This document shows positions 1 to 64,000 of a stretch of DNA of 64,000 bases, piece after piece. Source of the stretch: Stramenopiles sp. TOSAG23-6. Its lineage: Eukaryota; Sar. How positions within the stretch are numbered: position 1 is the stretch's first letter; each line of letters starts with the position of its first letter. The notes below the pieces were generated by a model. That model was not told the origin of the DNA and did not search any database. It worked only from the letters and a program-made list of their open reading frames with translations. The stretch lies in assembly GCA_900128565.1 (NCBI GenBank), contig LT635910.1, forward strand, positions 1-64,000. Reading direction: 5' to 3'. The translations under genes were made by a program, and so were the position numbers.

Positions 1-69
1 AAAGAGAAAAAAAAATTCATAAATAAAAAAAAAAAAATTCAATTTCAAATTTAAAAAAAAAAAACATAC
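1..69 (-). other. Partial family intron (donor side only)
   Basis: Exon 3 ends at 70 (GATTTTCT) and is followed by GTATGTTTTTTT. The rest is a T/A-rich run that leaves the window, so the core and acceptor are not visible. Confidence 0.55.
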
Positions 70-1162
70 AGAAAATCCTCAGACGATTTGACTAATAATG
101 GATTGGCTGCTACAATATTTCTTGTTGTATCAAGAGTAGTGTCAACTTTGATTTCATTATTACTAAGTTTCGCTGTATTTGTCTTGTTTGCTACATTTGA
201 GTTCTGAGTTGTTTGAGGTGTTTTCGATTCATCTTGAATTTTTTCTTCTGTTTGTTTCACTTCAAATACATTGGACGATTTTGTACCATCAGGTGTTGCA
301 TGTAATGTGAAAAAAAAAAAAATTTAACTTTTTTTTGTTAGGTACAAAATTTAGTATGAAAAAATTTTAAAAAAAAATTCAAAAAAAAATTCAAAACATA
401 CAAGGAAAAAGAAAATAATTCTACCTCCTGTGGGAACTCTAAATTCACCAACCAATGGATCATCAGAACTGCTTACAATCGTCCAAGGTAAAACATGCCT
501 CATTTTCCTTTTTTCACCGATAACTTTTTCAGCAAGTTTTGTAGCAGAAGTATGAGTGATAAAAAAGTATGTCAAATTTGATTTTGTTAGGTACAACATT
601 TTTATAAAAAACTATAAAAAAAAAAAAAAGAAAATTGAAAACAAAGTAAAAAACGTACAACTGATTTAACTCCAGCCGTCGCAACGACTTCAACAAGATC
701 GACCCCTACTCCACCAACAGCAAGGACTCCTTTTCCAACACCTTCAATACCATGTAATATAGATTTACCAACACTATTAGATCTTTCTCGCCCTGAAGAA
801 CTACTTGAGTATGTTTTTGTATTAAATTCATCTTGTCCTAAATCTAGACTTTCTGCTGAAAAGCGTGCAGCTGTCGACAGCACTGAACGTGCCTTAGATG
901 GCCGGAACTCAATAAGAACTGATAAAGTATGTTGTTGTGCAGCTATTCGCCAACGTATCGTATCTCCAGATATTACAGGATAAGCCTCATCGAAAGGTAT
1001 AGAATCACTTATAGTAATGCCATCACAATTTTGTATATCAACGTCAACTTCAAATCCTCGTAATAAATTGAAACCGTCAGATGCATTATTATAAAGTTCT
1101 TTGGGGTTCAAGTGACTTGAAACATTACCAGGTACTTTTTGATGCCTTTTTCGAAATGGCAT
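1..1162 (-). CDS. Unknown multi-exon protein, 3' part beyond window
   Basis: Three exons are visible: 659..1162 (168 codons, ATG at 1162), 402..548 (49 codons) and 70..299 (76 codons plus 2 nt); a third intron runs off the left edge. I do not recognise the family. Exon 1 starts with a basic MPFRKRHQK stretch, then a beta-rich region of about residues 30-110 that could be a small globular domain, a Ser-rich linker (TYSSSSSGRERS), and a Gly/Val-rich segment (about 140-165) that could be a membrane-associating or amphipathic stretch. Exon 3 is polar and probably disordered. Both complete introns belong to the repeated family described in the findings. The exon joins are phase 0 and keep the frame only when the 3' end is placed seven bases after CAC. 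It is divergent from the gene at 1674. The gene's existence is likely; its function is unknown. Confidence 0.6.
300..401 (-). other. Family intron, non-AG 3' end (102 nt)
   Basis: The donor is GTATGTTTTG, the core is TTTTGTACCTAACAAA, and the 3' end is a T run, TTCAC, then ATTACAT. The only AG between the core and this end lies 28 nt upstream, which would break the frame. Confidence 0.75.
549..658 (-). other. Family intron, non-AG 3' end (110 nt)
   Basis: The donor is GTACGTTTTTT at 658 downwards, the core is TTGTACCTAAC near 585-596, and the 3' end is ATCAC followed by TCATACT. The next exon starts TCT GCT ACA at 548. The first AG downstream lies within the next exon and gives an early stop, so a normal acceptor does not work here. 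Confidence 0.75.
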
Positions 1163-1673
1163 TTTTGTGATGGGAATGTTTCGTTAGGGTTGTAACGTAC
1201 TCTCCGTAGAAAAAGTGTTCTTGGGAAAGGACGACATTCAATCCATCGGAGATGTTTGGGCAAGAAAGATATTTTTTTGTAAAAATGTAACTGAAAAATA
1301 GATACCCGGTACTGCAAATGTAAATTTTCAAATTTAAATTTTTTCAATTTTCGAAATTGCAAAGAAATTCAAAAAATTGCTATATATAATATTATATGAC
1401 ATTGTTGTTGTTACTACTATAATACAACTATTGACAGTTGTGCACAATAACAAATAGAATCTGTATTTTATTACAAAAATAACAAAGACATGTGTAGTAT
1501 TACGACAATGTTGCTGACTAACCATAAACACCGCATAATATCAACAGATGTGTCAGAATAGAAATACCTGGTACCACTGCCATTAACTGTCCACAAACAG
1601 AAGAACAAAAAGATAAAGTATAGTCACTTCTACTATATACAATTATTAGAAGCCAAGCTTACAAGTGGTGAGC
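1163..1673. promoter_or_regulatory. Divergent intergenic region
   Basis: This stretch lies between two divergently read genes and presumably holds both promoters. It is AT-rich, and I see no defined motif, RNA gene or convincing small ORF. Confidence 0.4.
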
Positions 1674-2772
1674 ATGATACTCCTTTCAAGACCTGTGTTT
1701 TTTGTATATATTCTTTTTGTTGTTATGGAAAAATTTGCGTCATCTACAGACCCGTTGTCTACTACAATGTCAACTACAATGCCCACTACAGATGGTGGTG
1801 ATATTTCTAAAAGGCCTCAAAGGAAACAAAAACGTTTTGATCAATTTGGTAAAAGAATCAAAGGAAAACAAACAGAATCACAAAAATATGCTGAAATGGT
1901 TAGTTTGAATAAAATACCTGAGAAGAAAATAAATGAAACAGTTGACGATAAAACTAAAGAGATTACTGAAAAAAAAAAAACTGGAAAAAATGACGGAGAC
2001 AATCTCAAGAAAAACGATCCATATTTTAACTACTTTCACACGTCCAGTACATCCGGCAAATCAATTTCAGTACCATTACAACACTCAAAAACTTGGCTTG
2101 GTCAGTTTAATTTGGGTTCAATTCCAAAAAAGTCAAAAAATCGTTTATATACGTTTATCACAGGAGCTCAACCAAAAACTCAAGAAAATAGTTATGTACG
2201 ATCTTGTAGCAATTTTCCATATTGTTCAGAAATTCCACCACCACCTCCGTTTTTACCGAGCCCTTGGGAAATACCTGCAAGTGATCCACTTCCAATATAT
2301 CCTAGTTTAGCTTCAGCTCCAATTGGAAAACAGGATGAAAGGTTACTAAATGACTACATCAAAACTCTTCCTTTACCGAGGCAAGAAAAAATTGAAAAAA
2401 AAAGACAAAAAGCAAAACAGATGGGTAATGATGCTCTTAAGAATTTTATATTGAGGCAAGGAGCTTATCCTAATCCGGATAATTTAGATATGAGACAACA
2501 TGTATGTTTTATATGAATTTAAAAAAAGGTTTCATACGAAATTTCATACCTAACGAATTTTTTTTTCATAGAAATTAAATTTTTTTTTCACAATACATAC
2601 TCTTGATCCAGAAACGGAACAACTCTGGCGACGTTCATATTTATCCGGAGTTGCAGTTGATAAAACGCACCAGAAAGTTTTGAAACTTCGACGAGAAGGA
2701 GGAAAAAATGGACTTTGGAAGACGACGTCGTTTTTTGAAGGTTTAAAAAAAAAAGTCCCTTCTTTTCGATAA
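1674..2772 (+). CDS. Putative secreted proline/lysine-rich protein, 2 exons
   Basis: The exons are 1674..2501 and 2599..2772, together 333 codons plus TAA. I start at the ATG at 1674 because it opens a signal-peptide-like run (MILLSRPVFFVYILFVV); the in-frame GTG at 1665 is not a likely start. Next comes a Thr-rich spacer (STTMSTTMPTTDGG), a Lys/Gln-rich region of about residues 40-110, and a segment with CSNFPYCSE, two cysteines that could form a disulfide. A PPPPPFLPSP run and a charged Lys-rich C-terminal half follow. Exon 2 adds a TLDPETEQLWRRSYLSG segment and ends with KKKVPSFR. I do not recognise the family. The intron joins CAT to ACT in phase 0. An AG 27 nt upstream would also stay in frame and add nine residues, so RNA data are needed here. 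Confidence 0.6.
2502..2598 (+). other. Family intron, probable non-AG 3' end (97 nt)
   Basis: The donor is GTATGTTTTA. The core is TTTCATACCTAACGAATTT, preceded by CATACGAAA, so the core forms a near-palindrome. The 3' end is a T run, TTCAC, then AATACAT. The exon before also ends in ACAT, so a direct repeat flanks the 3' side. An in-frame CATAG lies 27 nt upstream. Confidence 0.65.
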
Positions 2773-3077
2773 CACTTTATTTTTGTTAGGTACGAAATTT
2801 CGTACGAAAAAAAAACATTTAGATAAAACATTGAAAAAAAATAAAATTATACCATGAACTTGATGTTGATATTGAACAATAGGAACAATATACATACATT
2901 GAGAGAGAGAAAGAGAGTGATAGAAGATCATCCATCTTTATAAACAGAATATAACCATATATTTTTCAATTTTTAATCATTGTTTCATCAAAAATTGTTC
3001 ACTATTATTTTTATTCAACACAACTCAGGAAAAACTGAGAGAAACGATTTTTTGTGCCAAAAGCTTCTTGAACAACT
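2773..3077. repeat. Intergenic region with an orphan intron-core repeat
   Basis: At 2785..2806, just after the stop of the preceding gene, lies GTTAGG followed by the 16-nt palindrome GTACGAAATTTCGTAC. This is the intron core in the opposite orientation, with no donor or CAC-type end around it. A short GAGAGA tract sits near 2900-2918. Nothing else is supported; the gene at 3078 is convergent. Confidence 0.55.
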
Positions 3078-3338
3078 TTAAAGTGTTGAATCTGATCTAC
3101 TGTTCTTTTTGTAAGCAACATGTGCTTGTATTCCCCAATGAAGCAGATAAAATACTACTACAAAGGCAATGAGTATACACAATGTTGTTCCAAAATTATT
3201 CTTATTCCACACTTTTCTAAATCTAATATTTCGACTATCTCTCAACAAATGAAGCTTTCTAATCGCTGTACCCTCGGCTTTATAATAGGGAACGTTCTTA
3301 CGCTTTTTCATAACTTTATTAGATGTATCAACTACCAT
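3078..3338 (-). CDS. Small single-pass membrane protein (86 aa)
   Basis: This is an 86-codon ORF from an ATG at 3338. The first about 50 residues are very basic (MKKRKN, KLHLLRDSRNIRFRKVW). One clear hydrophobic segment follows (TTLCILIAFVVVFYLLHWGI, about residues 51-70), and then a short polar tail. The layout, a basic N-terminus with one helix, resembles small mitochondrial inner-membrane or ER assembly proteins, but no family signature is clear enough to name. It is divergent from the PAN-like gene at 3718, with 379 nt between them. The helix and clean start argue that it is real; the short length leaves doubt. Confidence 0.5.
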   Translation of the reverse strand: MVVDTSNKVMKKRKNVPYYKAEGTAIRKLHLLRDSRNIRFRKVWNKNNFGTTLCILIAFVVVFYLLHWGIQAHVAYKKNSRSDSTL

Positions 3339-3717
3339 TATAAACTTTAAAAGATTTCAAAAAAATATATTGATTTGTTATGACATTATTGATGTGAAAC
3401 AAAAAACGTGCCCTGAAAAAGAGGAACATGACATAGATAAAAAAAATAATAAAAAATTGAAAATTTTGAATTTCAAAACCGCGAAAAACGAAAACAAAAA
3501 AAACGGCAACGCAAACAAACAACCCTTTGCCGGTTTGGATTTGAAAGTTTCACACTGTTCCTACACTCTTATAAGTTTGAACTCTCTGCTTCTCGACCTG
3601 TAGCAGTAAAAAAGGTAACGATTTGTCTGTTGAAAACGCCAATTCGACATTCTGAGATTTATTGTGTAGTTAAGGCAGCTGTGGTTATTTAACTTGGTCT
3701 TATTACGATAGAATAGT
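3339..3717. promoter_or_regulatory. Divergent intergenic region
   Basis: AT-rich sequence between the small membrane protein and the Cys-rich gene, likely holding both promoters. ORFs inside it look like chance ORFs. I see no specific motif. Confidence 0.35.
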
Positions 3718-5466
3718 ATGAAACAGCACACATATAAAAGATTACTGGGCAACGACGTAAAACAAGCGAGGAAAAACGCAACCAAGTTCCTTTTATGGTT
3801 CCTTGGTTTGACAATTGTTATTTTTCTTAGTCTTATTCTCTCCTATTATAACTCAGTTGTTAAATCCAAAGTTATGCACAGTATGTCTCCAAAAACATTG
3901 AAACGTGGCACGCAAGTTGTCGTTGGAAAATCGAGTGTTAATGGCGCAGAACTGATGCGCATGCAACAAGTCAGAGCCACCGCAAATCCGTGCCCTCGGC
4001 CCAGAATGAATACGCCCGCGGGATGGTGTACGCATACGGGAGCACATTACCTTTTAACAGATTGCGATGGAGATGGTATTGCCGACCATGTTTGCATGGA
4101 CCTAGGGGGAAATCTCGGTGTCATCCAGTCAAGCAATTCGTGCAAAGATTCGTGGCCACACGGAGAATGTATAGCGAAACCTGGCGAGGCAAGTAAGTGT
4201 AAAGCCACGGCTAGTGGTTGGGACGAGAAATGTGCGAAGCGAAATGTGCGTTTTTCATGTAATTTCGACATACCTAAAGAAAATGACAAATGTTTTTGGG
4301 ACGACTCATCAGACTGTGAACCTGTGTTTAGTATTATGAAGAAGAAAAATGGAAAGGAGAATTATGAATATATACAATGGAAAAAGTATTGTAGCGATTA
4401 CACAACACCAAATCCTTGTAATGATGCTGCATCGTATACGCCACCATACGGGTCATGGTATGATCCTTCTTCAAAGGCCCCATACTGTGCTCAATTTGGT
4501 TCGGAGGTTTGTACAGGGCATTGGTTTTGGCGTAGCTGTTACCAACCGTGCGCAAAGTGGCAGCCACAAAGGATCGGGAATGGAAGACCTGGTAATAATT
4601 GTGTATGGAAACCAACACAACACTGTGCTCCCTCGTTACGAGTATATAGCAATCCTTTATCTGAAGATTATGAATATGCTAAGAAACAGTGCGGATCTTA
4701 CACGACGTATGCAGAGTGTAGATCAACTGGAACAACTGATAATGATCCCCGACGGAAAACGGTAGACGGAAAAATTACAAACCGCTGTCGCTGGGATGAC
4801 TACAAACCCTACAAACGTATTGGTGAGACAAATCCAAAAATTAGTGATCAAGAGGGAATAAATTTAGGGAAAGTAGCCTATAAAGTTTTGGGTGATTGTG
4901 TGGACGCATGTGATAATGATAAACAATGTCAACACTTTACTGCGTGTTCAGAGGGTACTGAACAAAACTGTTATTTATATACAGGCACAGATCAATCGCA
5001 AGTAACAGAGAAAGAAGGCAAGAATTGTCAGATGTACTTTAAGGCTGAGTCGTATTTAAAAATTTATGTCAGTTATGAAAACAATGTTTTATATCAATCA
5101 TAGTTAATTCGTTTCAACAAAATTTCATATTGTATACATTATATCCCCTACGAAGACACAGGCGTGGAAAAACGAAATTTTCTTCCCTTAACACAATACC
5201 CTGTTTTGAAAGGTATAGGTGGTGCTAACGTAGATGACTGTCTGAAAGCGTGTGATAGTGATCTTCAATGTACAACCGTCAGTATAAATCGCCGACATGA
5301 TAATGCTATGTCGTGTCAACTATTCACGTTTGAAAAAACAGAAGATTTAACCAGAGCTGTCCCGACCCTTGGTTATGCAAAGCAGATATTTTATAAACCT
5401 GAGCTCAACTTTACATGGCACAAGGCTGAAGCACTTGGAGCTAAAGTTTCTTCAACAACAAGGTAA
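3718..5466 (+). CDS. Type II membrane, Cys-rich protein with PAN/apple-like modules
   Basis: The N-terminus (about 20 basic residues, then a hydrophobic run FLLWFLGLTIVIFLSLIL at about 23-40) predicts a signal anchor with an extracellular or lumenal body. The body has dozens of cysteines. A DCDGDGIADHVCMD segment (about residue 115) resembles a calcium-binding DxDxDG loop. From about residue 370 a PAN/apple-like module follows (CVDACDNDKQCQHFTAC). The frame stops with TAG at 5101-5103. A second similar module (DDCLKACDSDLQCTTVS) follows at 5164..5466 in another frame. Either an intron joins them (5068..5166 would do so in frame, giving about 548 residues), or the second module is a separate or broken piece. 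Membrane-anchored Cys-rich proteins of this kind often act in adhesion or binding; the partner is unknown. Confidence 0.55.
5068..5166 (+). other. Tentative intron joining two PAN-like modules (99 nt)
   Basis: Splicing GTCAGTTATG at 5068 to GAAAAACGA at 5167 keeps the frame, removes the TAG at 5101 and gives the usual family length. The 3' end is CAC plus seven bases (AGGCGTG), as in the other introns. Against it, the donor is GTCAG rather than GTAYG and no CCTAAC core is present. The canonical AG (ACACAG) would be out of frame. Confidence 0.35.
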
Positions 5467-5719
5467 CTAACACAGTTCTATCACCAAGATAATGACAATC
5501 AACATAATGATTCATTTTTTAACTAGAATATAAACAAAGAATGAAAAACCATTTTTGTTCTTTTTTATTTATTTATGTACAGTGTTTCAATAAAAAAGGA
5601 TATGACTTTCGAGATAGTGGCAACCCAAAAGAAACAAAACCATAATGTTTCTATTTGATTTGTGCAGTAACTCCAGACGCACTCCAGACTACTTTTAGTA
5701 GTAATTGTGTCGTAAAAAC

Positions 5720-7198
5720 TTAGGTAAATCTGGCTCGGAGACCAGCCGTTGACAACGTTTTTTCCTCTGGGTGTAACTCCTCAATAAGCATATCAGGAGC
5801 AGACTGAGGTTTCAAGAGGAAATCAATTAAACGAATGGCAAGATAGTCATCAGATTGTGGATCCAGACCAAGATCATGAAAGACATGTATTGTTCGGCCT
5901 TTAAATGCGTTTCTCAATTGTTCGATATATAAAAGAGAAGGATTTTTAACCCCCTCTTCAGGAATTTGATCAATTGGTGTTTGAAGAGCAGCATAAAGAA
6001 GACCAAGGTGTACCTGGTGATCAGGAGGGCCGGTATTACCTGATAATTTAAACGCCAAGGAGTGCACAGCAAAGGCATCAAATTCTTTAATACGAAAGTT
6101 ATCTCCCATATGTCTTACGAAGTTCTCAGTGAGAGAAGCATTAAATAGACGAACAATTTTTTCTTGTATTTCCTTTGAGGCTTCATTAAAATACGTTACT
6201 TTCCAATTTTGATATGTTAAAAAAACGTTGTGAAGATACGATTGTACAGCTGCATCAGCTTTAGCAGTATCTGGTTCAGGTAAACCTGATGTAGAGTCGA
6301 AATATTCAATAGTGTATTGTTCTGTTGGTTCGGGTATTTTTCGAACATTTTCGCGAAGCGCATTAAGTCCCACTACCTGTTCAGCCCATGGCCCAACCTT
6401 GGATTCTTCAGCGTTGACTGCAGTGGTAACTGAAGTAATAACATCGTTTTCAAATGCGGCGTATTGATTTTTACGTACGAGGTGATTGAGAACAAACTGA
6501 CGAATAAAAGCATCAGTTTTGACTTTAATCTTTTCGTTTTTCGCATCATCAAAATTCATTTTAAAGATATCTTTTCGGGTGATCCAGAAACCAGCAACAT
6601 TGACTTCACGAAGTTTTTGCAGGGCATCAGGATATTGACTGATCAAAACTTTCCAATGAGTCCACGAAAACTTCGGTGGAGGATCGTCGTCGTTACCGCT
6701 AAATAAAACTTGGTCGCCATATTCGTTCATCATTTCGAGTGGTGTACGCATCCAGTTAAAACCTGGACCTTGTATACTGCACTGATTGATGTTTGCTTTC
6801 TCTGCAACCAGATATTCTTGAAGAGGAAGAGCGTCAACGTGACCAATGTGAACAACAATGTCACTGCCGTTTTTAGAGAATACAGGACGTTCAACAATAG
6901 GCATATCTCCCTCTTTAACCAAAGGGCTGCTGAACGGTATCCAACTTTGGATAGCACCAATAGGCCAAGCTCTTCCATTAACTGGTAATACCACATTATG
7001 GCTGATATCCATTTCTCCCATTACTTCATCGAGAAGTTTTTTTCGGTATGAACGAATCTCGATAGTTCCACCAACCGCGTATGTTTTGAGCTTTCCTGAT
7101 GTTCTCCCTAATAGGGACAAAGTTTGGTTCTGAAGCATGAAGATTAGTGGTCCCAATAAAACGAAAATTAATATAAGTATTTGTTGAGGGCTTAGCAT
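5720..7198 (-). CDS. Membrane-anchored lumenal protein, unknown family (492 aa)
   Basis: A single exon of 492 codons. The start has one hydrophobic segment (ILILIFVLLGPLIFML, about residues 8-23), which suggests a signal anchor or uncleaved signal. The remainder is soluble-looking with few cysteines and sequons such as NGSD and NASL, consistent with a secretory-pathway location. Motifs worth noting are PPPKFSWTHWKVL (about 177-189), WITRKDIFKMNFDD (about 205-218) and a C-terminal helical half containing VHIGHVDALPLQEYL-type segments earlier and HVFHDLGLDPQSDDY later. I cannot assign an enzyme family. It is convergent with the PAN-like gene, and its 5' side faces a tandem duplication (7199-7525). 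Confidence 0.6.
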   Translation of the reverse strand: MLSPQQILILIFVLLGPLIFMLQNQTLSLLGRTSGKLKTYAVGGTIEIRSYRKKLLDEVMGEMDISHNVVLPVNGRAWPIGAIQSWIPFSSPLVKEGDMPIVERPVFSKNGSDIVVHIGHVDALPLQEYLVAEKANINQCSIQGPGFNWMRTPLEMMNEYGDQVLFSGNDDDPPPKFSWTHWKVLISQYPDALQKLREVNVAGFWITRKDIFKMNFDDAKNEKIKVKTDAFIRQFVLNHLVRKNQYAAFENDVITSVTTAVNAEESKVGPWAEQVVGLNALRENVRKIPEPTEQYTIEYFDSTSGLPEPDTAKADAAVQSYLHNVFLTYQNWKVTYFNEASKEIQEKIVRLFNASLTENFVRHMGDNFRIKEFDAFAVHSLAFKLSGNTGPPDHQVHLGLLYAALQTPIDQIPEEGVKNPSLLYIEQLRNAFKGRTIHVFHDLGLDPQSDDYLAIRLIDFLLKPQSAPDMLIEELHPEEKTLSTAGLRARFT

Positions 7199-7525
7199 TT
7201 TGTTTTACTTTTATAATTATTTATGAATGAAATATACAANTGACCTTAAATGGACGATCCCGCCATTTCTAGTTCCTGAAATAGCAAAATAAAATAGCAG
7301 ATTTGACATTTTTCTCGAGATTTCGTGCTCAATGACGCGCCATTCCTGAAAATTTGAAAAAAATAGCAGATTTGACATTTTTCTCGAGATTTCGTGTTCC
7401 ATTTTTGAAAATCTCAAATTTTTCTCAAATCGAACTCTGACTCCTCCCTGAAAAAAATCGATTTCTTCTGCTGCAGATTTATTTACGTATTTTTAATAAG
7501 TCCCGTAATTGATTAATAAAGTTCG
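7199..7525. repeat. Intergenic region with a 69-nt-period tandem duplication
   Basis: The 37-nt unit starting AAAATAGCAGATTTGACATT and ending GAGATTTCGTG occurs at 7291..7327 and again at 7360..7396. A related block with CCATT and CCTGAAA lies before each copy, so a unit of about 69 nt is duplicated. One N is at 7240. The region also holds the divergent promoters of the flanking genes. Confidence 0.65.
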
Positions 7526-8626
7526 ATGATTTCTCACTCACAGCAACCAGCACAAACACATCTGAATAAGACTGCAGTATTCACAAGTACTCAGAAAATG
7601 AATGTGATTACAGTTCTAGTTTCTGGTGGTGCCGGTCAGATTGCATATTCTTTATTACCTTTGATTGCCCAAGGTAAAGTTTTTGGACCTAACACAAGTG
7701 TTCACTTACGTCTTCTTGAAATACCCAGAGCGGTGGACGCTCTCAAGGGTGTTGCAATGGAACTGCAAGATTGTGCGTTTCCTCTTTTACTATCAGTTGT
7801 GTGTACGAGTGATAATGCTGAAGCTTTTACGGGTATTGATTATGCTGTTTTACTTGGTGGTTTTCCACGTCTACCAGGTATGCTACGTAAGGATCTCATT
7901 GAGAAGAACGTCGGTATTTTCAAAAACGCCGGTGAATCTCTTGAAAAGTATGCAAGTTCGAAGGTAAAAGTACTTGTAGTTGCAAACCCAGCCAATACAA
8001 ATTGTTTGTGTACTATGTGGTATGCCCCTTCAGTTCCACGAGAAAATTTCTCTTGTTTAACTCGATTGGACCACGAACGACTTCGGGGTCAAATAGTGTC
8101 AAAAATTAATGAAAATCGTAAAGAAAATTTCATTTCTACAAGTGACATTAACCATTTAGCTATATGGGGAAATCACTCAGCCACACAGGTCCCAGATGCA
8201 ACGTTTGCTACGATAAATCAAGATTCAAGACCTCCTCAAAATGTCACAAATGTTGTGAATAATGAGGCATGGTTTCAAGGCCAGCTTTGTGATACTGTGA
8301 GGAGTCGAGGGAAAGCTGTTATAAATGCTCGGGGAAAGTCGAGTGCTTTATCTGCCGCTAATGCCATTGGATTACATTTACATGATTGGTATCATGGCAG
8401 CCGTAGCGGTGACTTTGTCTCCATGGGTATTCCAACTGATGGTAATGACTACGGAATTCCTGATGATCTCGTGTTTAGTTTTCCTGTAGTTACATCTTCT
8501 ACTGGCAAAATTAATATTGTATCAGGTTTAAAGCTATCAAAATGGACACGGGAGCAGATTAAAAATACGGTGAAGGAATTGATTGAAGAAAGAGAAGCAG
8601 CTAAGGCTGTCATTTCTAAACTATAG
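7526..8626 (+). CDS. MDH: Malate dehydrogenase, cytosolic type
   Basis: Catalyses reversible oxidation of malate to oxaloacetate with NAD. The dinucleotide fold is clear: VLVSGGAGQIAYSLLP near the N-terminus. An MDH substrate loop is present with the motif GGFPRLPGMLRKDL, whose arginines bind the substrate. VVANPANTN is followed by TRLDHERLRGQ, and the catalytic histidine lies in IWGNHSATQVPD. The layout fits the eukaryotic cytosolic MDH family. The first ATG (7526) adds 24 residues before MNVITVLVSGGAG at 7598. That extension could be a weak targeting sequence, but the length of the core family favours 7598. Usual substrate loops have PRREGM where this has PRLPGM, a minor deviation. Single exon; ends TAG. 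Confidence 0.9.
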   Translation: MISHSQQPAQTHLNKTAVFTSTQKMNVITVLVSGGAGQIAYSLLPLIAQGKVFGPNTSVHLRLLEIPRAVDALKGVAMELQDCAFPLLLSVVCTSDNAEAFTGIDYAVLLGGFPRLPGMLRKDLIEKNVGIFKNAGESLEKYASSKVKVLVVANPANTNCLCTMWYAPSVPRENFSCLTRLDHERLRGQIVSKINENRKENFISTSDINHLAIWGNHSATQVPDATFATINQDSRPPQNVTNVVNNEAWFQGQLCDTVRSRGKAVINARGKSSALSAANAIGLHLHDWYHGSRSGDFVSMGIPTDGNDYGIPDDLVFSFPVVTSSTGKINIVSGLKLSKWTREQIKNTVKELIEEREAAKAVISKL

Positions 8627-8933
8627 TTGTTTCGTTTTGTGTATTTTTGTCCCTCTTCTATATGCTAAATTCATTAAAAAATTAAATAGAATAATTTGTA
8701 ATTTAGTCATACTTGGTTGTACTTGGTTGTATTGTATAACTAAAATTGATTTATCTATGTTTGTTTTTTCTCGCTCCTTGTCATAACGCAAAATTAGTGT
8801 TTTTTTTTTGTCTTGTTTGTTGCAGGTTTGTAATGTGTTGAATTTTTTTCAATTTTTTTTTAATCGTCGTCGTTCTATTATCAATGATAAATATTTCATA
8901 ATATCTAACTGAGTTAATTTTGGTATCAAGTGG
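8627..8933. other. Intergenic, nothing identified
   Basis: T-rich sequence after the MDH stop and before the JmjC gene on the same strand. I see no RNA gene or conserved motif. Confidence 0.4.
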
Positions 8934-10406
8934 ATGCGTTTAGTTCATTTTCACAAAATGCGTCCCAATGTATTATCTTTATGCTCTATTATAATTTTAC
9001 TTCTTATATTTAGAGGCAACTGTGAGTCCAATAACCACGAATTAGAGGCAGCAGAAGCTACTACGGAAGCCATGACATTGTTGAACGACGGAGACCTCCA
9101 AGGTGCCTTAGAATTATTTGAAGCTGCTACGATTTTGTTTCCAACAGCCAGTAGTTATAATAACTATGGTGTTACTTTAATGAGACTTTTCATGAAAGCC
9201 AAATCATCTAATGATCCTCTTAATCCAGCTATTTTTTTAGAAAAATCACGGAAAGCTTTTCAAACGGCACTTAGTCTAGATCCTTCTAATAAAAAGGCGA
9301 AACGTAATATCGCAAAACTGATTACTTTAGATCATCCTATACAAAAGTTTCAAATGAAAATTCCAAGAGTTACAATGCAGCAACTTGCTCAAAACATTAC
9401 TCTTTTAACAGGCACGTATCCTTATATTATTACTGACGCGATGAAGTCGTGGACAGCTATTGACTTGTGGAAGGATGAAGATTATCTCGTGAATATTATA
9501 GGAGATGAATGGGTTGATTTTTACGCCAAGAATATGAAACTTGTGGGTGCAAAACCAATATTATATAGGTACACCGATGCTCATAAAAGATTCAAAATTG
9601 ATATGAGGGACGATAAAGGTCATCCAAGATATCTTCAATTTCGATTAAGCAATTCCGGTTGGAAAAAATTGAAACGAGATTTTGGTACATCAACATCGTC
9701 TAGTGGTCGATTTTTACCAGATGTAATGTGGACAGAAGATGATTGGTTGTATCAATGTGTACCTGATCCAGAAGATGTCGATAATTTTTTGAGAGTCAAT
9801 CAATGGAATATGCTTTTAATTGGTGAGATAGGAACAGGAATGTTCCTTCATCATGATCACTTAGCTGCCGCTTCATGGCAAGCGCATATAATTGGTCGAA
9901 AAGAATGGATCATTTGTCCATACAATCAATCACATCTAATTGGAAATACCAAAAAAGGAGGTGAGCATATTATGCCTTTTGATAATGTCGATTATACAAC
10001 ATTTCCTAATTTTTCTCAAGCGTTTTGTGGTAGAGAAATCCTTTCACCAGGAGAAATTCTTTATTATCCTGCCTACTGGTGGCATGCAACACAATGTTTA
10101 GATAGACCTACAATAGGTATTACAGGATTATTAGTGGGAAACGAAGATGAACGGAGTGATATTGGTGGTACGACATCTGTACATGAACGTTTTGCAAGTG
10201 ACATCTTGGCAAAGTGTCAGAATTGTTGGGATGATGACTGTCATGATATAAATTGTCGTAAATGTCCTGATATATCAGAAAAATGGCCTGGGGCAGCACC
10301 ACCCATAAGTAAAAATGTGTGTAATAATATAAAAGATTGTTTAGTTCTTTGGGAAGAACATTATAACACACGAAATGCAACAGAAAATAATAAAAATGAA
10401 TTATAA
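8934..10406 (+). CDS. Secretory JmjC-domain hydroxylase-like protein with TPR-like N-terminus
   Basis: 490 codons, single exon. A signal peptide is apparent (VLSLCSIIILLLIFRGNC), so the protein should enter the ER or Golgi. Residues about 35-130 form TPR-like helices (GDLQGALELFEAATILFPTA, then KAFQTALSLDPSNKKAKRNI). A JmjC/cupin-8 domain follows (about 145-400). The iron-binding triad appears as HHDH (the HxD part) in GTGMFLHHDHLAAASW and a distal His in YYPAYWWHATQ. WQAHIIGRKEWIICP is the typical strand after HxD. This family uses 2-oxoglutarate, O2 and Fe(II). A Cys-rich tail (CQNCWDDDCHDINCRKCP) follows. TPR-JmjC proteins in the secretory pathway hydroxylate amino-acid side chains in known cases; the substrate here is unknown. 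Confidence 0.82.
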   Translation: MRLVHFHKMRPNVLSLCSIIILLLIFRGNCESNNHELEAAEATTEAMTLLNDGDLQGALELFEAATILFPTASSYNNYGVTLMRLFMKAKSSNDPLNPAIFLEKSRKAFQTALSLDPSNKKAKRNIAKLITLDHPIQKFQMKIPRVTMQQLAQNITLLTGTYPYIITDAMKSWTAIDLWKDEDYLVNIIGDEWVDFYAKNMKLVGAKPILYRYTDAHKRFKIDMRDDKGHPRYLQFRLSNSGWKKLKRDFGTSTSSSGRFLPDVMWTEDDWLYQCVPDPEDVDNFLRVNQWNMLLIGEIGTGMFLHHDHLAAASWQAHIIGRKEWIICPYNQSHLIGNTKKGGEHIMPFDNVDYTTFPNFSQAFCGREILSPGEILYYPAYWWHATQCLDRPTIGITGLLVGNEDERSDIGGTTSVHERFASDILAKCQNCWDDDCHDINCRKCPDISEKWPGAAPPISKNVCNNIKDCLVLWEEHYNTRNATENNKNEL

Positions 10407-10957
10407 AACAAGCGAAAATATGTCTGATTCGTTGGCTTCCAAGTATGATCAAATCAAAAACGATGCTTCAGAAAACGCAAACGTTAAAACTTTCAAGAAG
10501 TTCAAGAAGGGGAATCAAGGGGAATCAAGGGAAACTATCCAGGATGGATCAATGTTGAAGAGATTCGAGAAACATTTGATGATCTTGAAAATCTCAAATG
10601 AAATATAAGATATAAACCCTAACCCTAATGAGAAATAAAAGTGAGATGGAATTGCTTATAGAACACATATATAAGTTCAAAAAATAAAAGCATGTGTAGA
10701 ACACATAGATAATTTGATACAAAAAATAAAAGCATGATTACAATTTATAATGTATAAGTTTTATACAATATTTTCTTGAAGTGTTGCTGGTATAAGTTTT
10801 ATATAATGTTCTCTCAAGGTGTTCACCTTGATTCCAAATTTCATTCATTTTATAGATAGGGTTTGTGTGCTCAACAATTTTAAGAAATATGTTCCAAAAA
10901 TCCATTTGAAGCAAAATGTCGAATCTGCAAAAGAGTTCCTCCTCCTCCTCTTTAGTA
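10407..10957. other. Intergenic with a telomere-like motif
   Basis: Holds AAACCCTAACCCTAA at about 10615..10629, two units of the TTAGGG-type repeat, and two copies of a CATGATT/CATGTGTAGAACACAT-like stretch (10660-10740). A short ORF at 10375-10608 overlaps the JmjC end and looks non-coding. A tandem GGGGAATCAA doublet is at 10510-10530. Confidence 0.45.
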
Positions 10958-12451
10958 TTAATTCATTGTAGTATCAAATGGTGCACCTGCTGCTCCATAG
11001 GGTTGAATGTCATTCACAGGGTATCTCCGTTTACCTGATTTTGAGCGTTTTTCTAATCTATCTTTCAACGATTTATAATAATTAAATCTTTGTTTTACAA
11101 TTCCTTGGCGTGCCACAATTTCATGTTTCTTTTCAGTTTTCAAATGAGTATTTATCATTTTTTGTCTTTCTCTTCGAAGTTTTTGAATGGCTTTGAATTT
11201 TTGTGATTTTATATTATTTTTTTTTGAATTTTCTAAAAATGCTATCGTATTTGTTCGAATACCAATGGATGGTATACAAAATTGTTCTTTGGGTGCACAC
11301 TGGGATGCACTGCCAGGGACTTGTTCAAATATAGTACTATTTTTCTGTTTATAACTATTTTCAAAACGTGAAAGATTTCGTGTATTTTGCNCATTATATT
11401 TTGACCCGTTCTTTGGACTAACAATGGAAGAACTATTCCCACATGGCAGCCATGAAAAATCGATTGATTTATCTTGTACCGTTTCATCCAACTTTGCATG
11501 TTTCTCCTTTTCTCTGAAATCCTGAATTTCGTACCAAAGTTTCTTACGTCTAAAAGTATTGAGCATATTTTTTCTGCCAAAAACTTCTTTATTTTTATTT
11601 TCATCAAACAAAGCCTTTTTTTCATTTTTTTCAAGATGATTTTCAAGTTTTTTAAGTTTTTTAAGCTTTTTAAGATTTTTATTACTTGTTTTACCATTCT
11701 GACGTTTTTGTTTTAGTAATGATGACGCAATTGATATTTCATCATCAACGTATACATTTTTCATCATTTTCTTATATCTTCGTAAAGCTGTCAATCCAGC
11801 AGGTTCGTTCAAAATGCCATCTTTACTCATGTTTACATTGCTATAAAGAGGATATAAAATATTGACTAATTCTCCGTATTGCAACATATTATCATTATTT
11901 TCATCGAAATTTTTATACAAAGTTGAGAGTTCCTTGTCATTAAGAATAATTCCAAATCTGTTAAACATTTTTTTGATTTCTTTACCTTCTAAGGCTCCGT
12001 CTCTATTGGAATCATAATTTAGAAATAACTTATTCAAACTTCGATCTGCGACTCGATCACGAAATAAATCTATTTTGCTCTTCGATTGGGTTTGTGCTTT
12101 CGATGACTTTACTTTGCCCCGTATTGTTTTGTCCTTATCTGTAGTTTTGTTGGTATCTGTAGAACGACTATGGAGGCCATTTTTATATCTTTCTAGTGTC
12201 AATTTTTTCGAGTTTATTTTTTCACTATTTTTTATACTAGGATGTCGAATTCTCGGTGTATAGTTGTGATATTCGGGTATTCTATACGTCGCATCATATT
12301 TTGGTTCTACACTATTAGACTTTTTATCGTGCATTGGAAGTGTTGTCAAAAGCTTATTTTTCTGTAATCGACTTTTATGTCTCCGTACATGATCTCGAGA
12401 GTTCTCTTCTCTAACTCTCTGTGACGTCTCACGTCTTGAACGCCGGGACAT
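10958..12451 (-). CDS. EF-hand pair protein with Lys-rich disordered flanks (497 aa)
   Basis: An ATG at 12451 starts a very basic, Ser/Lys/Arg-rich protein. Two adjacent canonical EF-hand loops are visible: DSNRDGALEGKE and DENNDNMLQYGE (about residues 145-195), each with Asp/Asn at positions 1, 3 and 5 and Glu at 12, so calcium binding is expected. The rest is coiled and charged, including a KNLKKLKKLKKLENHLEKNEKK stretch best read as a charged helix. Basic EF-hand proteins of this kind are common among protist cytoskeletal and flagellar proteins, but nothing fixes the role here. One N (11391) leaves one residue unknown. Divergent from the LTO1 gene. Confidence 0.65.
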   Translation of the reverse strand: MSRRSRRETSQRVREENSRDHVRRHKSRLQKNKLLTTLPMHDKKSNSVEPKYDATYRIPEYHNYTPRIRHPSIKNSEKINSKKLTLERYKNGLHSRSTDTNKTTDKDKTIRGKVKSSKAQTQSKSKIDLFRDRVADRSLNKLFLNYDSNRDGALEGKEIKKMFNRFGIILNDKELSTLYKNFDENNDNMLQYGELVNILYPLYSNVNMSKDGILNEPAGLTALRRYKKMMKNVYVDDEISIASSLLKQKRQNGKTSNKNLKKLKKLKKLENHLEKNEKKALFDENKNKEVFGRKNMLNTFRRKKLWYEIQDFREKEKHAKLDETVQDKSIDFSWLPCGNSSSIVSPKNGSKYNXQNTRNLSRFENSYKQKNSTIFEQVPGSASQCAPKEQFCIPSIGIRTNTIAFLENSKKNNIKSQKFKAIQKLRRERQKMINTHLKTEKKHEIVARQGIVKQRFNYYKSLKDRLEKRSKSGKRRYPVNDIQPYGAAGAPFDTTMN

Positions 12452-12846
12452 GTTTCAATAGAAAGCAAATATTCTTTGGAATTAAGTGTTTCGGTGCTTA
12501 CTGCAATGAGTAGCTAGTAACTCCAAATTTGTAGGTGTGTAAATGAAGTAGTAACCAGCATCTTTCAAATAAGAAAGAAAGTAGTAAAAGAAGATATCGT
12601 CTGTAACTACCGTATTTCCGGTTCCGTTATAAATTCAGCGCGTTTTTCGGGTTTTGTTCCAAACTTCCCTCCTCGAAGATTCAACTATAGCTAGTAGAGG
12701 TACTGAGTAGTAAGAAAAGAATATATTGTATACTTGATAAAAAGTATTACAATTTACTCTACATACTTCCATAGTATTGTTATTATCAAATTATTGATTA
12801 AATTTTACATCTTTAAAGTCATATAGTTATATTTGTAGCAAATAGT
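12452..12846. promoter_or_regulatory. Divergent intergenic region
   Basis: Between the EF-hand gene and LTO1, read away from each other; presumed to hold both promoters. No specific element is identified. Confidence 0.35.
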
Positions 12847-13371
12847 ATGTCGTCTGGAGGAAACTTTGGTACTCGCGACAGAGATATTTTTGATGATGTT
12901 CTTTTACTCGAAGAAAAATTTCATCAGGAAGGAGTAGAGTCTGGTACTTTACAGGGGACGGAAATGGGAGATCGTGAAGGCAGGGCTCTTGGTCAGAAGT
13001 ATGGTAATAGTACTGGTTTGGAGGTTGGTTTTTATATTGGTTGTGCTGAATCTTGGGCAGCTTTAGCAAAAAAACACCCTGAAAAGTTTAGTAGACTAAC
13101 ACTGAGAACATTACAATTACTCCGGAAGAGACTCGTCGATTTTCCACTTATAGACCCAGAAAATATTAATATTACTGATCAACTAATGCAACTTAGATCT
13201 AAAGTACGACTTATATCAACAAGGTTGTCATTAAAGTTGACTGGGATCCCTCGTAGAGAGGAAAACAATTCTAGTAAAGAGGAAAACAATTATTCTAGTG
13301 AAAGAATTGACTGGCTTCTTGAAGAAGCTACAATAAGTGCTAATAGAGAAAAGCGAGGAATGTCATTCTAA
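12847..13371 (+). CDS. LTO1: LTO1/Yae1-family protein
   Basis: 174 codons. The diagnostic feature is a run in which glycine recurs every fourth residue for about nine units: GVES, GTLQ, GTEM, GDRE, GRAL, GQKY, GNST, GLEV, G (about residues 36-68). This is the deca-GX3 motif of the Yae1/Lto1 family. In yeast and human cells Lto1 and Yae1 form an adaptor that brings the ABC protein Rli1/ABCE1 to the cytosolic iron-sulfur assembly machinery, which links them to ribosome recycling and biogenesis. The acidic region before the motif (DIFDDVLLLEEKFHQEG) is typical. The region after it is helical, and the C-terminus has two EENNSSKEENNYSS-like segments. It is shorter than Yae1, so LTO1 is preferred. 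Confidence 0.85.
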   Translation: MSSGGNFGTRDRDIFDDVLLLEEKFHQEGVESGTLQGTEMGDREGRALGQKYGNSTGLEVGFYIGCAESWAALAKKHPEKFSRLTLRTLQLLRKRLVDFPLIDPENINITDQLMQLRSKVRLISTRLSLKLTGIPRREENNSSKEENNYSSERIDWLLEEATISANREKRGMSF

Positions 13372-13464
13372 TATTTTTTAACGTTTTTATGTACTATACT
13401 AAAACAAATCAATGATTAATAAATAAATGTTACAGATTTTTGTGCTCTCTTACTGTCCAAATTT

Positions 13465-15508
13465 CTACACTTTTGTTGTAAAATTAGACGGAAATGCGCC
13501 TTTATATCGTTCTAACTGAGTATTTCGTGCATTTTCTGAGAAGAGCTGTAAAATATCAGTCACAGATACATTCAAACCTTCGGAAGCTTTAGTTATATTC
13601 ACTCCGATCCACCATCCCTCGTCTGTGCCAGAGGTAGAAACTATTGCAATTTGATCTCCACGTGAAAAAGACAATTCATCACTGTGAACTGCCTCATATT
13701 CAAATTTGGCTGTTCTCAAATTATAGACAGGATTTTCTGTACAATACCCACTCATAGAAGTATCAGTCAAAGGTTTCATTGGTGATATTGGAGCTGTTTT
13801 CATAGCGCTATCAAACACATCTAACCCACTCATTGAATTCATTAAATCTGGAATATCTGGTGTATTATTAGGGTTAGGGTTAATATCTGGAGTATTTCGT
13901 CTCTTTTTGTTGACCAAACTTTCATTTTGAGTATTTTGAGTATTTTGATTATTTAGAGTATTTTGAGTATGTGGGTGTGGGGGGGAAGATCTATTATTTC
14001 CGTGATGATGTCCATATATTGAGAAAAAATATGTTTACAATTTGAAATTTGTTAGGTATAGAATTATAGATGTAAGACATACAAAAACAAAATTTGATAT
14101 TGAAAAGTACATGATGCCTTTTATGATCTGCGGGAGGCGGTGGGGGTGGTTTCTTTTTATGTTTCACTGGAATAGCAGGACGCGGTAGCACAGGTTTTAA
14201 CAATTGTGATGGGGGTGATGGAGGAAGTGATTTCTTATCATGATTATTATTTATATTTCTTTTGTATTGGTTGATTTGTTGAGGATTTTTTTTGTTTTGG
14301 TTGTTTTGTTGAGAATTTAAGTCACTCAATGAATGTTCTACATTTTTTTTCCCACCAGAGCTTGATGTATAACTACCATTTCTACTGTGTTTTGAATTAC
14401 TTTTTACGTTACTATATGCTGTAGAGGTTTCATGGAATGTTGGCATTTCAGAAGCTTGAATATCTGAAAAATTCTTCATTGTACCATGAGTGGAAATAGA
14501 CTGTATTTGTGGTATGTGCATTGCCTTACAGCTTGATGCCATACTACCAACTGTAAAATATCCATGACGTTGTTCCCATCCACTTGCTCTTGCTATATCG
14601 TGAATGGTTGTGTTATCTAAACTACCTGATTCAACACCAGCAGCTTTTTCGCATTGACCTGGGCCAAATTGAAGTTTGTGTTTATTTTCGTATAAAACGG
14701 AACCAGATAAACGTCTCAATTTTATCATGTGTAATGAATTGGGAGGTACAGTACAAGCACAATGTCTACCAAAACGTTGTCTTCCACTAGAAATATGATT
14801 TCTAATTGACGTGATAGCTTGTAGAGTGTTGCTCAATAATATAGGTGCATTTCTATCAACGGCTCTCATTTCCTCATAAAATCGATCTCGTACTGTTTTA
14901 GTTTTCGTCTTTAATGAGCTTATCTTACTTAATTTTATCTGATAGAGTTCCTTATCAGATGCAGTCTTTAGGTGGGATGGATCGTACTTTGGAGTATTCA
15001 AAAGTTCATATTTTTGAGCTGCCAAGTCGACCATTAGCTGTCTGAAATCTGAAGCACAATTACGAACCTTTGGGGCATGTCTCAACCGTTTACGTACAGG
15101 GCCTAATACAGCATCTTCAAAAAATACTTTAACAGGATCCATAATAGCATGGGAAGCAATCATCTGAGTTTCAATAAATTGTTCTAGATCTGACTGTGAA
15201 TATCGAAGTTGTGTTGAAGGTGCACGATCACCGTCAATAGCATCTTCTCGACAAAATGGTTTCTTCAATAAAGGATATAGTTGCACTAATCGTTCAGTAA
15301 CCTTTGATTCAGCTTGTTCAGCTTCCTGAATTTTAACCCAGTAGTCTTCTAGCGAAGAGTGTAATAATTCAATCTCGCGAACGAATTCTTCGTATCTGTG
15401 TGAGTCTTCCTCAAACTCTACATCCACAGTTTTTTCAGTCACCCCAATCTTTTCACGCAACTTTTGTTTCATAGCGCGACGCCCGTCACTTGTAAACATT
15501 TTAAACAT
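13465..15508 (-). CDS. BAR-domain and SH3-domain protein (endophilin/amphiphysin-like)
   Basis: Exons 14111..15508 (466 codons) and 13465..14013, 648 residues in total. The N-terminal half (about 1-240) has the heptad-rich, charged helices of a BAR domain (EELLHSSLEDYWVKIQEAEQ-type helices, then a helix with VFFEDAVLGPVRKRLRH). BAR dimers bind curved membranes. The middle is disordered and Ser/Asn/Gln-rich and ends in a KKPPPPPPADHK proline tract. The C-terminal SH3 domain has ALYDY-like AKFEYEA, then DELSFSRGD, DEGWWIG and FPSNFT, all typical of proline-motif binding. Together they suggest a membrane-trafficking or endocytic scaffold. The intron falls in the proline/His region and is a family intron. 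A telomere-like TTAGGGTTAGGG lies in the coding sequence (13868-13880). Confidence 0.82.
14014..14110 (-). other. Family intron, non-AG 3' end (97 nt)
   Basis: The donor is GTACTTTTC, the core is TTCTATACCTAACAAATTTC, and the end is a T run, TTCTC, then AATATAT. The exons join CAT with GGA CAT CAT in phase 0. The nearest AG downstream (AATAG) is out of frame. The 3' motif here is TTCTC instead of TTCAC. Confidence 0.7.
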
Positions 15509-15882
15509 TATAAAAGGTTTTTATTCACTGCGAATTAAATAAAGTCTGTGATATTAAATATTGAAAATAGTCGTCTGAAGTCTGAAGAAGAAGAAGGAGT
15601 TTGCGTTGCTCCGCGAAATTTGATTTTGAAAAATCGAAAAGAAAACCCACGAAATAATATTATTACTCTCGGCCTTGGGCCTTAGTAGGTCCTATGGCTA
15701 TATATAGCATTCCACTGGTACTAGTAGTACATTCTCTCCTCCTCCTGTGTCTCCAGAATTTTCATCTAAAGAAAGCATTTGTGATATTCAAATATATTCT
15801 AGCTAGTACTTTAGACTGTGCTCGATCTTGCTTCGATTAGCGATTGATTTTGTACAGTTATTGTTTTGTTTATCCAACTTTC
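15509..15882. promoter_or_regulatory. Divergent intergenic region
   Basis: Between the BAR-SH3 gene and the PC-esterase-like gene; both are read away from it. It contains a tandem GTAGTAC-type stretch and TCCTCCTCCTG. No specific regulator is recognised. Confidence 0.35.
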
Positions 15883-17325
15883 ATGCAGTTGAAATTACTG
15901 TTGATTTTAATCTCGTTTGTTTTTCATCTCAGTCACGCCAAACACTATTGTGGTAAGAGTACAAAGTTAAGCACAGGAACTTGGACGTCGTACCTATCGT
16001 CTGAAACAAATAGAACACGCCAAATATGGAAGCCAAAAGGATGCCATCTGTTTATATATGAGAAGAGAGATCTCGATTCTTGTCTTTTACAATCACAACC
16101 TCTTCAAACAATAAAGGAGAACAAATTCAAGTCACTTGCTTTTTTTGGTGACTCAATACTTCGAAATATTTTCACTGAAGTAGTAAAAATTACCGAACCA
16201 AATTTTAGGTTGGTAACACCTAAATCACATGCTAATCACACTGTATTCCACTTAGATCTCAAAGACACATTACCTTCTCTAGAATTCTTTTGGGTACCGA
16301 GTGTGTTTTCACCTGAAATGTACACAGAAAAATTTACAAAATTTTACCGTACTTTTGTGTCCTACGGTTCTTGGGATATGGGTATTTTTTTCAAGGGAAT
16401 CAACTATTGGCATGAAGAACTCACTAGACAAATGATTCTTGGGAAAGCGCAAAATAATGCGTCGAGTGGTTTTCAAAAAGTTGTATGGATTTCTTTGCCA
16501 CGTTTGCGTCCTGAGAAGTGTGATTGTACACTTTGCTTATGTCAATGCAACTCTTTGGAAAGAGTGCTTCAGTTCCGTAGTGCCGCTAATAATGCTGCAC
16601 AATGTGCTCATGTACCTTTGATAGACTGGTATGAAATGACGAATACTGAAGAAGCTGCAGAAGAAGCTGAAGATTCACTTCATTACTCTGAAAATATTAG
16701 CTGGATGCAAGCTCAAATTCTTTTGAATACAGTTTGTCCAAGACCTGATGGTTCCTTAATGTTACTCTCTGATGAAGGTATACAAAAATGTAATGCAACA
16801 AAATATTTTGAGCTGGAGCATATTAAAGGAATGAATAAAACATCACACCTTCATTGTTTACATGAACCTGATGAAGGCGATGGAGGAATAGAAAAAAATA
16901 GTCAAATTAAAAAAAGTAGACAAAATATAAAATATCGAAGACACTTGCGTCATACTGAAGAAAATGTAAATATTTCAGATCAAAACAAATTTAATACAAC
17001 TCAGCATATTGTGAAATCAGAGTTAACACGTCCTATTTTTCTGATAAATGATAAAATGGTACCAAATAAAAACGAGGTCAAAGAAAAATTCAATGTGACA
17101 TTTGATTCTCAGAAAGGATTTTTGACGCCTCTTACGATGAAAAAAGCAAAGAAACAATGGAACATTTTGTCTCAATTTGGAGGATTCAATAAGCATGTCA
17201 ACGAGAAGCCATTGAAAAAAACAACGGCACATATGCTGGATAATTATACAGAAGAAAACGCAAAGAAAAAAGTGGATACAATGAGTTTGGAAGAACTACT
17301 GTTTTCATACCAAAATCTTTACTAA
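15883..17325 (+). CDS. Secreted PC-esterase/SGNH-like protein
   Basis: I start at the ATG at 15883 because MQLKLLLILISFVFHLSHA is a clean signal peptide; the in-frame TTG at 15844 is not a likely start. 480 codons. The GDS-type motif is FFGDSILRNIFTEVV (residues about 90-105), the nucleophile elbow of the SGNH/GDSL fold found in PC-esterase proteins (such as CAS1 and plant TBL families). An acidic DWYEM lies near 247 and could hold a catalytic acid, but I cannot place the His. Cysteines cluster in CDCTLCLCQC. The tail is Lys-rich, with coil-like repeats. This family acetylates or deacetylates sugars or sialic acids in some cases. The family call is solid; the reaction is unknown. Confidence 0.65.
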   Translation: MQLKLLLILISFVFHLSHAKHYCGKSTKLSTGTWTSYLSSETNRTRQIWKPKGCHLFIYEKRDLDSCLLQSQPLQTIKENKFKSLAFFGDSILRNIFTEVVKITEPNFRLVTPKSHANHTVFHLDLKDTLPSLEFFWVPSVFSPEMYTEKFTKFYRTFVSYGSWDMGIFFKGINYWHEELTRQMILGKAQNNASSGFQKVVWISLPRLRPEKCDCTLCLCQCNSLERVLQFRSAANNAAQCAHVPLIDWYEMTNTEEAAEEAEDSLHYSENISWMQAQILLNTVCPRPDGSLMLLSDEGIQKCNATKYFELEHIKGMNKTSHLHCLHEPDEGDGGIEKNSQIKKSRQNIKYRRHLRHTEENVNISDQNKFNTTQHIVKSELTRPIFLINDKMVPNKNEVKEKFNVTFDSQKGFLTPLTMKKAKKQWNILSQFGGFNKHVNEKPLKKTTAHMLDNYTEENAKKKVDTMSLEELLFSYQNLY

Positions 17326-17346
17326 CTTTGCTAATAAATTTTAATC

Positions 17347-17799
17347 TTATCCTAATCCAGCATTTGCAACTTTTGGAATATCATGATGCTCTGTTAAATC
17401 TGCCAAATACTTGTTGAACTCGCTTATTTTCTCTCTGTGTGTCTTACTCACAAATTTCTTTATTCGTTCCGTTTTTCTTTCTTCCCATTTTTTGTCGAAA
17501 GCTTTTTCAGCGTCGGTACGGTAATCCTCTTCTTCGACTTTATTTGATTCGATTTTAGTTCCTTCAGAGACATTTTTATCATTCATATTGTTGTCGTCTG
17601 TATCTATGATATGAGTTTTATCTTTACTTCCGTCGCTAACTAAACTACGAGGAATCTTCGAATGTCCCTCTCTACCATTACCTCCCTCGCGTTGGCGCTT
17701 CTTCTTTTTCATTTTTTTCTTCGCTTTCTTGTTCTTTTTCAACTTTGGTACACCTTTTAACTTTAAACCTCCAGACATCACATTTGAGTAAGATGACAT
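17347..17799 (-). CDS. FAM32A: FAM32A homologue
   Basis: 150 codons from ATG at 17799. The family layout is present: an N-terminal LKLKGVPKLKKNKK with a long Lys-rich run, an acidic middle, then the conserved RTDAEKAFDKKWEERKTERI and KTHREKISEFNKYLADL, ending in TEHHDIPKVANAGLG, which matches the FAM32A C-terminal signature. In human cells FAM32A binds late (C*/P) spliceosomes and helps exon ligation by acting near the 3' splice site. It is notable that this gene sits in a genome whose introns often lack a 3' AG, though the neighbourhood itself proves nothing. Convergent with the PC-esterase gene, only 21 nt between stops. Confidence 0.9.
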   Translation of the reverse strand: MSSYSNVMSGGLKLKGVPKLKKNKKAKKKMKKKKRQREGGNGREGHSKIPRSLVSDGSKDKTHIIDTDDNNMNDKNVSEGTKIESNKVEEEDYRTDAEKAFDKKWEERKTERIKKFVSKTHREKISEFNKYLADLTEHHDIPKVANAGLG

Positions 17800-18134
17800 G
17801 CTTGCTAATTTAATTAATCATACAAAGTTCATCATGTCTAATTTTAAAAAGGGGAGTTTTCCCGAGTGTGTTTTTTACACGAACGTGTTTTTCGACACGA
17901 CGCGAATGAAAATTCTCAGCCCGAGCCCTAACCCTAGGTATAGTAATAGAGTCCGAGTCATCCGCAGCTCAATTAATTTCCAAATTATGTTGATTTATAA
18001 TCATTTATTTTACATTGAATTTTAATGAAAAAAGAAATTGTAAATTTTATCTTTTATCTTTGTTTTTAAAAACTTCAAAAATAGTAGAAACTTACTATAT
18101 ATCCTTCATTTTGTAGCTACTTTTTCTTCAGGTT
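17800..18134. other. Intergenic with a telomere-like motif
   Basis: CCCTAACCCTAGG at about 17926..17938 is a two-unit telomere-like motif upstream of FAM32A. No gene is supported. Confidence 0.4.
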
Positions 18135-19597
18135 TTAAGCGACATTTTCCCACCATTCATGAACTAAGCCGTGTATGTCCTCTTCAATATCTACAATCCC
18201 TGTATATCTGGCCCTACGTCCTCCAGGAGCAGACATCATATCTCCACTATTCCAGTCTGGACTCCACTTCATACTGATGTCAAAATCGGCTACTATATAC
18301 TGGTCTTGTATATTGCGAGTGTAATTTGTAAACGATGTTCCAGTACTTATTACAGGGTCCAGTTTTTTTCCTCCGGGGCTACCAGCTGAATCCCATACAT
18401 CTACATATGATCCCTCCGATGCAGCAACAATCCAAACCCCATTATCAGCAGCTCTTGCTGGCATAAGAGCAGGATCAAAACCAGCAGAAGGAAATAAAAT
18501 AATCTCCGCACCTTGGAGTGCCAGTACCTGCGTTGTAGCAGGAAACCAAGATTCATAACATGTAATCATACCAATTTTACCTATATCTGTATCATACACA
18601 GGGAACATGTCCATTCCTGGGCTTACTCCATAAAACTCTTCTGGATCATAAAGTACATTTTTTCTATGTGTACCAATTAGCTCTCCATTTCTACCATAAA
18701 GATACGCGGTATTATAGACAACGTCGGTATCGTTTGTATTACCATATGAATATACTGTACCAGCTGTTAGCATTTTCCATTGAGATGCTTTTTGTTGAAG
18801 TAATTTAGCGGAAGGTCCATAAAATTTTTCTGCGCATTCAAAAGTTNNNNNNNNNNNNNNNNNNNNNNNNNNNNNNNNNNNNNNNNNNNNNNNNNNNNNN
18901 NNNNNNNNNNNNNNNNNNNNNNNNNNNNNNNNNNNNNNNNNNNNNNNNNNNNNNNNNNNNNNNNNNACCCCTTGTGAACCTACCTTATCGAGAATTTTGC
19001 TCCAGTAGGCATACCATTCCAAGTGCCATTTTGGATATGCAGCCTTCCATGTAGTTGCAACACGCACAATTCTTTCTGGTTCTTCTAAGCATTGTTCCAA
19101 CTTAATATTTCTCCAGTAAATGCGCCCTTGGGGTGCATATTTGAAAACAAGTTTTACCAACACAAGACTTCCTTTCTCACCTGCCGGAGGACTATATGGT
19201 TTGGGCCATCCAAATCGAAATTTTCTGTAAGCCTTTGCGAGATTATTGGATCCAGTCTTTTGTATAGGAGAGGAGTTGTAGAGTTCGCTTCGATCCATCC
19301 ATATGTACGTAAACGACCATTCCCCTCTGTCAATACTCCAACGGAACCACCATGCGCTGCAGACGGAACAGAAGTAATATTTGGGCAAAGTGCAGGGTTG
19401 ATGCACTTCGATACCCATCCAGTAGGAAGTTTTCCGTTTATTCCGGTGGACAAAGATGGATGGATCGAAGCGAACTCTACAACTCCTCTCCTATACAACA
19501 GCGTTATGGAAACAATTTGACGATGTGACCCAACATTTGCCTGTGAGGCGACAAAAATAGTGAATAAGGCGGATACAATATTTAAAGTTGCTGCCAT
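18135..19597 (-). CDS. Secreted nitrilase-superfamily protein, broken by a gap and a frame change
   Basis: The C-terminal part has the carbon-nitrogen hydrolase fold: a catalytic Cys in GMITCYESWFPATTQ and a catalytic Lys region GTHRKNVLYDPEE. The catalytic Glu would lie in or near the 120-nt N run (18847..18966). Upstream, a jelly-roll-like region precedes it (FGWPKPYSPPAGEKGS, then LVFKYAPQGRIYW), suggesting a fused carbohydrate- or membrane-binding module. ATG at 19597 opens a signal peptide (MAATLNIVSALFTIFVASQA). The frame from that start runs to 19154 in one phase, while the catalytic part reads in another, so a frame break lies near 19260. It coincides with perfect 43-nt inverted arms (19260..19302 and 19456..19498). 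The assembly may be wrong here. Confidence 0.6.
18847..18966. other. Assembly gap (120 N)
   Basis: Run of N inside the nitrilase-family gene, hiding about 40 codons that probably include part of the active site. Confidence 0.95.
19260..19302 (+). repeat. Inverted repeat arm 1 (43 nt)
   Basis: Perfect reverse complement of 19456..19498 by eye. Both arms lie in the coding region of the nitrilase-family gene, with a spacer of 153 nt. Confidence 0.85.
19456..19498 (-). repeat. Inverted repeat arm 2 (43 nt)
   Basis: Partner of 19260..19302. Read on the minus strand, one arm encodes LLYRRGVVEFASIHP and the other WIEANSTTPLLY, so both cannot be ancestral coding sequence in the same orientation. 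Confidence 0.85.
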
Positions 19598-19936
19598 TTT
19601 GGGTTTGTTTTCTGTTTGTATTTTAAAAATTTCGCCTTTGGGTTTGCTATTCGATTTGAATTCAAATCAAATTTCAAATTTCAAAATGAAGAATGATGAC
19701 ATCCGTACCAAATTTTCGTACTTAAATTTTGCTGTTAAGTGGTCAGCAGTCCAATTCGTTCCTGTGTGTGTGTGTACTCAGTCTTTTTTGAATCGAACCA
19801 CACAGGATATAAACATAAACACAAGAAAGAAAAAAACATATTTGGATCTGCTGAAAGTGAAGCAGACACTTCAGCGTTTAAGAAAGAGGGAAGACTGACT
19901 ATAGTTATACGGTAATTTTTACTATCACCGCATCCG
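19598..19936. promoter_or_regulatory. Divergent intergenic region with a core-like fragment
   Basis: Presumed promoters of the nitrilase-family gene and the CLC gene. ATCCGTACCAAATTTTCGTA at about 19701..19720 resembles the intron core (GTAC and AATTTCGTAC). No other element is recognised. Confidence 0.35.
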
Positions 19937-22900
19937 ATGAGTTCTCTTGGTCAAGATAAGTCTACGCGCTTCACTCAAGAAAATAATGAAGCTTTAGAAA
20001 ATTCAAAAAGTGAGCGATTGATCAAACATAAAAAACTAATCCACGACGTTATTCATGACAATCATAAAAAAAGAAAATATAAAACAAAAGGTTTGAATTC
20101 CAATCCTCAGCGTAAAGATATCTACAACTTCTCAGAGTCAATTTCATATCTTGAACCAGACACAGTGGATTCGAACACTGTGGCCGCAAAAAAAGTCTCA
20201 AAGGGCTACACTAAACGAAGTCAACTTCCCTTATTTTTCTGTGCAGTTTTTATTGGTGCAATAGTGGCTTTATTTATTCATCTTGCAGAAGAAACTTTTG
20301 AAATGATTCAAGAGTATCGTTCTGAAGTCACAAAGAAAGTACTCTCTGATGGCGCAAATATCTTCGTAGTGTGGAGCTTGTGGGTGGGCTCTGGCTTAAT
20401 GTTAGCTCTTACGGCTGTTATTTTGGTCCTTTGGCAACCATCTGCTGCATCATCGGGAATCCCGGGTCTAATTCAATATCTTAATGGCTGTGTATTTTTA
20501 ACTTTTTCACATTAATTTTTCAAAAAATATTTTCTCATACAAGTTACAAGTTTTATTCATTCATTGTACAGTTGAAGTACAATTCCACTATATAGATTCC
20601 GACAGCAGGTGTTAACATTTTTGGAAACGTTGCATTTTATGATAGTTTCTATTTATTGGTTGCAAAATACATTGGAATGTTATTTGCAACACCATCAGGA
20701 CTTGCTATTGGACCAGAAGGTCCTATTATTCATATTAGTGCAATCATTGGAAAATTTTGTTGTGCCTCTTTTCAAGCATTTGAACAATATATGACAAAAA
20801 AAGATTTTGTTATATCACCAGCAGAATTAAGAGATTTCCTTGGCTGGTGTTTTCTTTGTTGTTGAAGAAGCCAGTTCATGTATTACAGTTACTTTCATGG
20901 AACTTATATTTTGTGGAACTTTAGTAGCTTATTGGGTATCAAATTTTCTTGATGGTATCACTCAGGGGGCAGTAATGTTTCCAACTCCCACAGGTCCTAC
21001 ATGTGGTAAATATGATCACTATGATATACTTCTATTTATTGCTATGGCTGTAATTGGTGGTTGGTTAGGTGCTGGATTTAACGCAATTGTTGAGTATTGT
21101 ACTAAATTTCGTATTCATTATGTTAACAAGAAAGGAGTATTTCGTGTTCTCGAAGTTATTTTTCTTGTTATTTTAACAGGTACATTTGCCGTTTTTCTTC
21201 CATTAGATTTTGAGTGTAGAGTTGCATCACGTGATTTGCTATTTCGTGACTCTTTGGGTTGTTTGAATACAAAGTATAAAAAGTATATCTCTTCAGGTGA
21301 AATAAACTCAAATATTGCTTGGGATATGATCGAGGGTCACAAAATTATCAAATATTTGAAAGATGGTAAAGAAGAATGGAAAGATCCAGCAAAAACAGTT
21401 AAATGTATAAATGATAATTCAGGTAGAAACAAATCGGCTGTCGACAATTTATGGAAAAATTCAAGTAAAAAGGGGGAGAAAGCAAATGGAACAGGTGGAA
21501 CAGAGCTAAAGATTTCTAATGATACTTGCAAAGATTTGTTGAAAACATTTCGCAAAAGTGCCCGAGCTAAACCGCTTTCAAAAAAACATGAAAAGTATCA
21601 ACGAGTCGTACGTTTGGAAATTGCATTGGGTTTGATCAATGCAATGAGTATTGGTTGTAACACAAAGCAGTTGAATAAAGCTCTTTCAAAAGATGATCCT
21701 ATAGTATCGGCGAAAAGAGGGAACAGGTATATAGCAGGAAAACAGAAAAGTGGGGGAAATATTGTATCAGCAAAAGAAAAGAAAGATAAAGCGAGTCTTT
21801 CCTTTATTAGTCTGGCTTCTGGTGTAGCCAAAGCTGTTGATAAAGAAAAGTATGATGGGTATAAGGTAAATCCTGGTATTTTGTTTTGCGAAGAAGGATA
21901 TTTACATGCAGATACACAACTTATGATACCTAATCGTGAAGGGTTTTTTAAAAAAGGTGAGAAGCAAGAACATTATAGACATGATATCTTTGAATTAGAA
22001 AACAGTCATGCTTTTTACTGTGAAGAAGAGTCTAATGAATTCAATGAAATGGCGATGCTTTGGTTAAATGGAGGGAAAGTGGGTCTGAAAAGTCTTCTAC
22101 ATCGAGGAGTTCCTCATCTTTTTACAGTTGAAACCCTAATGATATTTTTTGTGTGTTACTTTTTTATGGCTGGATTGACAGCTGGTACATCTGTACCAGC
22201 TGGGCTTGTTGTACCCATGTTACTTATTGGAGCAAGTTTTGGTCGAGCTTGTGGCATATTAATCGCTAGTTTTAAAGAAGGTTTCTGTGTCAGCAATGGT
22301 TTGAAATACACAGATTTGCCGGATACAAATGGTGATAGTTTTTTTTGGAGCCTGATTGTGCGCTACAAAGTCCATGATTGTGGCGTTTTAGATCCTGGGT
22401 CGTATGCTATTATTGGTTGCGCAGCTTTTATGGGTGGCTCTGGTCGAATCACAATGTTTCTTGCTGTGGTTTTGTTGGAATTAACTAATGATATATCTCT
22501 TTTTCCTCCAATGGGACTTGTTACAATTATCGCAATGTTAGTAGGAAATATCTTTAACGGTGGATTGTATCATTCACTTATGCATTTGTTGAGTATTCCC
22601 TATTTGCAGGGTGAACCTTCAATAATTACTAAAATCATTCCAACTTCTTGGGTGATGGCTACACCAGTAATGACATGTAAACTAAGAATGACGAAAAACG
22701 AATTAGAAACTTTACTATCTAATAATGACCATAATGGCTTTCCAGTTTGTGATGAAAAAATGAACCTAATTGGCTTCTTGGAAAGAAAAGCAATCCGCAG
22801 TGCAATTCAATACGCCAGAATAACTTTTAAAGATGATAAAACCCCGAAGGTTGATATGGCAAATTTTATGGATTTATCACCCATTAGTGTGAACACACAT

Positions 22901-23335
22901 ACTAAAGTATTTAGAGTGCATACCATCTTTGTATCTTTAGGACTGAGGCATTTGAGTGTCGTTGATAGAAATCACAAGGTAGTTGGTATGATTACACGAA
23001 AAGACCTCATTGAACACCATGTAACCGAGGCAGCAAAACGTCATAAAATGGAAATTTACTCCAAAGAAAATTATTTTACAAAGCACAAAAACGACCTAGG
23101 TGAAGCTAGAAATTTGAAAAGTAAATATCCAGATCCAGATCAAACAGAAGTCGATCATGCTTTCTGGCAACATATTCCTGGAGGTGGTATGGGCGGGCAT
23201 CACACAAGAAATTTTATTTCAATGAAGAAAAGAGACAAAAATTCTGATGATGATGATGATGATGATGATGAAAGTGTTGAAGATGGACTACTTGATATTG
23301 AAGAGCCTCTCCTAGCTCAGCACNGAACATTTTAA
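19937..23335 (+). CDS. CLC-family chloride channel/exchanger with CBS pair, frame break near 20840
   Basis: Exon 19937..20491 (185 codons) and a second from 20596 join in phase 0 (NGC then IPTAGV). CLC signatures are present in order: SSGIPGLIQYL (GSGIP-type), IGPEGPIIH with the gating glutamate, EEASSCITVTF, and TSVPAGLVVPMLLIGASFGR. Two CBS domains follow (about TPVMTCKLRMTKNELETLL and a second near FRVHTIFVSLGLRHLSVVDRN). The C-terminus has an eight-residue Asp run. A long insertion (about 21240-22030) between helices lies in a variable loop. Near 20840 the frame shifts by one, and about 14-16 residues normally found between RDF and AGVFF are missing. With the gating Glu present, exchanger activity is more likely than simple channel activity. 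The break makes this an assembly error or a pseudogene candidate. N at 23324. Confidence 0.75.
20492..20595 (+). other. GT-AG intron (104 nt) sharing the CAC-N7 end
   Basis: Starts GTATTTTTAA and ends CTATATAG. It lacks the CCTAAC core, yet CAC lies exactly seven bases before the 3' end (CCAC then TATATAG). The length also fits the family range. Confidence 0.75.
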
Positions 23336-23765
23336 TTCCATTTGAGATTGTCTTCTTTAAACGTATAAAAAGAAGTATCTTCCTATAAGAAATGTATTCA
23401 TTTCACAAGATAAAAAAATGTATTTCATTCCCAAGATAAAAAAATGTAAAATATAGACATCTATCGATATCAGTAATAAACTGTTCAAAATATGATACAG
23501 TAAAAAGATAGATGAAAATAAAAAAAATTAGAAAAATAATGATAAAATTTTGTTTTTTTNGAANGANTAAANTNACTTTGAATATCTTCCTCTTTAATGA
23601 TACAAGTTTTTGTCTTAGTTTTTCTTCTAAAGCTTTTCACAATTTGTGAGTATCTTTTGGTGAGTATTTTTCAAAAATGTTTTCAACTTGTTTTTATTTT
23701 TTACTCTACCTATTTTAAAAGAAAATACACTTACGATAATAAAATGGTAATTGTAGAATTTTAAA
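23336..23765. other. Intergenic, convergent ends
   Basis: AT-rich, between the ends of the CLC and ATM genes, with several N at 23560-23574. A duplicated block (ATGTATTCATTTCACAAGAT / ATGTATTTCATTCCCAAGAT) spans 23391-23441. No gene is supported. Confidence 0.45.
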
Positions 23766-26700
23766 TTATACCCAAGAAGCCCAGCCATGATACATAAAAG
23801 CATTTTTTTCAGGATCTTTTGCTTCATTTATAAGCCTAGCGACATGCCCAGTGATGCCTAGAGTATCGCCATTTTGCTCTTCTTGACCCAAAAGTTTTTG
23901 TTTGACTCTTTTTAAAACTCTCCTAGACATCAAATTTGAAACGTGATTTGTTTTCTTATTAGATGTTGTTTCGATATTTGTGTCTGTTACTTTTAATTCT
24001 GGTTGTGGAGATACAGCAATACTCTTCGCTATAATATTTGAATTATGAGGATTATGAGCAATACTTAAAGACATAGTATGCGAACTCTGAGTCTGTTGAA
24101 TTGTATGGCAATCGTCTGGTGTCTGATCATGTTGTAATCGTAATGCTTCTGGTCTTGTCCGTGCCCATTTATACAATAGATTGTGAATAAATATTTCATA
24201 CATTTGAAATTCGTTAGGTACAAAACCAAAACATTGGATTTTTTTTGGAAAAAAAAGAATTAAAATTCATGATGAAAACGTACAAGGATCATGAATAAAT
24301 ACTTCTAAAATGGTTAATATAATATCTCTATTTTTAGCATCCCGGAGAACACGAAGTGACTCTTCACAACATCTTCTAAATGTTCCTTCCACACCAGTTA
24401 CACCCATGCCATCAATTATATCTCTTGTTAAACGAAAAGGAACAATTTCAGGTGTTGGTAATTCAAGTCCCTGTTCAAATACAATACCAAAATCTATATG
24501 TAAAACTTCTGCGGTGGAATTATCAATTAAAATATTCTGTGTGTGACGATCACCGATACCTAAGATATGACCTACCATACTAGTTGATGCTACAGATCTA
24601 GTGTACGTCATACGTTTAGCATACCACATACCTGTAATGTGAATATATATTTCAACCATTTGAAATTCATTAGATATATATTCCTACAATTGAATAATTT
24701 GAACAATACATTTAAAAAATACATTTAAACAATACATTTAAAATAAAAAATGTACATACTCAAAAATAAAATATAGGTATGGAATTTTCTAGACAACAAT
24801 TAAATAAATTCAAAATTCAATGAATAATTAATACGTACAAGGAAGGGGAAAGTTTTCTAAAAAGTAATGATGCAACACAGGTTGAAAATGTGCACAAATT
24901 TCATTAAATGTTTGAATTTTTAATTTTCTCTTTTTTGGATCAATTGAAGAATATTTTTTATGACATTTGGCATATGTCCAATCTGATGGATTCAATCTAT
25001 TGTGAGCACTATCGACATTTCGCCAAAGATAATCTGCTAAAGTTGCTGTATTCTCAACCCATTCTATGACACCACTATTAGGTGATAGAGGTACTACACG
25101 ATATGTCCGAATACGTAACTCTCTCGTACGTGAATTTGGATGTAAACAAAGCAATTCATTAACTACACCGAACACTTGTTGCATAATCGCATCTCCCTTT
25201 AAATCATCTTCTTTAACTAATTGTTTATAACGATGACCATCTGATCCAATGGCTATAACAACTTTTGGTTTATGAATTCCACTTGGTCCTAATACAACAT
25301 TCTCTTCGAAACCAATTATTCGTGGAACATTAGAATAATCACCAGATTGTCTAACATTTAAAGGAGCAGTAAATACTACAGGATTGGACTGATTCTGTGA
25401 AGAAAGTCGAAGATTTTTCCAACCATTTTTAAATTTTTTCACAACTCCAGGTCGAACAACTCTTTCAGTATGACGATGTACAGACAGAGCTAAATCCATA
25501 TATGTATTTGTAAGAACTTTAACCATAGTTACAGTCTCTCCTAAATCATTACGTCGAAGTCGGTCTAATAAATATTTTGCTGCATTCACTTTTTCAGGTT
25601 TCACACCTTCAAATGTTCTTTTCAATTCATCCGTAACTTTTCCACCTCGCGTAAGGGCTAATAATACAGGTAGAGTATGATGGGGGTGATGTACTGCACA
25701 TCGATATACTAAGGTCTGTAATGATTTCTGAAAACGAGAATTAATATTTTCATAATCATCTTTTGTTGATATAGTATCAGTATGTTGCATCTCCAATCTT
25801 GAAGCTAATTGATAAATTAATGGTACAAACCTATAACTTGGAACATCATTCGCAATAGCATCAAATTCAGCAGCTACTGAAGTCAAAGCATTTACACGTT
25901 TTACTCTTTCACTATGATTTTCTATTGTATTATTTTCATTCATTTCTTCCTCACAACGTGACTCAAAAGTAAACCACATATTACACACACGTGACACAAC
26001 TGCTAAATCATATTGATCAGTTTCAGAATGTTGTAAGCATAGTCGATATTGTTGTAAAGTTTCCTTCATGTAACTCCAAAGTGAAACTTTATCAGCAATT
26101 TGCGATTTAGCCAAGGTTTTTAAATTCCTTTTCAATTCACGAACATATATGCATTGTGAAAAAATATTTTACATTTGAAATTCGTTATTTTTTGTAACAT
26201 AACTACAATTGAAATCATATAGGAATATGAACGAAAACAAATATAAATTTGAAATGAATGTAAAGTTTTTTTTTGGTATGAAATTTTGTACCTAACGATT
26301 AAAAAAAAAGGATCAAAACGTACTTTGCTATTTCTGCATTTCGTTTTGTATGTGCAAGTTTACTTTGCTTTTGCTTCTTTTGACTTTTTTTTTGTGTCTT
26401 TAGAAGCGTTAATTCACGAGTTGCTTGTAAAGAAATATCTTTCATAATTAGTTCACAACGCGCTAATTCTTTTAATTGTTTTGTGTACGTCTCCTGCCAA
26501 TCTTGCCATTCTGGAGAATGAACTTGTACATCAATCTTTTGATATAACTTATCTAAATAATCTGCGAGTCTAAAATGGACATTTCCCAATAGACTTTGAC
26601 AATTTGTTCTATTATAATAATCCAAATTATTAAAATTATCTATATTATACTCTTCTGAGTCAAAGTTCGTTTTCACATTTTCTAATAATTCAACTGCCCG

Positions 26701-29700
26701 GCCAAGATAATCATCTTTTATAATTTGAGAACTCACGCGACTTGTTGCTGCTAACCACATTCCTGTAGTCGAAAGAACATCAATTAAAAAGAGATTTCCT
26801 GTTTTAGTTGAGGTGCGCGATAGATTCATTAATTTTATTAAACCTTGTGCAATACTTATCGCGCGTCTTTTATCGTTCATATCCCAAGAACATTTAGCTT
26901 CCAGCATTAACCATTTCATTCGTAAGTTTTTAGAAATACATTTTGATGTATCTTCAGATGTAGTCACTACTGATCGAGCACGTCGAAGGTAATTCATTGC
27001 CAAATGAGGAAATCCAGCCTTACGAGCCAAAAAGGCTGCATTACTTAGGTGTCGCTGTAGTAAATCAAAACCTGCATCACCAAACGTTCTAAGGAGAACT
27101 TCTCTTACACCAATTAAAGGCTGGAGAAGTTCAAAAACATCCACTCCAATTTGTTTATTTTTCATTTCCCAGTTTTGAACTAGTTTACTTAAATTTGTAC
27201 TTAATTTCGTACCTAAAGAATTTTGAATTTGTTGGGTACCACATTCCTCCATTAATTTCTTTACAGCATTAATTTCATAGACACATTGTAACTGTGACAT
27301 TGCAGAATATACACATTTTTTATCTTCAACTGAAGCACGACCATTTATCATATTTGATCCATGAACAGCATTGAAACTTTTTATAAGAAAGTTTTCAGCT
27401 TTTTTTATTGATATCGCATACATATCATCATTACCTGTCGCTACAGACCGCAATACATGAAAGAGACACTGATGCAAGCCCCAATCTGATACATTAGAAT
27501 TTCGAAAGTCTTTTACTATTGTTTGTTCCGATTTATATTTTTGAGTATTTTTTGTATTTTCAGTTGTATTTTTAGGGTTAGGGTTTATCATTTCATCATT
27601 TTTATAATCATTTGAAATCCATAAATTAGAAGGATCATTTCGCCAATGAGAACACAAATACGCTGCTTCAAAATGAATTTCAATTAATTCTTTCGATGTA
27701 CGTGTGTCTACTTGGCGTGCATATGAATCGAGGTATAAACCAATTGTATGATATAAACTTTGACATTTCATTGTTTTAATTAGAGATAAGTATCCGTTGG
27801 ATCCGTTGGAACAATTATCTATACTATTATTTGTTGCATGAGTACTTCTGGAATACATATCTCTACCACGTTGTTGTAGCATTGTATCAAATATTGATAA
27901 ACTGTGAGATTGATTCGTTTTAATTCCAGATGTTACATCGCCACATACTCCAGCTATACCATCAGGATCATTTAAGCCTCTATACGATTCTTCTAATAAA
28001 CGTTTATAAATAGGCAAATTCTGATTATCTTCATATACACATTCTAATCTAGAAAAGTGAATATCAATATTTGAATCATCATCAAAATGAAAAATTGAAG
28101 AATTACCAAAACTTTTGTTTTGTAATAATTGTTTCGATTCTGGTAAGTCATGCCATAATTCAACATAAAATAATGCAGTCAAATACAATTTACAACGTAA
28201 TGATGCTTTTGCAATGAGTAAAGGATCTAAGGACAATGAATACAAGTATTGTGAAAAAATATTTTTTTTAGTAAAAAAAAATGTTAGGTGCAATATTTTG
28301 TATGAAAAAAAGTGTAGGTAAAAAATCCAATTTTGAAAAACGTACAATTTTCGTGAAATTCTACGACGTTTTTGTTTTTGTTTTCTTCTATCATTTTTAG
28401 AATTTTGAATTGATAATTGATGAGCAGCGACAGAGTGTTGATGAAGTACTTGTATAGTAGATAGAATAAGTCGAGCAGCTTGAGTTGGCACAGAAATATC
28501 TTCAAGCAAGTTTGTGACCCATAAAGATAAATCATTAATTATCTCTGGATTATTCAACATGTTTAAGACACATAATGGAAATGCGACAGATGCAAAATCT
28601 GCTTTGAGTCGCGACAAACCTGCCGCAGCTTTTAAAAATGGATCCATAACAAAATGACTTGATTTCGCTAAATAAGTTACTCTACATATCCATGTTTCAT
28701 AAGACTCTCCACTTTGAATAGTCCACGAATGCTGCAACATTCGATAATAACTTTTATATTCGTGTTTGTTTTCAGTATTTTTTAAATTTCCTGTGTCACA
28801 AGTAAACTGATTCTTATCATGTTTAAAATGAATAAAAGGGAGTAAATGTTGTTTTGTTAAATCATCTAAAAAATTCATGGCGATTTTCCCACTGTCCGTA
28901 GAAAGCATACCACCGATAGCATACGCTGCTGTGCTAATTACATTTGGATCTGGATCGACTAAACAGGCCTCAGCACTACGAAGTAATTCAGCTTTTGCTT
29001 GAATTAATAAATATTCTTCTCCTAAAGTCTTAATAGTATTACTATTCTTTTCATTTTTGTTTGATGAAAAATTATTGATAGTAGTACAACCTACCAAAGA
29101 GATAATACTTGGATTTACTGTACCAATACATCCTAAACAGCGTGCTGCTAATGATTGCAAAATATATGACTGATCAGGGGAAGTAAATGAAAGTAAAGCG
29201 CGTACAAGGGTATCCATATCAGAAGATATATTATTCTGTGATTTTTGCGATTTTTGAGCTTTCTGTGATAATAAATAAACTAAAGCAGCTGAATGATTTT
29301 CTAAAGTAGATAATAAAGTTTGTAAAGGAAAAATCGCATTTGACCCGTGAAACGATTTTGAATGATCCAAAAACGTTCGCAAAGTTCTTTGAAGAGTTTC
29401 AACTTGACATAATTTTGTATTTGATGAATTATTTAGTGTAGACTGAGAGACCTTCTCATGAATAACAATAGAATTAACGCTTTTACTAGACGATGATGAT
29501 TCTTTAGTGTAGTCTTCATTAGCACTTTTACTAGACGATGATGATTCATTACTATGTTCTTCATTCATTTTTACTATGTACCGTAAATCATCTACTAAAG
29601 ACTTAATTTTATCCATATCAGTAGAATGTAATACCACATCCACATTTGTTGTTTTCTTTTTATTACTTGTATCAATAGTATTTAATTCGAAACAAATACT

Positions 29701-32700
29701 AAATGCGGCAATGAGCTCAGGAAATCGCATTAAAAAGAAATCAATACGTTTTAGTAATAATAGATGTTTTCTACTCAAGGATGAATTGTTTTTGTTTTTA
29801 CTGTAGCTATCTTTCAAATCATTGATTCCAGAACGGTCTAATAAGAGTTGTACTATAGTACAGCACACAAGACAATGACGTTGTTTGTACGTACGTAGAA
29901 TATGTAGTATAATATGTACAATCATACGAATTGTCGCAGGCTCTACGGAGATACTTCCAAGTAAATCGATACAAAGTTCAAATGATTGTAGTAATCGATT
30001 AAGAATATAAACATTATCACATTCATGAATGTTTTTGTTCATCAGTAAAAGAACTTTCTCAGTATTTGCACGTTTTAATAAATCTTCTGGGGTTTGTTTA
30101 GATTTATGTCTACTAGCAAAGTGAACAATTGCTTTCCGGACACTTTTGATATTTACTAACGCAAGCGTACCTGATTTTTCTAATGCAGCGACAGAAAATA
30201 ATCTATTGATTAACCCCAATGTTTGTTTTGGAGTACACAAGCCATTCATCATTTTAGATACTGAACCGTATATATTGACTAACCATTTCTCTGCTTGTGT
30301 CGCCAATTTATGATCTGTTGGAAGTTTGGTGAAATAAAGAGGTAGAAATGAACCGACTATATCACCTAAATTTGCATCAATAAATTGGCAAATTGCAGAT
30401 TTCAGTATATTTGAATCACTTTGAATAGAAATATTTTTCATATTAATTGATCCTTGTAAATGCATTGCACTTACTAAAAGTTTTATACGCTCCGCGTTTG
30501 AATTTCGTACAATTAAAACTGATAATACTACAGGTAATGCTCCACAATGCTCTGATAAAAAATTGTTCCAACTACTCGTTCCCATTAATGATATTGGGAA
30601 CGATTCTATAGATGCATACTCTTCAATCCAACGAAATAAAATATATTCGAGATATTCTTGTAGATATTCCTGAGTATTTTGAAATCCCAAAGAAGTAGCA
30701 ACACGTGAGAGGATACATGAAGTACTACACTCAATTTCTGGAATACAATAAAATGTACACAACTTATATAACGAATCTCGTCGGTGTTCAAGTACTTTAC
30801 TTCTTTTAGCGACTTCACCAAGTGTTAATAACCCGGTAATACATTTATTGTTTTGATTCATATCGTCATTAGATGACTCATCTTTCTTAGTTTTGATTCT
30901 TGGCATTATACATTCAATGGATTGATCTTTTACTAACACAGAAAACGACTCAACTTCAGTTAATAAAGGTATTACGCTAGATGCAACATGACGCACGGAA
31001 TATTCATTATCTTGCAATAATTTACACGAAATGACTAAAAGCAATTCACCAAACTCACCAGGGGCAATATAAAACCAAGGTATAAGTGTAATTAACCACA
31101 ATCGACGAACTATCGAGTTACGCCAACTTTTTTTATCTTTACCCACAAATTTTAATAAAGCTTCCACATTAGCTAAAATATTATAATTATTTTGATCACT
31201 GGATGAAGTAACAAAAGAAATAGTAGTCGTATTTGAGGAATATAACATCATACCAATATGATATAGTAAACAAAGCAAACGAGACTGGATTTCTGGATGG
31301 CCATGATATTCAGACATAACTAAACGAAATATTTCTAAAATGTCATTTAATCCAAATCTACGTAGATTTTTTTTAGTACAATGATAATGAATGATTAAAT
31401 CACATGCACAACCAATACAAGTCAATGCTATCACTGGGTTTGCAATGAGTTTGGGATTTTTTAATATTTGGCGTATTTGTTGTATTACATTTTTCACTTT
31501 TAAAATTTTTAAATCTTGAATATTTTTTGATTTACTTTTACTTGATTGAGTTTCTTCATCTGACGAATAAATACATGTCATTATTGTGTTACATTGCAGC
31601 ATCAAACAAGTACACATACAAAGTTCAATAATATTATTTGACCCATTGATGACTTGAAGCATGTTTGTTCCCGAATGAGTGACTTGACTACAATACACAA
31701 CCGAACAAGACGCTAGAAGGTCTAATGAAAATAATTCATCTACCTTTAACATTCTTTTTGTTCTATTATTATATTCATTTTCAACTCTATTTTTTCCATT
31801 ATAATTTTCTGTATCAATATCATCCTCATCACTATCGAAGCCACCGCTGCAACTTCTTTTTCCAGATAAATTCATTTCAAAAGACTGATATGATGTAGAT
31901 TGTGTTTGTTGCATTGTTTTCATACACAAATCTATATGCTGTGTTAACCATTTTAATATACAGTTTACATAATCTTTATTCTTGTACACTAGACTACTGC
32001 TACATTTTTCAGTATCCAAAGAATTTGAATTATGATCAACATCGTTATTGACAAACATTCTAGACGATAAATATATTATGGTAGAAGGATCCATAGTGAA
32101 TGATTCATCATACTTTGTTACATTTTGATTATTTGATGTATCACAAAATTTTCCCAAACAAATGGTCATAAAACGTTTTACTCTAGCAATCAATTTGAGA
32201 GTATTTTTCAATGCCGTTTCACATTGAGAACGTTTTAACGAATTGACCAATGCATTTAAAACCTTTTTCATTGCACTTGTTGAAGAAACAACAAAAGCTG
32301 TAATTCGACAAAATGTTTTCATACTAAACTTCTTACCTAAATCCTTTTTTACATTATTCTTATCAATGTCCATTGATTCTTTCTTATCTGTTGAAGAGTT
32401 TTCTACATATTCCTCATAATATTGTTGAAGTTCTATAAATGATGCATTTACAGTATCAATAACCATTGATACAAGCACACGTTGTTGTTCTATTGTAACT
32501 AAATTCATACTTACAAACGTTGGAACATTTGGACAATTACCTAAAGGATCAGCATTTGGCAAATTCGAAATTGAATCTGTACCTAATTTCGTACCTAACG
32601 AATTTCTAATTTGTTGAGAGTCATCTACTGTAGTGTCATATTCAAACATATGATATAATGGATTAGTACTAAATAACACGTTCTCAGCATTTGAAATCCA

Positions 32701-35289
32701 CTTTTTCATGCATACATCAACAGTTTTAATTTCGGGGAGATTTTCATAGTAATTTGAATTGTTCAATTCTGTTAATGATTTTTGAACTTTTGTAGATGGA
32801 ATGATGAAATAACCTTTCAAACCACCTACTCGAAAGGCATCTAATGTGCATTTATTCCATACATCACTATATAGTGATTTTGATATGAGTTTTTCTATAT
32901 TTGTATTTTCAGTATTTCTTTTTTTTTGAGTATTTTGGTTACAACTGGGACATACTAATGAAATTATATCAGCTATAAAGAATTGTAATCTCTCATGCAC
33001 TTCAACATCAGATTGAATACACTCTTTAATACTAAGATGTGTATCAAAAGTAGTTATCATTTGGTTTTTTATCACTGTATTAAACCACTGTAAAATCTCA
33101 TATAAAATACATTCTCTTTGTGAATTCGGATTAGAATTTTTACGATTGTGAGTTGATCCAATTGTTATACTAGTATTTCCCATACCATATAATTCAGCAA
33201 CATTTAGAAAAGCAGAGGTTATCCCAGTAAATAAAAAACTTTTACTATATCGTGTTCTTTGCGTAATTCCAGAATTACCAGAATTTAATAGTAATATATT
33301 CCAAATATTATTCTGAGTTCTAGATATAAAATGATTTGAAAATATACTATTATTTAAATGTAAAAGTTCACATATGATTTTCACACATAATGAAATGATG
33401 CCTGTTGCATTAGAAGTCTTTGATATCTGAAGTTTTCCTATACATGAACAATATATTTGTTGCCAAGAATTAATGATTGAACACATCACTTTTTTTTTTG
33501 TACGTTTTTTTCCACAAAAGGATGAATTACTTGTGTTATTTATATCAAATGTAATATTTTGTTTTAGTTTTACTTGACATAAGGCATAGATACAACGAAG
33601 TATCCAAAATGTTTCCATTGCAGTTGACTTTTCAGTATCTATCGCAACAAAACGAGAACAGAGAATGGTGATAACATTTTCATATCTTTTTGTAAAAATA
33701 TTTGAAAACATTTCAGGAAAACGAGAAATAAAGTATGTAAGTATTCTTAATGTTGTTATACAATCAATATTACTCGTGGTTGCATCATGTACAGTATCAA
33801 ATTGTAATGTATGTATCAGTTTTTCCAGAGGAGATATTTTTAGTATTGTCTTCATTTTTTTTTTGTTTTCTTGACTCTCTTCAACAGAATATGATCTTTT
33901 TCTTTTATTTGAAATTGAATCTGTAACAAATCCAGACGTTTCCGTACCAAACGAAGTTCGAATTTGCTGAAAACCACCTTCAGTGTTTATGTTCTCTACA
34001 TTTTCAATATTACTTTCTATACGTATTTCTCTTTGGTTTATATTTTCCAAAAACAAATGATGACAATGATATATTAATTCACTAGCTAACATTATTATAA
34101 TACTTTCATTGCGTGGTAAATTATAAATTCGAGTACCTATTGATAATGACTTTGATCGGAGAGAACGTTTCATTGTAATACCTAAAATATCTCCATTACA
34201 TTTGACATTCTGGATTTGCTTACCCAATACAATATGTTCATATAAACGTATTAATAATGAACTTCTTATATTTTTGTTATTTTTGTTGATATGAATTATT
34301 GGATCGTTCCAATGCAATCCACCACAAGTAGCAGGAGCCTTTGAAATACAAACTTGTATTCTTGAATTACGTAAATGAAGTAAAAATAACATAGTAATAC
34401 ATTGTTTACTCCCACTGTGCTTTGGTAAATTAGGCCAAACCCGGAGACAAAAATTGAGAATACCATAGGAATATCTTCGATATGATTGAATAGATTCAAT
34501 AGGGAATCGCTGAAGTACGATACAAATACAATTTATAACTTCTGTGACAGTTGCATTATCATTATGATTACGATTATTAAGCCACGAAGTAACTGTAGCT
34601 AAGACAATTGGTAAATATTTTACAACTACTTTAGAATTTAGAAAATTGCTCAGTAGTAAACAGACAATACGAAAATGTTTCACATCGGAAGAACAAAAGT
34701 GCTTATCCCGGATAAAGCTAAGAAAAGAATGCATCAAATTTCGAAATACACGAGGAGATAATTTACCACAATATTGACATTGTAGTAAAAGTACACGTAG
34801 TATATTGCATGTACTATTATGTAGCTTCATATTAGTCTCTTCCGCATGCAAAATGCGTTCACAATTTTCAAAAATTTCACCAACAACTGAAAGTAAAGCA
34901 GAACCAGGGAGAAAATCTTCAGCTTTTCGAATAACTTCACCAAGTAAATCTTGATCATACTGGCCGCCACGTGAGCTCACAGGTTTCTTTCGGCCTTTTG
35001 ACTCAGCAACTAAATAGTCTAAAATATCTCCGACGAGATCGGCCCACGAAACTCGAATAGACTCTCCTGTCCTTGAATTTTCATTATCAATCAAACGATT
35101 AGCCTCTTTTTGTTTGACTGAATTACGGTTTAGTAAATTCACATACCGTCCATTATTTGCACGAATATAAGAAAATATAAGTTTTTTTCCCTCTTTGCGA
35201 TCAGTTGCTTTCGACGACACAAGCTTAATAATAGCAGAATTAAGAGCGTTCAGTAGTCGATTATTCTCGCGGCGCAAAGCATCCCCCAT
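23766..35289 (-). CDS. ATM: ATM/Tel1 DNA-damage kinase, five exons, about 3,643 aa
   Basis: Exons 28346..35289, 26324..28243, 24839..26148, 24284..24631 and 23766..24175 add to 10,932 nt, exactly 3,644 codons including the stop. ATM senses DNA double-strand breaks and phosphorylates SQ/TQ sites. The C-terminal kinase is unmistakable: [20 protein letters not shown] with the ATP-binding Lys, NFPLP and [19 protein letters not shown] (as ATM), catalytic [11 protein letters not shown], and HIDFG. The FATC domain ends GWASWV at the stop, the ATM-type terminus. The first two exons are a helical repeat solenoid plus the FAT region, with many Ser/Asn-rich disordered insertions. Three coding segments derive from the intron-core repeat. 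ATM-specific features ([35 protein letters not shown]) separate it from ATR and TOR. Confidence 0.95.
24176..24283 (-). other. ATM intron 4, family type, non-AG (108 nt)
   Basis: The donor is GTACGTTTTC, the core is TTTTGTACCTAACGAATTTC, and the end is TTATTCAC then AATCTAT. Joining gives HDP-LYKW, as in ATM (YDP-LFDW). No AG acceptor nearby keeps the frame. Confidence 0.8.
24632..24838 (-). other. ATM intron 3, family type ending AG (207 nt)
   Basis: The donor is GTACGTATTA and the end is ATATTCAC then ATTACAG. Joining CCTT with GTATGTGG gives PCMW, matching the conserved ATM position. A three-fold AAATGTATTnTTTA-like tandem repeat makes this one longer. Confidence 0.78.
26149..26323 (-). 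other. ATM intron 2, family type with a second, inverted core (175 nt)
   Basis: The donor is GTACGTTTTG and the end is TTTTTTCAC then AATGCAT. The sense core is a variant (AATAACGAATTTCAAATG). The first half carries another core in the opposite orientation (CGTTAGGTACAAAATTTC), so the intron looks like one repeat with another inserted. An AG 20 nt downstream would also keep frame. Confidence 0.7.
27191..27240 (+). repeat. Exonic core-type repeat, copy a
   Basis: TACTTAATTTCGTACCTAAA in the plus strand is inside ATM coding sequence and encodes, on the minus strand, [15 protein letters not shown]. Confidence 0.75.
28244..28345 (-). other. ATM intron 1, family type, non-AG (102 nt)
   Basis: The donor is GTACGTTTTTC, the core is TTGCACCTAACATTT, and the end is TTTTTTCAC then AATACTT. 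TTGTA occurs both before the donor (including the first bases) and after the end, a possible target duplication. The nearest downstream AG is out of frame. Confidence 0.78.
32567..32616 (+). repeat. Exonic core-type repeat, copy b
   Basis: Contains AATTTCGTACCTAACGAATT on the plus strand, identical to the strongest intron core but antisense to ATM. It encodes [18 protein letters not shown]. Confidence 0.85.
33911..33969 (+). repeat. Exonic core-type repeat, copy c
   Basis: A diverged copy with GAAATTGAATCTGTA and CCGTACCAAACGAAGTTCG. It encodes [19 protein letters not shown], alignable to copy b. Confidence 0.75.
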
Positions 35290-35765
35290 TGTACCGAGTG
35301 AACAAAAGCACTCGCAAAAATAAACTTGTTATTGTATCAATAATACAACATGAGTAAATTGAATATGGTTGGTTGGCTTGGGGTGGCAAGAGTGTTAATA
35401 ATATCAGAAAACTTGGCCGAACTCTCGCTTCTCCTCGCTTCGTTCATCAAAATGACCGAGCTGGGTTGAAAAAAAATCGAAATTATTTCGATTTCGTGTT
35501 TCAAAAATTATTTCTTTTTTTTGAAATCAAAAAAATCATCGTCATCGACTCATCATCGTGTGCCTCTATTTTTTACTCTTCATATTATATAATCTTCCTG
35601 CACATTGAAATTTCACCATTGCAGAATTACACCTCTTAGATATTTGCCATCTGCATCGGATTATATAATTAAGTCCAAATATTACTTTGGATACTGGCCG
35701 GCTCAATCATATTTGGAGAAGAGTTTCTGTGAGAGGTACGAATCTAGTGTTCACTAAGTTCTCTA
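35290..35765. promoter_or_regulatory. Divergent intergenic region upstream of ATM
   Basis: Presumably holds the ATM promoter and that of the small gene at 35766. ORFs in it use weak starts and low-complexity sequence. No motif can be named. Confidence 0.35.
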
Positions 35766-35984
35766 ATGTCTGGACTAGTCAAAAATAGTTCAAACCTAGC
35801 CGCTACACCATCAAGTGTTATGAATGAAATTTCACACTTTACTCGATGGGCAGAATCGGGGAAAGAATCAAAAGAGATTTACCAGCGAACAAAACAAGAC
35901 TTATCTGTAGAAATCCTCGATGACCTCCGGAAAGAAATTGCTGAACTTGCAAAGGACCACTGGATGTTTGTTGAAGGTTCATAG
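35766..35984 (+). CDS. Small helical protein of unknown function (72 aa)
   Basis: ATG at 35766, TAG at 35982. The composition is coding-like and strongly helical: a Ser-rich start, then SVMNEISHFTRWAESGKESK, then ILDDLRKEIAELAKDHWMF near the end. The pattern suggests a small coiled or helical-hairpin subunit of a complex. I do not recognise the family. It lies 476 nt from the ATM start on the opposite strand. Moderate confidence that it is a gene because the amphipathic helix pattern spans nearly the full length. Confidence 0.5.
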   Translation: MSGLVKNSSNLAATPSSVMNEISHFTRWAESGKESKEIYQRTKQDLSVEILDDLRKEIAELAKDHWMFVEGS

Positions 35985-36509
35985 TAGTAGAAATATGATA
36001 GAAACCTTTAGAATATATGTAGTTATATAATTGATTTATGAGGATTCTGCGGAATTATGAAGATTAAATTTTTATTCTTTATATTTTTCTTTTTAGCTAA
36101 AAGCAGCTATATCATTCGTAACATTTGAAAGAGTTTTAGAATATTTTTTTAAATAACAAATGCAATGCCACACAATTATTTAAATTATACAAACAAGACT
36201 ATCAGACAATGATATTTACATGATATAGATTGAATTTTCATAAACGTTTTGCTTCATGTCTCTTCTTTCCTGTGTAATATTGTGTAAGTACACGAAATAA
36301 ATATTTTTTCATTTTAACGGACGTTCTTCAACCGTTACTTATTATACAGCTAGTAGATAAGGTACCCGTTTGAAAGCACTTTTATACTGAACAATAAAAT
36401 ACGGATAATGTTGGTGCGTAATAGTGATTCTCGCTAAGCCTAGTTGCATCTATGCTATATATCCTCCGCATTTAATTGATAAAACATCTGCTAGAGTATT
36501 AGACATAAA
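35985..36509. other. Intergenic, nothing identified
   Basis: AT-rich region between two plus-strand genes. I see no RNA gene or motif. Confidence 0.4.
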
Positions 36510-39458
36510 ATGGCGGCAATTTCATTCATTCATAGAAAATTCACGAAGATGAAAAAGGAAGAGTCGAAAATTGACCATACTCCCGGGTGGTCTCGGTTAA
36601 AGCACGCACACCACGCAAAGCGACATATCAAGAATTTAGTTATCACAAGACCTATTGCAGCAAGAGTTATTCAAAAGACATTTAAAATATATCTTAAAAA
36701 GAAGCAAGGACTTTTGGCACCGGATACAACTAAAACATCAACGTTGACTACAAGTGACGATAAACTTAATATTGCTAGTAGTTCCACTAAAGAAGTAGAT
36801 GATTGTCTAAACACTCCAGACAAAAAAACAGAAAGTAAATCTGTTGCCGGTATACCAACAGAATATCTTGAGAGAATATTCAATAAACTAGATCATGATA
36901 AAGATGGTTTCTTATCAAAGAAGGAAGTAGGCAAGTTTGCAAAAGAGTTCCACGAAAAAATAACTTCATTCTTTGGTGGAAATTCTCTCGCAGCTGGTTT
37001 CGAGGAAATGGATAGAACTAAAAGAGGAAAGGTTTCTTTTGATGATGTCATTTGGTGGCATCGCTTACACCACCCAGAAACTGAAGAAGAAGTTGAATCT
37101 CAAATACATTTTCTCTTTAATGAGATTGACACAAAGGGCACTAAAACTTTAAATAAAGCTGAGGTTGGCAAGTTGGCTGCAAAGATGGGAGACCGACTGA
37201 AAGGATTTTTCGGATTTAGCCACAAGAAGTTAGATTTAGCATTTGTTCAAATGTCACAAATTGGAAGTTCGGTTGTAACATTTGAAGAATTTTTAGCATG
37301 GCACAAATTCAAACATCCTAAGTTGTATAAAAAGTTAGCTTCGCATAATAAAGATATACAAGAAAGCCATGATAAAGATCAAACTAATACACAGACACAT
37401 ACATTAGTTACAGGCGATCTTCCACCACAGGATGTTGTGATGAAAACGCGGACATCAATTGTAGGTAAAACATCATTTCATCCCCCCAAGACTATGAATG
37501 AAATAATATTAAAAACAAAAATTCTCTTTGATGAGGTGGATAAAAAAAAATGTGGAAGACTAACTATAAGTCAAATGAATGATCTGGCTAAAAAACTTGG
37601 ATATCATCTAGAAAGATATTTTGGTTTTTCTAAGAAGAAGCTTCTAGCAGCATTCGCCGATATGTCACTAGAAGGATCTAGTACAGTTACTTTTGAGGAA
37701 TTTATACTTTGGCACAAAATGTATCACCCAGAAGTATATGCTGAGGTTCCAGATTTACATGGTACAAAACGCATTACTGGTATCAATAGTTTGATGTCGA
37801 AATGCTCCGTAGCAGGTATACCAACGGAGCATTTTCGATTGATTTTTACTGAACTTGACACAGACAATGATGGTTTACTTTCCGAAAAGGAAGTCGGCAA
37901 GTTTGCAAAAGAGTTCCACGAAAAAATAACTTCATTCTTTGGTGGAAATTCTCTTAAAGATGGCTTCAGAGAAATGGATAGAAAACAAATGGGTCGTGTT
38001 TCGTTTAATGATTTAATTTCATGGCATCGAAAGCATCACCCAGAAACAGAAGATGAAATTACTTCACAAGTACAGTTTCTTTTTAACCACGTTGACCAAG
38101 AGAAATCTGGATTTCTGAATAAAAAAGAAGTAGGAAAACTTGCTTCTAAAATGGGTTATCGATTGAAAGGATTCTTTGGAATAAACCATCAAAAATTAGA
38201 CATTGCATTTTCAGAAATGGTAAAACCTGGAGAATCACGTGTCACATTTGATCAGTTTATAAAATGGCATAAAATACACCACCCTGAAGTTTATCGAATG
38301 GTTAAAAAACATATACCAGTCAATTTAAAGGCTCGTCAATGTGAAGAAGATAGACCAATAAAAAAATCATGTGAAGAAGATAGACCAATAAAAACATCGT
38401 GTGAAGAAGATAGACCAATAAAAACATCCACTACAGCCAATGTCAAAGTAGACGTAGACACATGGACTGCAACAACTTGTGCACATCTTGAAGATGCACT
38501 ATCAGCCAATACATCAAGGAAACACATTCATCATGATGTGAATACGCTGCTCAACGATCTCCCAGCTGATTTGAGTGCAAGCCTTCAAGTTGCCATGTCT
38601 ATGAAAAATAAAGCAATTAGTAGGTTGAACGTAGAAATGGAAAATAAAGAGATTCTTTCAGGAGCACTGAAGTATTTGCGCAAAAATAATCTTATTCCCC
38701 CAAAGAGTTCTCATATTACTGCCGACACTTCAAAAGGAGAATTTCCAGAGTTACCAGGAGTACACTCAATTTTTACCATAGCCCTGAGGAAAATACATGA
38801 CTGTTTGTCATCAGTATCTGTACTTTCTGAGCTTTCTGATTGTGATACCGAAAATACTGGTTTACTTGATACGTCTACTGTTTTCCAAAAGCTTGACAAG
38901 CATTTGAGATTTCCTCCTCTTGAAAAAGCAGCCGTATTCCTATTGATAGATCCTAATGGTGAGGGCAAAGTTCCATATAAAGATTTACCAAATATAATAC
39001 CTCAAATCCCAAAGCCTGTGAAATGTAGTTCCTCCAATGAATATTTGCATGTAAATAAGAAAGTAGAAAATATAACTTCAAGTTCAGATAATATAGCAGG
39101 TAAAACCCCAATGAAATTATCACCAAAGAACATAGGAAGTGTTTCAGTGACACATGAAAATTTACCAGTGGAAGCCCCACCTAGGGAAATAGAAAATTTG
39201 CCATTAACATTTGAAAGGTTACCATTTAAAAAATCATTGAAATCATCACCTACAAAAATAGGACATGAAAAGTTACGATTGAAAAAATCATTGAAATCAT
39301 CACCTACAAAAATAGAGGATTTGCCATTAACATTTGAAAAGTTACCGTTGAAAAAATCATTGAAATCATCACCTACAAAAATAGAAGATTTATCAGTGGA
39401 ACTTGAAAAGTTAAAGAAAAATTTGCAAGTAAAATTGAAAGCGTTTCTTAGCGAATAA
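36510..39458 (+). CDS. Repeat-built EF-hand protein (982 aa)
   Basis: Built from about five copies of a module: EF-hand, a helix with FFG, then WHRxHHPE-like ends (WWHRLHHPETEEEV, WHKFKHPKLYKKL, WHKMYHPEVYAEV, WHRKHHPETEDEI, WHKIHHPEVYRMV). Canonical loops are DHDKDGFLSKKE (about residue 123) and DTDNDGLLSEKE (about 450); the intervening ones are degenerate. A 58-nt block is identical at 36931..36988 and 37897..37954, pointing to recent duplication or gene conversion. A 30-nt tandem triplet at 38340..38429 encodes CEEDRPIKxS three times. Near the end, KKSLKSSPTKI recurs. The N-terminus carries an IQ-like basic helix (RPIAARVIQKTFKIYLKKK). It is probably a calcium-regulated cytoskeletal or signalling scaffold; the role is inferred only. 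Confidence 0.75.
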   Translation: MAAISFIHRKFTKMKKEESKIDHTPGWSRLKHAHHAKRHIKNLVITRPIAARVIQKTFKIYLKKKQGLLAPDTTKTSTLTTSDDKLNIASSSTKEVDDCLNTPDKKTESKSVAGIPTEYLERIFNKLDHDKDGFLSKKEVGKFAKEFHEKITSFFGGNSLAAGFEEMDRTKRGKVSFDDVIWWHRLHHPETEEEVESQIHFLFNEIDTKGTKTLNKAEVGKLAAKMGDRLKGFFGFSHKKLDLAFVQMSQIGSSVVTFEEFLAWHKFKHPKLYKKLASHNKDIQESHDKDQTNTQTHTLVTGDLPPQDVVMKTRTSIVGKTSFHPPKTMNEIILKTKILFDEVDKKKCGRLTISQMNDLAKKLGYHLERYFGFSKKKLLAAFADMSLEGSSTVTFEEFILWHKMYHPEVYAEVPDLHGTKRITGINSLMSKCSVAGIPTEHFRLIFTELDTDNDGLLSEKEVGKFAKEFHEKITSFFGGNSLKDGFREMDRKQMGRVSFNDLISWHRKHHPETEDEITSQVQFLFNHVDQEKSGFLNKKEVGKLASKMGYRLKGFFGINHQKLDIAFSEMVKPGESRVTFDQFIKWHKIHHPEVYRMVKKHIPVNLKARQCEEDRPIKKSCEEDRPIKTSCEEDRPIKTSTTANVKVDVDTWTATTCAHLEDALSANTSRKHIHHDVNTLLNDLPADLSASLQVAMSMKNKAISRLNVEMENKEILSGALKYLRKNNLIPPKSSHITADTSKGEFPELPGVHSIFTIALRKIHDCLSSVSVLSELSDCDTENTGLLDTSTVFQKLDKHLRFPPLEKAAVFLLIDPNGEGKVPYKDLPNIIPQIPKPVKCSSSNEYLHVNKKVENITSSSDNIAGKTPMKLSPKNIGSVSVTHENLPVEAPPREIENLPLTFERLPFKKSLKSSPTKIGHEKLRLKKSLKSSPTKIEDLPLTFEKLPLKKSLKSSPTKIEDLSVELEKLKKNLQVKLKAFLSE

Positions 39459-39720
39459 AACATTTGAAAAAAAATAAAAGTAACAATAACACAATATATA
39501 TGAGGAGAAAAAACAGTTCTCAAAAGTATTTTTATGTTTTTATTTATGTACAAAAAAATGTAGGAAACTACGTACCTAAATGACGTTAGTCAATGGTTCT
39601 GTATATTGTTTCATATTGTTTCATTCTAATAAAAATACACGATCAAACACTATAAACAATGTTTTTTACGTCATCTATCAGTCAATGTAAAGGCAACTCG
39701 AAATATAAATAATGAAAATA

Positions 39721-40917
39721 TTATATTCCATACTTAATGTCCATTAATGTTTGCAATATTACAATGAAGAGAATCATCAGACCGCCACTGCCTCCAAGAT
39801 GCAAAGCTTTAAAACCAAATCCAGGATAAACTCCAAGAATTCCTGATTTAGATACTAAATCACCAAAGACTTTGAAATGTGAAGCAAAATGTTGAACAAA
39901 TTTACCACCACATGATTTAGATTCATCCGATTCTGAAGGTTCTTCGCGTATCATTTGACGTTGAACAACAGAACGAACAACATCAGGTGGAGTATTAAAA
40001 ACTGTTGCAAAGGAACCCGCAATGAAAGCAGAAATAAATTTAGCCAAGAAATAGAAGATTACGTGAGTTGCACCCATTAATCCAAACCATTGATTAAAAG
40101 GTTTACGGAAAAATCCAATCATCATGAAAAAGAGACCGGTCCAGATACCATTTCTCAACTGCATACCAAACCATCCAGAGTAAACACCAGCAAAACCATG
40201 TGTTTTGTACATGTGCTTTAACGCAGCAAAAACACTGTTTTTAAACTTATTTTCAGAGTCAATTTGAAGTGCAATTTTTGCAACTTCAAGTGGAGTTACA
40301 ATAAATATTTCAGGAAAAGTAGCCAACATACCGATTGGTCCTTTGATGTAGAAAGGAGTTGTAGCCATAGTTGTTCCGTTAATGTGTTTACAAAACAAAC
40401 CGAAAAAGAAAAATTTGGAGGCTCTCATCAAACTGGATTTAATAATCTCAGCAAGGGCTCCTTGCTTAACAAGACCTTTAAGTCCGTGTGTTTTAATGAA
40501 ATCTTTGATAGACATTGGGTTTTCCTGTCCAGCAGAAGCCATTTTCAGCGCTCTTATGACGTCAACAGGGTACATGAATAAAGCAGTCAACGCAGCTGCA
40601 ATACAAAGCATTAAGATGCGCCAAAGCTCAGAATCTCGTTTCTGATTTTTTGAAGGTTCATTTGGACTTGGTGCATTATGAAGTGATGTTCCTACGAGTG
40701 CGTATGGAAGAATCAATATGCTCAGCAGTAAGACACCAAGACACCCACCCACAAAATACTTTAACAAGGTTTTTCTGGATTCGTCAGCTTTTTCTTCTTC
40801 GGATTTTCCGACTTGAGAATTTCCACTGGTCTTTTTGATTGCAGTAAAGTTACTGGAGCTTGATATCTCATCCTTTTGAGATTCAATGTCTTGTTTGTTT
40901 AAGAGTTCTTGTTTCAT
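39721..40917 (-). CDS. Mitochondrial carrier family protein (398 aa)
   Basis: The three PX[DE]XX[KR] carrier signatures are all present: YPVDVIRALKM, TPLEVAKIALQ and TPPDVVRSVVQRQ, one per repeat, as expected for six-helix SLC25 carriers. An extra N-terminal hydrophobic stretch (YFVGGCLGVLLLSILILPYA, about residues 54-73) precedes them, preceded by a charged N-terminal region of about 50 residues. Both are longer than in typical carriers, so the protein might be targeted to another membrane (for example peroxisome) or carry a signal anchor. The substrate cannot be told from visible residues. Divergent from the aldehyde dehydrogenase gene. Confidence 0.75.
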   Translation of the reverse strand: MKQELLNKQDIESQKDEISSSSNFTAIKKTSGNSQVGKSEEEKADESRKTLLKYFVGGCLGVLLLSILILPYALVGTSLHNAPSPNEPSKNQKRDSELWRILMLCIAAALTALFMYPVDVIRALKMASAGQENPMSIKDFIKTHGLKGLVKQGALAEIIKSSLMRASKFFFFGLFCKHINGTTMATTPFYIKGPIGMLATFPEIFIVTPLEVAKIALQIDSENKFKNSVFAALKHMYKTHGFAGVYSGWFGMQLRNGIWTGLFFMMIGFFRKPFNQWFGLMGATHVIFYFLAKFISAFIAGSFATVFNTPPDVVRSVVQRQMIREEPSESDESKSCGGKFVQHFASHFKVFGDLVSKSGILGVYPGFGFKALHLGGSGGLMILFIVILQTLMDIKYGI

Positions 40918-41244
40918 TTTGGAAGAAATTAGACCGTTGTAGTGTGCTACAGATGTGTTCGAAGTGCGTTCGAAGTTGTCCCGACCTCTTCACTTGAAAC
41001 TACTCGATGCACACTGACTTTATTCTGGAGAAAAACGCATTTTCGTACTTAAAAATCCGTACCAAAAAAGTGGAGAATTCAAAATTTCAAACACGTGTTA
41101 CATTGATGATGTCTGTGAGTCTGTCACGTCGACTGGTCACTCGCACTGGCCAAGTGATCCAGATCCACTGCTGGCCAACGAAAATTGGAAGGTTGATGAA
41201 AAAAAGTTATCTCAAGATTATACAATAAGTGCAACAATCCCAAT
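40918..41244. promoter_or_regulatory. Divergent intergenic region with a core-like fragment
   Basis: TTTCGTACTTAAAAATCCGT at 41041..41060, followed by ACCAAAAAAG, resembles part of the intron core. The stretch probably holds both flanking promoters. A small ORF here is not convincing. Confidence 0.35.
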
Positions 41245-42881
41245 ATGTTTCCTGTACATACATGTAGACGCTTCTTTTCTTCACCAGCTGTCCGTGAAAG
41301 GAGCGTTGATTTTGGCGATATTGTACGTGCAAGTTCATACTTTCGCGAACAAGCTTTCATTGGTGGTACATGGGTTGATAGTACTTCGGGTAACAGCTTT
41401 GATGTAGTCGACCCTGCTTCTGATGAATATATCGGAAGTGTACCGGATATGAATGCTAATGATACTGATATTGCCATTCGTGCTGCTGAACATGCTCTAC
41501 CCTCCTGGTCTAGAAAACTTGCGAAAGAACGTTCTGCAATTCTTGAAAAGTGGCATGATCTTATGCTACAAAACAAGGATGAGCTGGCTCAGATTATGAC
41601 ACTGGAATCTGGTAAACCCCTTGCTGAATCCATTGGTGAAGTTGTTTATGGTGCATCTTTTATAAAATGGTTTGCGGAGGAAGCAAAAAGAGCTTATGGT
41701 GATATCATACCTGAACCTTTATCTGGTCGAAAACTATTGACAGTGAAAGAACCAGTGGGAGTATGTGCTTTTGTGACACCATGGAACTTTCCTATTGCAA
41801 TGATCACACGAAAAGCTGCCCCAGCACTTGCTGCTGGATGTGCCTTTGTTGTAAAACCCTCAGAGGAGACCCCTTTTAGTGCTTTAGCTTGTGCAGCAAT
41901 TGCAGAGGAAGCAGGTTTGCCCCCTGGATTATTTAATATAGTAACATCATCGAGAAAAAATACACCTGAAGTAGGTGAAGTTCTTACAAATAGTAAAATA
42001 GTGAAAAAATTTTCATTTACTGGTTCAACAAAAACAGGAAAAATATTGGCTAAGCAATGTGCTAATACTGTTAAACGCGTATCCTTGGAGTTAGGTGGAA
42101 ATGCACCATTTATAGTATTTGATGATGCTGATATAGATGCAGCTATTCAAGGCGTTATGTACGTTTTCATCATGAATTTGAATCTTTTTTTTTTTTCGTA
42201 CTACATTTCGTACCTAACAATTTTTTTTTTACTAAAACGAAAAATATTTTTTCACCGCACATGGATTCTAAATTTAGAAATACTGGACAAACTTGTGTTT
42301 GTGCCAATCGTATTTATGTACATGATACTATATATGATGAATTTGCTGATTTGTTAACTCAAAAAGTAAAGTCTATGCCTGTGGGTCATGGTGCTGTTAA
42401 GGGTGTATTATCAGGGCCTTTGATCAATAAGAGTGCTTTAGAAAAAGTTGAGGATCATGTAAGTAATGCTGTAAAGTTAGGTGCAAAAGTCTTAACTGGA
42501 GGTGATAAACATATTGCTGGTGATAACTTTTATATCCCTACTGTTCTCTCTGAAGTAAATCAAAATATGAAAATAGCAAATGAAGAAACATTTGGTCCTG
42601 TAGCTCCATTATTTCGCTTTTCTAATGAAGAAGAAGTTATAACTGCAGCTAATAATGTTGATTCTGGACTTGCAGCATATTTATATTCAAGAGATATTGG
42701 ACGAGTTTTTCGAGTTTCTCAAGCTTTAGAATATGGAATGGTTGGTGCAAATGCTGGTGTTATATCATCTGAAGTTGCTCCATTTGGAGGAGTGAAAGAA
42801 AGTGGTTTAGGTAGAGAAGGTGGAAACATTGGTATGGATGAATTTATGGAAGTGAAATATATTTGTTTAGGTGGGTTATAA
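41245..42881 (+). CDS. ALDH5A1: NAD(P)-dependent aldehyde dehydrogenase, SSADH-like
   Basis: Exons 41245..42158 and 42263..42881 total 511 codons, in frame. It probably oxidises succinate semialdehyde to succinate (GABA shunt); the family match is best to SSADH. Evidence: a basic mitochondrial-type N-terminus (HTCRRFFSSPAVRER), the TPWNFPIAMITRK motif, catalytic Glu in LELGGNAPFIV, catalytic Cys in RNTGQTCVCANR, and a C-terminal PFGGVKESGLGREGG typical of this group. The intron joins GTTAT with GGATTC, giving GVM-DSKFRNTGQTC, where SKFRN is a conserved stretch. The nearest canonical AG would remove that stretch. Divergent from the carrier gene. Confidence 0.88.
42159..42262 (+). other. Family intron in the aldehyde dehydrogenase gene, non-AG (104 nt)
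   Basis: The donor is GTACGTTTTCATC, the core is ATTTCGTACCTAACAATTT, and the end is ATTTTTTCAC then CGCACAT. An in-frame AG acceptor exists 17 nt downstream but would delete five conserved residues. Confidence 0.78.
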
Positions 42882-43320
42882 TTATTGTAAGAATGAAATC
42901 TGATTTGACAAAATTATTGATTTCTTGGTATAAGAAAAAAAATTAAAAGATCTCACCAAATAATATATTTTATAGTACAGTTTTTATAGCCATCAAAAAT
43001 AGTCAATTTATGGGGAAATTTCGCAATCTTCTCCAAACTAATTTGGTTCTTCAAAGTATTTCCGGCAATTTTATCAAAAGGCTAAAAACTCAAAAAAAAT
43101 GTATTTTCTTTCAAATTGAGCGAGGCAGGCAAAAATTTATTCGCTTCAAGCAGGTTTGCGTGATCATGATTCTGTTGGGTCAAAACGTCGTGTGTCACGT
43201 CTGTCTAAAGTTGCAATACAGTATTTTTTTTTACTATTTCCTACTATAGTCCTGTAGTCGCGACTCAGACAGTCCTCTGTTTCTTCATAGCCTACGTATT
43301 CAATATTAATCCTAAAGATC
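42882..43320. other. Intergenic, nothing identified
   Basis: Between two plus-strand genes. AT-rich; ORFs in it lack coding character. Confidence 0.4.
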
Positions 43321-43947
43321 ATGAAAGTATCTAATAAAGCATACAAAAAGTTAATATTACATTCATGCAAACATCCTTCAAAGTCAGTGGATGGTCTTCT
43401 CCTTGGTAAGTTAGTTGATGGTGGTAAGTCTATCGAAGTCGTAGATGCGGTACCCTTGTTTCACAAAAAAACTTTGGCACCAACATTAGAATTTGTTACG
43501 GCTGTAGTTGCGGAGTATGCGACCAAGATGAATCTCGTAATTGTTGGCTATTATATTGCAAATGAGTTGAGTTCAAATCGTGAACTTCCAGGTTTAGCTA
43601 GATCTATTGGTGATACAATTCAAGCAAAGTGTCCGTCCGCTGTGCTTTTTCTCGTCGACGCAGACTTCATTGGTAACACTGAGCGACATGCAATTCGTGT
43701 TTTCAGACGTTCAGCGTCCAATAGAAATGATGAGTGGAAAGAAGTAAAAAGTGATACTGCAGCATCACCTATTTTGGATAATAATGTGTTGACTGACGTG
43801 TCAGAGCTTTTATCAAGTGAAACTGATGGAAACGGCGAACCTTTATGGTTTACGAAGCTTAGTGACTGGGACGATCATTTGGAAAATTTGTCATTAGATT
43901 GGCGTTGTCCTGAATTATCAGATGATGGTGAAGTCATTGACTTTTAA
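43321..43947 (+). CDS. EMC8: ER membrane complex subunit 8/9
   Basis: 208 codons. EMC8/9 is a catalytically dead MPN-fold subunit on the cytosolic face of the ER membrane complex, which inserts tail-anchored and some multi-pass proteins. The fold's start is recognisable (KAYKKLILHSCKHPSKSVDGLLLGK), then the DAVPLFHKKTLAPTLEF block and the LVIVGYYIANELSSN block, which match this family (metazoan EMC8 has very similar phrases, such as GYY.AN). A metal-binding JAMM triad is absent, as expected. Which of EMC8 and EMC9 it corresponds to cannot be told, since many protists have one. Confidence 0.9.
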   Translation: MKVSNKAYKKLILHSCKHPSKSVDGLLLGKLVDGGKSIEVVDAVPLFHKKTLAPTLEFVTAVVAEYATKMNLVIVGYYIANELSSNRELPGLARSIGDTIQAKCPSAVLFLVDADFIGNTERHAIRVFRRSASNRNDEWKEVKSDTAASPILDNNVLTDVSELLSSETDGNGEPLWFTKLSDWDDHLENLSLDWRCPELSDDGEVIDF

Positions 43948-44012
43948 ATAAAATTAAGTTTTGAATAATGGATAAATTGTTTCAGTTATTTATAAATCTT
44001 TATAACAAAAAA

Positions 44013-45485
44013 TTATCCCTTGTGACGGCGTGAACGTTTTCTCTTCCCTTTCTTTTTCTTAACAGCTTGAAGAAGATCAACAGATGCATCAGAATCAGAA
44101 TCCATTAATTTTTGAGTATTTGATGAAGTCTTCGATGACGTTTGCTCAGGACCTGTCAAAGACGTAGAACTGATTGATACACTATTTTCGTTAGGTAGGA
44201 ATTTTACGGATTTATCTGTACTATTTTCATTTGGATGTTTTCGTATTGATTCTACTACATGATTCTCAGGATTTTCTTCGTTATTTGTCATTGTATTATC
44301 ATATATGGTACTATTTGCATGAATACTTTCGTCTATTTGTTTTTTTTGAGAATTTACCTCCGAGTCAATTTCAGTCCATCGACTTTTCAACTCTTCCGCA
44401 CCAATTTTCGGCTTTGCCATAATTAATACGTCATCTTTTTTCAAATGACTGTCATCATTTGACTGCGCTGTGGTTGATGGTGTTGTTTTTGCGTTTAATT
44501 CAGGAAATTGATTTTGAATAGCAGAAAGTAAATGTGAGGTTGGCATTTTTGTCATCGATTGTGGACGAAAAGCTAGTCTCCTTTCACTTGCACGTCTTTC
44601 ACCATCCTCAAGAGCACTACGAAGTTGCTTAGTTACATGTAACGCCTTTTCGGCAGCTACATGTGCACAACGTAGTAATTGTTCTATCGTAAGTGCACAG
44701 CCACCAGCTTTTCGCACGGCACAAAGTTCTCTGTGTGAATTTAGAGAGAAGGTTACACAACCGTCCATCAGTAACTCCTCACGTGCCGATGGATCAACAA
44801 TAATCACTTGATTGTGATTATTTGCTGTTTCATCAGAAGACACTTCTGTAGATATACCATCACCAAATGCAGCAAATGTAATACATATAGGTAAATGATG
44901 TATACTCAAGGGAACAGGCATACGTTCCAAGTATGAGTGAACTGTAGCGATACCATTTTCAACTGTCACAAAAGGCTTACGGAAGTGCATGAGTGCAGCA
45001 ATAACAGCAAGTGCACAAGTATCAACTATATTTCCCATTGCATCTAAAATGTGAATATCTATTCGTATTGACCAAACACGCTCTCCTGCCACAACACATA
45101 ACGCTTCAAGGTCTATTGCATTTCCATCTTTTAGTGCACGTTCAAGAAGAGAACGAATAGTAGTTGCTTCAGGACCCGGGCGACCAGAACTGTCAAATGC
45201 AGGACTCGCCATAGGTGACATTTCAACATTTATGGAAAGAAAACCTTCCGTAGGTTTTCCTGATTGGGGTGTAACAAGTTCTGAAGTAGCGACAGCAAGT
45301 ACCCGTGTTTGTCCGATTTGTACCTCAGCACGAGATTCGGCGTGGTCTCTGCCGAAACATATGCGAATATTTCTCATTTCCATGAGATGTCGACCATCCG
45401 TGCGAAGCCCTTCGTGTAATGAACTAATAGTAAAAGCTTTCTCACACGCTGGCATGAGTTCTGAAATATCAGCATGCTTAGCCAT
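44013..45485 (-). CDS. EXOSC9: Exosome subunit EXOSC9/Rrp45
   Basis: 490 codons. Rrp45 is one of the RNase PH-like subunits of the ring of the RNA exosome, which degrades and trims RNA. The RNase PH fold is clear: GLRTDGRHLMEMRNIRICFG at the start, then RAEVQIGQTRVLAVATSELV, and further on EATTIRSLLERALKD and DIHILDAMGNIVDTCALAV. The family has no catalytic residues of its own. The C-terminal third is disordered and basic (ends KKKKGKRKRSRRHKG), as in human EXOSC9, where the tail helps with nuclear location and binding. The tail segment SVKFLPNENSVSI is encoded by DNA containing CCTACCTAACGAAAAT, close to the intron core. Confidence 0.92.
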   Translation of the reverse strand: MAKHADISELMPACEKAFTISSLHEGLRTDGRHLMEMRNIRICFGRDHAESRAEVQIGQTRVLAVATSELVTPQSGKPTEGFLSINVEMSPMASPAFDSSGRPGPEATTIRSLLERALKDGNAIDLEALCVVAGERVWSIRIDIHILDAMGNIVDTCALAVIAALMHFRKPFVTVENGIATVHSYLERMPVPLSIHHLPICITFAAFGDGISTEVSSDETANNHNQVIIVDPSAREELLMDGCVTFSLNSHRELCAVRKAGGCALTIEQLLRCAHVAAEKALHVTKQLRSALEDGERRASERRLAFRPQSMTKMPTSHLLSAIQNQFPELNAKTTPSTTAQSNDDSHLKKDDVLIMAKPKIGAEELKSRWTEIDSEVNSQKKQIDESIHANSTIYDNTMTNNEENPENHVVESIRKHPNENSTDKSVKFLPNENSVSISSTSLTGPEQTSSKTSSNTQKLMDSDSDASVDLLQAVKKKKGKRKRSRRHKG

Positions 45486-45732
45486 GGTGTAAATTGCAAC
45501 TACAGATGTACGGCGTAGTGTACAATGGTACGTATGAAATACGAATAGTATGGATTGAACCGACTCTTATTACACGAAATCTCAATCGCGTTTGCAATTG
45601 GAATTGCCATTTTCGATTTTGAGTCTGCACACTCAAGGCCTATAATCAATGTATTTCGTGATTTTTACGTCAAAATGGCCGAAAAACACATTTCTAGTGG
45701 ATTGAAGTGTGAATTTGCAATTGGAGAGTGAT

Positions 45733-45747
45733 GGGGGCCTGGCCCCC
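45733..45747. other. GC-rich hairpin
   Basis: GGGGGCCTGGCCCCC: seven base pairs around a single T (loop 1 nt as written), in otherwise AT-rich DNA. Confidence 0.6.
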
Positions 45748-46183
45748 ACCTCGTACATGCATCAAACTCGAACTTTGTTCAAATATTTCATGGTGATTGA
45801 GGGGAAACTAGTTGTAATTTCTGGCGTGAATCTTTGAAGAAGTATTGTCAAAAAATATTTAAATTATTTTGTTAGGTACAACATTTACTACGAAAAAAAA
45901 TCTCGATCCGAAATCTCCGAATTTCAGAATTTGAGGCGGTATCGTTGATTACTTGCCCTTATACGCATTGTAACATTGTAAGGCTATATTTCAGGTGGTT
46001 GAATATGTCCAGTGATGCCATGAACCAATTGTGTTACCTTTATTAAAGAATTAAAGTACTATATGCAGTGTAGATTATGCACTATTTGACTACTATTGAA
46101 ATTTCGATTTTGGTACGGTTAGGTACAAAAAATGAAAAAAAATAAAAAACACGAAATGAGGCGGTATCGCTGATTATAGGCCT

Positions 46184-46441
46184 TGAGCAGCAGGCAAATT
46201 ACCGGGTAACGACTAGCATCTGAGTGACACAAAAAAATTTCGAGAATGTATTGATAATGCNAAAAGTANTNGTANTTCNATATATTCCTTTTAAGGGCAT
46301 GTTGGGGGTAACATTTGTAGTTCACGATTTGAAGCACTACTTTGAAGTACCAATACTTTAAAAATTACAGCGTTTTCATTTTTTGAATTTTTTTCACTCA
46401 GATGCTAGTCTTTTCCCGGTAATTTGCCTGCTGTGCTGCAA
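46184..46441. mobile_element. MITE-like element with inverted arms
   Basis: Arms of about 50 nt (46186..46240 and 46385..46439) are reverse complements with few mismatches. They contain GCAGGCAAATTACCGGG and GACTAGCATCTGAGTGA. No coding sequence and no target duplication are visible, so it is either a MITE or a hairpin remnant. Confidence 0.55.
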
Positions 46442-46605
46442 CGTGGCGGTGGCAAAAAAAAACGAGCACAACAACAACGAACGAAGAAGAAGCCTTTTTC
46501 TAGTACCCATCCCGAGTAAGGTACCAGGGACACCTTCTAATTTTTGAAGTAGATTTAAGATTCTCCTGTAATACAGGAAACAGCAATAGTGGAATTAATA
46601 AAACA

Positions 46606-47787
46606 ATGTCGTCAAACCAATCTAGCACAACGAGGAAAATGCCTACAAACGAACCGGTGTTTTCTTTACACTTGGTATTTTTGGTTTTAGGAGTCTGGAT
46701 TACTTTCTTATTTTTTGGTAAAGCTCAAGAGTCTTTGACGCGTACCGAATTCGGTGTGTATGGTGAGAGATTTCGTTTCATGACATTTCTTATCGTTGCA
46801 CAAAGCGTTGGTAATAGTTTCATTGCTGCTATCATTTTGTTATCAAGGTACGGCCGCAAAGTTCAGTTTGGTGCTGGAGTGAAAACGTCAGAATGGTTTA
46901 TTGTAGCACTTGGATATTTAGGTGCTCATAAATTTGGATTATGGTCGTTATTATACATACCATTTCCGCTTCAAGTTCTTGTAAAGTCTTGTAAAACTGT
47001 ACCAGTAATGTTTGGCGAAGTTCTTTTGGGTAAAGCAAAACTTTCACTAAAGAAAGTTGTTGGTGTTGTTTTAGTAACCGTAGGCATTGCAGTATTTATG
47101 TTATTTAAGTCTTCAACGAAGAAAGTTAAAGGTCAAGCAACTTTTGATTATTTTTCAGCAGATATGGCAAAAGGCTGTCTTCTTATTCTTGGTGCTCTAT
47201 TCTGTGATGGTTTGTATGGCCCTTATCAAAATAAAATAGTTGTGGACGCAACGTTGCGTGTAAAAAAAATGAAAAATACTTCGAGTAATGCAAAGCCTAA
47301 TGATGAATATATTATACCAAGTGCACATCATCTGATGTTTAATATGAATTTTTGGCAAGGTATCTTTGGATTTATTTTACTCTCTATTCAGTATTTAGGA
47401 ACGGGGAAACATGAAATTTTTGAAGTCAAAGAATTTATGATACGTAATCCAGATTGTATTAGTCCTCTAATTGTTTTCGTTTGTACAATGGCACTTGGTA
47501 ATCTATTTATTTACCAATTACAACGTGATTATGGTGCACTTGTTGTCACATTAACCACCACAATAAGGAAATTGTTTTCTGTATTACTATCTTCTTTACC
47601 AGTGGAAGGTATCTGCCACGTGGCACCTGTACCACTTTGTACATATATATCTGGATTTGGAAATTCCATCAATAGTATTCAATGGGTTGGTGTTGGTGTA
47701 GTATTTGGTTCCAAATTTGCAGCAGGTCCAATTGCATCAATTTTAAGTTCTGTGTTTTGTAGTAAATCAAAACAAAAAACAAGTTAA
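46606..47787 (+). CDS. SLC35B1: SLC35B1-like nucleotide sugar/ATP transporter
   Basis: 393 codons, ten-helix drug/metabolite-transporter fold. The SLC35B1 signature phrases KSCKTVPVM and FCDGLYGPYQ are present. Human SLC35B1 was proposed to exchange ATP for ADP across the ER membrane (AXER), and yeast and plant members move UDP-sugars. The C-terminus ends KQKTS, a KxKxx-type ER retrieval signal, so an ER location is expected. The helix pattern runs from about residue 20 (SLHLVFLVLGVWITFLFF) to about 380. The substrate remains open between nucleotide and UDP-sugar. Confidence 0.88.
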   Translation: MSSNQSSTTRKMPTNEPVFSLHLVFLVLGVWITFLFFGKAQESLTRTEFGVYGERFRFMTFLIVAQSVGNSFIAAIILLSRYGRKVQFGAGVKTSEWFIVALGYLGAHKFGLWSLLYIPFPLQVLVKSCKTVPVMFGEVLLGKAKLSLKKVVGVVLVTVGIAVFMLFKSSTKKVKGQATFDYFSADMAKGCLLILGALFCDGLYGPYQNKIVVDATLRVKKMKNTSSNAKPNDEYIIPSAHHLMFNMNFWQGIFGFILLSIQYLGTGKHEIFEVKEFMIRNPDCISPLIVFVCTMALGNLFIYQLQRDYGALVVTLTTTIRKLFSVLLSSLPVEGICHVAPVPLCTYISGFGNSINSIQWVGVGVVFGSKFAAGPIASILSSVFCSKSKQKTS

Positions 47788-48179
47788 AAAAATAAGAAAA
47801 TAAATCAGAATCTATGAAGTTTTCTGTTTGTTATTTATATTTGAAAAAATATCATTAGGATTTTGATGATTCTTCTTTAGAGGTTATGAAAAGGTAAAAA
47901 TATTTTCGATAATGACTTAATCAATATCCTTATGTAAAATATAAAATTAAAAGACTCATCAATTTTCTTTATTTTCTCTAATAATTTTTTTTCATGGATT
48001 TTTGTAACTTGTCCTCTAATAATTTTGTCACGAAATATTCCATTTTTTTTTGATTTCGAATTTCGATGATAATTTTATTTCCAATCATTCATTCAACGTC
48101 AGGTCAAAAAAGACAACTTTTGACATAAAGAAGAAACTTTTGGGAAGGAAGGTGTCTTCTCTTCAATTGAACGGAGATA
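47788..48179. other. Intergenic, nothing identified
   Basis: AT-rich between two plus-strand genes. No motif or RNA gene seen. Confidence 0.4.
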
Positions 48180-50612
48180 ATGAATGGCGATCAGATTAGA
48201 TTGATACAAGTTCTTCATGAAGATCAGCATGCATGTTTTCGGATTTACCGCAATATTCCAGTTGATGAATTGGCCGTATTAATTTCTGCTGCGTTTCAGC
48301 TAAAGTTAGAGGAAACTGTTGTTGGACTCAAAGCGACTGAATGTATTTCACTTCAACTTGTTTCGCAATACCCTTCATTGTTGAATGCACCATATTATGA
48401 ATTATTGATAAACAAGAAAATGCGACAAAGTGTGCGTACAAAGGAAATGATGGAAGTTGGGTGGTTGCTTCTGAATTTTGTGGAAAATATGCTCCAAGAT
48501 GGTACTATTAATGTCTCTGAGGCTAAAGTATTGGCACATCTGTGTTCTGATGGCGAACCTGCTTTATACGAGGCATACATGTATTGTACTCCAAATCATA
48601 GTGATCTTACTCTTTCAAAAATGCTTCTTCGTATTTCAAAGTTATCTCAAGATGAACGATCTCTACTTTATCTTCGTCTTTGTCGTATTAAGCAATTAAC
48701 AAAACCGAATCAACTCGAAAAAGGTTTGTCCAAATTGGTTTGTTATTTATTGCTTTTAGGAATGTATAACATTGATGAGGAATTTAAAGAGTACGAAAAT
48801 CAATATTATGATTCTGATATATACCTTGTACATGTTTTACAGAACTTTCTATATCCTATTCTTCAAGAACTTGAAGCAGATACGATTCCCAGTGGAAGGT
48901 CAGAAAATACTTGCTCTACATCTACTTCTGTAGATACGTCTGATTTATATGGCTCATCTAGTTCATCATGTAATTCGAATACGTCTACAACGTCTAATCC
49001 AAGTAAACTAAGGGAATCTTTGTGCAATTCCGAGGATGAAAATATAAAATCTAGTACAATTAGTGACACATTTCTAAAAGAAGTGGCATTACTAGCAAAG
49101 AATGGCTCTATTACTGGATTTGATGCAGCGTGGTTACGAGGTCGTCGTATAGCTGGAGATGAAATTATTGATGGCACTATATTAAAGTATAAAGAAACAA
49201 AAAATCTGGTTCTTTTTCGTGAAAATTTAGTTCAAACGTCGATTCTTCTTCAAGATCTAAATGTTGAAATGAACTTGGATTTCCTTACTTTAATCCGTGA
49301 TCTTGAAAAGTTTTTGTCAAATTATAATAAAACTAAGTTGCACCGTCTAATAGCAAATGAAAACGAATTAATTTTATCGGCGTATGAAGTATTTGCTGTA
49401 ACTTTAGATGAAAAAGAATTGTATGAAACATTGTTAATGGTATTACGTGTAAATGAAACGGATTCTATTCTAAGTGAAGAATTGAGTGGTACAAAAAATG
49501 TTTCACAAACGGATGAATGTAATGTAACAAATACGAAAAATACAAAAGATTGGAATATATCTAGAGGTGTTGAATTTGGTTATGGAATTGTTGTGAGTGA
49601 AGATGATGATGATGATGAAAATGCAGGTAGTGGGGAATTTGGTCATGGAATTCTTGTGAGTGAAGATGATGATGAAAATACAGTAAATATGAATGATAAT
49701 AAATCAATAGATCAGAATTATAGTGCAATTGGTAGACTTGCTGGTACAATTGCTTCATTTGTAGCTTGTAACAAAATCGATCAAAACGTGTCGAATTTTA
49801 TTATCAATTTAGTCTTAGTTGGCGATCCTACACTTCTATCTATATTCGAAGTATATGAAAGTTCAGGTGATGAAGAAGACTTTATAGACTCAATTCTTCG
49901 AATATACAATACAGAAAATGATAATACAGAAAATACTATTATTTCAGATGAATCAAAATCAATTTTCCTTGCGGCTGCCGTTATCAATGAAATGTTAGAA
50001 AATAGCTTGTTGAATGGAAATGAACATACTATGTTACTAAAATTATTGAAATCTAAAAATGATTATTTTATGGCGGCCGTTGATGTATATACTGTAGATG
50101 GAAATCGGGATGATTTTATTGATTCTCTTTTACGCATTGTACAACGTGCAGTGAGCGGAAATAATCCCTTTTCTACTGATTCTGTAGAAAATGATGTTGT
50201 AGATGACTTTTATGACAAGAAGCTTGAAATCGATGATGTTGATGTTGATAATTTTGTTAATTTTGATGATACAGATGATGTTGATGTTGATGATATTGAA
50301 GATGTTGCCATTGATGAAATTGATGTTGAGGATGTTGCCATTGATGTAATTGATGATAATAATATTGATGTTGAAGATGTTGATATTGATGATAATAATA
50401 TTGACGTTGAAGATGTTGATATTGTGAATGATATTGATAATAATAATACTGCAAAGAGTAACACATCAAAAGTTCTTGATCAGTCATTATGGACTAAGGA
50501 ATCTTGTCCTGTAACTGGTCGTACTTATTATTACAATTCAGTGACAGAAGAAAGCAGATATAACGTACCTACTAATGAAGTATCATGCAAGAAGATAGCA
50601 GTTTCCCCCTAG
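48180..50612 (+). CDS. WW-domain protein with acidic repeat (810 aa)
   Basis: Helical, charged N-terminal two thirds with several repeat-like pairs (for example EDDDDDENAGSGEFGHGILVS near 49600-49680). A strongly acidic, Val/Asp/Ile-rich repeat at 50220..50450 (about VDDIEDVAIDEIDVEDVAID) is a low-complexity repeat of short units. Near the C-terminus there is a WW-like fold: Trp in SLWTKESC, then TYYYN, then ESRYNVP, where the second Trp is replaced by Tyr; such variants still fold in some families. WW domains bind proline-rich or phosphorylated ligands. No family name is clear. The repeat region has codons of one type (GAT/GTT/ATT), so length variation is expected. Confidence 0.6.
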   Translation: MNGDQIRLIQVLHEDQHACFRIYRNIPVDELAVLISAAFQLKLEETVVGLKATECISLQLVSQYPSLLNAPYYELLINKKMRQSVRTKEMMEVGWLLLNFVENMLQDGTINVSEAKVLAHLCSDGEPALYEAYMYCTPNHSDLTLSKMLLRISKLSQDERSLLYLRLCRIKQLTKPNQLEKGLSKLVCYLLLLGMYNIDEEFKEYENQYYDSDIYLVHVLQNFLYPILQELEADTIPSGRSENTCSTSTSVDTSDLYGSSSSSCNSNTSTTSNPSKLRESLCNSEDENIKSSTISDTFLKEVALLAKNGSITGFDAAWLRGRRIAGDEIIDGTILKYKETKNLVLFRENLVQTSILLQDLNVEMNLDFLTLIRDLEKFLSNYNKTKLHRLIANENELILSAYEVFAVTLDEKELYETLLMVLRVNETDSILSEELSGTKNVSQTDECNVTNTKNTKDWNISRGVEFGYGIVVSEDDDDDENAGSGEFGHGILVSEDDDENTVNMNDNKSIDQNYSAIGRLAGTIASFVACNKIDQNVSNFIINLVLVGDPTLLSIFEVYESSGDEEDFIDSILRIYNTENDNTENTIISDESKSIFLAAAVINEMLENSLLNGNEHTMLLKLLKSKNDYFMAAVDVYTVDGNRDDFIDSLLRIVQRAVSGNNPFSTDSVENDVVDDFYDKKLEIDDVDVDNFVNFDDTDDVDVDDIEDVAIDEIDVEDVAIDVIDDNNIDVEDVDIDDNNIDVEDVDIVNDIDNNNTAKSNTSKVLDQSLWTKESCPVTGRTYYYNSVTEESRYNVPTNEVSCKKIAVSP

Positions 50613-50944
50613 CTAGCTCTTTCGGTATCAATTTTATTTGCTTTGAGTGCTGCGATATCAATGATTTAAAACATGTAAAGTTTCGTACAAAGAAAATAAA
50701 TCGAGATTAATATCACAATGCAATCGTGAGGGTCGGTTGTATTTGGAAGATTTGGTACCATGTGTTTACATGTGCTAAATTATTCTCTTTCATCGCTAAA
50801 ATAAAGAAATATTTTTTCCCTGAAATATTTGATAAAAAGTATATGAACTTCATATAGGCATACTATTCTAAATTGGTGTATTATTATATTCATGATAAAA
50901 CAAACTAACACAATAATAATAAGAAAAACATAGATTGAATTCAT
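50613..50944. other. Intergenic, convergent ends
   Basis: Between the ends of two converging genes. AT-rich, no gene or motif seen. Confidence 0.4.
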
Positions 50945-53128
50945 TTATGTATGATCATCAACTGCAAAACCAACTTCAACAAATCTACAATTAATTATAA
51001 CAGTTGATGACAATGGACAATTTTCATTATGTTGTGAAAAATGCTTCGCATGCTTTCTTTCAATGCATTTACTAGTAGTACTAACCGAAGATGGCCAACG
51101 AAGATCTCCTTCAATAGCACCACCATCACGAAAATCACACGGCCAATAATAAGATGAAGATTTTCGATTTTCCAATGCTCCCATGGCTTTCAACGCAGCA
51201 GCAACAAGTTCTGAGCAAAAAAAATTTTCAAGTGCGGGTGTTTTACTTTTACGTTTTTTATTCCCTTCAATATCATCATCATCCCCATCAACGCTGATTT
51301 CTATGTCACTATCTTCAGAACATTCTATTAATGGATCAGGTGCCCGACGTAGTAACTTAGCAGGTGTTAGACTGTATGGTTTTCCATTTGCATTTTTTGA
51401 GAATTCTCTCAATCTTTGTTTCGACTCAAACGAAAATTTGCGTTTAAAATGTCTAATTGCAATTCTTTCTGCAAATTCCTTTGCATATGCTTGAATACGA
51501 GAAACAAGAGGGAAACAAGTTACACCATCCCCTGAAGCTTCTAATAGCCACAGTCGTGAAGAATCGAATAATAAAGTCACTACACCAACATGATCCCATT
51601 CTGATCGCGTTGCTCCTCTTTGCAACCAATTGAGTGTAGATTTTGTACGAAATAGGATTATATCTCCAGGAGCTGCCATCTTTGTAAGTTTTGAAATGTG
51701 GATAATATTACGTTTCTTATATTGATCTTCTCTTGTAGTGGACAACATACCCATAAAACTAAGAAATTTTGGTACAGACTGAGGCCATTTCATTGAAATT
51801 AATACATTTAACATATTCTCTAATGCTTCACTACGATGCTTTATAAAATCATCAGCAAGATTACGTTTGCCATACGTTTTAGGTGGGAGACTTGGTAATA
51901 TCTTTTTGGTAGCATCTACAGAGGTAATAACAAGTTTACCACTTGGTGATTTGGCAAATATTTTAATAGCTCGAAGTAATTGAATAAAGTCACTATATCG
52001 ATGAGTGACTGACCATTGAAGAGCACCAGAATAACATTTGAAATTATAAGCTATATATGTTTTTGAATTCATATCTTCTACCTTGTTCCAGCCGACTAAT
52101 GTACAACGCAATTGATTACTTTCAATATCATGACGTTGTATTCTGATCATTGGTATTTTGTTTGAATGACTCTCCAAACATGAAAGTGGTTGGTCTAGTT
52201 GTGATGCAGTTAATAATTTTTCAGATTCCCAATCAAAAATAGAAAAAGAATTATTACCTTCTGCAATAATATCTTGCATAATTTGTAAATTTGTCTTTTC
52301 ACGATGTAAACTATTCGATTCGTATACTATTTTTGTTAATTGCAAAAAGTTACTTGAAATAGTTGACTTGAAGAATTCTAAATCTGTCGTGTTATCTGTA
52401 TTTTTTTGAAGTTTTTTGAATTCTAAATCTGTCGTGTCATCTGTAGTTTTTTTGCATTTTTCAGATGATTTAAATTTCAACCATTGAAATATTGCATTTT
52501 TTGCATTTGATATAGTCAAGATATTTTCATTATTAATAATATTACTAGATCCTGTATTGTCAGGAGGTTTTAAATAAAATGTTAAAGTTCCAAGATTTCC
52601 TGGTAATTTTGCTTTTAAAATAGCATTATCTAAGCCACAGTCCTTGAGGTTTTGTCGTTGAATACCAAGAGAATTTACTGTAGCAATTGAATTCGCACAT
52701 TTCACTTGAATCGCATGCTTTAATTGAGAAACCCAAGCTTCTTGATTGATTTCTGTTTCAGCAGCGAAAACAACTTCCTTTTGTGCACTTTCAATATTTT
52801 TACTATTATTATCCATATCTGTTGCTAATGATATTTCAAACATAAACTTATTCTGCAGCAACAGATCAAGATCTTTCTTCTTTCTGACAGTACACCCACT
52901 ACTAATAATAAACCTTTGTAACTCCATTGTGGAGTCTCTATCTTCCGAGTAACAGACTAAAGCATGTGTATTTCTACCGGCCTGATGGAATGTTTGAAGG
53001 TCACAGTGAAATTTTACCCACTGTTTGGTTGCGGTACCACAGTCCAGCATATATAAAGTCCCATTTACTAAGGATTGAGATTCTTCTTTGAAATTACTAG
53101 AATCACTGAATTGAATAGACTCACTCAT
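50945..53128 (-). CDS. PH-PX protein fused to a permuted NlpC/P60 (papain-fold) domain
   Basis: 727 codons. Order: a PH domain at the start (NGTLYMLDCGTATKQWVKF, then QEAWVSQLKHAI), a disordered stretch, a PX domain (about residues 330-470, with RYSDF and the LPSLPPKTYGKRN loop that binds phosphoinositides), and a C-terminal NlpC/P60-like domain. The latter has a DHVGVV His, APGDIILF before it and a FFCSELVAAAL Cys after it, the circularly permuted order seen in YiiX-like hydrolases. PH and PX bind phosphoinositides, so the enzyme should act at a membrane such as the endosome. The substrate (peptide, lipid or acyl-amide) is unknown. I have not met this exact fusion; it may be lineage-specific. 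Confidence 0.72.
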   Translation of the reverse strand: MSESIQFSDSSNFKEESQSLVNGTLYMLDCGTATKQWVKFHCDLQTFHQAGRNTHALVCYSEDRDSTMELQRFIISSGCTVRKKKDLDLLLQNKFMFEISLATDMDNNSKNIESAQKEVVFAAETEINQEAWVSQLKHAIQVKCANSIATVNSLGIQRQNLKDCGLDNAILKAKLPGNLGTLTFYLKPPDNTGSSNIINNENILTISNAKNAIFQWLKFKSSEKCKKTTDDTTDLEFKKLQKNTDNTTDLEFFKSTISSNFLQLTKIVYESNSLHREKTNLQIMQDIIAEGNNSFSIFDWESEKLLTASQLDQPLSCLESHSNKIPMIRIQRHDIESNQLRCTLVGWNKVEDMNSKTYIAYNFKCYSGALQWSVTHRYSDFIQLLRAIKIFAKSPSGKLVITSVDATKKILPSLPPKTYGKRNLADDFIKHRSEALENMLNVLISMKWPQSVPKFLSFMGMLSTTREDQYKKRNIIHISKLTKMAAPGDIILFRTKSTLNWLQRGATRSEWDHVGVVTLLFDSSRLWLLEASGDGVTCFPLVSRIQAYAKEFAERIAIRHFKRKFSFESKQRLREFSKNANGKPYSLTPAKLLRRAPDPLIECSEDSDIEISVDGDDDDIEGNKKRKSKTPALENFFCSELVAAALKAMGALENRKSSSYYWPCDFRDGGAIEGDLRWPSSVSTTSKCIERKHAKHFSQHNENCPLSSTVIINCRFVEVGFAVDDHT

Positions 53129-53412
53129 GTTTTTTTATATTTTTTGTTGTCCAACTTCAACAGTCTTTTTTTCGCTGCAAATTGTGCAATAAGAAAAACA
53201 ACAAGTGATCTTATCGCATCTTGGCTTTTATGATCGATGTTGATCGCGAGTCAACGTAAGTCAAGTCAGATTTTTCAATTTTTGAGATTTCGTGTCGGTC
53301 ATAAGAATTCTTCGATTCTTCGATTCGATTCTTCTTCAATCAGAAGAAAAAGAAGAAGAATCAGAAAGCTAAAGAAGAGTGACCGGCTCATTGAATACGT
53401 ATTCTAATTACA

Positions 53413-54084
53413 ATGCCGGCATTAACCTTTATTGCACGTGTAACAGATGGATTATTACTAGTTGCATCAACTGAGCATGCTGGTCAAGGGAATGACCTTG
53501 AAGCACTAAAGAAACAGGCAAAAGTGGTTTTAAAGCAACTTTCGACAATGTCACCACAGCGTATGAGCATTGAGACAGGTTCTTATTACTTTCACTATAG
53601 TATTGCCGATGGTATATGTACATTAACCATGACAGAGCGGCATTATCCAAAACAGCTTGCATTTTCGTATTTACATGAGTTGCATCAAAAGTTCATGTCT
53701 GAATTGAAAAGAGAGTATGGTGATAGGTGGCGAACAACCATAGCAACTGTTGGACGACCATATCAGTTCATTAAGTTTGATCGACACATTCGGAAGTTAC
53801 GTAAAGAGTATCTTGATCCGAAGTCTAGCAAAAATATGGAGAAATTAGGAAGTGAATTACAAGATATTCATAGCATCATGAAGAAAAATATTCAAGACGT
53901 TTTGAGTCGAGGAGATAAACTGGATGATATTAGTCGTCAATCTATGCGCCTTCGTGAGCAAGCAAAAGATTTTAAGTGGGGTGCAAAGAAGCTAAATTAT
54001 CATGAATTTTTAAGGAAATGGGGACCTGTAATATTAATTGGTTTCTTCATTTTTATAGTTTTTTACTACAAATTTATTTACTGA
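53413..54084 (+). CDS. SEC22: Sec22 R-SNARE
   Basis: 223 codons. An ER-Golgi vesicle SNARE. The N-terminal longin domain (TFIARVTDGLLLVAS, about 5-120) is followed by the SNARE motif (about 135-190) with the central arginine in VLSRGDKLDDISRQS (zero layer), and ends in a C-terminal transmembrane anchor (GPVILIGFFIFIVFYYKF). This layout matches Sec22 exactly. Its stop TGA is followed by T-rich sequence. Regulation is not visible. It lies 284 nt from the start of the PH-PX gene on the opposite strand. Confidence 0.94.
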   Translation: MPALTFIARVTDGLLLVASTEHAGQGNDLEALKKQAKVVLKQLSTMSPQRMSIETGSYYFHYSIADGICTLTMTERHYPKQLAFSYLHELHQKFMSELKREYGDRWRTTIATVGRPYQFIKFDRHIRKLRKEYLDPKSSKNMEKLGSELQDIHSIMKKNIQDVLSRGDKLDDISRQSMRLREQAKDFKWGAKKLNYHEFLRKWGPVILIGFFIFIVFYYKFIY

Positions 54085-54284
54085 GTATATGAGTATGCTG
54101 TTACTGGTTCCAAACAGTTAGTTTTAAAAAAATAAANTGATTTTTTTCTTTTGTTTAAAAAAATAAATAGATTTTTTTTCTTTGGTTCAATCAACGCGAC
54201 ATGTTTGTTGTCTATGATGAATATCGCATCATAGTATATACTTCATATATTGTATGCAAAAGACTTAGTAGTATATCAAAGGTA

Positions 54285-54893
54285 TCAACTTTTCACCTTT
54301 TGACGTTGTCTTTTCAATTGCAACTTCCTTATAAGCTCATCTGTAGCGGCAAGAGTGGCATAACACTCTCTAGGAGGTGGTGCAATATTCACATTTAGCA
54401 TAGCTAATCGCACTGCTTCAGCAGCGGCATCAGACATGGATATACCTCTTCTAACTGAGTTACTTTCACACTTTATATCTTTTTGTGTATTATTGAAGGT
54501 AGACGAAGCATCGTGGAGCTTTTCTCCGATATTTTCATACCCATTGTTTTTTGCTACTTCTTCGCTAGAGATACCACCATCATCTTTTTTAAGACGAGTT
54601 ATGAAAGATTCATCTCCTTCGACTTTATAGCTTATGTTCCGTTTCATATTTAAAACGCTGGCATAGTCAGCTTCTAGCATCTCTAATTGTCTATCAGCAA
54701 TACTCACTTTCTGAGTATCGTCTTCCTCTTGACCTTCACAAGTATTAGCTGATTCATACTGCACATCATCTATTTGGGAATATCCCTGCATATACACATT
54801 TCCACTGATGAAATCACCATAACTATCCTCCAAATCTGTCGGTGGGGGGTCCTTACTACTTATTTCTTCCTTTGTTGGTCTATAACCTGGCAT
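54285..54893 (-). CDS. Unknown acidic protein (202 aa)
   Basis: I start at the ATG at 54893 (MPGYRPTKEE); an upstream in-frame TTG would add seven residues and is unlikely. It is acidic and polar for about 150 residues with an internal coil-like part (SIADRQLEMLEADYASVLNMKR), then a C-terminal conserved-looking PPPRECYATLAATDELIRKL and a basic end. I do not recognise a family. It is divergent from the PAT1 gene, with a telomere-like motif in the intergenic space. Confidence 0.5.
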   Translation of the reverse strand: MPGYRPTKEEISSKDPPPTDLEDSYGDFISGNVYMQGYSQIDDVQYESANTCEGQEEDDTQKVSIADRQLEMLEADYASVLNMKRNISYKVEGDESFITRLKKDDGGISSEEVAKNNGYENIGEKLHDASSTFNNTQKDIKCESNSVRRGISMSDAAAEAVRLAMLNVNIAPPPRECYATLAATDELIRKLQLKRQRQKVKS

Positions 54894-55332
54894 CTTGAAA
54901 GATTGGGCCAACAAGAAAGACTATAAAAATCTCAAATTGTAAAGATGTGTTTAGCACTTATAGTGAGCTAATCAGCATGATCATGGACGACGATGTTACC
55001 GAGTTGATGGAATAATCTTATTCTAGAGTTTGTATTTATATATTAGAACCCTATATATTATAATTCCTGATGATTCTCTTCTCTCCCTTTTTTCCATAGT
55101 AATTTTATTCCCGAACTCAACTCGAACTCGCGCTAGCCTAGGGTTAGGGTTTGCACGACTTGCGCATCAATATTGAATACACACCGACCGGGGTGTAATT
55201 CTTAGACATATTTACTTAGATTAGATAGCTACTCGATTATATTATTATTACGTGCGTGAAATACAAGACATATACCTGCATTATCTATAGCTGTACAGTA
55301 TATTCTACATTCAGCGGTGAGAAGTTGAAATA
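54894..55332. promoter_or_regulatory. Divergent intergenic region with a telo-box-like motif
   Basis: CTAGGGTTAGGGTTTGC at 55138..55154 is the reverse of AAACCCTAACCCTA, the telo-box known from plant promoters. It lies about 180 nt upstream of the PAT1 start and 245 nt from the other start. Inference only. Confidence 0.4.
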
Positions 55333-57312
55333 ATGGAAGGTGGATATGACCAGTTTAATGATGATACATTTGGCTTGGCGGATAATCTTGATGCTGACGG
55401 TGGGGAATTTATGTTCGGCAAAGCTTTACCTCGTGAAGAAGATATACGAAATGGGCTTCTTCCTGCTGTATCTTCGAAGGAAGAAGATCCTTGGGCTGCT
55501 GGTCCTGGTGCCACTGATAATCTCCCCTCATTTTTTGGTGGGGAGTCAACTGCAAGTGATCAGCAAAATAAAATAAATAGAACATCATCAATCAACGAGT
55601 CGGAAAACTCAACGAAATTTCTACCTGGAATGATGTCTTTGAAGGACCTAGAAAATTCTTTGGCTGGTGGACTTGCTCTTGATGTCTTGAGTGATGTCCC
55701 AGAGAAGCAGCAACAAACGCAACATTTACCTCAAACACAACAGCGAATGAATATACCTCCACAATTTGCTCAACATATCGCTGCTGGTTGGAGACCAGGT
55801 ATGCCTTTACCGCGTGGTTTCCCTACTATTACTCCTATGTCGATGACGGGGAATCAGATACCTCGAGGTGTTCCACCAGAAATGATGATGGGAGGTTTCC
55901 CTCAAATGATTCCAAACAACAATCGTGGATTGCCTTTAGTTCCTCCTCGTGGACAGAATTTGGTTAGAAACCCAGCAATAGTACCTCCAGTGTCTTCAAG
56001 ACCGCCTCCACCTAAAAGAATGCGTTGGAGGGATGTTGATTTTGTCGTTCGACAACAAATGAAAGCGTTACGCAACTTATCATATGATGATGATTACTAT
56101 TTTCACGCACTGTGTGAAAAAAGAAATGCTGCAGCTGGATTGAATAACTTGAGTCGTTTTTCCGGTGCTCGCGGGACTGGTCAGATTCGGCCTAGTTTGT
56201 GGGCTGAAAAGACAGAAGAGCGCTGTAAAGCATGGGCTGATACAAAGAAAACACTTGGATATACTGCTAAGACTAATTTACGTGCACCTCGTCAATTAAT
56301 CAATTTAAGTTCAATCAAAAGTTCATCTTCAGCTAAGACTGACGAAGTTGAAAATATTGTTGATCCTGATGAAGCTGTAGGAACAAAGGACATACATGAA
56401 TCTTATAGAGCTTTACAACAACCGAAGTGGCGAGCTTTAGCTTCTATTGAGAGTGGAATCTCTGCATGTCTCAAGTTGGAAGCAGAAGTTCGTCGTATGC
56501 AAGCTAATGTACAAGATCGTGAGGGAAATAGAAATAATCGTTCGTCGAAAACATCAAAGCAAAAAATGAAAATACTTCGAAGTGACTTAGCAGATGTATG
56601 GTGCTTACAATGGAAACCTAATAAGAATAGATCTACTTTAGTAAGTGAAAGAGAAGAGGAATGGAAAGGGTTAAAATTGCTGAAGACTCTAAAAGGTAAA
56701 AAACTTCTTGTGCGAACACTTCAACCTGATATTCTTAACAGACAACAAAGGAATGCTCTTTTGGCAATGTCTGCTCAATATTTGGTTCATTTCGTATACT
56801 CAACTGGTGTTGATGATAGAGATGCTGAAGAATCTGAAAAACTCAATGAAAAAGTAACACAGACATTGGTAGATACTTTTGCTTTACCAAGTGTATCTTT
56901 ATCGTGTTTGACAAAATGTCTTTCCTTGCTTACACAATCTCAAACATTGGAAATGATTCCTTATTTACTTCAATTTAAAGCTAGTGCTGATGTGGTGCGA
57001 GTTCTGCTTGTACAAGGTGAAGCTGCTGCTGATGCGTCTAATAGCTCTTCATTATACAATGAAGAAGCAGAAGATAGTGAAGATGATAGTTCTGTGGATA
57101 AATCTCGAAAGAATCCGAATTGGCGGGAGAGAAATGGAAGTGACTTGGCTGATTCTAAAACTTCAAAAGATAATAATCAAAGTGCGGACAAATCTCAGAA
57201 TCCTGACAAAAGAGCTGTTGCCCGAGCCCGTACGGTTCAGGAGTGGCATACTGCATTAGACAGTCTTAAAGCAAAGATTGCGGCTGGAACTGCTGCAGCT
57301 GGTGCTGAATAA
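55333..57312 (+). CDS. PATL1: PAT1-family mRNA decapping activator
   Basis: 659 codons. The N-terminus is acidic and disordered and contains Pro/Gln-rich and Met/Gly-rich stretches (PPQFAQHIAAGWRPGMPL). A conserved-looking central part (MRWRDVDFVVRQQMKALRNLSYDDDYYFHALCE) matches the PAT1 family, and the helical C-terminal domain includes KGKKLLVRTLQPDILNRQQRNAL, a PAT1 C-domain signature. PAT1 connects deadenylated mRNA with LSM1-7 and DCP2, promoting decapping in P-bodies. The final 90 residues are charged and disordered. The assignment is from these motifs; the family diverges widely, so some doubt remains. Confidence 0.75.
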   Translation: MEGGYDQFNDDTFGLADNLDADGGEFMFGKALPREEDIRNGLLPAVSSKEEDPWAAGPGATDNLPSFFGGESTASDQQNKINRTSSINESENSTKFLPGMMSLKDLENSLAGGLALDVLSDVPEKQQQTQHLPQTQQRMNIPPQFAQHIAAGWRPGMPLPRGFPTITPMSMTGNQIPRGVPPEMMMGGFPQMIPNNNRGLPLVPPRGQNLVRNPAIVPPVSSRPPPPKRMRWRDVDFVVRQQMKALRNLSYDDDYYFHALCEKRNAAAGLNNLSRFSGARGTGQIRPSLWAEKTEERCKAWADTKKTLGYTAKTNLRAPRQLINLSSIKSSSSAKTDEVENIVDPDEAVGTKDIHESYRALQQPKWRALASIESGISACLKLEAEVRRMQANVQDREGNRNNRSSKTSKQKMKILRSDLADVWCLQWKPNKNRSTLVSEREEEWKGLKLLKTLKGKKLLVRTLQPDILNRQQRNALLAMSAQYLVHFVYSTGVDDRDAEESEKLNEKVTQTLVDTFALPSVSLSCLTKCLSLLTQSQTLEMIPYLLQFKASADVVRVLLVQGEAAADASNSSSLYNEEAEDSEDDSSVDKSRKNPNWRERNGSDLADSKTSKDNNQSADKSQNPDKRAVARARTVQEWHTALDSLKAKIAAGTAAAGAE

Positions 57313-57444
57313 GCATATGTTACCTTATATTCCATCAATAGTATATTTTACGTGATGATAAATGGAGTAGAGAAACAAAGCAATAAAGCTAATGCATTTT
57401 TAATGAAATAATTTTGTATTAAATAAAACAAACCACCACTTGTG

Positions 57445-58545
57445 TTACATTTCATTCAAAAGTTTGATTCTTTCTGCTGCTCTTTTACTAATACACAAAG
57501 AGTTGTCTAATTGCAATATGCCAGGCTCTTTAATTAATGACATAGCACATATACTGAAATATGAATGTAGAACATCTGGGTGTAATCCTGGAAGTTTACT
57601 AAATCCTCCAGTCCTTGGACATTGACAGTCATCTATGTGAAATTGTCTCACGGATTCTTCATTGACTAAACTAAAAAAACCAATGAGGGTAATAGTTGCG
57701 CCGACCCAGAAAGAATAACATGTATCTGGTCGCTTATTACGTCTCCCTTGAAATCCACCTACTTGTCTCTCCATGCACCAGCGAAGGAGTGTCGATTTTT
57801 TTGGTAAGTCACTTAATCTATTCATGAGAAATAAAGCAGAAATACTACAATAAGTAGAACCACCATGAGATTCTTGACCGGGCAATAATCCTACACCACT
57901 ATCATAACTCTGACACATATTGATATATTTTACAGCCCTATCTTTATCGATACCATCCCAAGAACCAAGCATTGTACTAATAGCACAAGCACAATATAAA
58001 AAACGCATATCGGATTCACTACCATTTGGGGTGGCAGCAAAACTACCGTCTGTTCGCTGAAGGCACCTCAATGATTTGATTATATGTGTGCGATTAATAC
58101 AGGAAAAGTCGTCACCTAATATGAGAAGGATAGAGAGTGCAAAGTAAGTCATAGCAATATGGTTGGTGTTAAAGTGCGTAGCAAAGTTGCAGTCACATTT
58201 GGGCGAAAATGTAAACCCCATAAAGCTACTACCAATGAAGCCGCACCGGGTGGATAAATCAGTACACGATGAGTGATTTTTACTGCTTCGCTTAGTATTT
58301 TCTGAATCGATTGGACAAATGATTTGTAATGAATACACCCAGTCTATAATTTCTTCCTTACTTTTCAGGCGGTCTAACGCGTCAAGTAAATCCAACGCAG
58401 ATATTGCAAAAAAAGCAAGACTTAAACGATTCGTATCCAAAGAAGTATATGCTGGTGGTAGTACGCTGATACTATTGAGAAAGTACTGTATATGTTTTTC
58501 TCGTAAAAAGTCTTCATTTCGATCCATACAGGACTGTGTCGTCAT
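57445..58545 (-). CDS. PGGT1B: Geranylgeranyltransferase type I, beta subunit
   Basis: 366 codons. It transfers geranylgeranyl from GGPP to CaaL-type proteins (Rho/Rac GTPases). The alpha-alpha barrel repeats typical of prenyltransferase beta subunits are visible: DGSFAATPNGSESDMRFLYCA, then DSGVGLLPGQESHGGSTYCSISAL, then GGFQGRRNKRPDTCYSFWVGA. Zn ligands appear as Asp and Cys in RPDTCYSFW and His in PDVLHSYFS. The repeat sequences and the GFTFSP-type segment support GGTase-I over the Rab enzyme; FTase beta is possible. A Cys/Ser-rich region (95-125) is an insertion. Confidence 0.88.
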   Translation of the reverse strand: MTTQSCMDRNEDFLREKHIQYFLNSISVLPPAYTSLDTNRLSLAFFAISALDLLDALDRLKSKEEIIDWVYSLQIICPIDSENTKRSSKNHSSCTDLSTRCGFIGSSFMGFTFSPKCDCNFATHFNTNHIAMTYFALSILLILGDDFSCINRTHIIKSLRCLQRTDGSFAATPNGSESDMRFLYCACAISTMLGSWDGIDKDRAVKYINMCQSYDSGVGLLPGQESHGGSTYCSISALFLMNRLSDLPKKSTLLRWCMERQVGGFQGRRNKRPDTCYSFWVGATITLIGFFSLVNEESVRQFHIDDCQCPRTGGFSKLPGLHPDVLHSYFSICAMSLIKEPGILQLDNSLCISKRAAERIKLLNEM

Positions 58546-59115
58546 TTAAATGTATATTAATATTTGAGTAATTTTGTGGGTACCCGTATTTTTGGTAGAA
58601 GTACGAAAGTGATGATTATTGTTGTGTCAGATTCTTGGTTCTGACTTGACCTAAATTAAATTAGCTATTATTACTGAACCTAATCGAAAATTTCAAAATT
58701 TAATTCATGATCTATAAGGATCTATAAACATAAACGATATCAACACAACGTATTAAATCGCGAATAAAAATTTGTATGAGTAAAATGTACTGTAGATAGT
58801 AAGTGATAAAGTTGTAGCTACCAATAATGCATATTTATAGAATTTTTTGAAGCGCCTGGTGCAGTTTATTTTTTACTGCATCTGCGAGTTTTATGTTAGT
58901 ATGTCCTAGTGTTGAATTAAGAGTGGATTTATTAATTTCTTCTTCTTTTTTTTAACCGCTCATGGCGTATTCGACGCAAATTGAGTTTAAGAACATCTTT
59001 AAAAATAAATTTATTTTTCTATTATTCATTTATACAAAAATGACAATTCCTCTTCAACTTATCATGTATTATATTTGTTTCATTTTAATTTCTTTGGACT
59101 TTGATATTTTTTTTT
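58546..59115. promoter_or_regulatory. Intergenic, presumed promoter of the GGTase gene
   Basis: AT-rich region; the last part lies downstream of the ankyrin gene, which is also on the minus strand. One short plus-strand ORF at 58962-59231 looks non-coding. No defined motif. Confidence 0.35.
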
Positions 59116-61935
59116 TCAAGTGTGTAAACTATGTTGATTGTCATTTTTTAGTAAAATGTCAAATGCTGAATCTTCGGCAACTCTTGCACGTTCAAGACCT
59201 ATCCTTGCATCCTGCCATACTTGTGCTCTAATTGCATCATCATGCACATTGTGTCTAAGTTGTATTGCCCTAGCTTGTCCTTCTGCTAAGCGCTTATTTC
59301 GTGTTGCAATGTCAACATTTGCTTTCAGTAGTCGAATTTCATCTTGTTTTTCGTGTAGTTTAGCTTCAAGAGATGCCATTTGAACTCTCGATTTTTTTTC
59401 CATTATATTCTCAGCTACTTTCATTGATTTCATTTTCTGTCTAACTTTTTCATCTGTAGCAATTTCATTTCTTGTTTTTTGAAGCATTTCTTTACTTGAT
59501 TTGGCACTAATACTACCATCAATACGATATCCATCATTCCAGTTGATACCTCTATTTAAATTAATTCTTGAATTAGAATGATTGATAGTAGCAAATCTTG
59601 CACTCAACTTATTCACTTCTAAACTATCGATTTCCGATTGTTCTCTTAATGCAGCAAGTTCATGCATTAATTCAGTTTCATCATTTTCTTTCCTTTTGTA
59701 ATACGCGTTTGTTTGATCCATATTCATTGTATTGGTATTATGAATTTTGTGTCTATGTAGTGCCTTTGCTGTGTTTTTACTCCGAATTTTCTTTGAACTT
59801 TCAAAATAACCAGTAACATTAATATTATATTCCTCTGCAAGCCTTCTCATCTCACTATCATCACCTTTATTGACATGTCTTTTTTGATTCATTTCATATG
59901 CCTTTTTATGTCTAGCCCGAAGAGCATCTGCGTATTTTTTCCTCTGAGTTACATCTAATTTAGAACGTTTGTCCTTTGATTGTTTTGAACGAGTTACAAT
60001 TTGTTTTTTATCTTCATATTTTTTATTAGATCGACGTTTTCGAAGTTCCCGATGTCGTTTAGCTGTCAATTCTGCCAGAGGTTTGGGTTGCCATTTTGGA
60101 GCTAAGCACCCGCGGCGCTGAATTACATGTGAACTTTTACCAGCACTTAATCGTGAGACATACGTATTTTGTAATGGTTTCAAACGGTTACTCGTGTGTA
60201 CAGTCTCTATTAAATGTACTATGGAATAGTGACCTAATGTTTTTGCAGTCTCCACTAAATCTATTCCACACACATCAATATCAACTGATGCATTAGCTGC
60301 TACTAATTCTTCTGCTATATTGGAAAATCCTCCTAGTACTGCTTCGGTAAGTGGGGTATAAAAACCATCCGGTGTCTTTGTATTGATAGCATGTACGAGT
60401 CCAGGTGCACCATGTAATCTTACAACAGCTTTAATTGTGTCGATATCTCCTCTTTGTGACGCAGTGAGAAGAGTTTTGCCAAGCATTGTATTTTCGTCAT
60501 CTCCGATATCATTATCTCCAATTATGTTCATATTTTCTACAGTGCTATCTTTACTATTCCTCATCAATTCTTCTACTTTCCCAACATCTTGTGCTGCATC
60601 GAATGCATATTTACACAATCTTTCAATCCTCTCTTTTTGAATAGTAAATGCATTCTTCATTGGTGCAACTGAAGGATTTGTAATTGAAAGACCTGCAGTT
60701 TGCAATGCATCTTTAGCGTGAGCAATACGTCGTGCATAATTTGTACCGTATTGTGGTATAGATCTTTCTTCAGCTGCAGCAATATACTGTTTTGCTGGAA
60801 TTAATACACTATGTAACTGTTCAATACAAAACACTTTTAAAATCTTCTGCAGTTGACTTTTATCCTTTGCTTTTTTTATTTTTTCATTGGCTCTTTCAAT
60901 GCGAATTTCTCTTTGTGTGCGATGAGTTGGGCTCTTTGATACTGCATTTGATAATGGAGAAAGTTGTGACTGATTTTGTTTAATCTTTTGATTCATACTT
61001 TGACGTTTCTTATATAAACTCGAACCAGGAAAAGCTTTATAAGAGTGCAATGTATCGCGTACATCGATAAAGGGTTGAATACTAGAAGTTTTTTTTGTTT
61101 TTCCCTGATAATCTGACAAGTTATGTGTATTTGACTTCTTTGGTATTCCTAGTAATTTTCTTACATTATTTTCATGACTATTTACAATTTGGAGTTTCCA
61201 AGGTTTAGCATACGCTCGTTTATTTTGCTTCATTTTAAGCTCAGTTTGCTCTTTCATCCGCTTCTTTTGTTGTAGTTTGCGCTGACTTTCCCAAGTTTTA
61301 GGAATTTCATCAAAATTTTCGTCTTTTTTCTTATGCGATATTTTGATTTCTTTTACTGTTCTTTTACTATCCGATGAATCAAAACTTGGTTTACCATGAA
61401 TATATTTAGGTTTTAATTGTTGTTTCACATTTGAAACCTCAGTAGAATCTTGGTTGTATTTGATAATATTTTTCAAAAGTTTTCGAAACTTTTTTTTTCC
61501 AACAAAAGAGTCATTTGTATTCTTGATAGTCTCTTGAAATGCTTTATGAAGAATTGTTTTTTTAATCAAGGGAAGATATTCAACAAAACATTCTTCTACT
61601 TCACGATATGCGACTTTTCCATTTCCATTGCTGTCGAGTTTCCCCCAAAAAACTCGTAAATGTTTGATGCTTTGTAGAATAACTTCAATATCTTGAGGGA
61701 TATTTTGAAGGATTTTTGTGTTTTTCGTTTTCATGGTAGTATTTTCAAGCTCTACTTTTTTTTTTCTTCTTGATTTGTCTATATTGCTATCAGATTGTTT
61801 ATTTGTGACTTTATTTGAATCATTTTGACTAGTTGTTGCTATATGTTGTTTCTTATCTTGTTTCTTGTCTTGTTTCAATGAAGATACAATATGCTCATGC
61901 ACTTCGTCTTTTGATAAGACTACCGAAGCAGCCAT
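59116..61935 (-). CDS. EF-hand/ankyrin/coiled-coil protein (939 aa)
   Basis: From ATG at 61935. An EF-hand is visible at about residues 95-120 (DSNGNGKVAYREVEE), followed by KAFQETIKNTNDSF and a long Lys-rich coiled region (to about 430). Two or more ankyrin-like repeats lie about 480-580 (TLLTASQRGDIDTIKAVVRL, then GFYTPLTEAVLGGFSNIAEEL). The last third is a long basic and charged coiled coil with RAxxLAEG-like repeats (ARNKRLAEGQARAIQLRH). The combination suggests a calcium-linked structural or ciliary/cytoskeletal protein, but the family is not clear. One exon of 2,820 nt. Confidence 0.65.
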   Translation of the reverse strand: MAASVVLSKDEVHEHIVSSLKQDKKQDKKQHIATTSQNDSNKVTNKQSDSNIDKSRRKKKVELENTTMKTKNTKILQNIPQDIEVILQSIKHLRVFWGKLDSNGNGKVAYREVEECFVEYLPLIKKTILHKAFQETIKNTNDSFVGKKKFRKLLKNIIKYNQDSTEVSNVKQQLKPKYIHGKPSFDSSDSKRTVKEIKISHKKKDENFDEIPKTWESQRKLQQKKRMKEQTELKMKQNKRAYAKPWKLQIVNSHENNVRKLLGIPKKSNTHNLSDYQGKTKKTSSIQPFIDVRDTLHSYKAFPGSSLYKKRQSMNQKIKQNQSQLSPLSNAVSKSPTHRTQREIRIERANEKIKKAKDKSQLQKILKVFCIEQLHSVLIPAKQYIAAAEERSIPQYGTNYARRIAHAKDALQTAGLSITNPSVAPMKNAFTIQKERIERLCKYAFDAAQDVGKVEELMRNSKDSTVENMNIIGDNDIGDDENTMLGKTLLTASQRGDIDTIKAVVRLHGAPGLVHAINTKTPDGFYTPLTEAVLGGFSNIAEELVAANASVDIDVCGIDLVETAKTLGHYSIVHLIETVHTSNRLKPLQNTYVSRLSAGKSSHVIQRRGCLAPKWQPKPLAELTAKRHRELRKRRSNKKYEDKKQIVTRSKQSKDKRSKLDVTQRKKYADALRARHKKAYEMNQKRHVNKGDDSEMRRLAEEYNINVTGYFESSKKIRSKNTAKALHRHKIHNTNTMNMDQTNAYYKRKENDETELMHELAALREQSEIDSLEVNKLSARFATINHSNSRINLNRGINWNDGYRIDGSISAKSSKEMLQKTRNEIATDEKVRQKMKSMKVAENIMEKKSRVQMASLEAKLHEKQDEIRLLKANVDIATRNKRLAEGQARAIQLRHNVHDDAIRAQVWQDARIGLERARVAEDSAFDILLKNDNQHSLHT

Positions 61936-62217
61936 TTAAAGCCTTGAAGTAAGCACTCGATTTGAGATGTTTCATATACTACACTAGCTAGTAACTATAG
62001 TAGGTATCTTGATACTTTTTCACAGTTACAACCCGAATTTAACGGCCCAAAACTGAAAAAAATAATTGGAAAACATTGGAAAAAAGCAAAATAAATCGAT
62101 CTCACTCATCATCGTATACGAGTCAAAAAAATTACCTCAAGTCGGGCTACTCCTGTTCAGTGCCATATTATCTATGAATGATAGTACGATTTATTACATT
62201 TCGCCTTTGATTTAGTA

Positions 62218-64000
62218 ATGTCGTTCCATAACGTTTTCTTTCGTTATGACGGGAGGCGCTTTAAATTAAAAGTTTCTGCAAGTGCGCCTGTACAAGTAGC
62301 GATTCAACAAGCATGTGTGACTGTTGGAGTAAGTTCTTTTACAACTGCTTCTTTGTACCACAAAGGTCGTCTATTAGACCCTGCTAATCCCTGGCGTTTT
62401 GCGTCTGTTCCAAGCAACGCTGAATTAGATTTAGTGGTCATTTCCTCATCATCACGTGTTGGTCATTCTGATGCAAAATATGTCCAGGTCGCTATTCAGC
62501 AAGGTAATAAACGTTTAATGCATAAGTTCAAGAATTCGTCTAGCCTTTCGGAAATTATTGAGTTTTTTTCTCAGCAGCCTGGAACTGTTTGCACGTGGAG
62601 TGATATGGAAGAGCCAACTTTGATTTTCATGCGTCAGGTATATCAAGAAAGAGATTTTCATTCAACTACACTTAATAGTATTGGTGTATTTGAAGGTTCA
62701 ATACTATTTAGAATTCGTCTCCAGCCACGGTCAAATCCTGTACCAAAACATTCTGTCAAAAAGAATTCAATAACTATCCAAGAGACTGAAACAATGAGAG
62801 ATGTTTCCGAAGAGACGTTGACTACAATAGATAGTGTGAAAGACGTATCAACAGATAGTATGAAAAATGTACCAACAAACAATATAACAGATGTTCCAAC
62901 AAACAATATAACAAATGTACCAACAAACAATATAAAAAACGTATCGGAAGAAACATCAATCACACCAATTTCTACTCCCGAGCAAGCATTAGATCAACTA
63001 AGATATGCATGTTTTGATAAAGATGCAAGGGAAACCTTGAGAATATTATTTAAAGTCGTTGATAATATTTTATCTAGACCTGGAGATCTGAAAACTAGAA
63101 AATTAAAACTTTCCAACAAACATGTCAACACTAAAATTGTACAACGAAATGGCGCATTATTATTTTTATCAAGCTTAGGATTTACAAAAGTAGACGGTAT
63201 TCTTATTCTCGATGAAAAAAATGAAGTAAATAGTGTATTGCAACGTGGTAGACAACTATTGGAAAAACATGCAAATGATCTTGGAATGAAAATACCTGCA
63301 ATGCCTTCTCAGCGTATGTATCCTACAGAAGTAGCTGCAGCTGCAGCTATAGCTCTAGAAAACTTTGATCCATTTTCATCAAAAATATCTCGTGTAACTC
63401 CTCAATTTCGTGGTGCATCTAAAACTGATCGAGAAGTTTCAAAACTGTTGCATAAACAACAGGAAATCTTAGGTAGTAGTTCCGGTAGATTAAGTGTTCG
63501 ACCACCTGATCGTTGTATAAAGATATACTTTACTTGTACACATAAAACAACAACAAATAGTACATTACATTTGTCTACTATGCCACCAGCGTTAGCATCA
63601 GCCTCAATGACAGATAGCCCATTAAGTGATAGTCAATTAATTTTCAGTGAAATGTCACGACGTAGAGAAGATGCAAAAAAAAGTCGTCAACTTCGTACAA
63701 AAAATATGCGAGATTTGGATAAACTCCGAAAGGTGAAATTATTCACCAAATCTTTGATTCGTGTTAATTTCCCGAGTGATGACATATCTCGACGTATTTC
63801 ATTGGAAGCTGTATTTCATCCTCATGAAAACGTTGATGCTGTTATTAAAGTAATAGAAACTTCACTATATAAGACTTCTTCTTTAGATGTTGATGAAACA
63901 CCTTTTGAGTTATATATTTCACCACCAAGAACAAAACTAATTCATAATAAAACACTTGAATCCTATGGACTTGTACCAGCTGCAATAATTTATTTATCCT
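62218..64000 (+). CDS. ASPSCR1: TUG/ASPSCR1-like UBX protein, 3' end beyond window
   Basis: An open frame from ATG at 62218 to the window edge (594 codons). The N-terminal TUG ubiquitin-like fold starts SFHNVFFRYDGRRFKLKVS. A repeat region encodes NVPTNNIT-type units (about 205-242), perfect or near-perfect at the DNA level (62860-62945, 30-nt units). A PUB domain follows (ETLRILFKVVDNILSRPGD, about 268-330), as in plant PUX1-like proteins. A C-terminal UBX-like fold begins near residue 506 (FTKSLIRVNFPSDDISRRI). TUG/PUX1 proteins take apart p97/Cdc48 hexamers and hold trafficking proteins; the PUB domain also binds p97, so this is likely a p97 adaptor. It is close to LPPA...IYLS at the edge, so little is missing. 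Confidence 0.8.
   Translation, partial: MSFHNVFFRYDGRRFKLKVSASAPVQVAIQQACVTVGVSSFTTASLYHKGRLLDPANPWRFASVPSNAELDLVVISSSSRVGHSDAKYVQVAIQQGNKRLMHKFKNSSSLSEIIEFFSQQPGTVCTWSDMEEPTLIFMRQVYQERDFHSTTLNSIGVFEGSILFRIRLQPRSNPVPKHSVKKNSITIQETETMRDVSEETLTTIDSVKDVSTDSMKNVPTNNITDVPTNNITNVPTNNIKNVSEETSITPISTPEQALDQLRYACFDKDARETLRILFKVVDNILSRPGDLKTRKLKLSNKHVNTKIVQRNGALLFLSSLGFTKVDGILILDEKNEVNSVLQRGRQLLEKHANDLGMKIPAMPSQRMYPTEVAAAAAIALENFDPFSSKISRVTPQFRGASKTDREVSKLLHKQQEILGSSSGRLSVRPPDRCIKIYFTCTHKTTTNSTLHLSTMPPALASASMTDSPLSDSQLIFSEMSRRREDAKKSRQLRTKNMRDLDKLRKVKLFTKSLIRVNFPSDDISRRISLEAVFHPHENVDAVIKVIETSLYKTSSLDVDETPFELYISPPRTKLIHNKTLESYGLVPAAIIYLS

Follow-up and report, generated by a model that had tools for sequence, protein, structure and literature searches.

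A small mobile intron, repeated hundreds of times in a marine stramenopile, appears to be cleanly removed although most copies lack a terminal AG

Few features of eukaryotic genes are as constant as the AG at the end of an intron, and to our knowledge it has few large-scale exceptions. Several described systems come close to the introns reported here. In the introners of Amoebophrya A25 and A120, most introns have non-canonical splice sites, with RNA-seq support, and repeated introns have spread like transposable elements and are bordered by direct repeats at the exons, as in our family (PMC7789003). However, the Amoebophrya introns have inverted repeats of 8-20 nt that form hairpins and direct repeats of 3-5 nt, compared to a 2-bp duplication and no consensus structure here, and they show many dinucleotides at both ends, compared to a GT donor in 119 of 119 copies and one dominant non-AG end here (PMC7789003). 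Introners in general resemble our family in being short, intron-creating copies with target-site duplications and short inverted ends, the duplication partly supplying a splice site, but the families described there use GY/AG splice sites, and the part of that account considered here makes no mention of a family with AT ends like ours (PMC9860276). Fritillaria borealis has non-GT/AG introns throughout its genome together with a conserved core spliceosome, but its donors have changed as well and its 3' ends are recognized by duplicated U2AF subunits (PMC13326754); our family keeps a normal donor, and the U2AF2-like protein of its host shares a two-RRM1 layout with Ectocarpus and an MMETSP species. 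In yeast lacking Prp18, with a core spliceosome that is yeast's own, the best non-G acceptors are CAU and UAU, the commonest ends here, and upstream poly(U) favors them; in the mutant they are alternative sites beside YAG, whereas here such a site would apparently serve hundreds of introns as their regular acceptor (PMC10711555).

The family was noticed in a window of 64,000 nt (positions 1 to 64,000 of contig LT635910.1, assembly GCA_900128565.1) from Stramenopiles sp. TOSAG23-6, an uncultured MAST-3-like stramenopile with a partial assembly; the organism is a single-celled relation of the brown algae and water moulds. A reading of the window's sequence (the sequence-only reading) had listed nine introns that share a donor, a core and a 3' end; all nine lie at the positions given, two on the forward and seven on the reverse strand, each beginning with GT. 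They are members of a genome-wide introner family with mostly non-AG ends, consisting of similar introns repeated at different gene positions. The pattern GTAYGTTTTN{20,50}GTACCTAACGAATTT matched 83 times in 8.03 Mb (reversed-pattern control, 0) and GTACCTAACN{20,50}TTYCAMAATACAT matched 660 times genome-wide (control, 0), totals that are not numbers of distinct copies, as some contigs carry the same copy twice. We parsed 122 copies of 74-167 nt, of which 119 entered the end counts after three with weak 3' motifs were left out; folding and identity tests, which leave out copies that contain N or are long, used 111 and 108 of the 119. The median best-match identity among copies was 0.886 (111 copies). 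The strict pattern had no matches in viral contigs. Its three matches in prokaryote genomes were rejected as relatives, as by eye none had a GTAYGT donor within the preceding 90 bases. In the assembly, some contigs carry one copy in both orientations and others break off within a copy.

The intron closes with a 2-bp target-site duplication, most often AT; DNA-transposon-like introners likewise carry target-site duplications. The last two bases of exon and intron are equal at position -2 in 97 and at position -1 in 108 of 119 copies; this agreement exceeds that in all of 2000 shuffles, and agreement at the third base does not. Where the exon does not end in AT, 15 of 39 copies still agree with the intron end (shuffle mean 1.9, largest 8). 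Removal of the intron therefore restores the uninterrupted gene. The two duplications are equal in 92 copies and unequal in 27, and because the intron copy is AT in 19 of these 27, the duplication alone does not account for the end.

Within the window, the copy at 300..401 (reverse strand, GTATGTTTT...CACATTACAT) ends in AT, and a diverged copy at 549..658 (reverse strand, GTACGTTTT...CACTCATACT), with a 3'-motif score under the parser limit, ends in CT. The copy at 2502..2598 (forward strand, GTATGTTTT...CACAATACAT) ends in AT and follows an exon that ends in ACAT; that of a BAR/SH3 gene at 14014..14110 (reverse strand, GTACTTTTC...CTCAATATAT) also ends in AT and has CTC in place of CAC. An ATM-like kinase gene on the reverse strand carries a copy ending in AT at 24176..24283 (GTACGTTTT...CACAATCTAT), a longer, diverged one ending in AG at 24632..24838 (GTACGTATT...CACATTACAG), a longer one with an inverted core ending in AT at 26149..26323 (GTACGTTTT...CACAATGCAT), and one at 28244..28345 (GTACGTTTT...CACAATACTT) that ends in TT, as does the preceding exon. 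In the SSADH gene, homology fixes the end of the copy at 42159..42262 (forward strand, GTACGTTTT...CACCGCACAT) at AT. All nine proposed ends keep the reading frame, as had been claimed. The earlier count of seven introns without AG is corrected to eight, only 24632..24838 having it, and the CAC reported for all nine is present in eight, 14014..14110 being the exception. The intron of a CLC gene at 20492..20595 (forward strand, GT...CACTATATAG) was accurately described as ending in AG with CAC seven bases ahead of its end, the same spacing; it begins with GT and reads through in frame. By eye it lacks the core motif, and it is possibly an old or unrelated intron.

Genome-wide, the bases that follow AATAC are AT in 660 matches, AC in 22, AG in 17, AA in 17 and others in 96, and the terminal three bases of the 119 parsed copies are CAT in 80, TAT in 15 and CAG in 2. 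The AG expected of a U2-type intron is found in 2 of 119 parsed copies, in 17 of 812 pattern matches, and in 6 of 99 in-phase candidates of a looser scan. It stands at the same place in some diverged introns, namely 24632..24838, the CLC intron and the first intron of argininosuccinate lyase. The sequence-only reading had proposed that the splice point is measured as CAC plus seven bases. This rule is unsupported, since the triplet at -10 is CAC in only 46 of 119 copies (CAA 47, CAT 8, TAC 7, other 11). Common descent accounts for the constant spacing: all copies derive from a single element ending in ...CAMAATAC, followed by the 2-bp target-site duplication. A 3' end at a fixed distance from the branch site was ruled out, as this distance ranges from 31 to 108 nt.

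The donor, branch site and poly-U tract of the copies look spliceosomal. All 119 have a GT donor and CTAAC in the core, which matches the U1-fitting donor and CTAAC-like branch site of U2-type introns, partly by construction because both are in the search motif. U12-type introns have the donor ATATCCTT or GTATCCTT and the branch site TCCTTAAC, and the copies are not of this type, nearly all 119 having the donor GTAYGTTTT. Judged by the longer flanking frames, 117 of 119 copies are in the sense orientation, which permits splicing, with a small bias from letting the longest upstream frame choose the donor where the core had several. We infer that splicing occurs at the motif end and that the U2 spliceosome carries it out. 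The best explanation, to which we give a probability of about 0.8, is one introner that the spliceosome would remove together with one copy of the duplication, accepting a non-AG end. A short, non-autonomous mobile element would enter genes, making a 2-bp target-site duplication, mostly of AT, and would bring its own donor (GUAYGUUUU), branch site (CUAAC), poly-U tract and 3' end (CAMAAUAC), which the duplicated dinucleotide would complete. The host spliceosome would take out the element with one duplication copy, leaving the mRNA as it was before the insertion, and would tolerate an end other than AG, usually CAU or UAU. Such acceptance may reflect relaxed 3' proofreading, by analogy with yeast lacking Prp18; this is the weakest step of the explanation.

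There is a small chance that these are ordinary GT-AG introns whose true acceptor is a nearby AG, with proteins that merely differ from those of relatives. The organism's published gene models assume this; that of SSADH splices 42159 to an AG lying 15 nt past the proposed end. However, the reading frame favors the motif end, which is in phase in 86 of 90 copies and out of phase in four, 32 of 122 copies with ambiguous flanking frames being left out; stricter limits gave 55 of 56 in phase and looser limits 93 of 102, and 24 of 123 were out of phase in the looser scan. By comparison, splicing at the first AG would keep the frame in only 25 of 119 copies. The sequence-only reading had found no nearby AG that keeps the frame in five window introns. 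Within 45 nt this holds for 549..658, 300..401, 14014..14110 and 28244..28345, but not for 24176..24283, where the AGs 27 and 30 nt downstream are in frame. Scored against profiles, the spliced proteins do best at the motif end and worse with a 3-nt shift or at the first AG, with one exception of 0.2 bits. For SSADH the scores are 818.9 bits at the motif end, 813.9 at -3, 811.8 at +3 and 795.4 at the AG at +15, a cost of 23.5 bits; this AG is the only one between -30 and +45, and as had been stated, it removes residues kept by relatives. For eight further introns scored in seven Pfam families, chosen from 24 prepared introns for their recognized domains (one of the eight, in a DEAH helicase, was without any family at E 0.01), the summed bits are 354.1 at the motif end, 313.5 at -3, 295.6 at +3 and 184.6 at the first AG, which costs 169.5 bits and loses one family. 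The same published models also excise further pieces, four in the SSADH frame and two in the open MDH frame. The claim that most 3' ends do not follow the AG rule is thus upheld, AG-based choices being worse in both frame and homology. AG is nevertheless under-represented between the branch site and the end (45 occurrences compared to 90.6 in mononucleotide shuffles, though the copies are not independent), which, with the AG-ended diverged introns, speaks for the GT-AG reading, and AG could still matter; on the other hand, 41 of 119 copies have an AG in this interval, ahead of the end, that would need to be used first.

It is improbable that a hairpin of the intron ends joins the exons and sets the junction, a structure-guided, non-canonical removal of the kind proposed for Amoebophrya introners and diplonemid non-canonical introns. 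The ends, (AT)GTAY...RTAC(AT), are short inverted repeats, and nothing like the 8-20 nt repeats of Amoebophrya pairs them. In single copies, the first 20 bases form on average 4.6 expected pairs with the last 25, compared to 2.25 in shuffled sequences, and the fold z-score is below -2 in 19% of 111 copies, but its mean is only -0.87. In 108 copies RNAalifold predicted no consensus pair, no covariation was found between the paired ends, and re-dealing 3' ends among copies left the pairing unchanged. Moreover, a C at +4 lies opposite an A at -6 in 39 of the 108, and the outer pairs are lost with TT or GT duplications. The earlier suggestion that RNA structure sets the 3' splice point finds no support here.

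We consider very improbable a cut shifted leftward by two bases at each end, to NN...AC (mostly AT...AC), although it gives the same mRNA and protein as GT...NN in the 92 of 119 copies with equal duplications, and AT...AC introns exist elsewhere. GTAYGT, a good donor only as an intron start, would no longer start the intron. In the few unequal duplications read within conserved domains, the 5' copy gives the better fit (Lyase_1, 48.9 compared to 47.2 bits; Aldedh, 43.8 compared to 40.0), and in the DEAH helicase it gives Gly, which we take to be invariant, and not Asp. That no RNA splicing is involved, the copies being removed from DNA or produced by single-cell amplification or assembly, is scarcely credible: two-base duplications and short inverted ends do resemble those of ciliate eliminated sequences, and the two kinds of contig noted above would fit artefacts, but DNA removal does not need the sense orientation of 117 of 119 copies, the donor, branch and poly-U signals are left unexplained, and flanks differ between copies with the phase correct.

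If the introner is spliced as proposed, the splicing machinery of this organism has an unusual way of recognizing where an intron ends. With a donor and branch site that look normal, the 3' end alone differs, which isolates the question of what reads the acceptor. A transposon could then create introns with the mRNA unchanged and no AG required at the target, and gene models built on GT-AG introns would be wrong for this lineage; the SSADH model loses conserved junction residues, and both published models checked, SSADH and MDH, cut further pieces from open frames. More tentatively, and less likely than not, a free-living eukaryote might here have a normal spliceosome that has ceased to depend on AG: with Prp18 or one of its partners lost or altered, second-step proofreading would be relaxed and CAU and UAU would be regular acceptors, which would have allowed a transposon with a 2-bp duplication to turn into a seamless intron at any landing site within a gene. 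Prp18 was not found in the partial assembly by a search run without a positive control, and U2 and U6 snRNA models (also without a positive control) and two core patterns gave no match in it, an outcome that carries no weight. The U2AF2-like protein has, by eye, two RRM1-like domains; a divergent U2AF2 was rejected as the cause, as this layout is common to the Ectocarpus and MMETSP relatives and not special to the lineage. A stretch of 617 residues of Prp8 is close to human Prp8.

Two strict patterns for the family matched the genome 83 and 660 times, counts that include copies present twice through duplicated contigs, and reversed controls gave 0 matches. The parsed sample comprised 71 sequences (the window and 70 loci; 282,512 bases); the loci were chosen by family match, and the parsed copies are hence not a sample of the genome. 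Parsing gave 126 cores with donor and 3' motif, 122 once duplicates were removed and 119 with a clear 3' motif, which were used for the end statistics. Copies have a median length of 96 nt (range 74-167), a median distance from branch A to end of 38 nt (range 31-108) and a median best-match identity of 0.886 (n = 111).

All nine introns singled out in the window (300-401, 549-658, 2502-2598, 14014-14110, 24176-24283, 24632-24838, 26149-26323, 28244-28345 and 42159-42262) are present, start with GT and keep phase at the ends proposed in the sequence-only reading. That reading counted seven non-AG ends, where we count eight, and placed each end at a fixed distance from a CAC, which is found near the 3' end of eight introns but is CTC in 14014-14110. 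Its statement that 24176-24283 has no frame-keeping AG nearby needs correcting.

Intron ends were set in the parser from motifs, independently of frame. Of 90 copies whose flanking frames are unambiguous, 86 keep phase at the motif end (55 of 56 under stricter limits, 93 of 102 under looser ones). Because frame settles the end only modulo three, the exact end was tested by homology. Against a profile of 119 homologues, the junction of the SSADH intron (42159-42262, + strand) scored 818.9 bits at the motif end, 813.9 at -3, 811.8 at +3 and 795.4 at +15, the sole AG between -30 and +45. For eight other introns, selected for domains recognised beforehand, 42 residues from each side were joined according to each variant; summed over the seven Pfam families matched, the motif end gave 354.1 bits, compared to 313.5 at -3, 295.6 at +3 and 184.6 at the first AG, with which the Lyase_1 match was lost. 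The motif end scored highest of the four variants in six of the seven families, the exception being Helicase_C (+0.2 bits at -3).

AG is probably not the signal read at the intron end. Genome-wide, the dinucleotide after the terminal AATAC is AT in 660 matches, AG in 17, AC in 22 and AA in 17, with C, G or T next in 96, so that AG is no commoner than AC or AA among changed last bases. Between branch site and end, 41 of 119 copies contain an AG that would have to be skipped, and the first AG is in frame in just 25 of 119. Some evidence points the other way: AG is depleted between branch site and end (45 observed versus 90.6 in mononucleotide shuffles), and AG is found at the corresponding end of some diverged introns, namely 24632-24838, the CLC intron (20492-20595, + strand) and intron 1 of argininosuccinate lyase, and of 6 of 99 in-phase candidates from a looser scan. 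The donor could be parsed in nine of the 17 AG-ended matches (eight distinct), and at this position all nine are in phase. The AG-ended copies at loci L074, L083 and L085 have apparent starts GCACGTTTT, GTGCGTTTT or GTGTGTTTT rather than GTAYGTTTT. By the AG criterion, the family falls outside canonical U2 introns.

Exon and intron share their final base in 108 of 119 copies and their next-to-last in 97, above all 2000 shuffles, with no excess at the third base (34 of 119, reached by 499 of 2000 shuffles). Since AT dominates, the repeat test was limited to exons not ending in AT, of which 15 of 39 agree with the intron end (shuffle mean 1.9, largest 8 in 20000). This 2-bp target-site duplication delimits the element proper as GTAYGTTTT...CAMAATAC, and excising the element together with one of the two duplicated dinucleotides gives back the uninterrupted gene. 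The copies are unequal in 27 of 119 cases, and the few readable conserved domains favour the 5' copy as the one probably retained: 48.9 versus 47.2 bits for Lyase_1, 43.8 versus 40.0 for Aldedh and, in a DEAH helicase, Gly, which we take to be invariant at that position, rather than Asp. The intron-side copy is AT in 19 of the 27, which would fit a preference for AT at the end of the intron.

Judged from sequence, the family behaves as an introner and shows those introner features that were tested. It does not belong with the hairpin introners known from Amoebophrya: hairpins are described there and in diplonemid introns (PMC7789003 and PMC12621601), whereas folding here is weak (mean z -0.87; pairing of intron ends 4.6 versus 2.25 in shuffles; n = 111) and 108 copies yielded no consensus RNA structure or covariation. 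Orientation is sense relative to the longer flanking frames in 117 of 119 copies, compatible with removal from RNA, not DNA. The motifs GUAYGU and CUAAC and a U-rich stretch are known signals for the spliceosome.

The spliceosome uses acceptors other than YAG in yeast without Prp18 (PMC10711555), and the copies end in CAT (80 of 119) or TAT (15 of 119) downstream of a T-rich stretch. On these grounds we hypothesize that second-step proofreading is relaxed in the host, so that CAT and TAT ends would be accepted. The spliceosome core looks normal, as a 617-residue stretch of Prp8 aligns unbroken to human Prp8; a Prp8 frame shift (L091:1480-1564) adjoins ambiguous bases and is probably a sequence error. 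Prp18 had no match in the partial assembly, in a search without positive control. In Fritillaria, non-GT/AG introns occur alongside duplication of U2AF subunits, with the core preserved (PMC13326754), whereas the U2AF2-like protein here resembles those of other stramenopiles. This protein (L093:1105-3069) has two RRM1-like domains and a C-terminal UHM-like domain rather than RRM1-RRM2-UHM, a layout also seen, by eye, in P0248 (MMETSP) and P0250 (Ectocarpus).

The organism is presumably a MAST-3 stramenopile, judging by a EukProt set name and the MAST-3 single-cell paper (PMC5778133): malate dehydrogenase (MDH) in the window is 94% identical to GSMAST32.ASY1.ANO1.1329.1, and the best match of SSADH is 1333.1 of the same set. 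The literature searched contained no account of introns of this kind in MAST-3; 'splice' and 'splicing' are absent from the main text of that paper as available, as are 'intron', 'splice' and 'splicing' from that of the Incisomonas paper. The assembly totals 8.03 Mb in 408 contigs, the window being contig 368. Several contigs carry the same copy in both orientations, a pattern typical of amplification chimeras. Contigs C19, C21, C37 and C43 begin within element copies, and the repeats thus break the assembly. Loci L046 (1591, - strand) and L054 (1563, + strand) share an identical upstream exon frame and intron start, then diverge, pointing to recombination, a chimera from amplification or misassembly within a copy.

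The organism's published SSADH and MDH models differ from the window genes by pieces left out, and use GT-AG exclusively, in a mapping that chose AG wherever a boundary was ambiguous. The SSADH model (P0121) removes 42159-42277 and four more short pieces; the MDH model (P0001) removes two within the open MDH frame. Of these seven GT-AG pieces (41641-42414 and 8088-8266), one is a real intron with a wrong end and six (24-51 nt) lie within open, conserved frames. The ATM-like frame (26299-35328, - strand) contains three similar peptides, for example at 32591-32605 and 27209-27239. The coding sequence of two of them matches the element core read in antisense, as though fragments of the element had turned coding.
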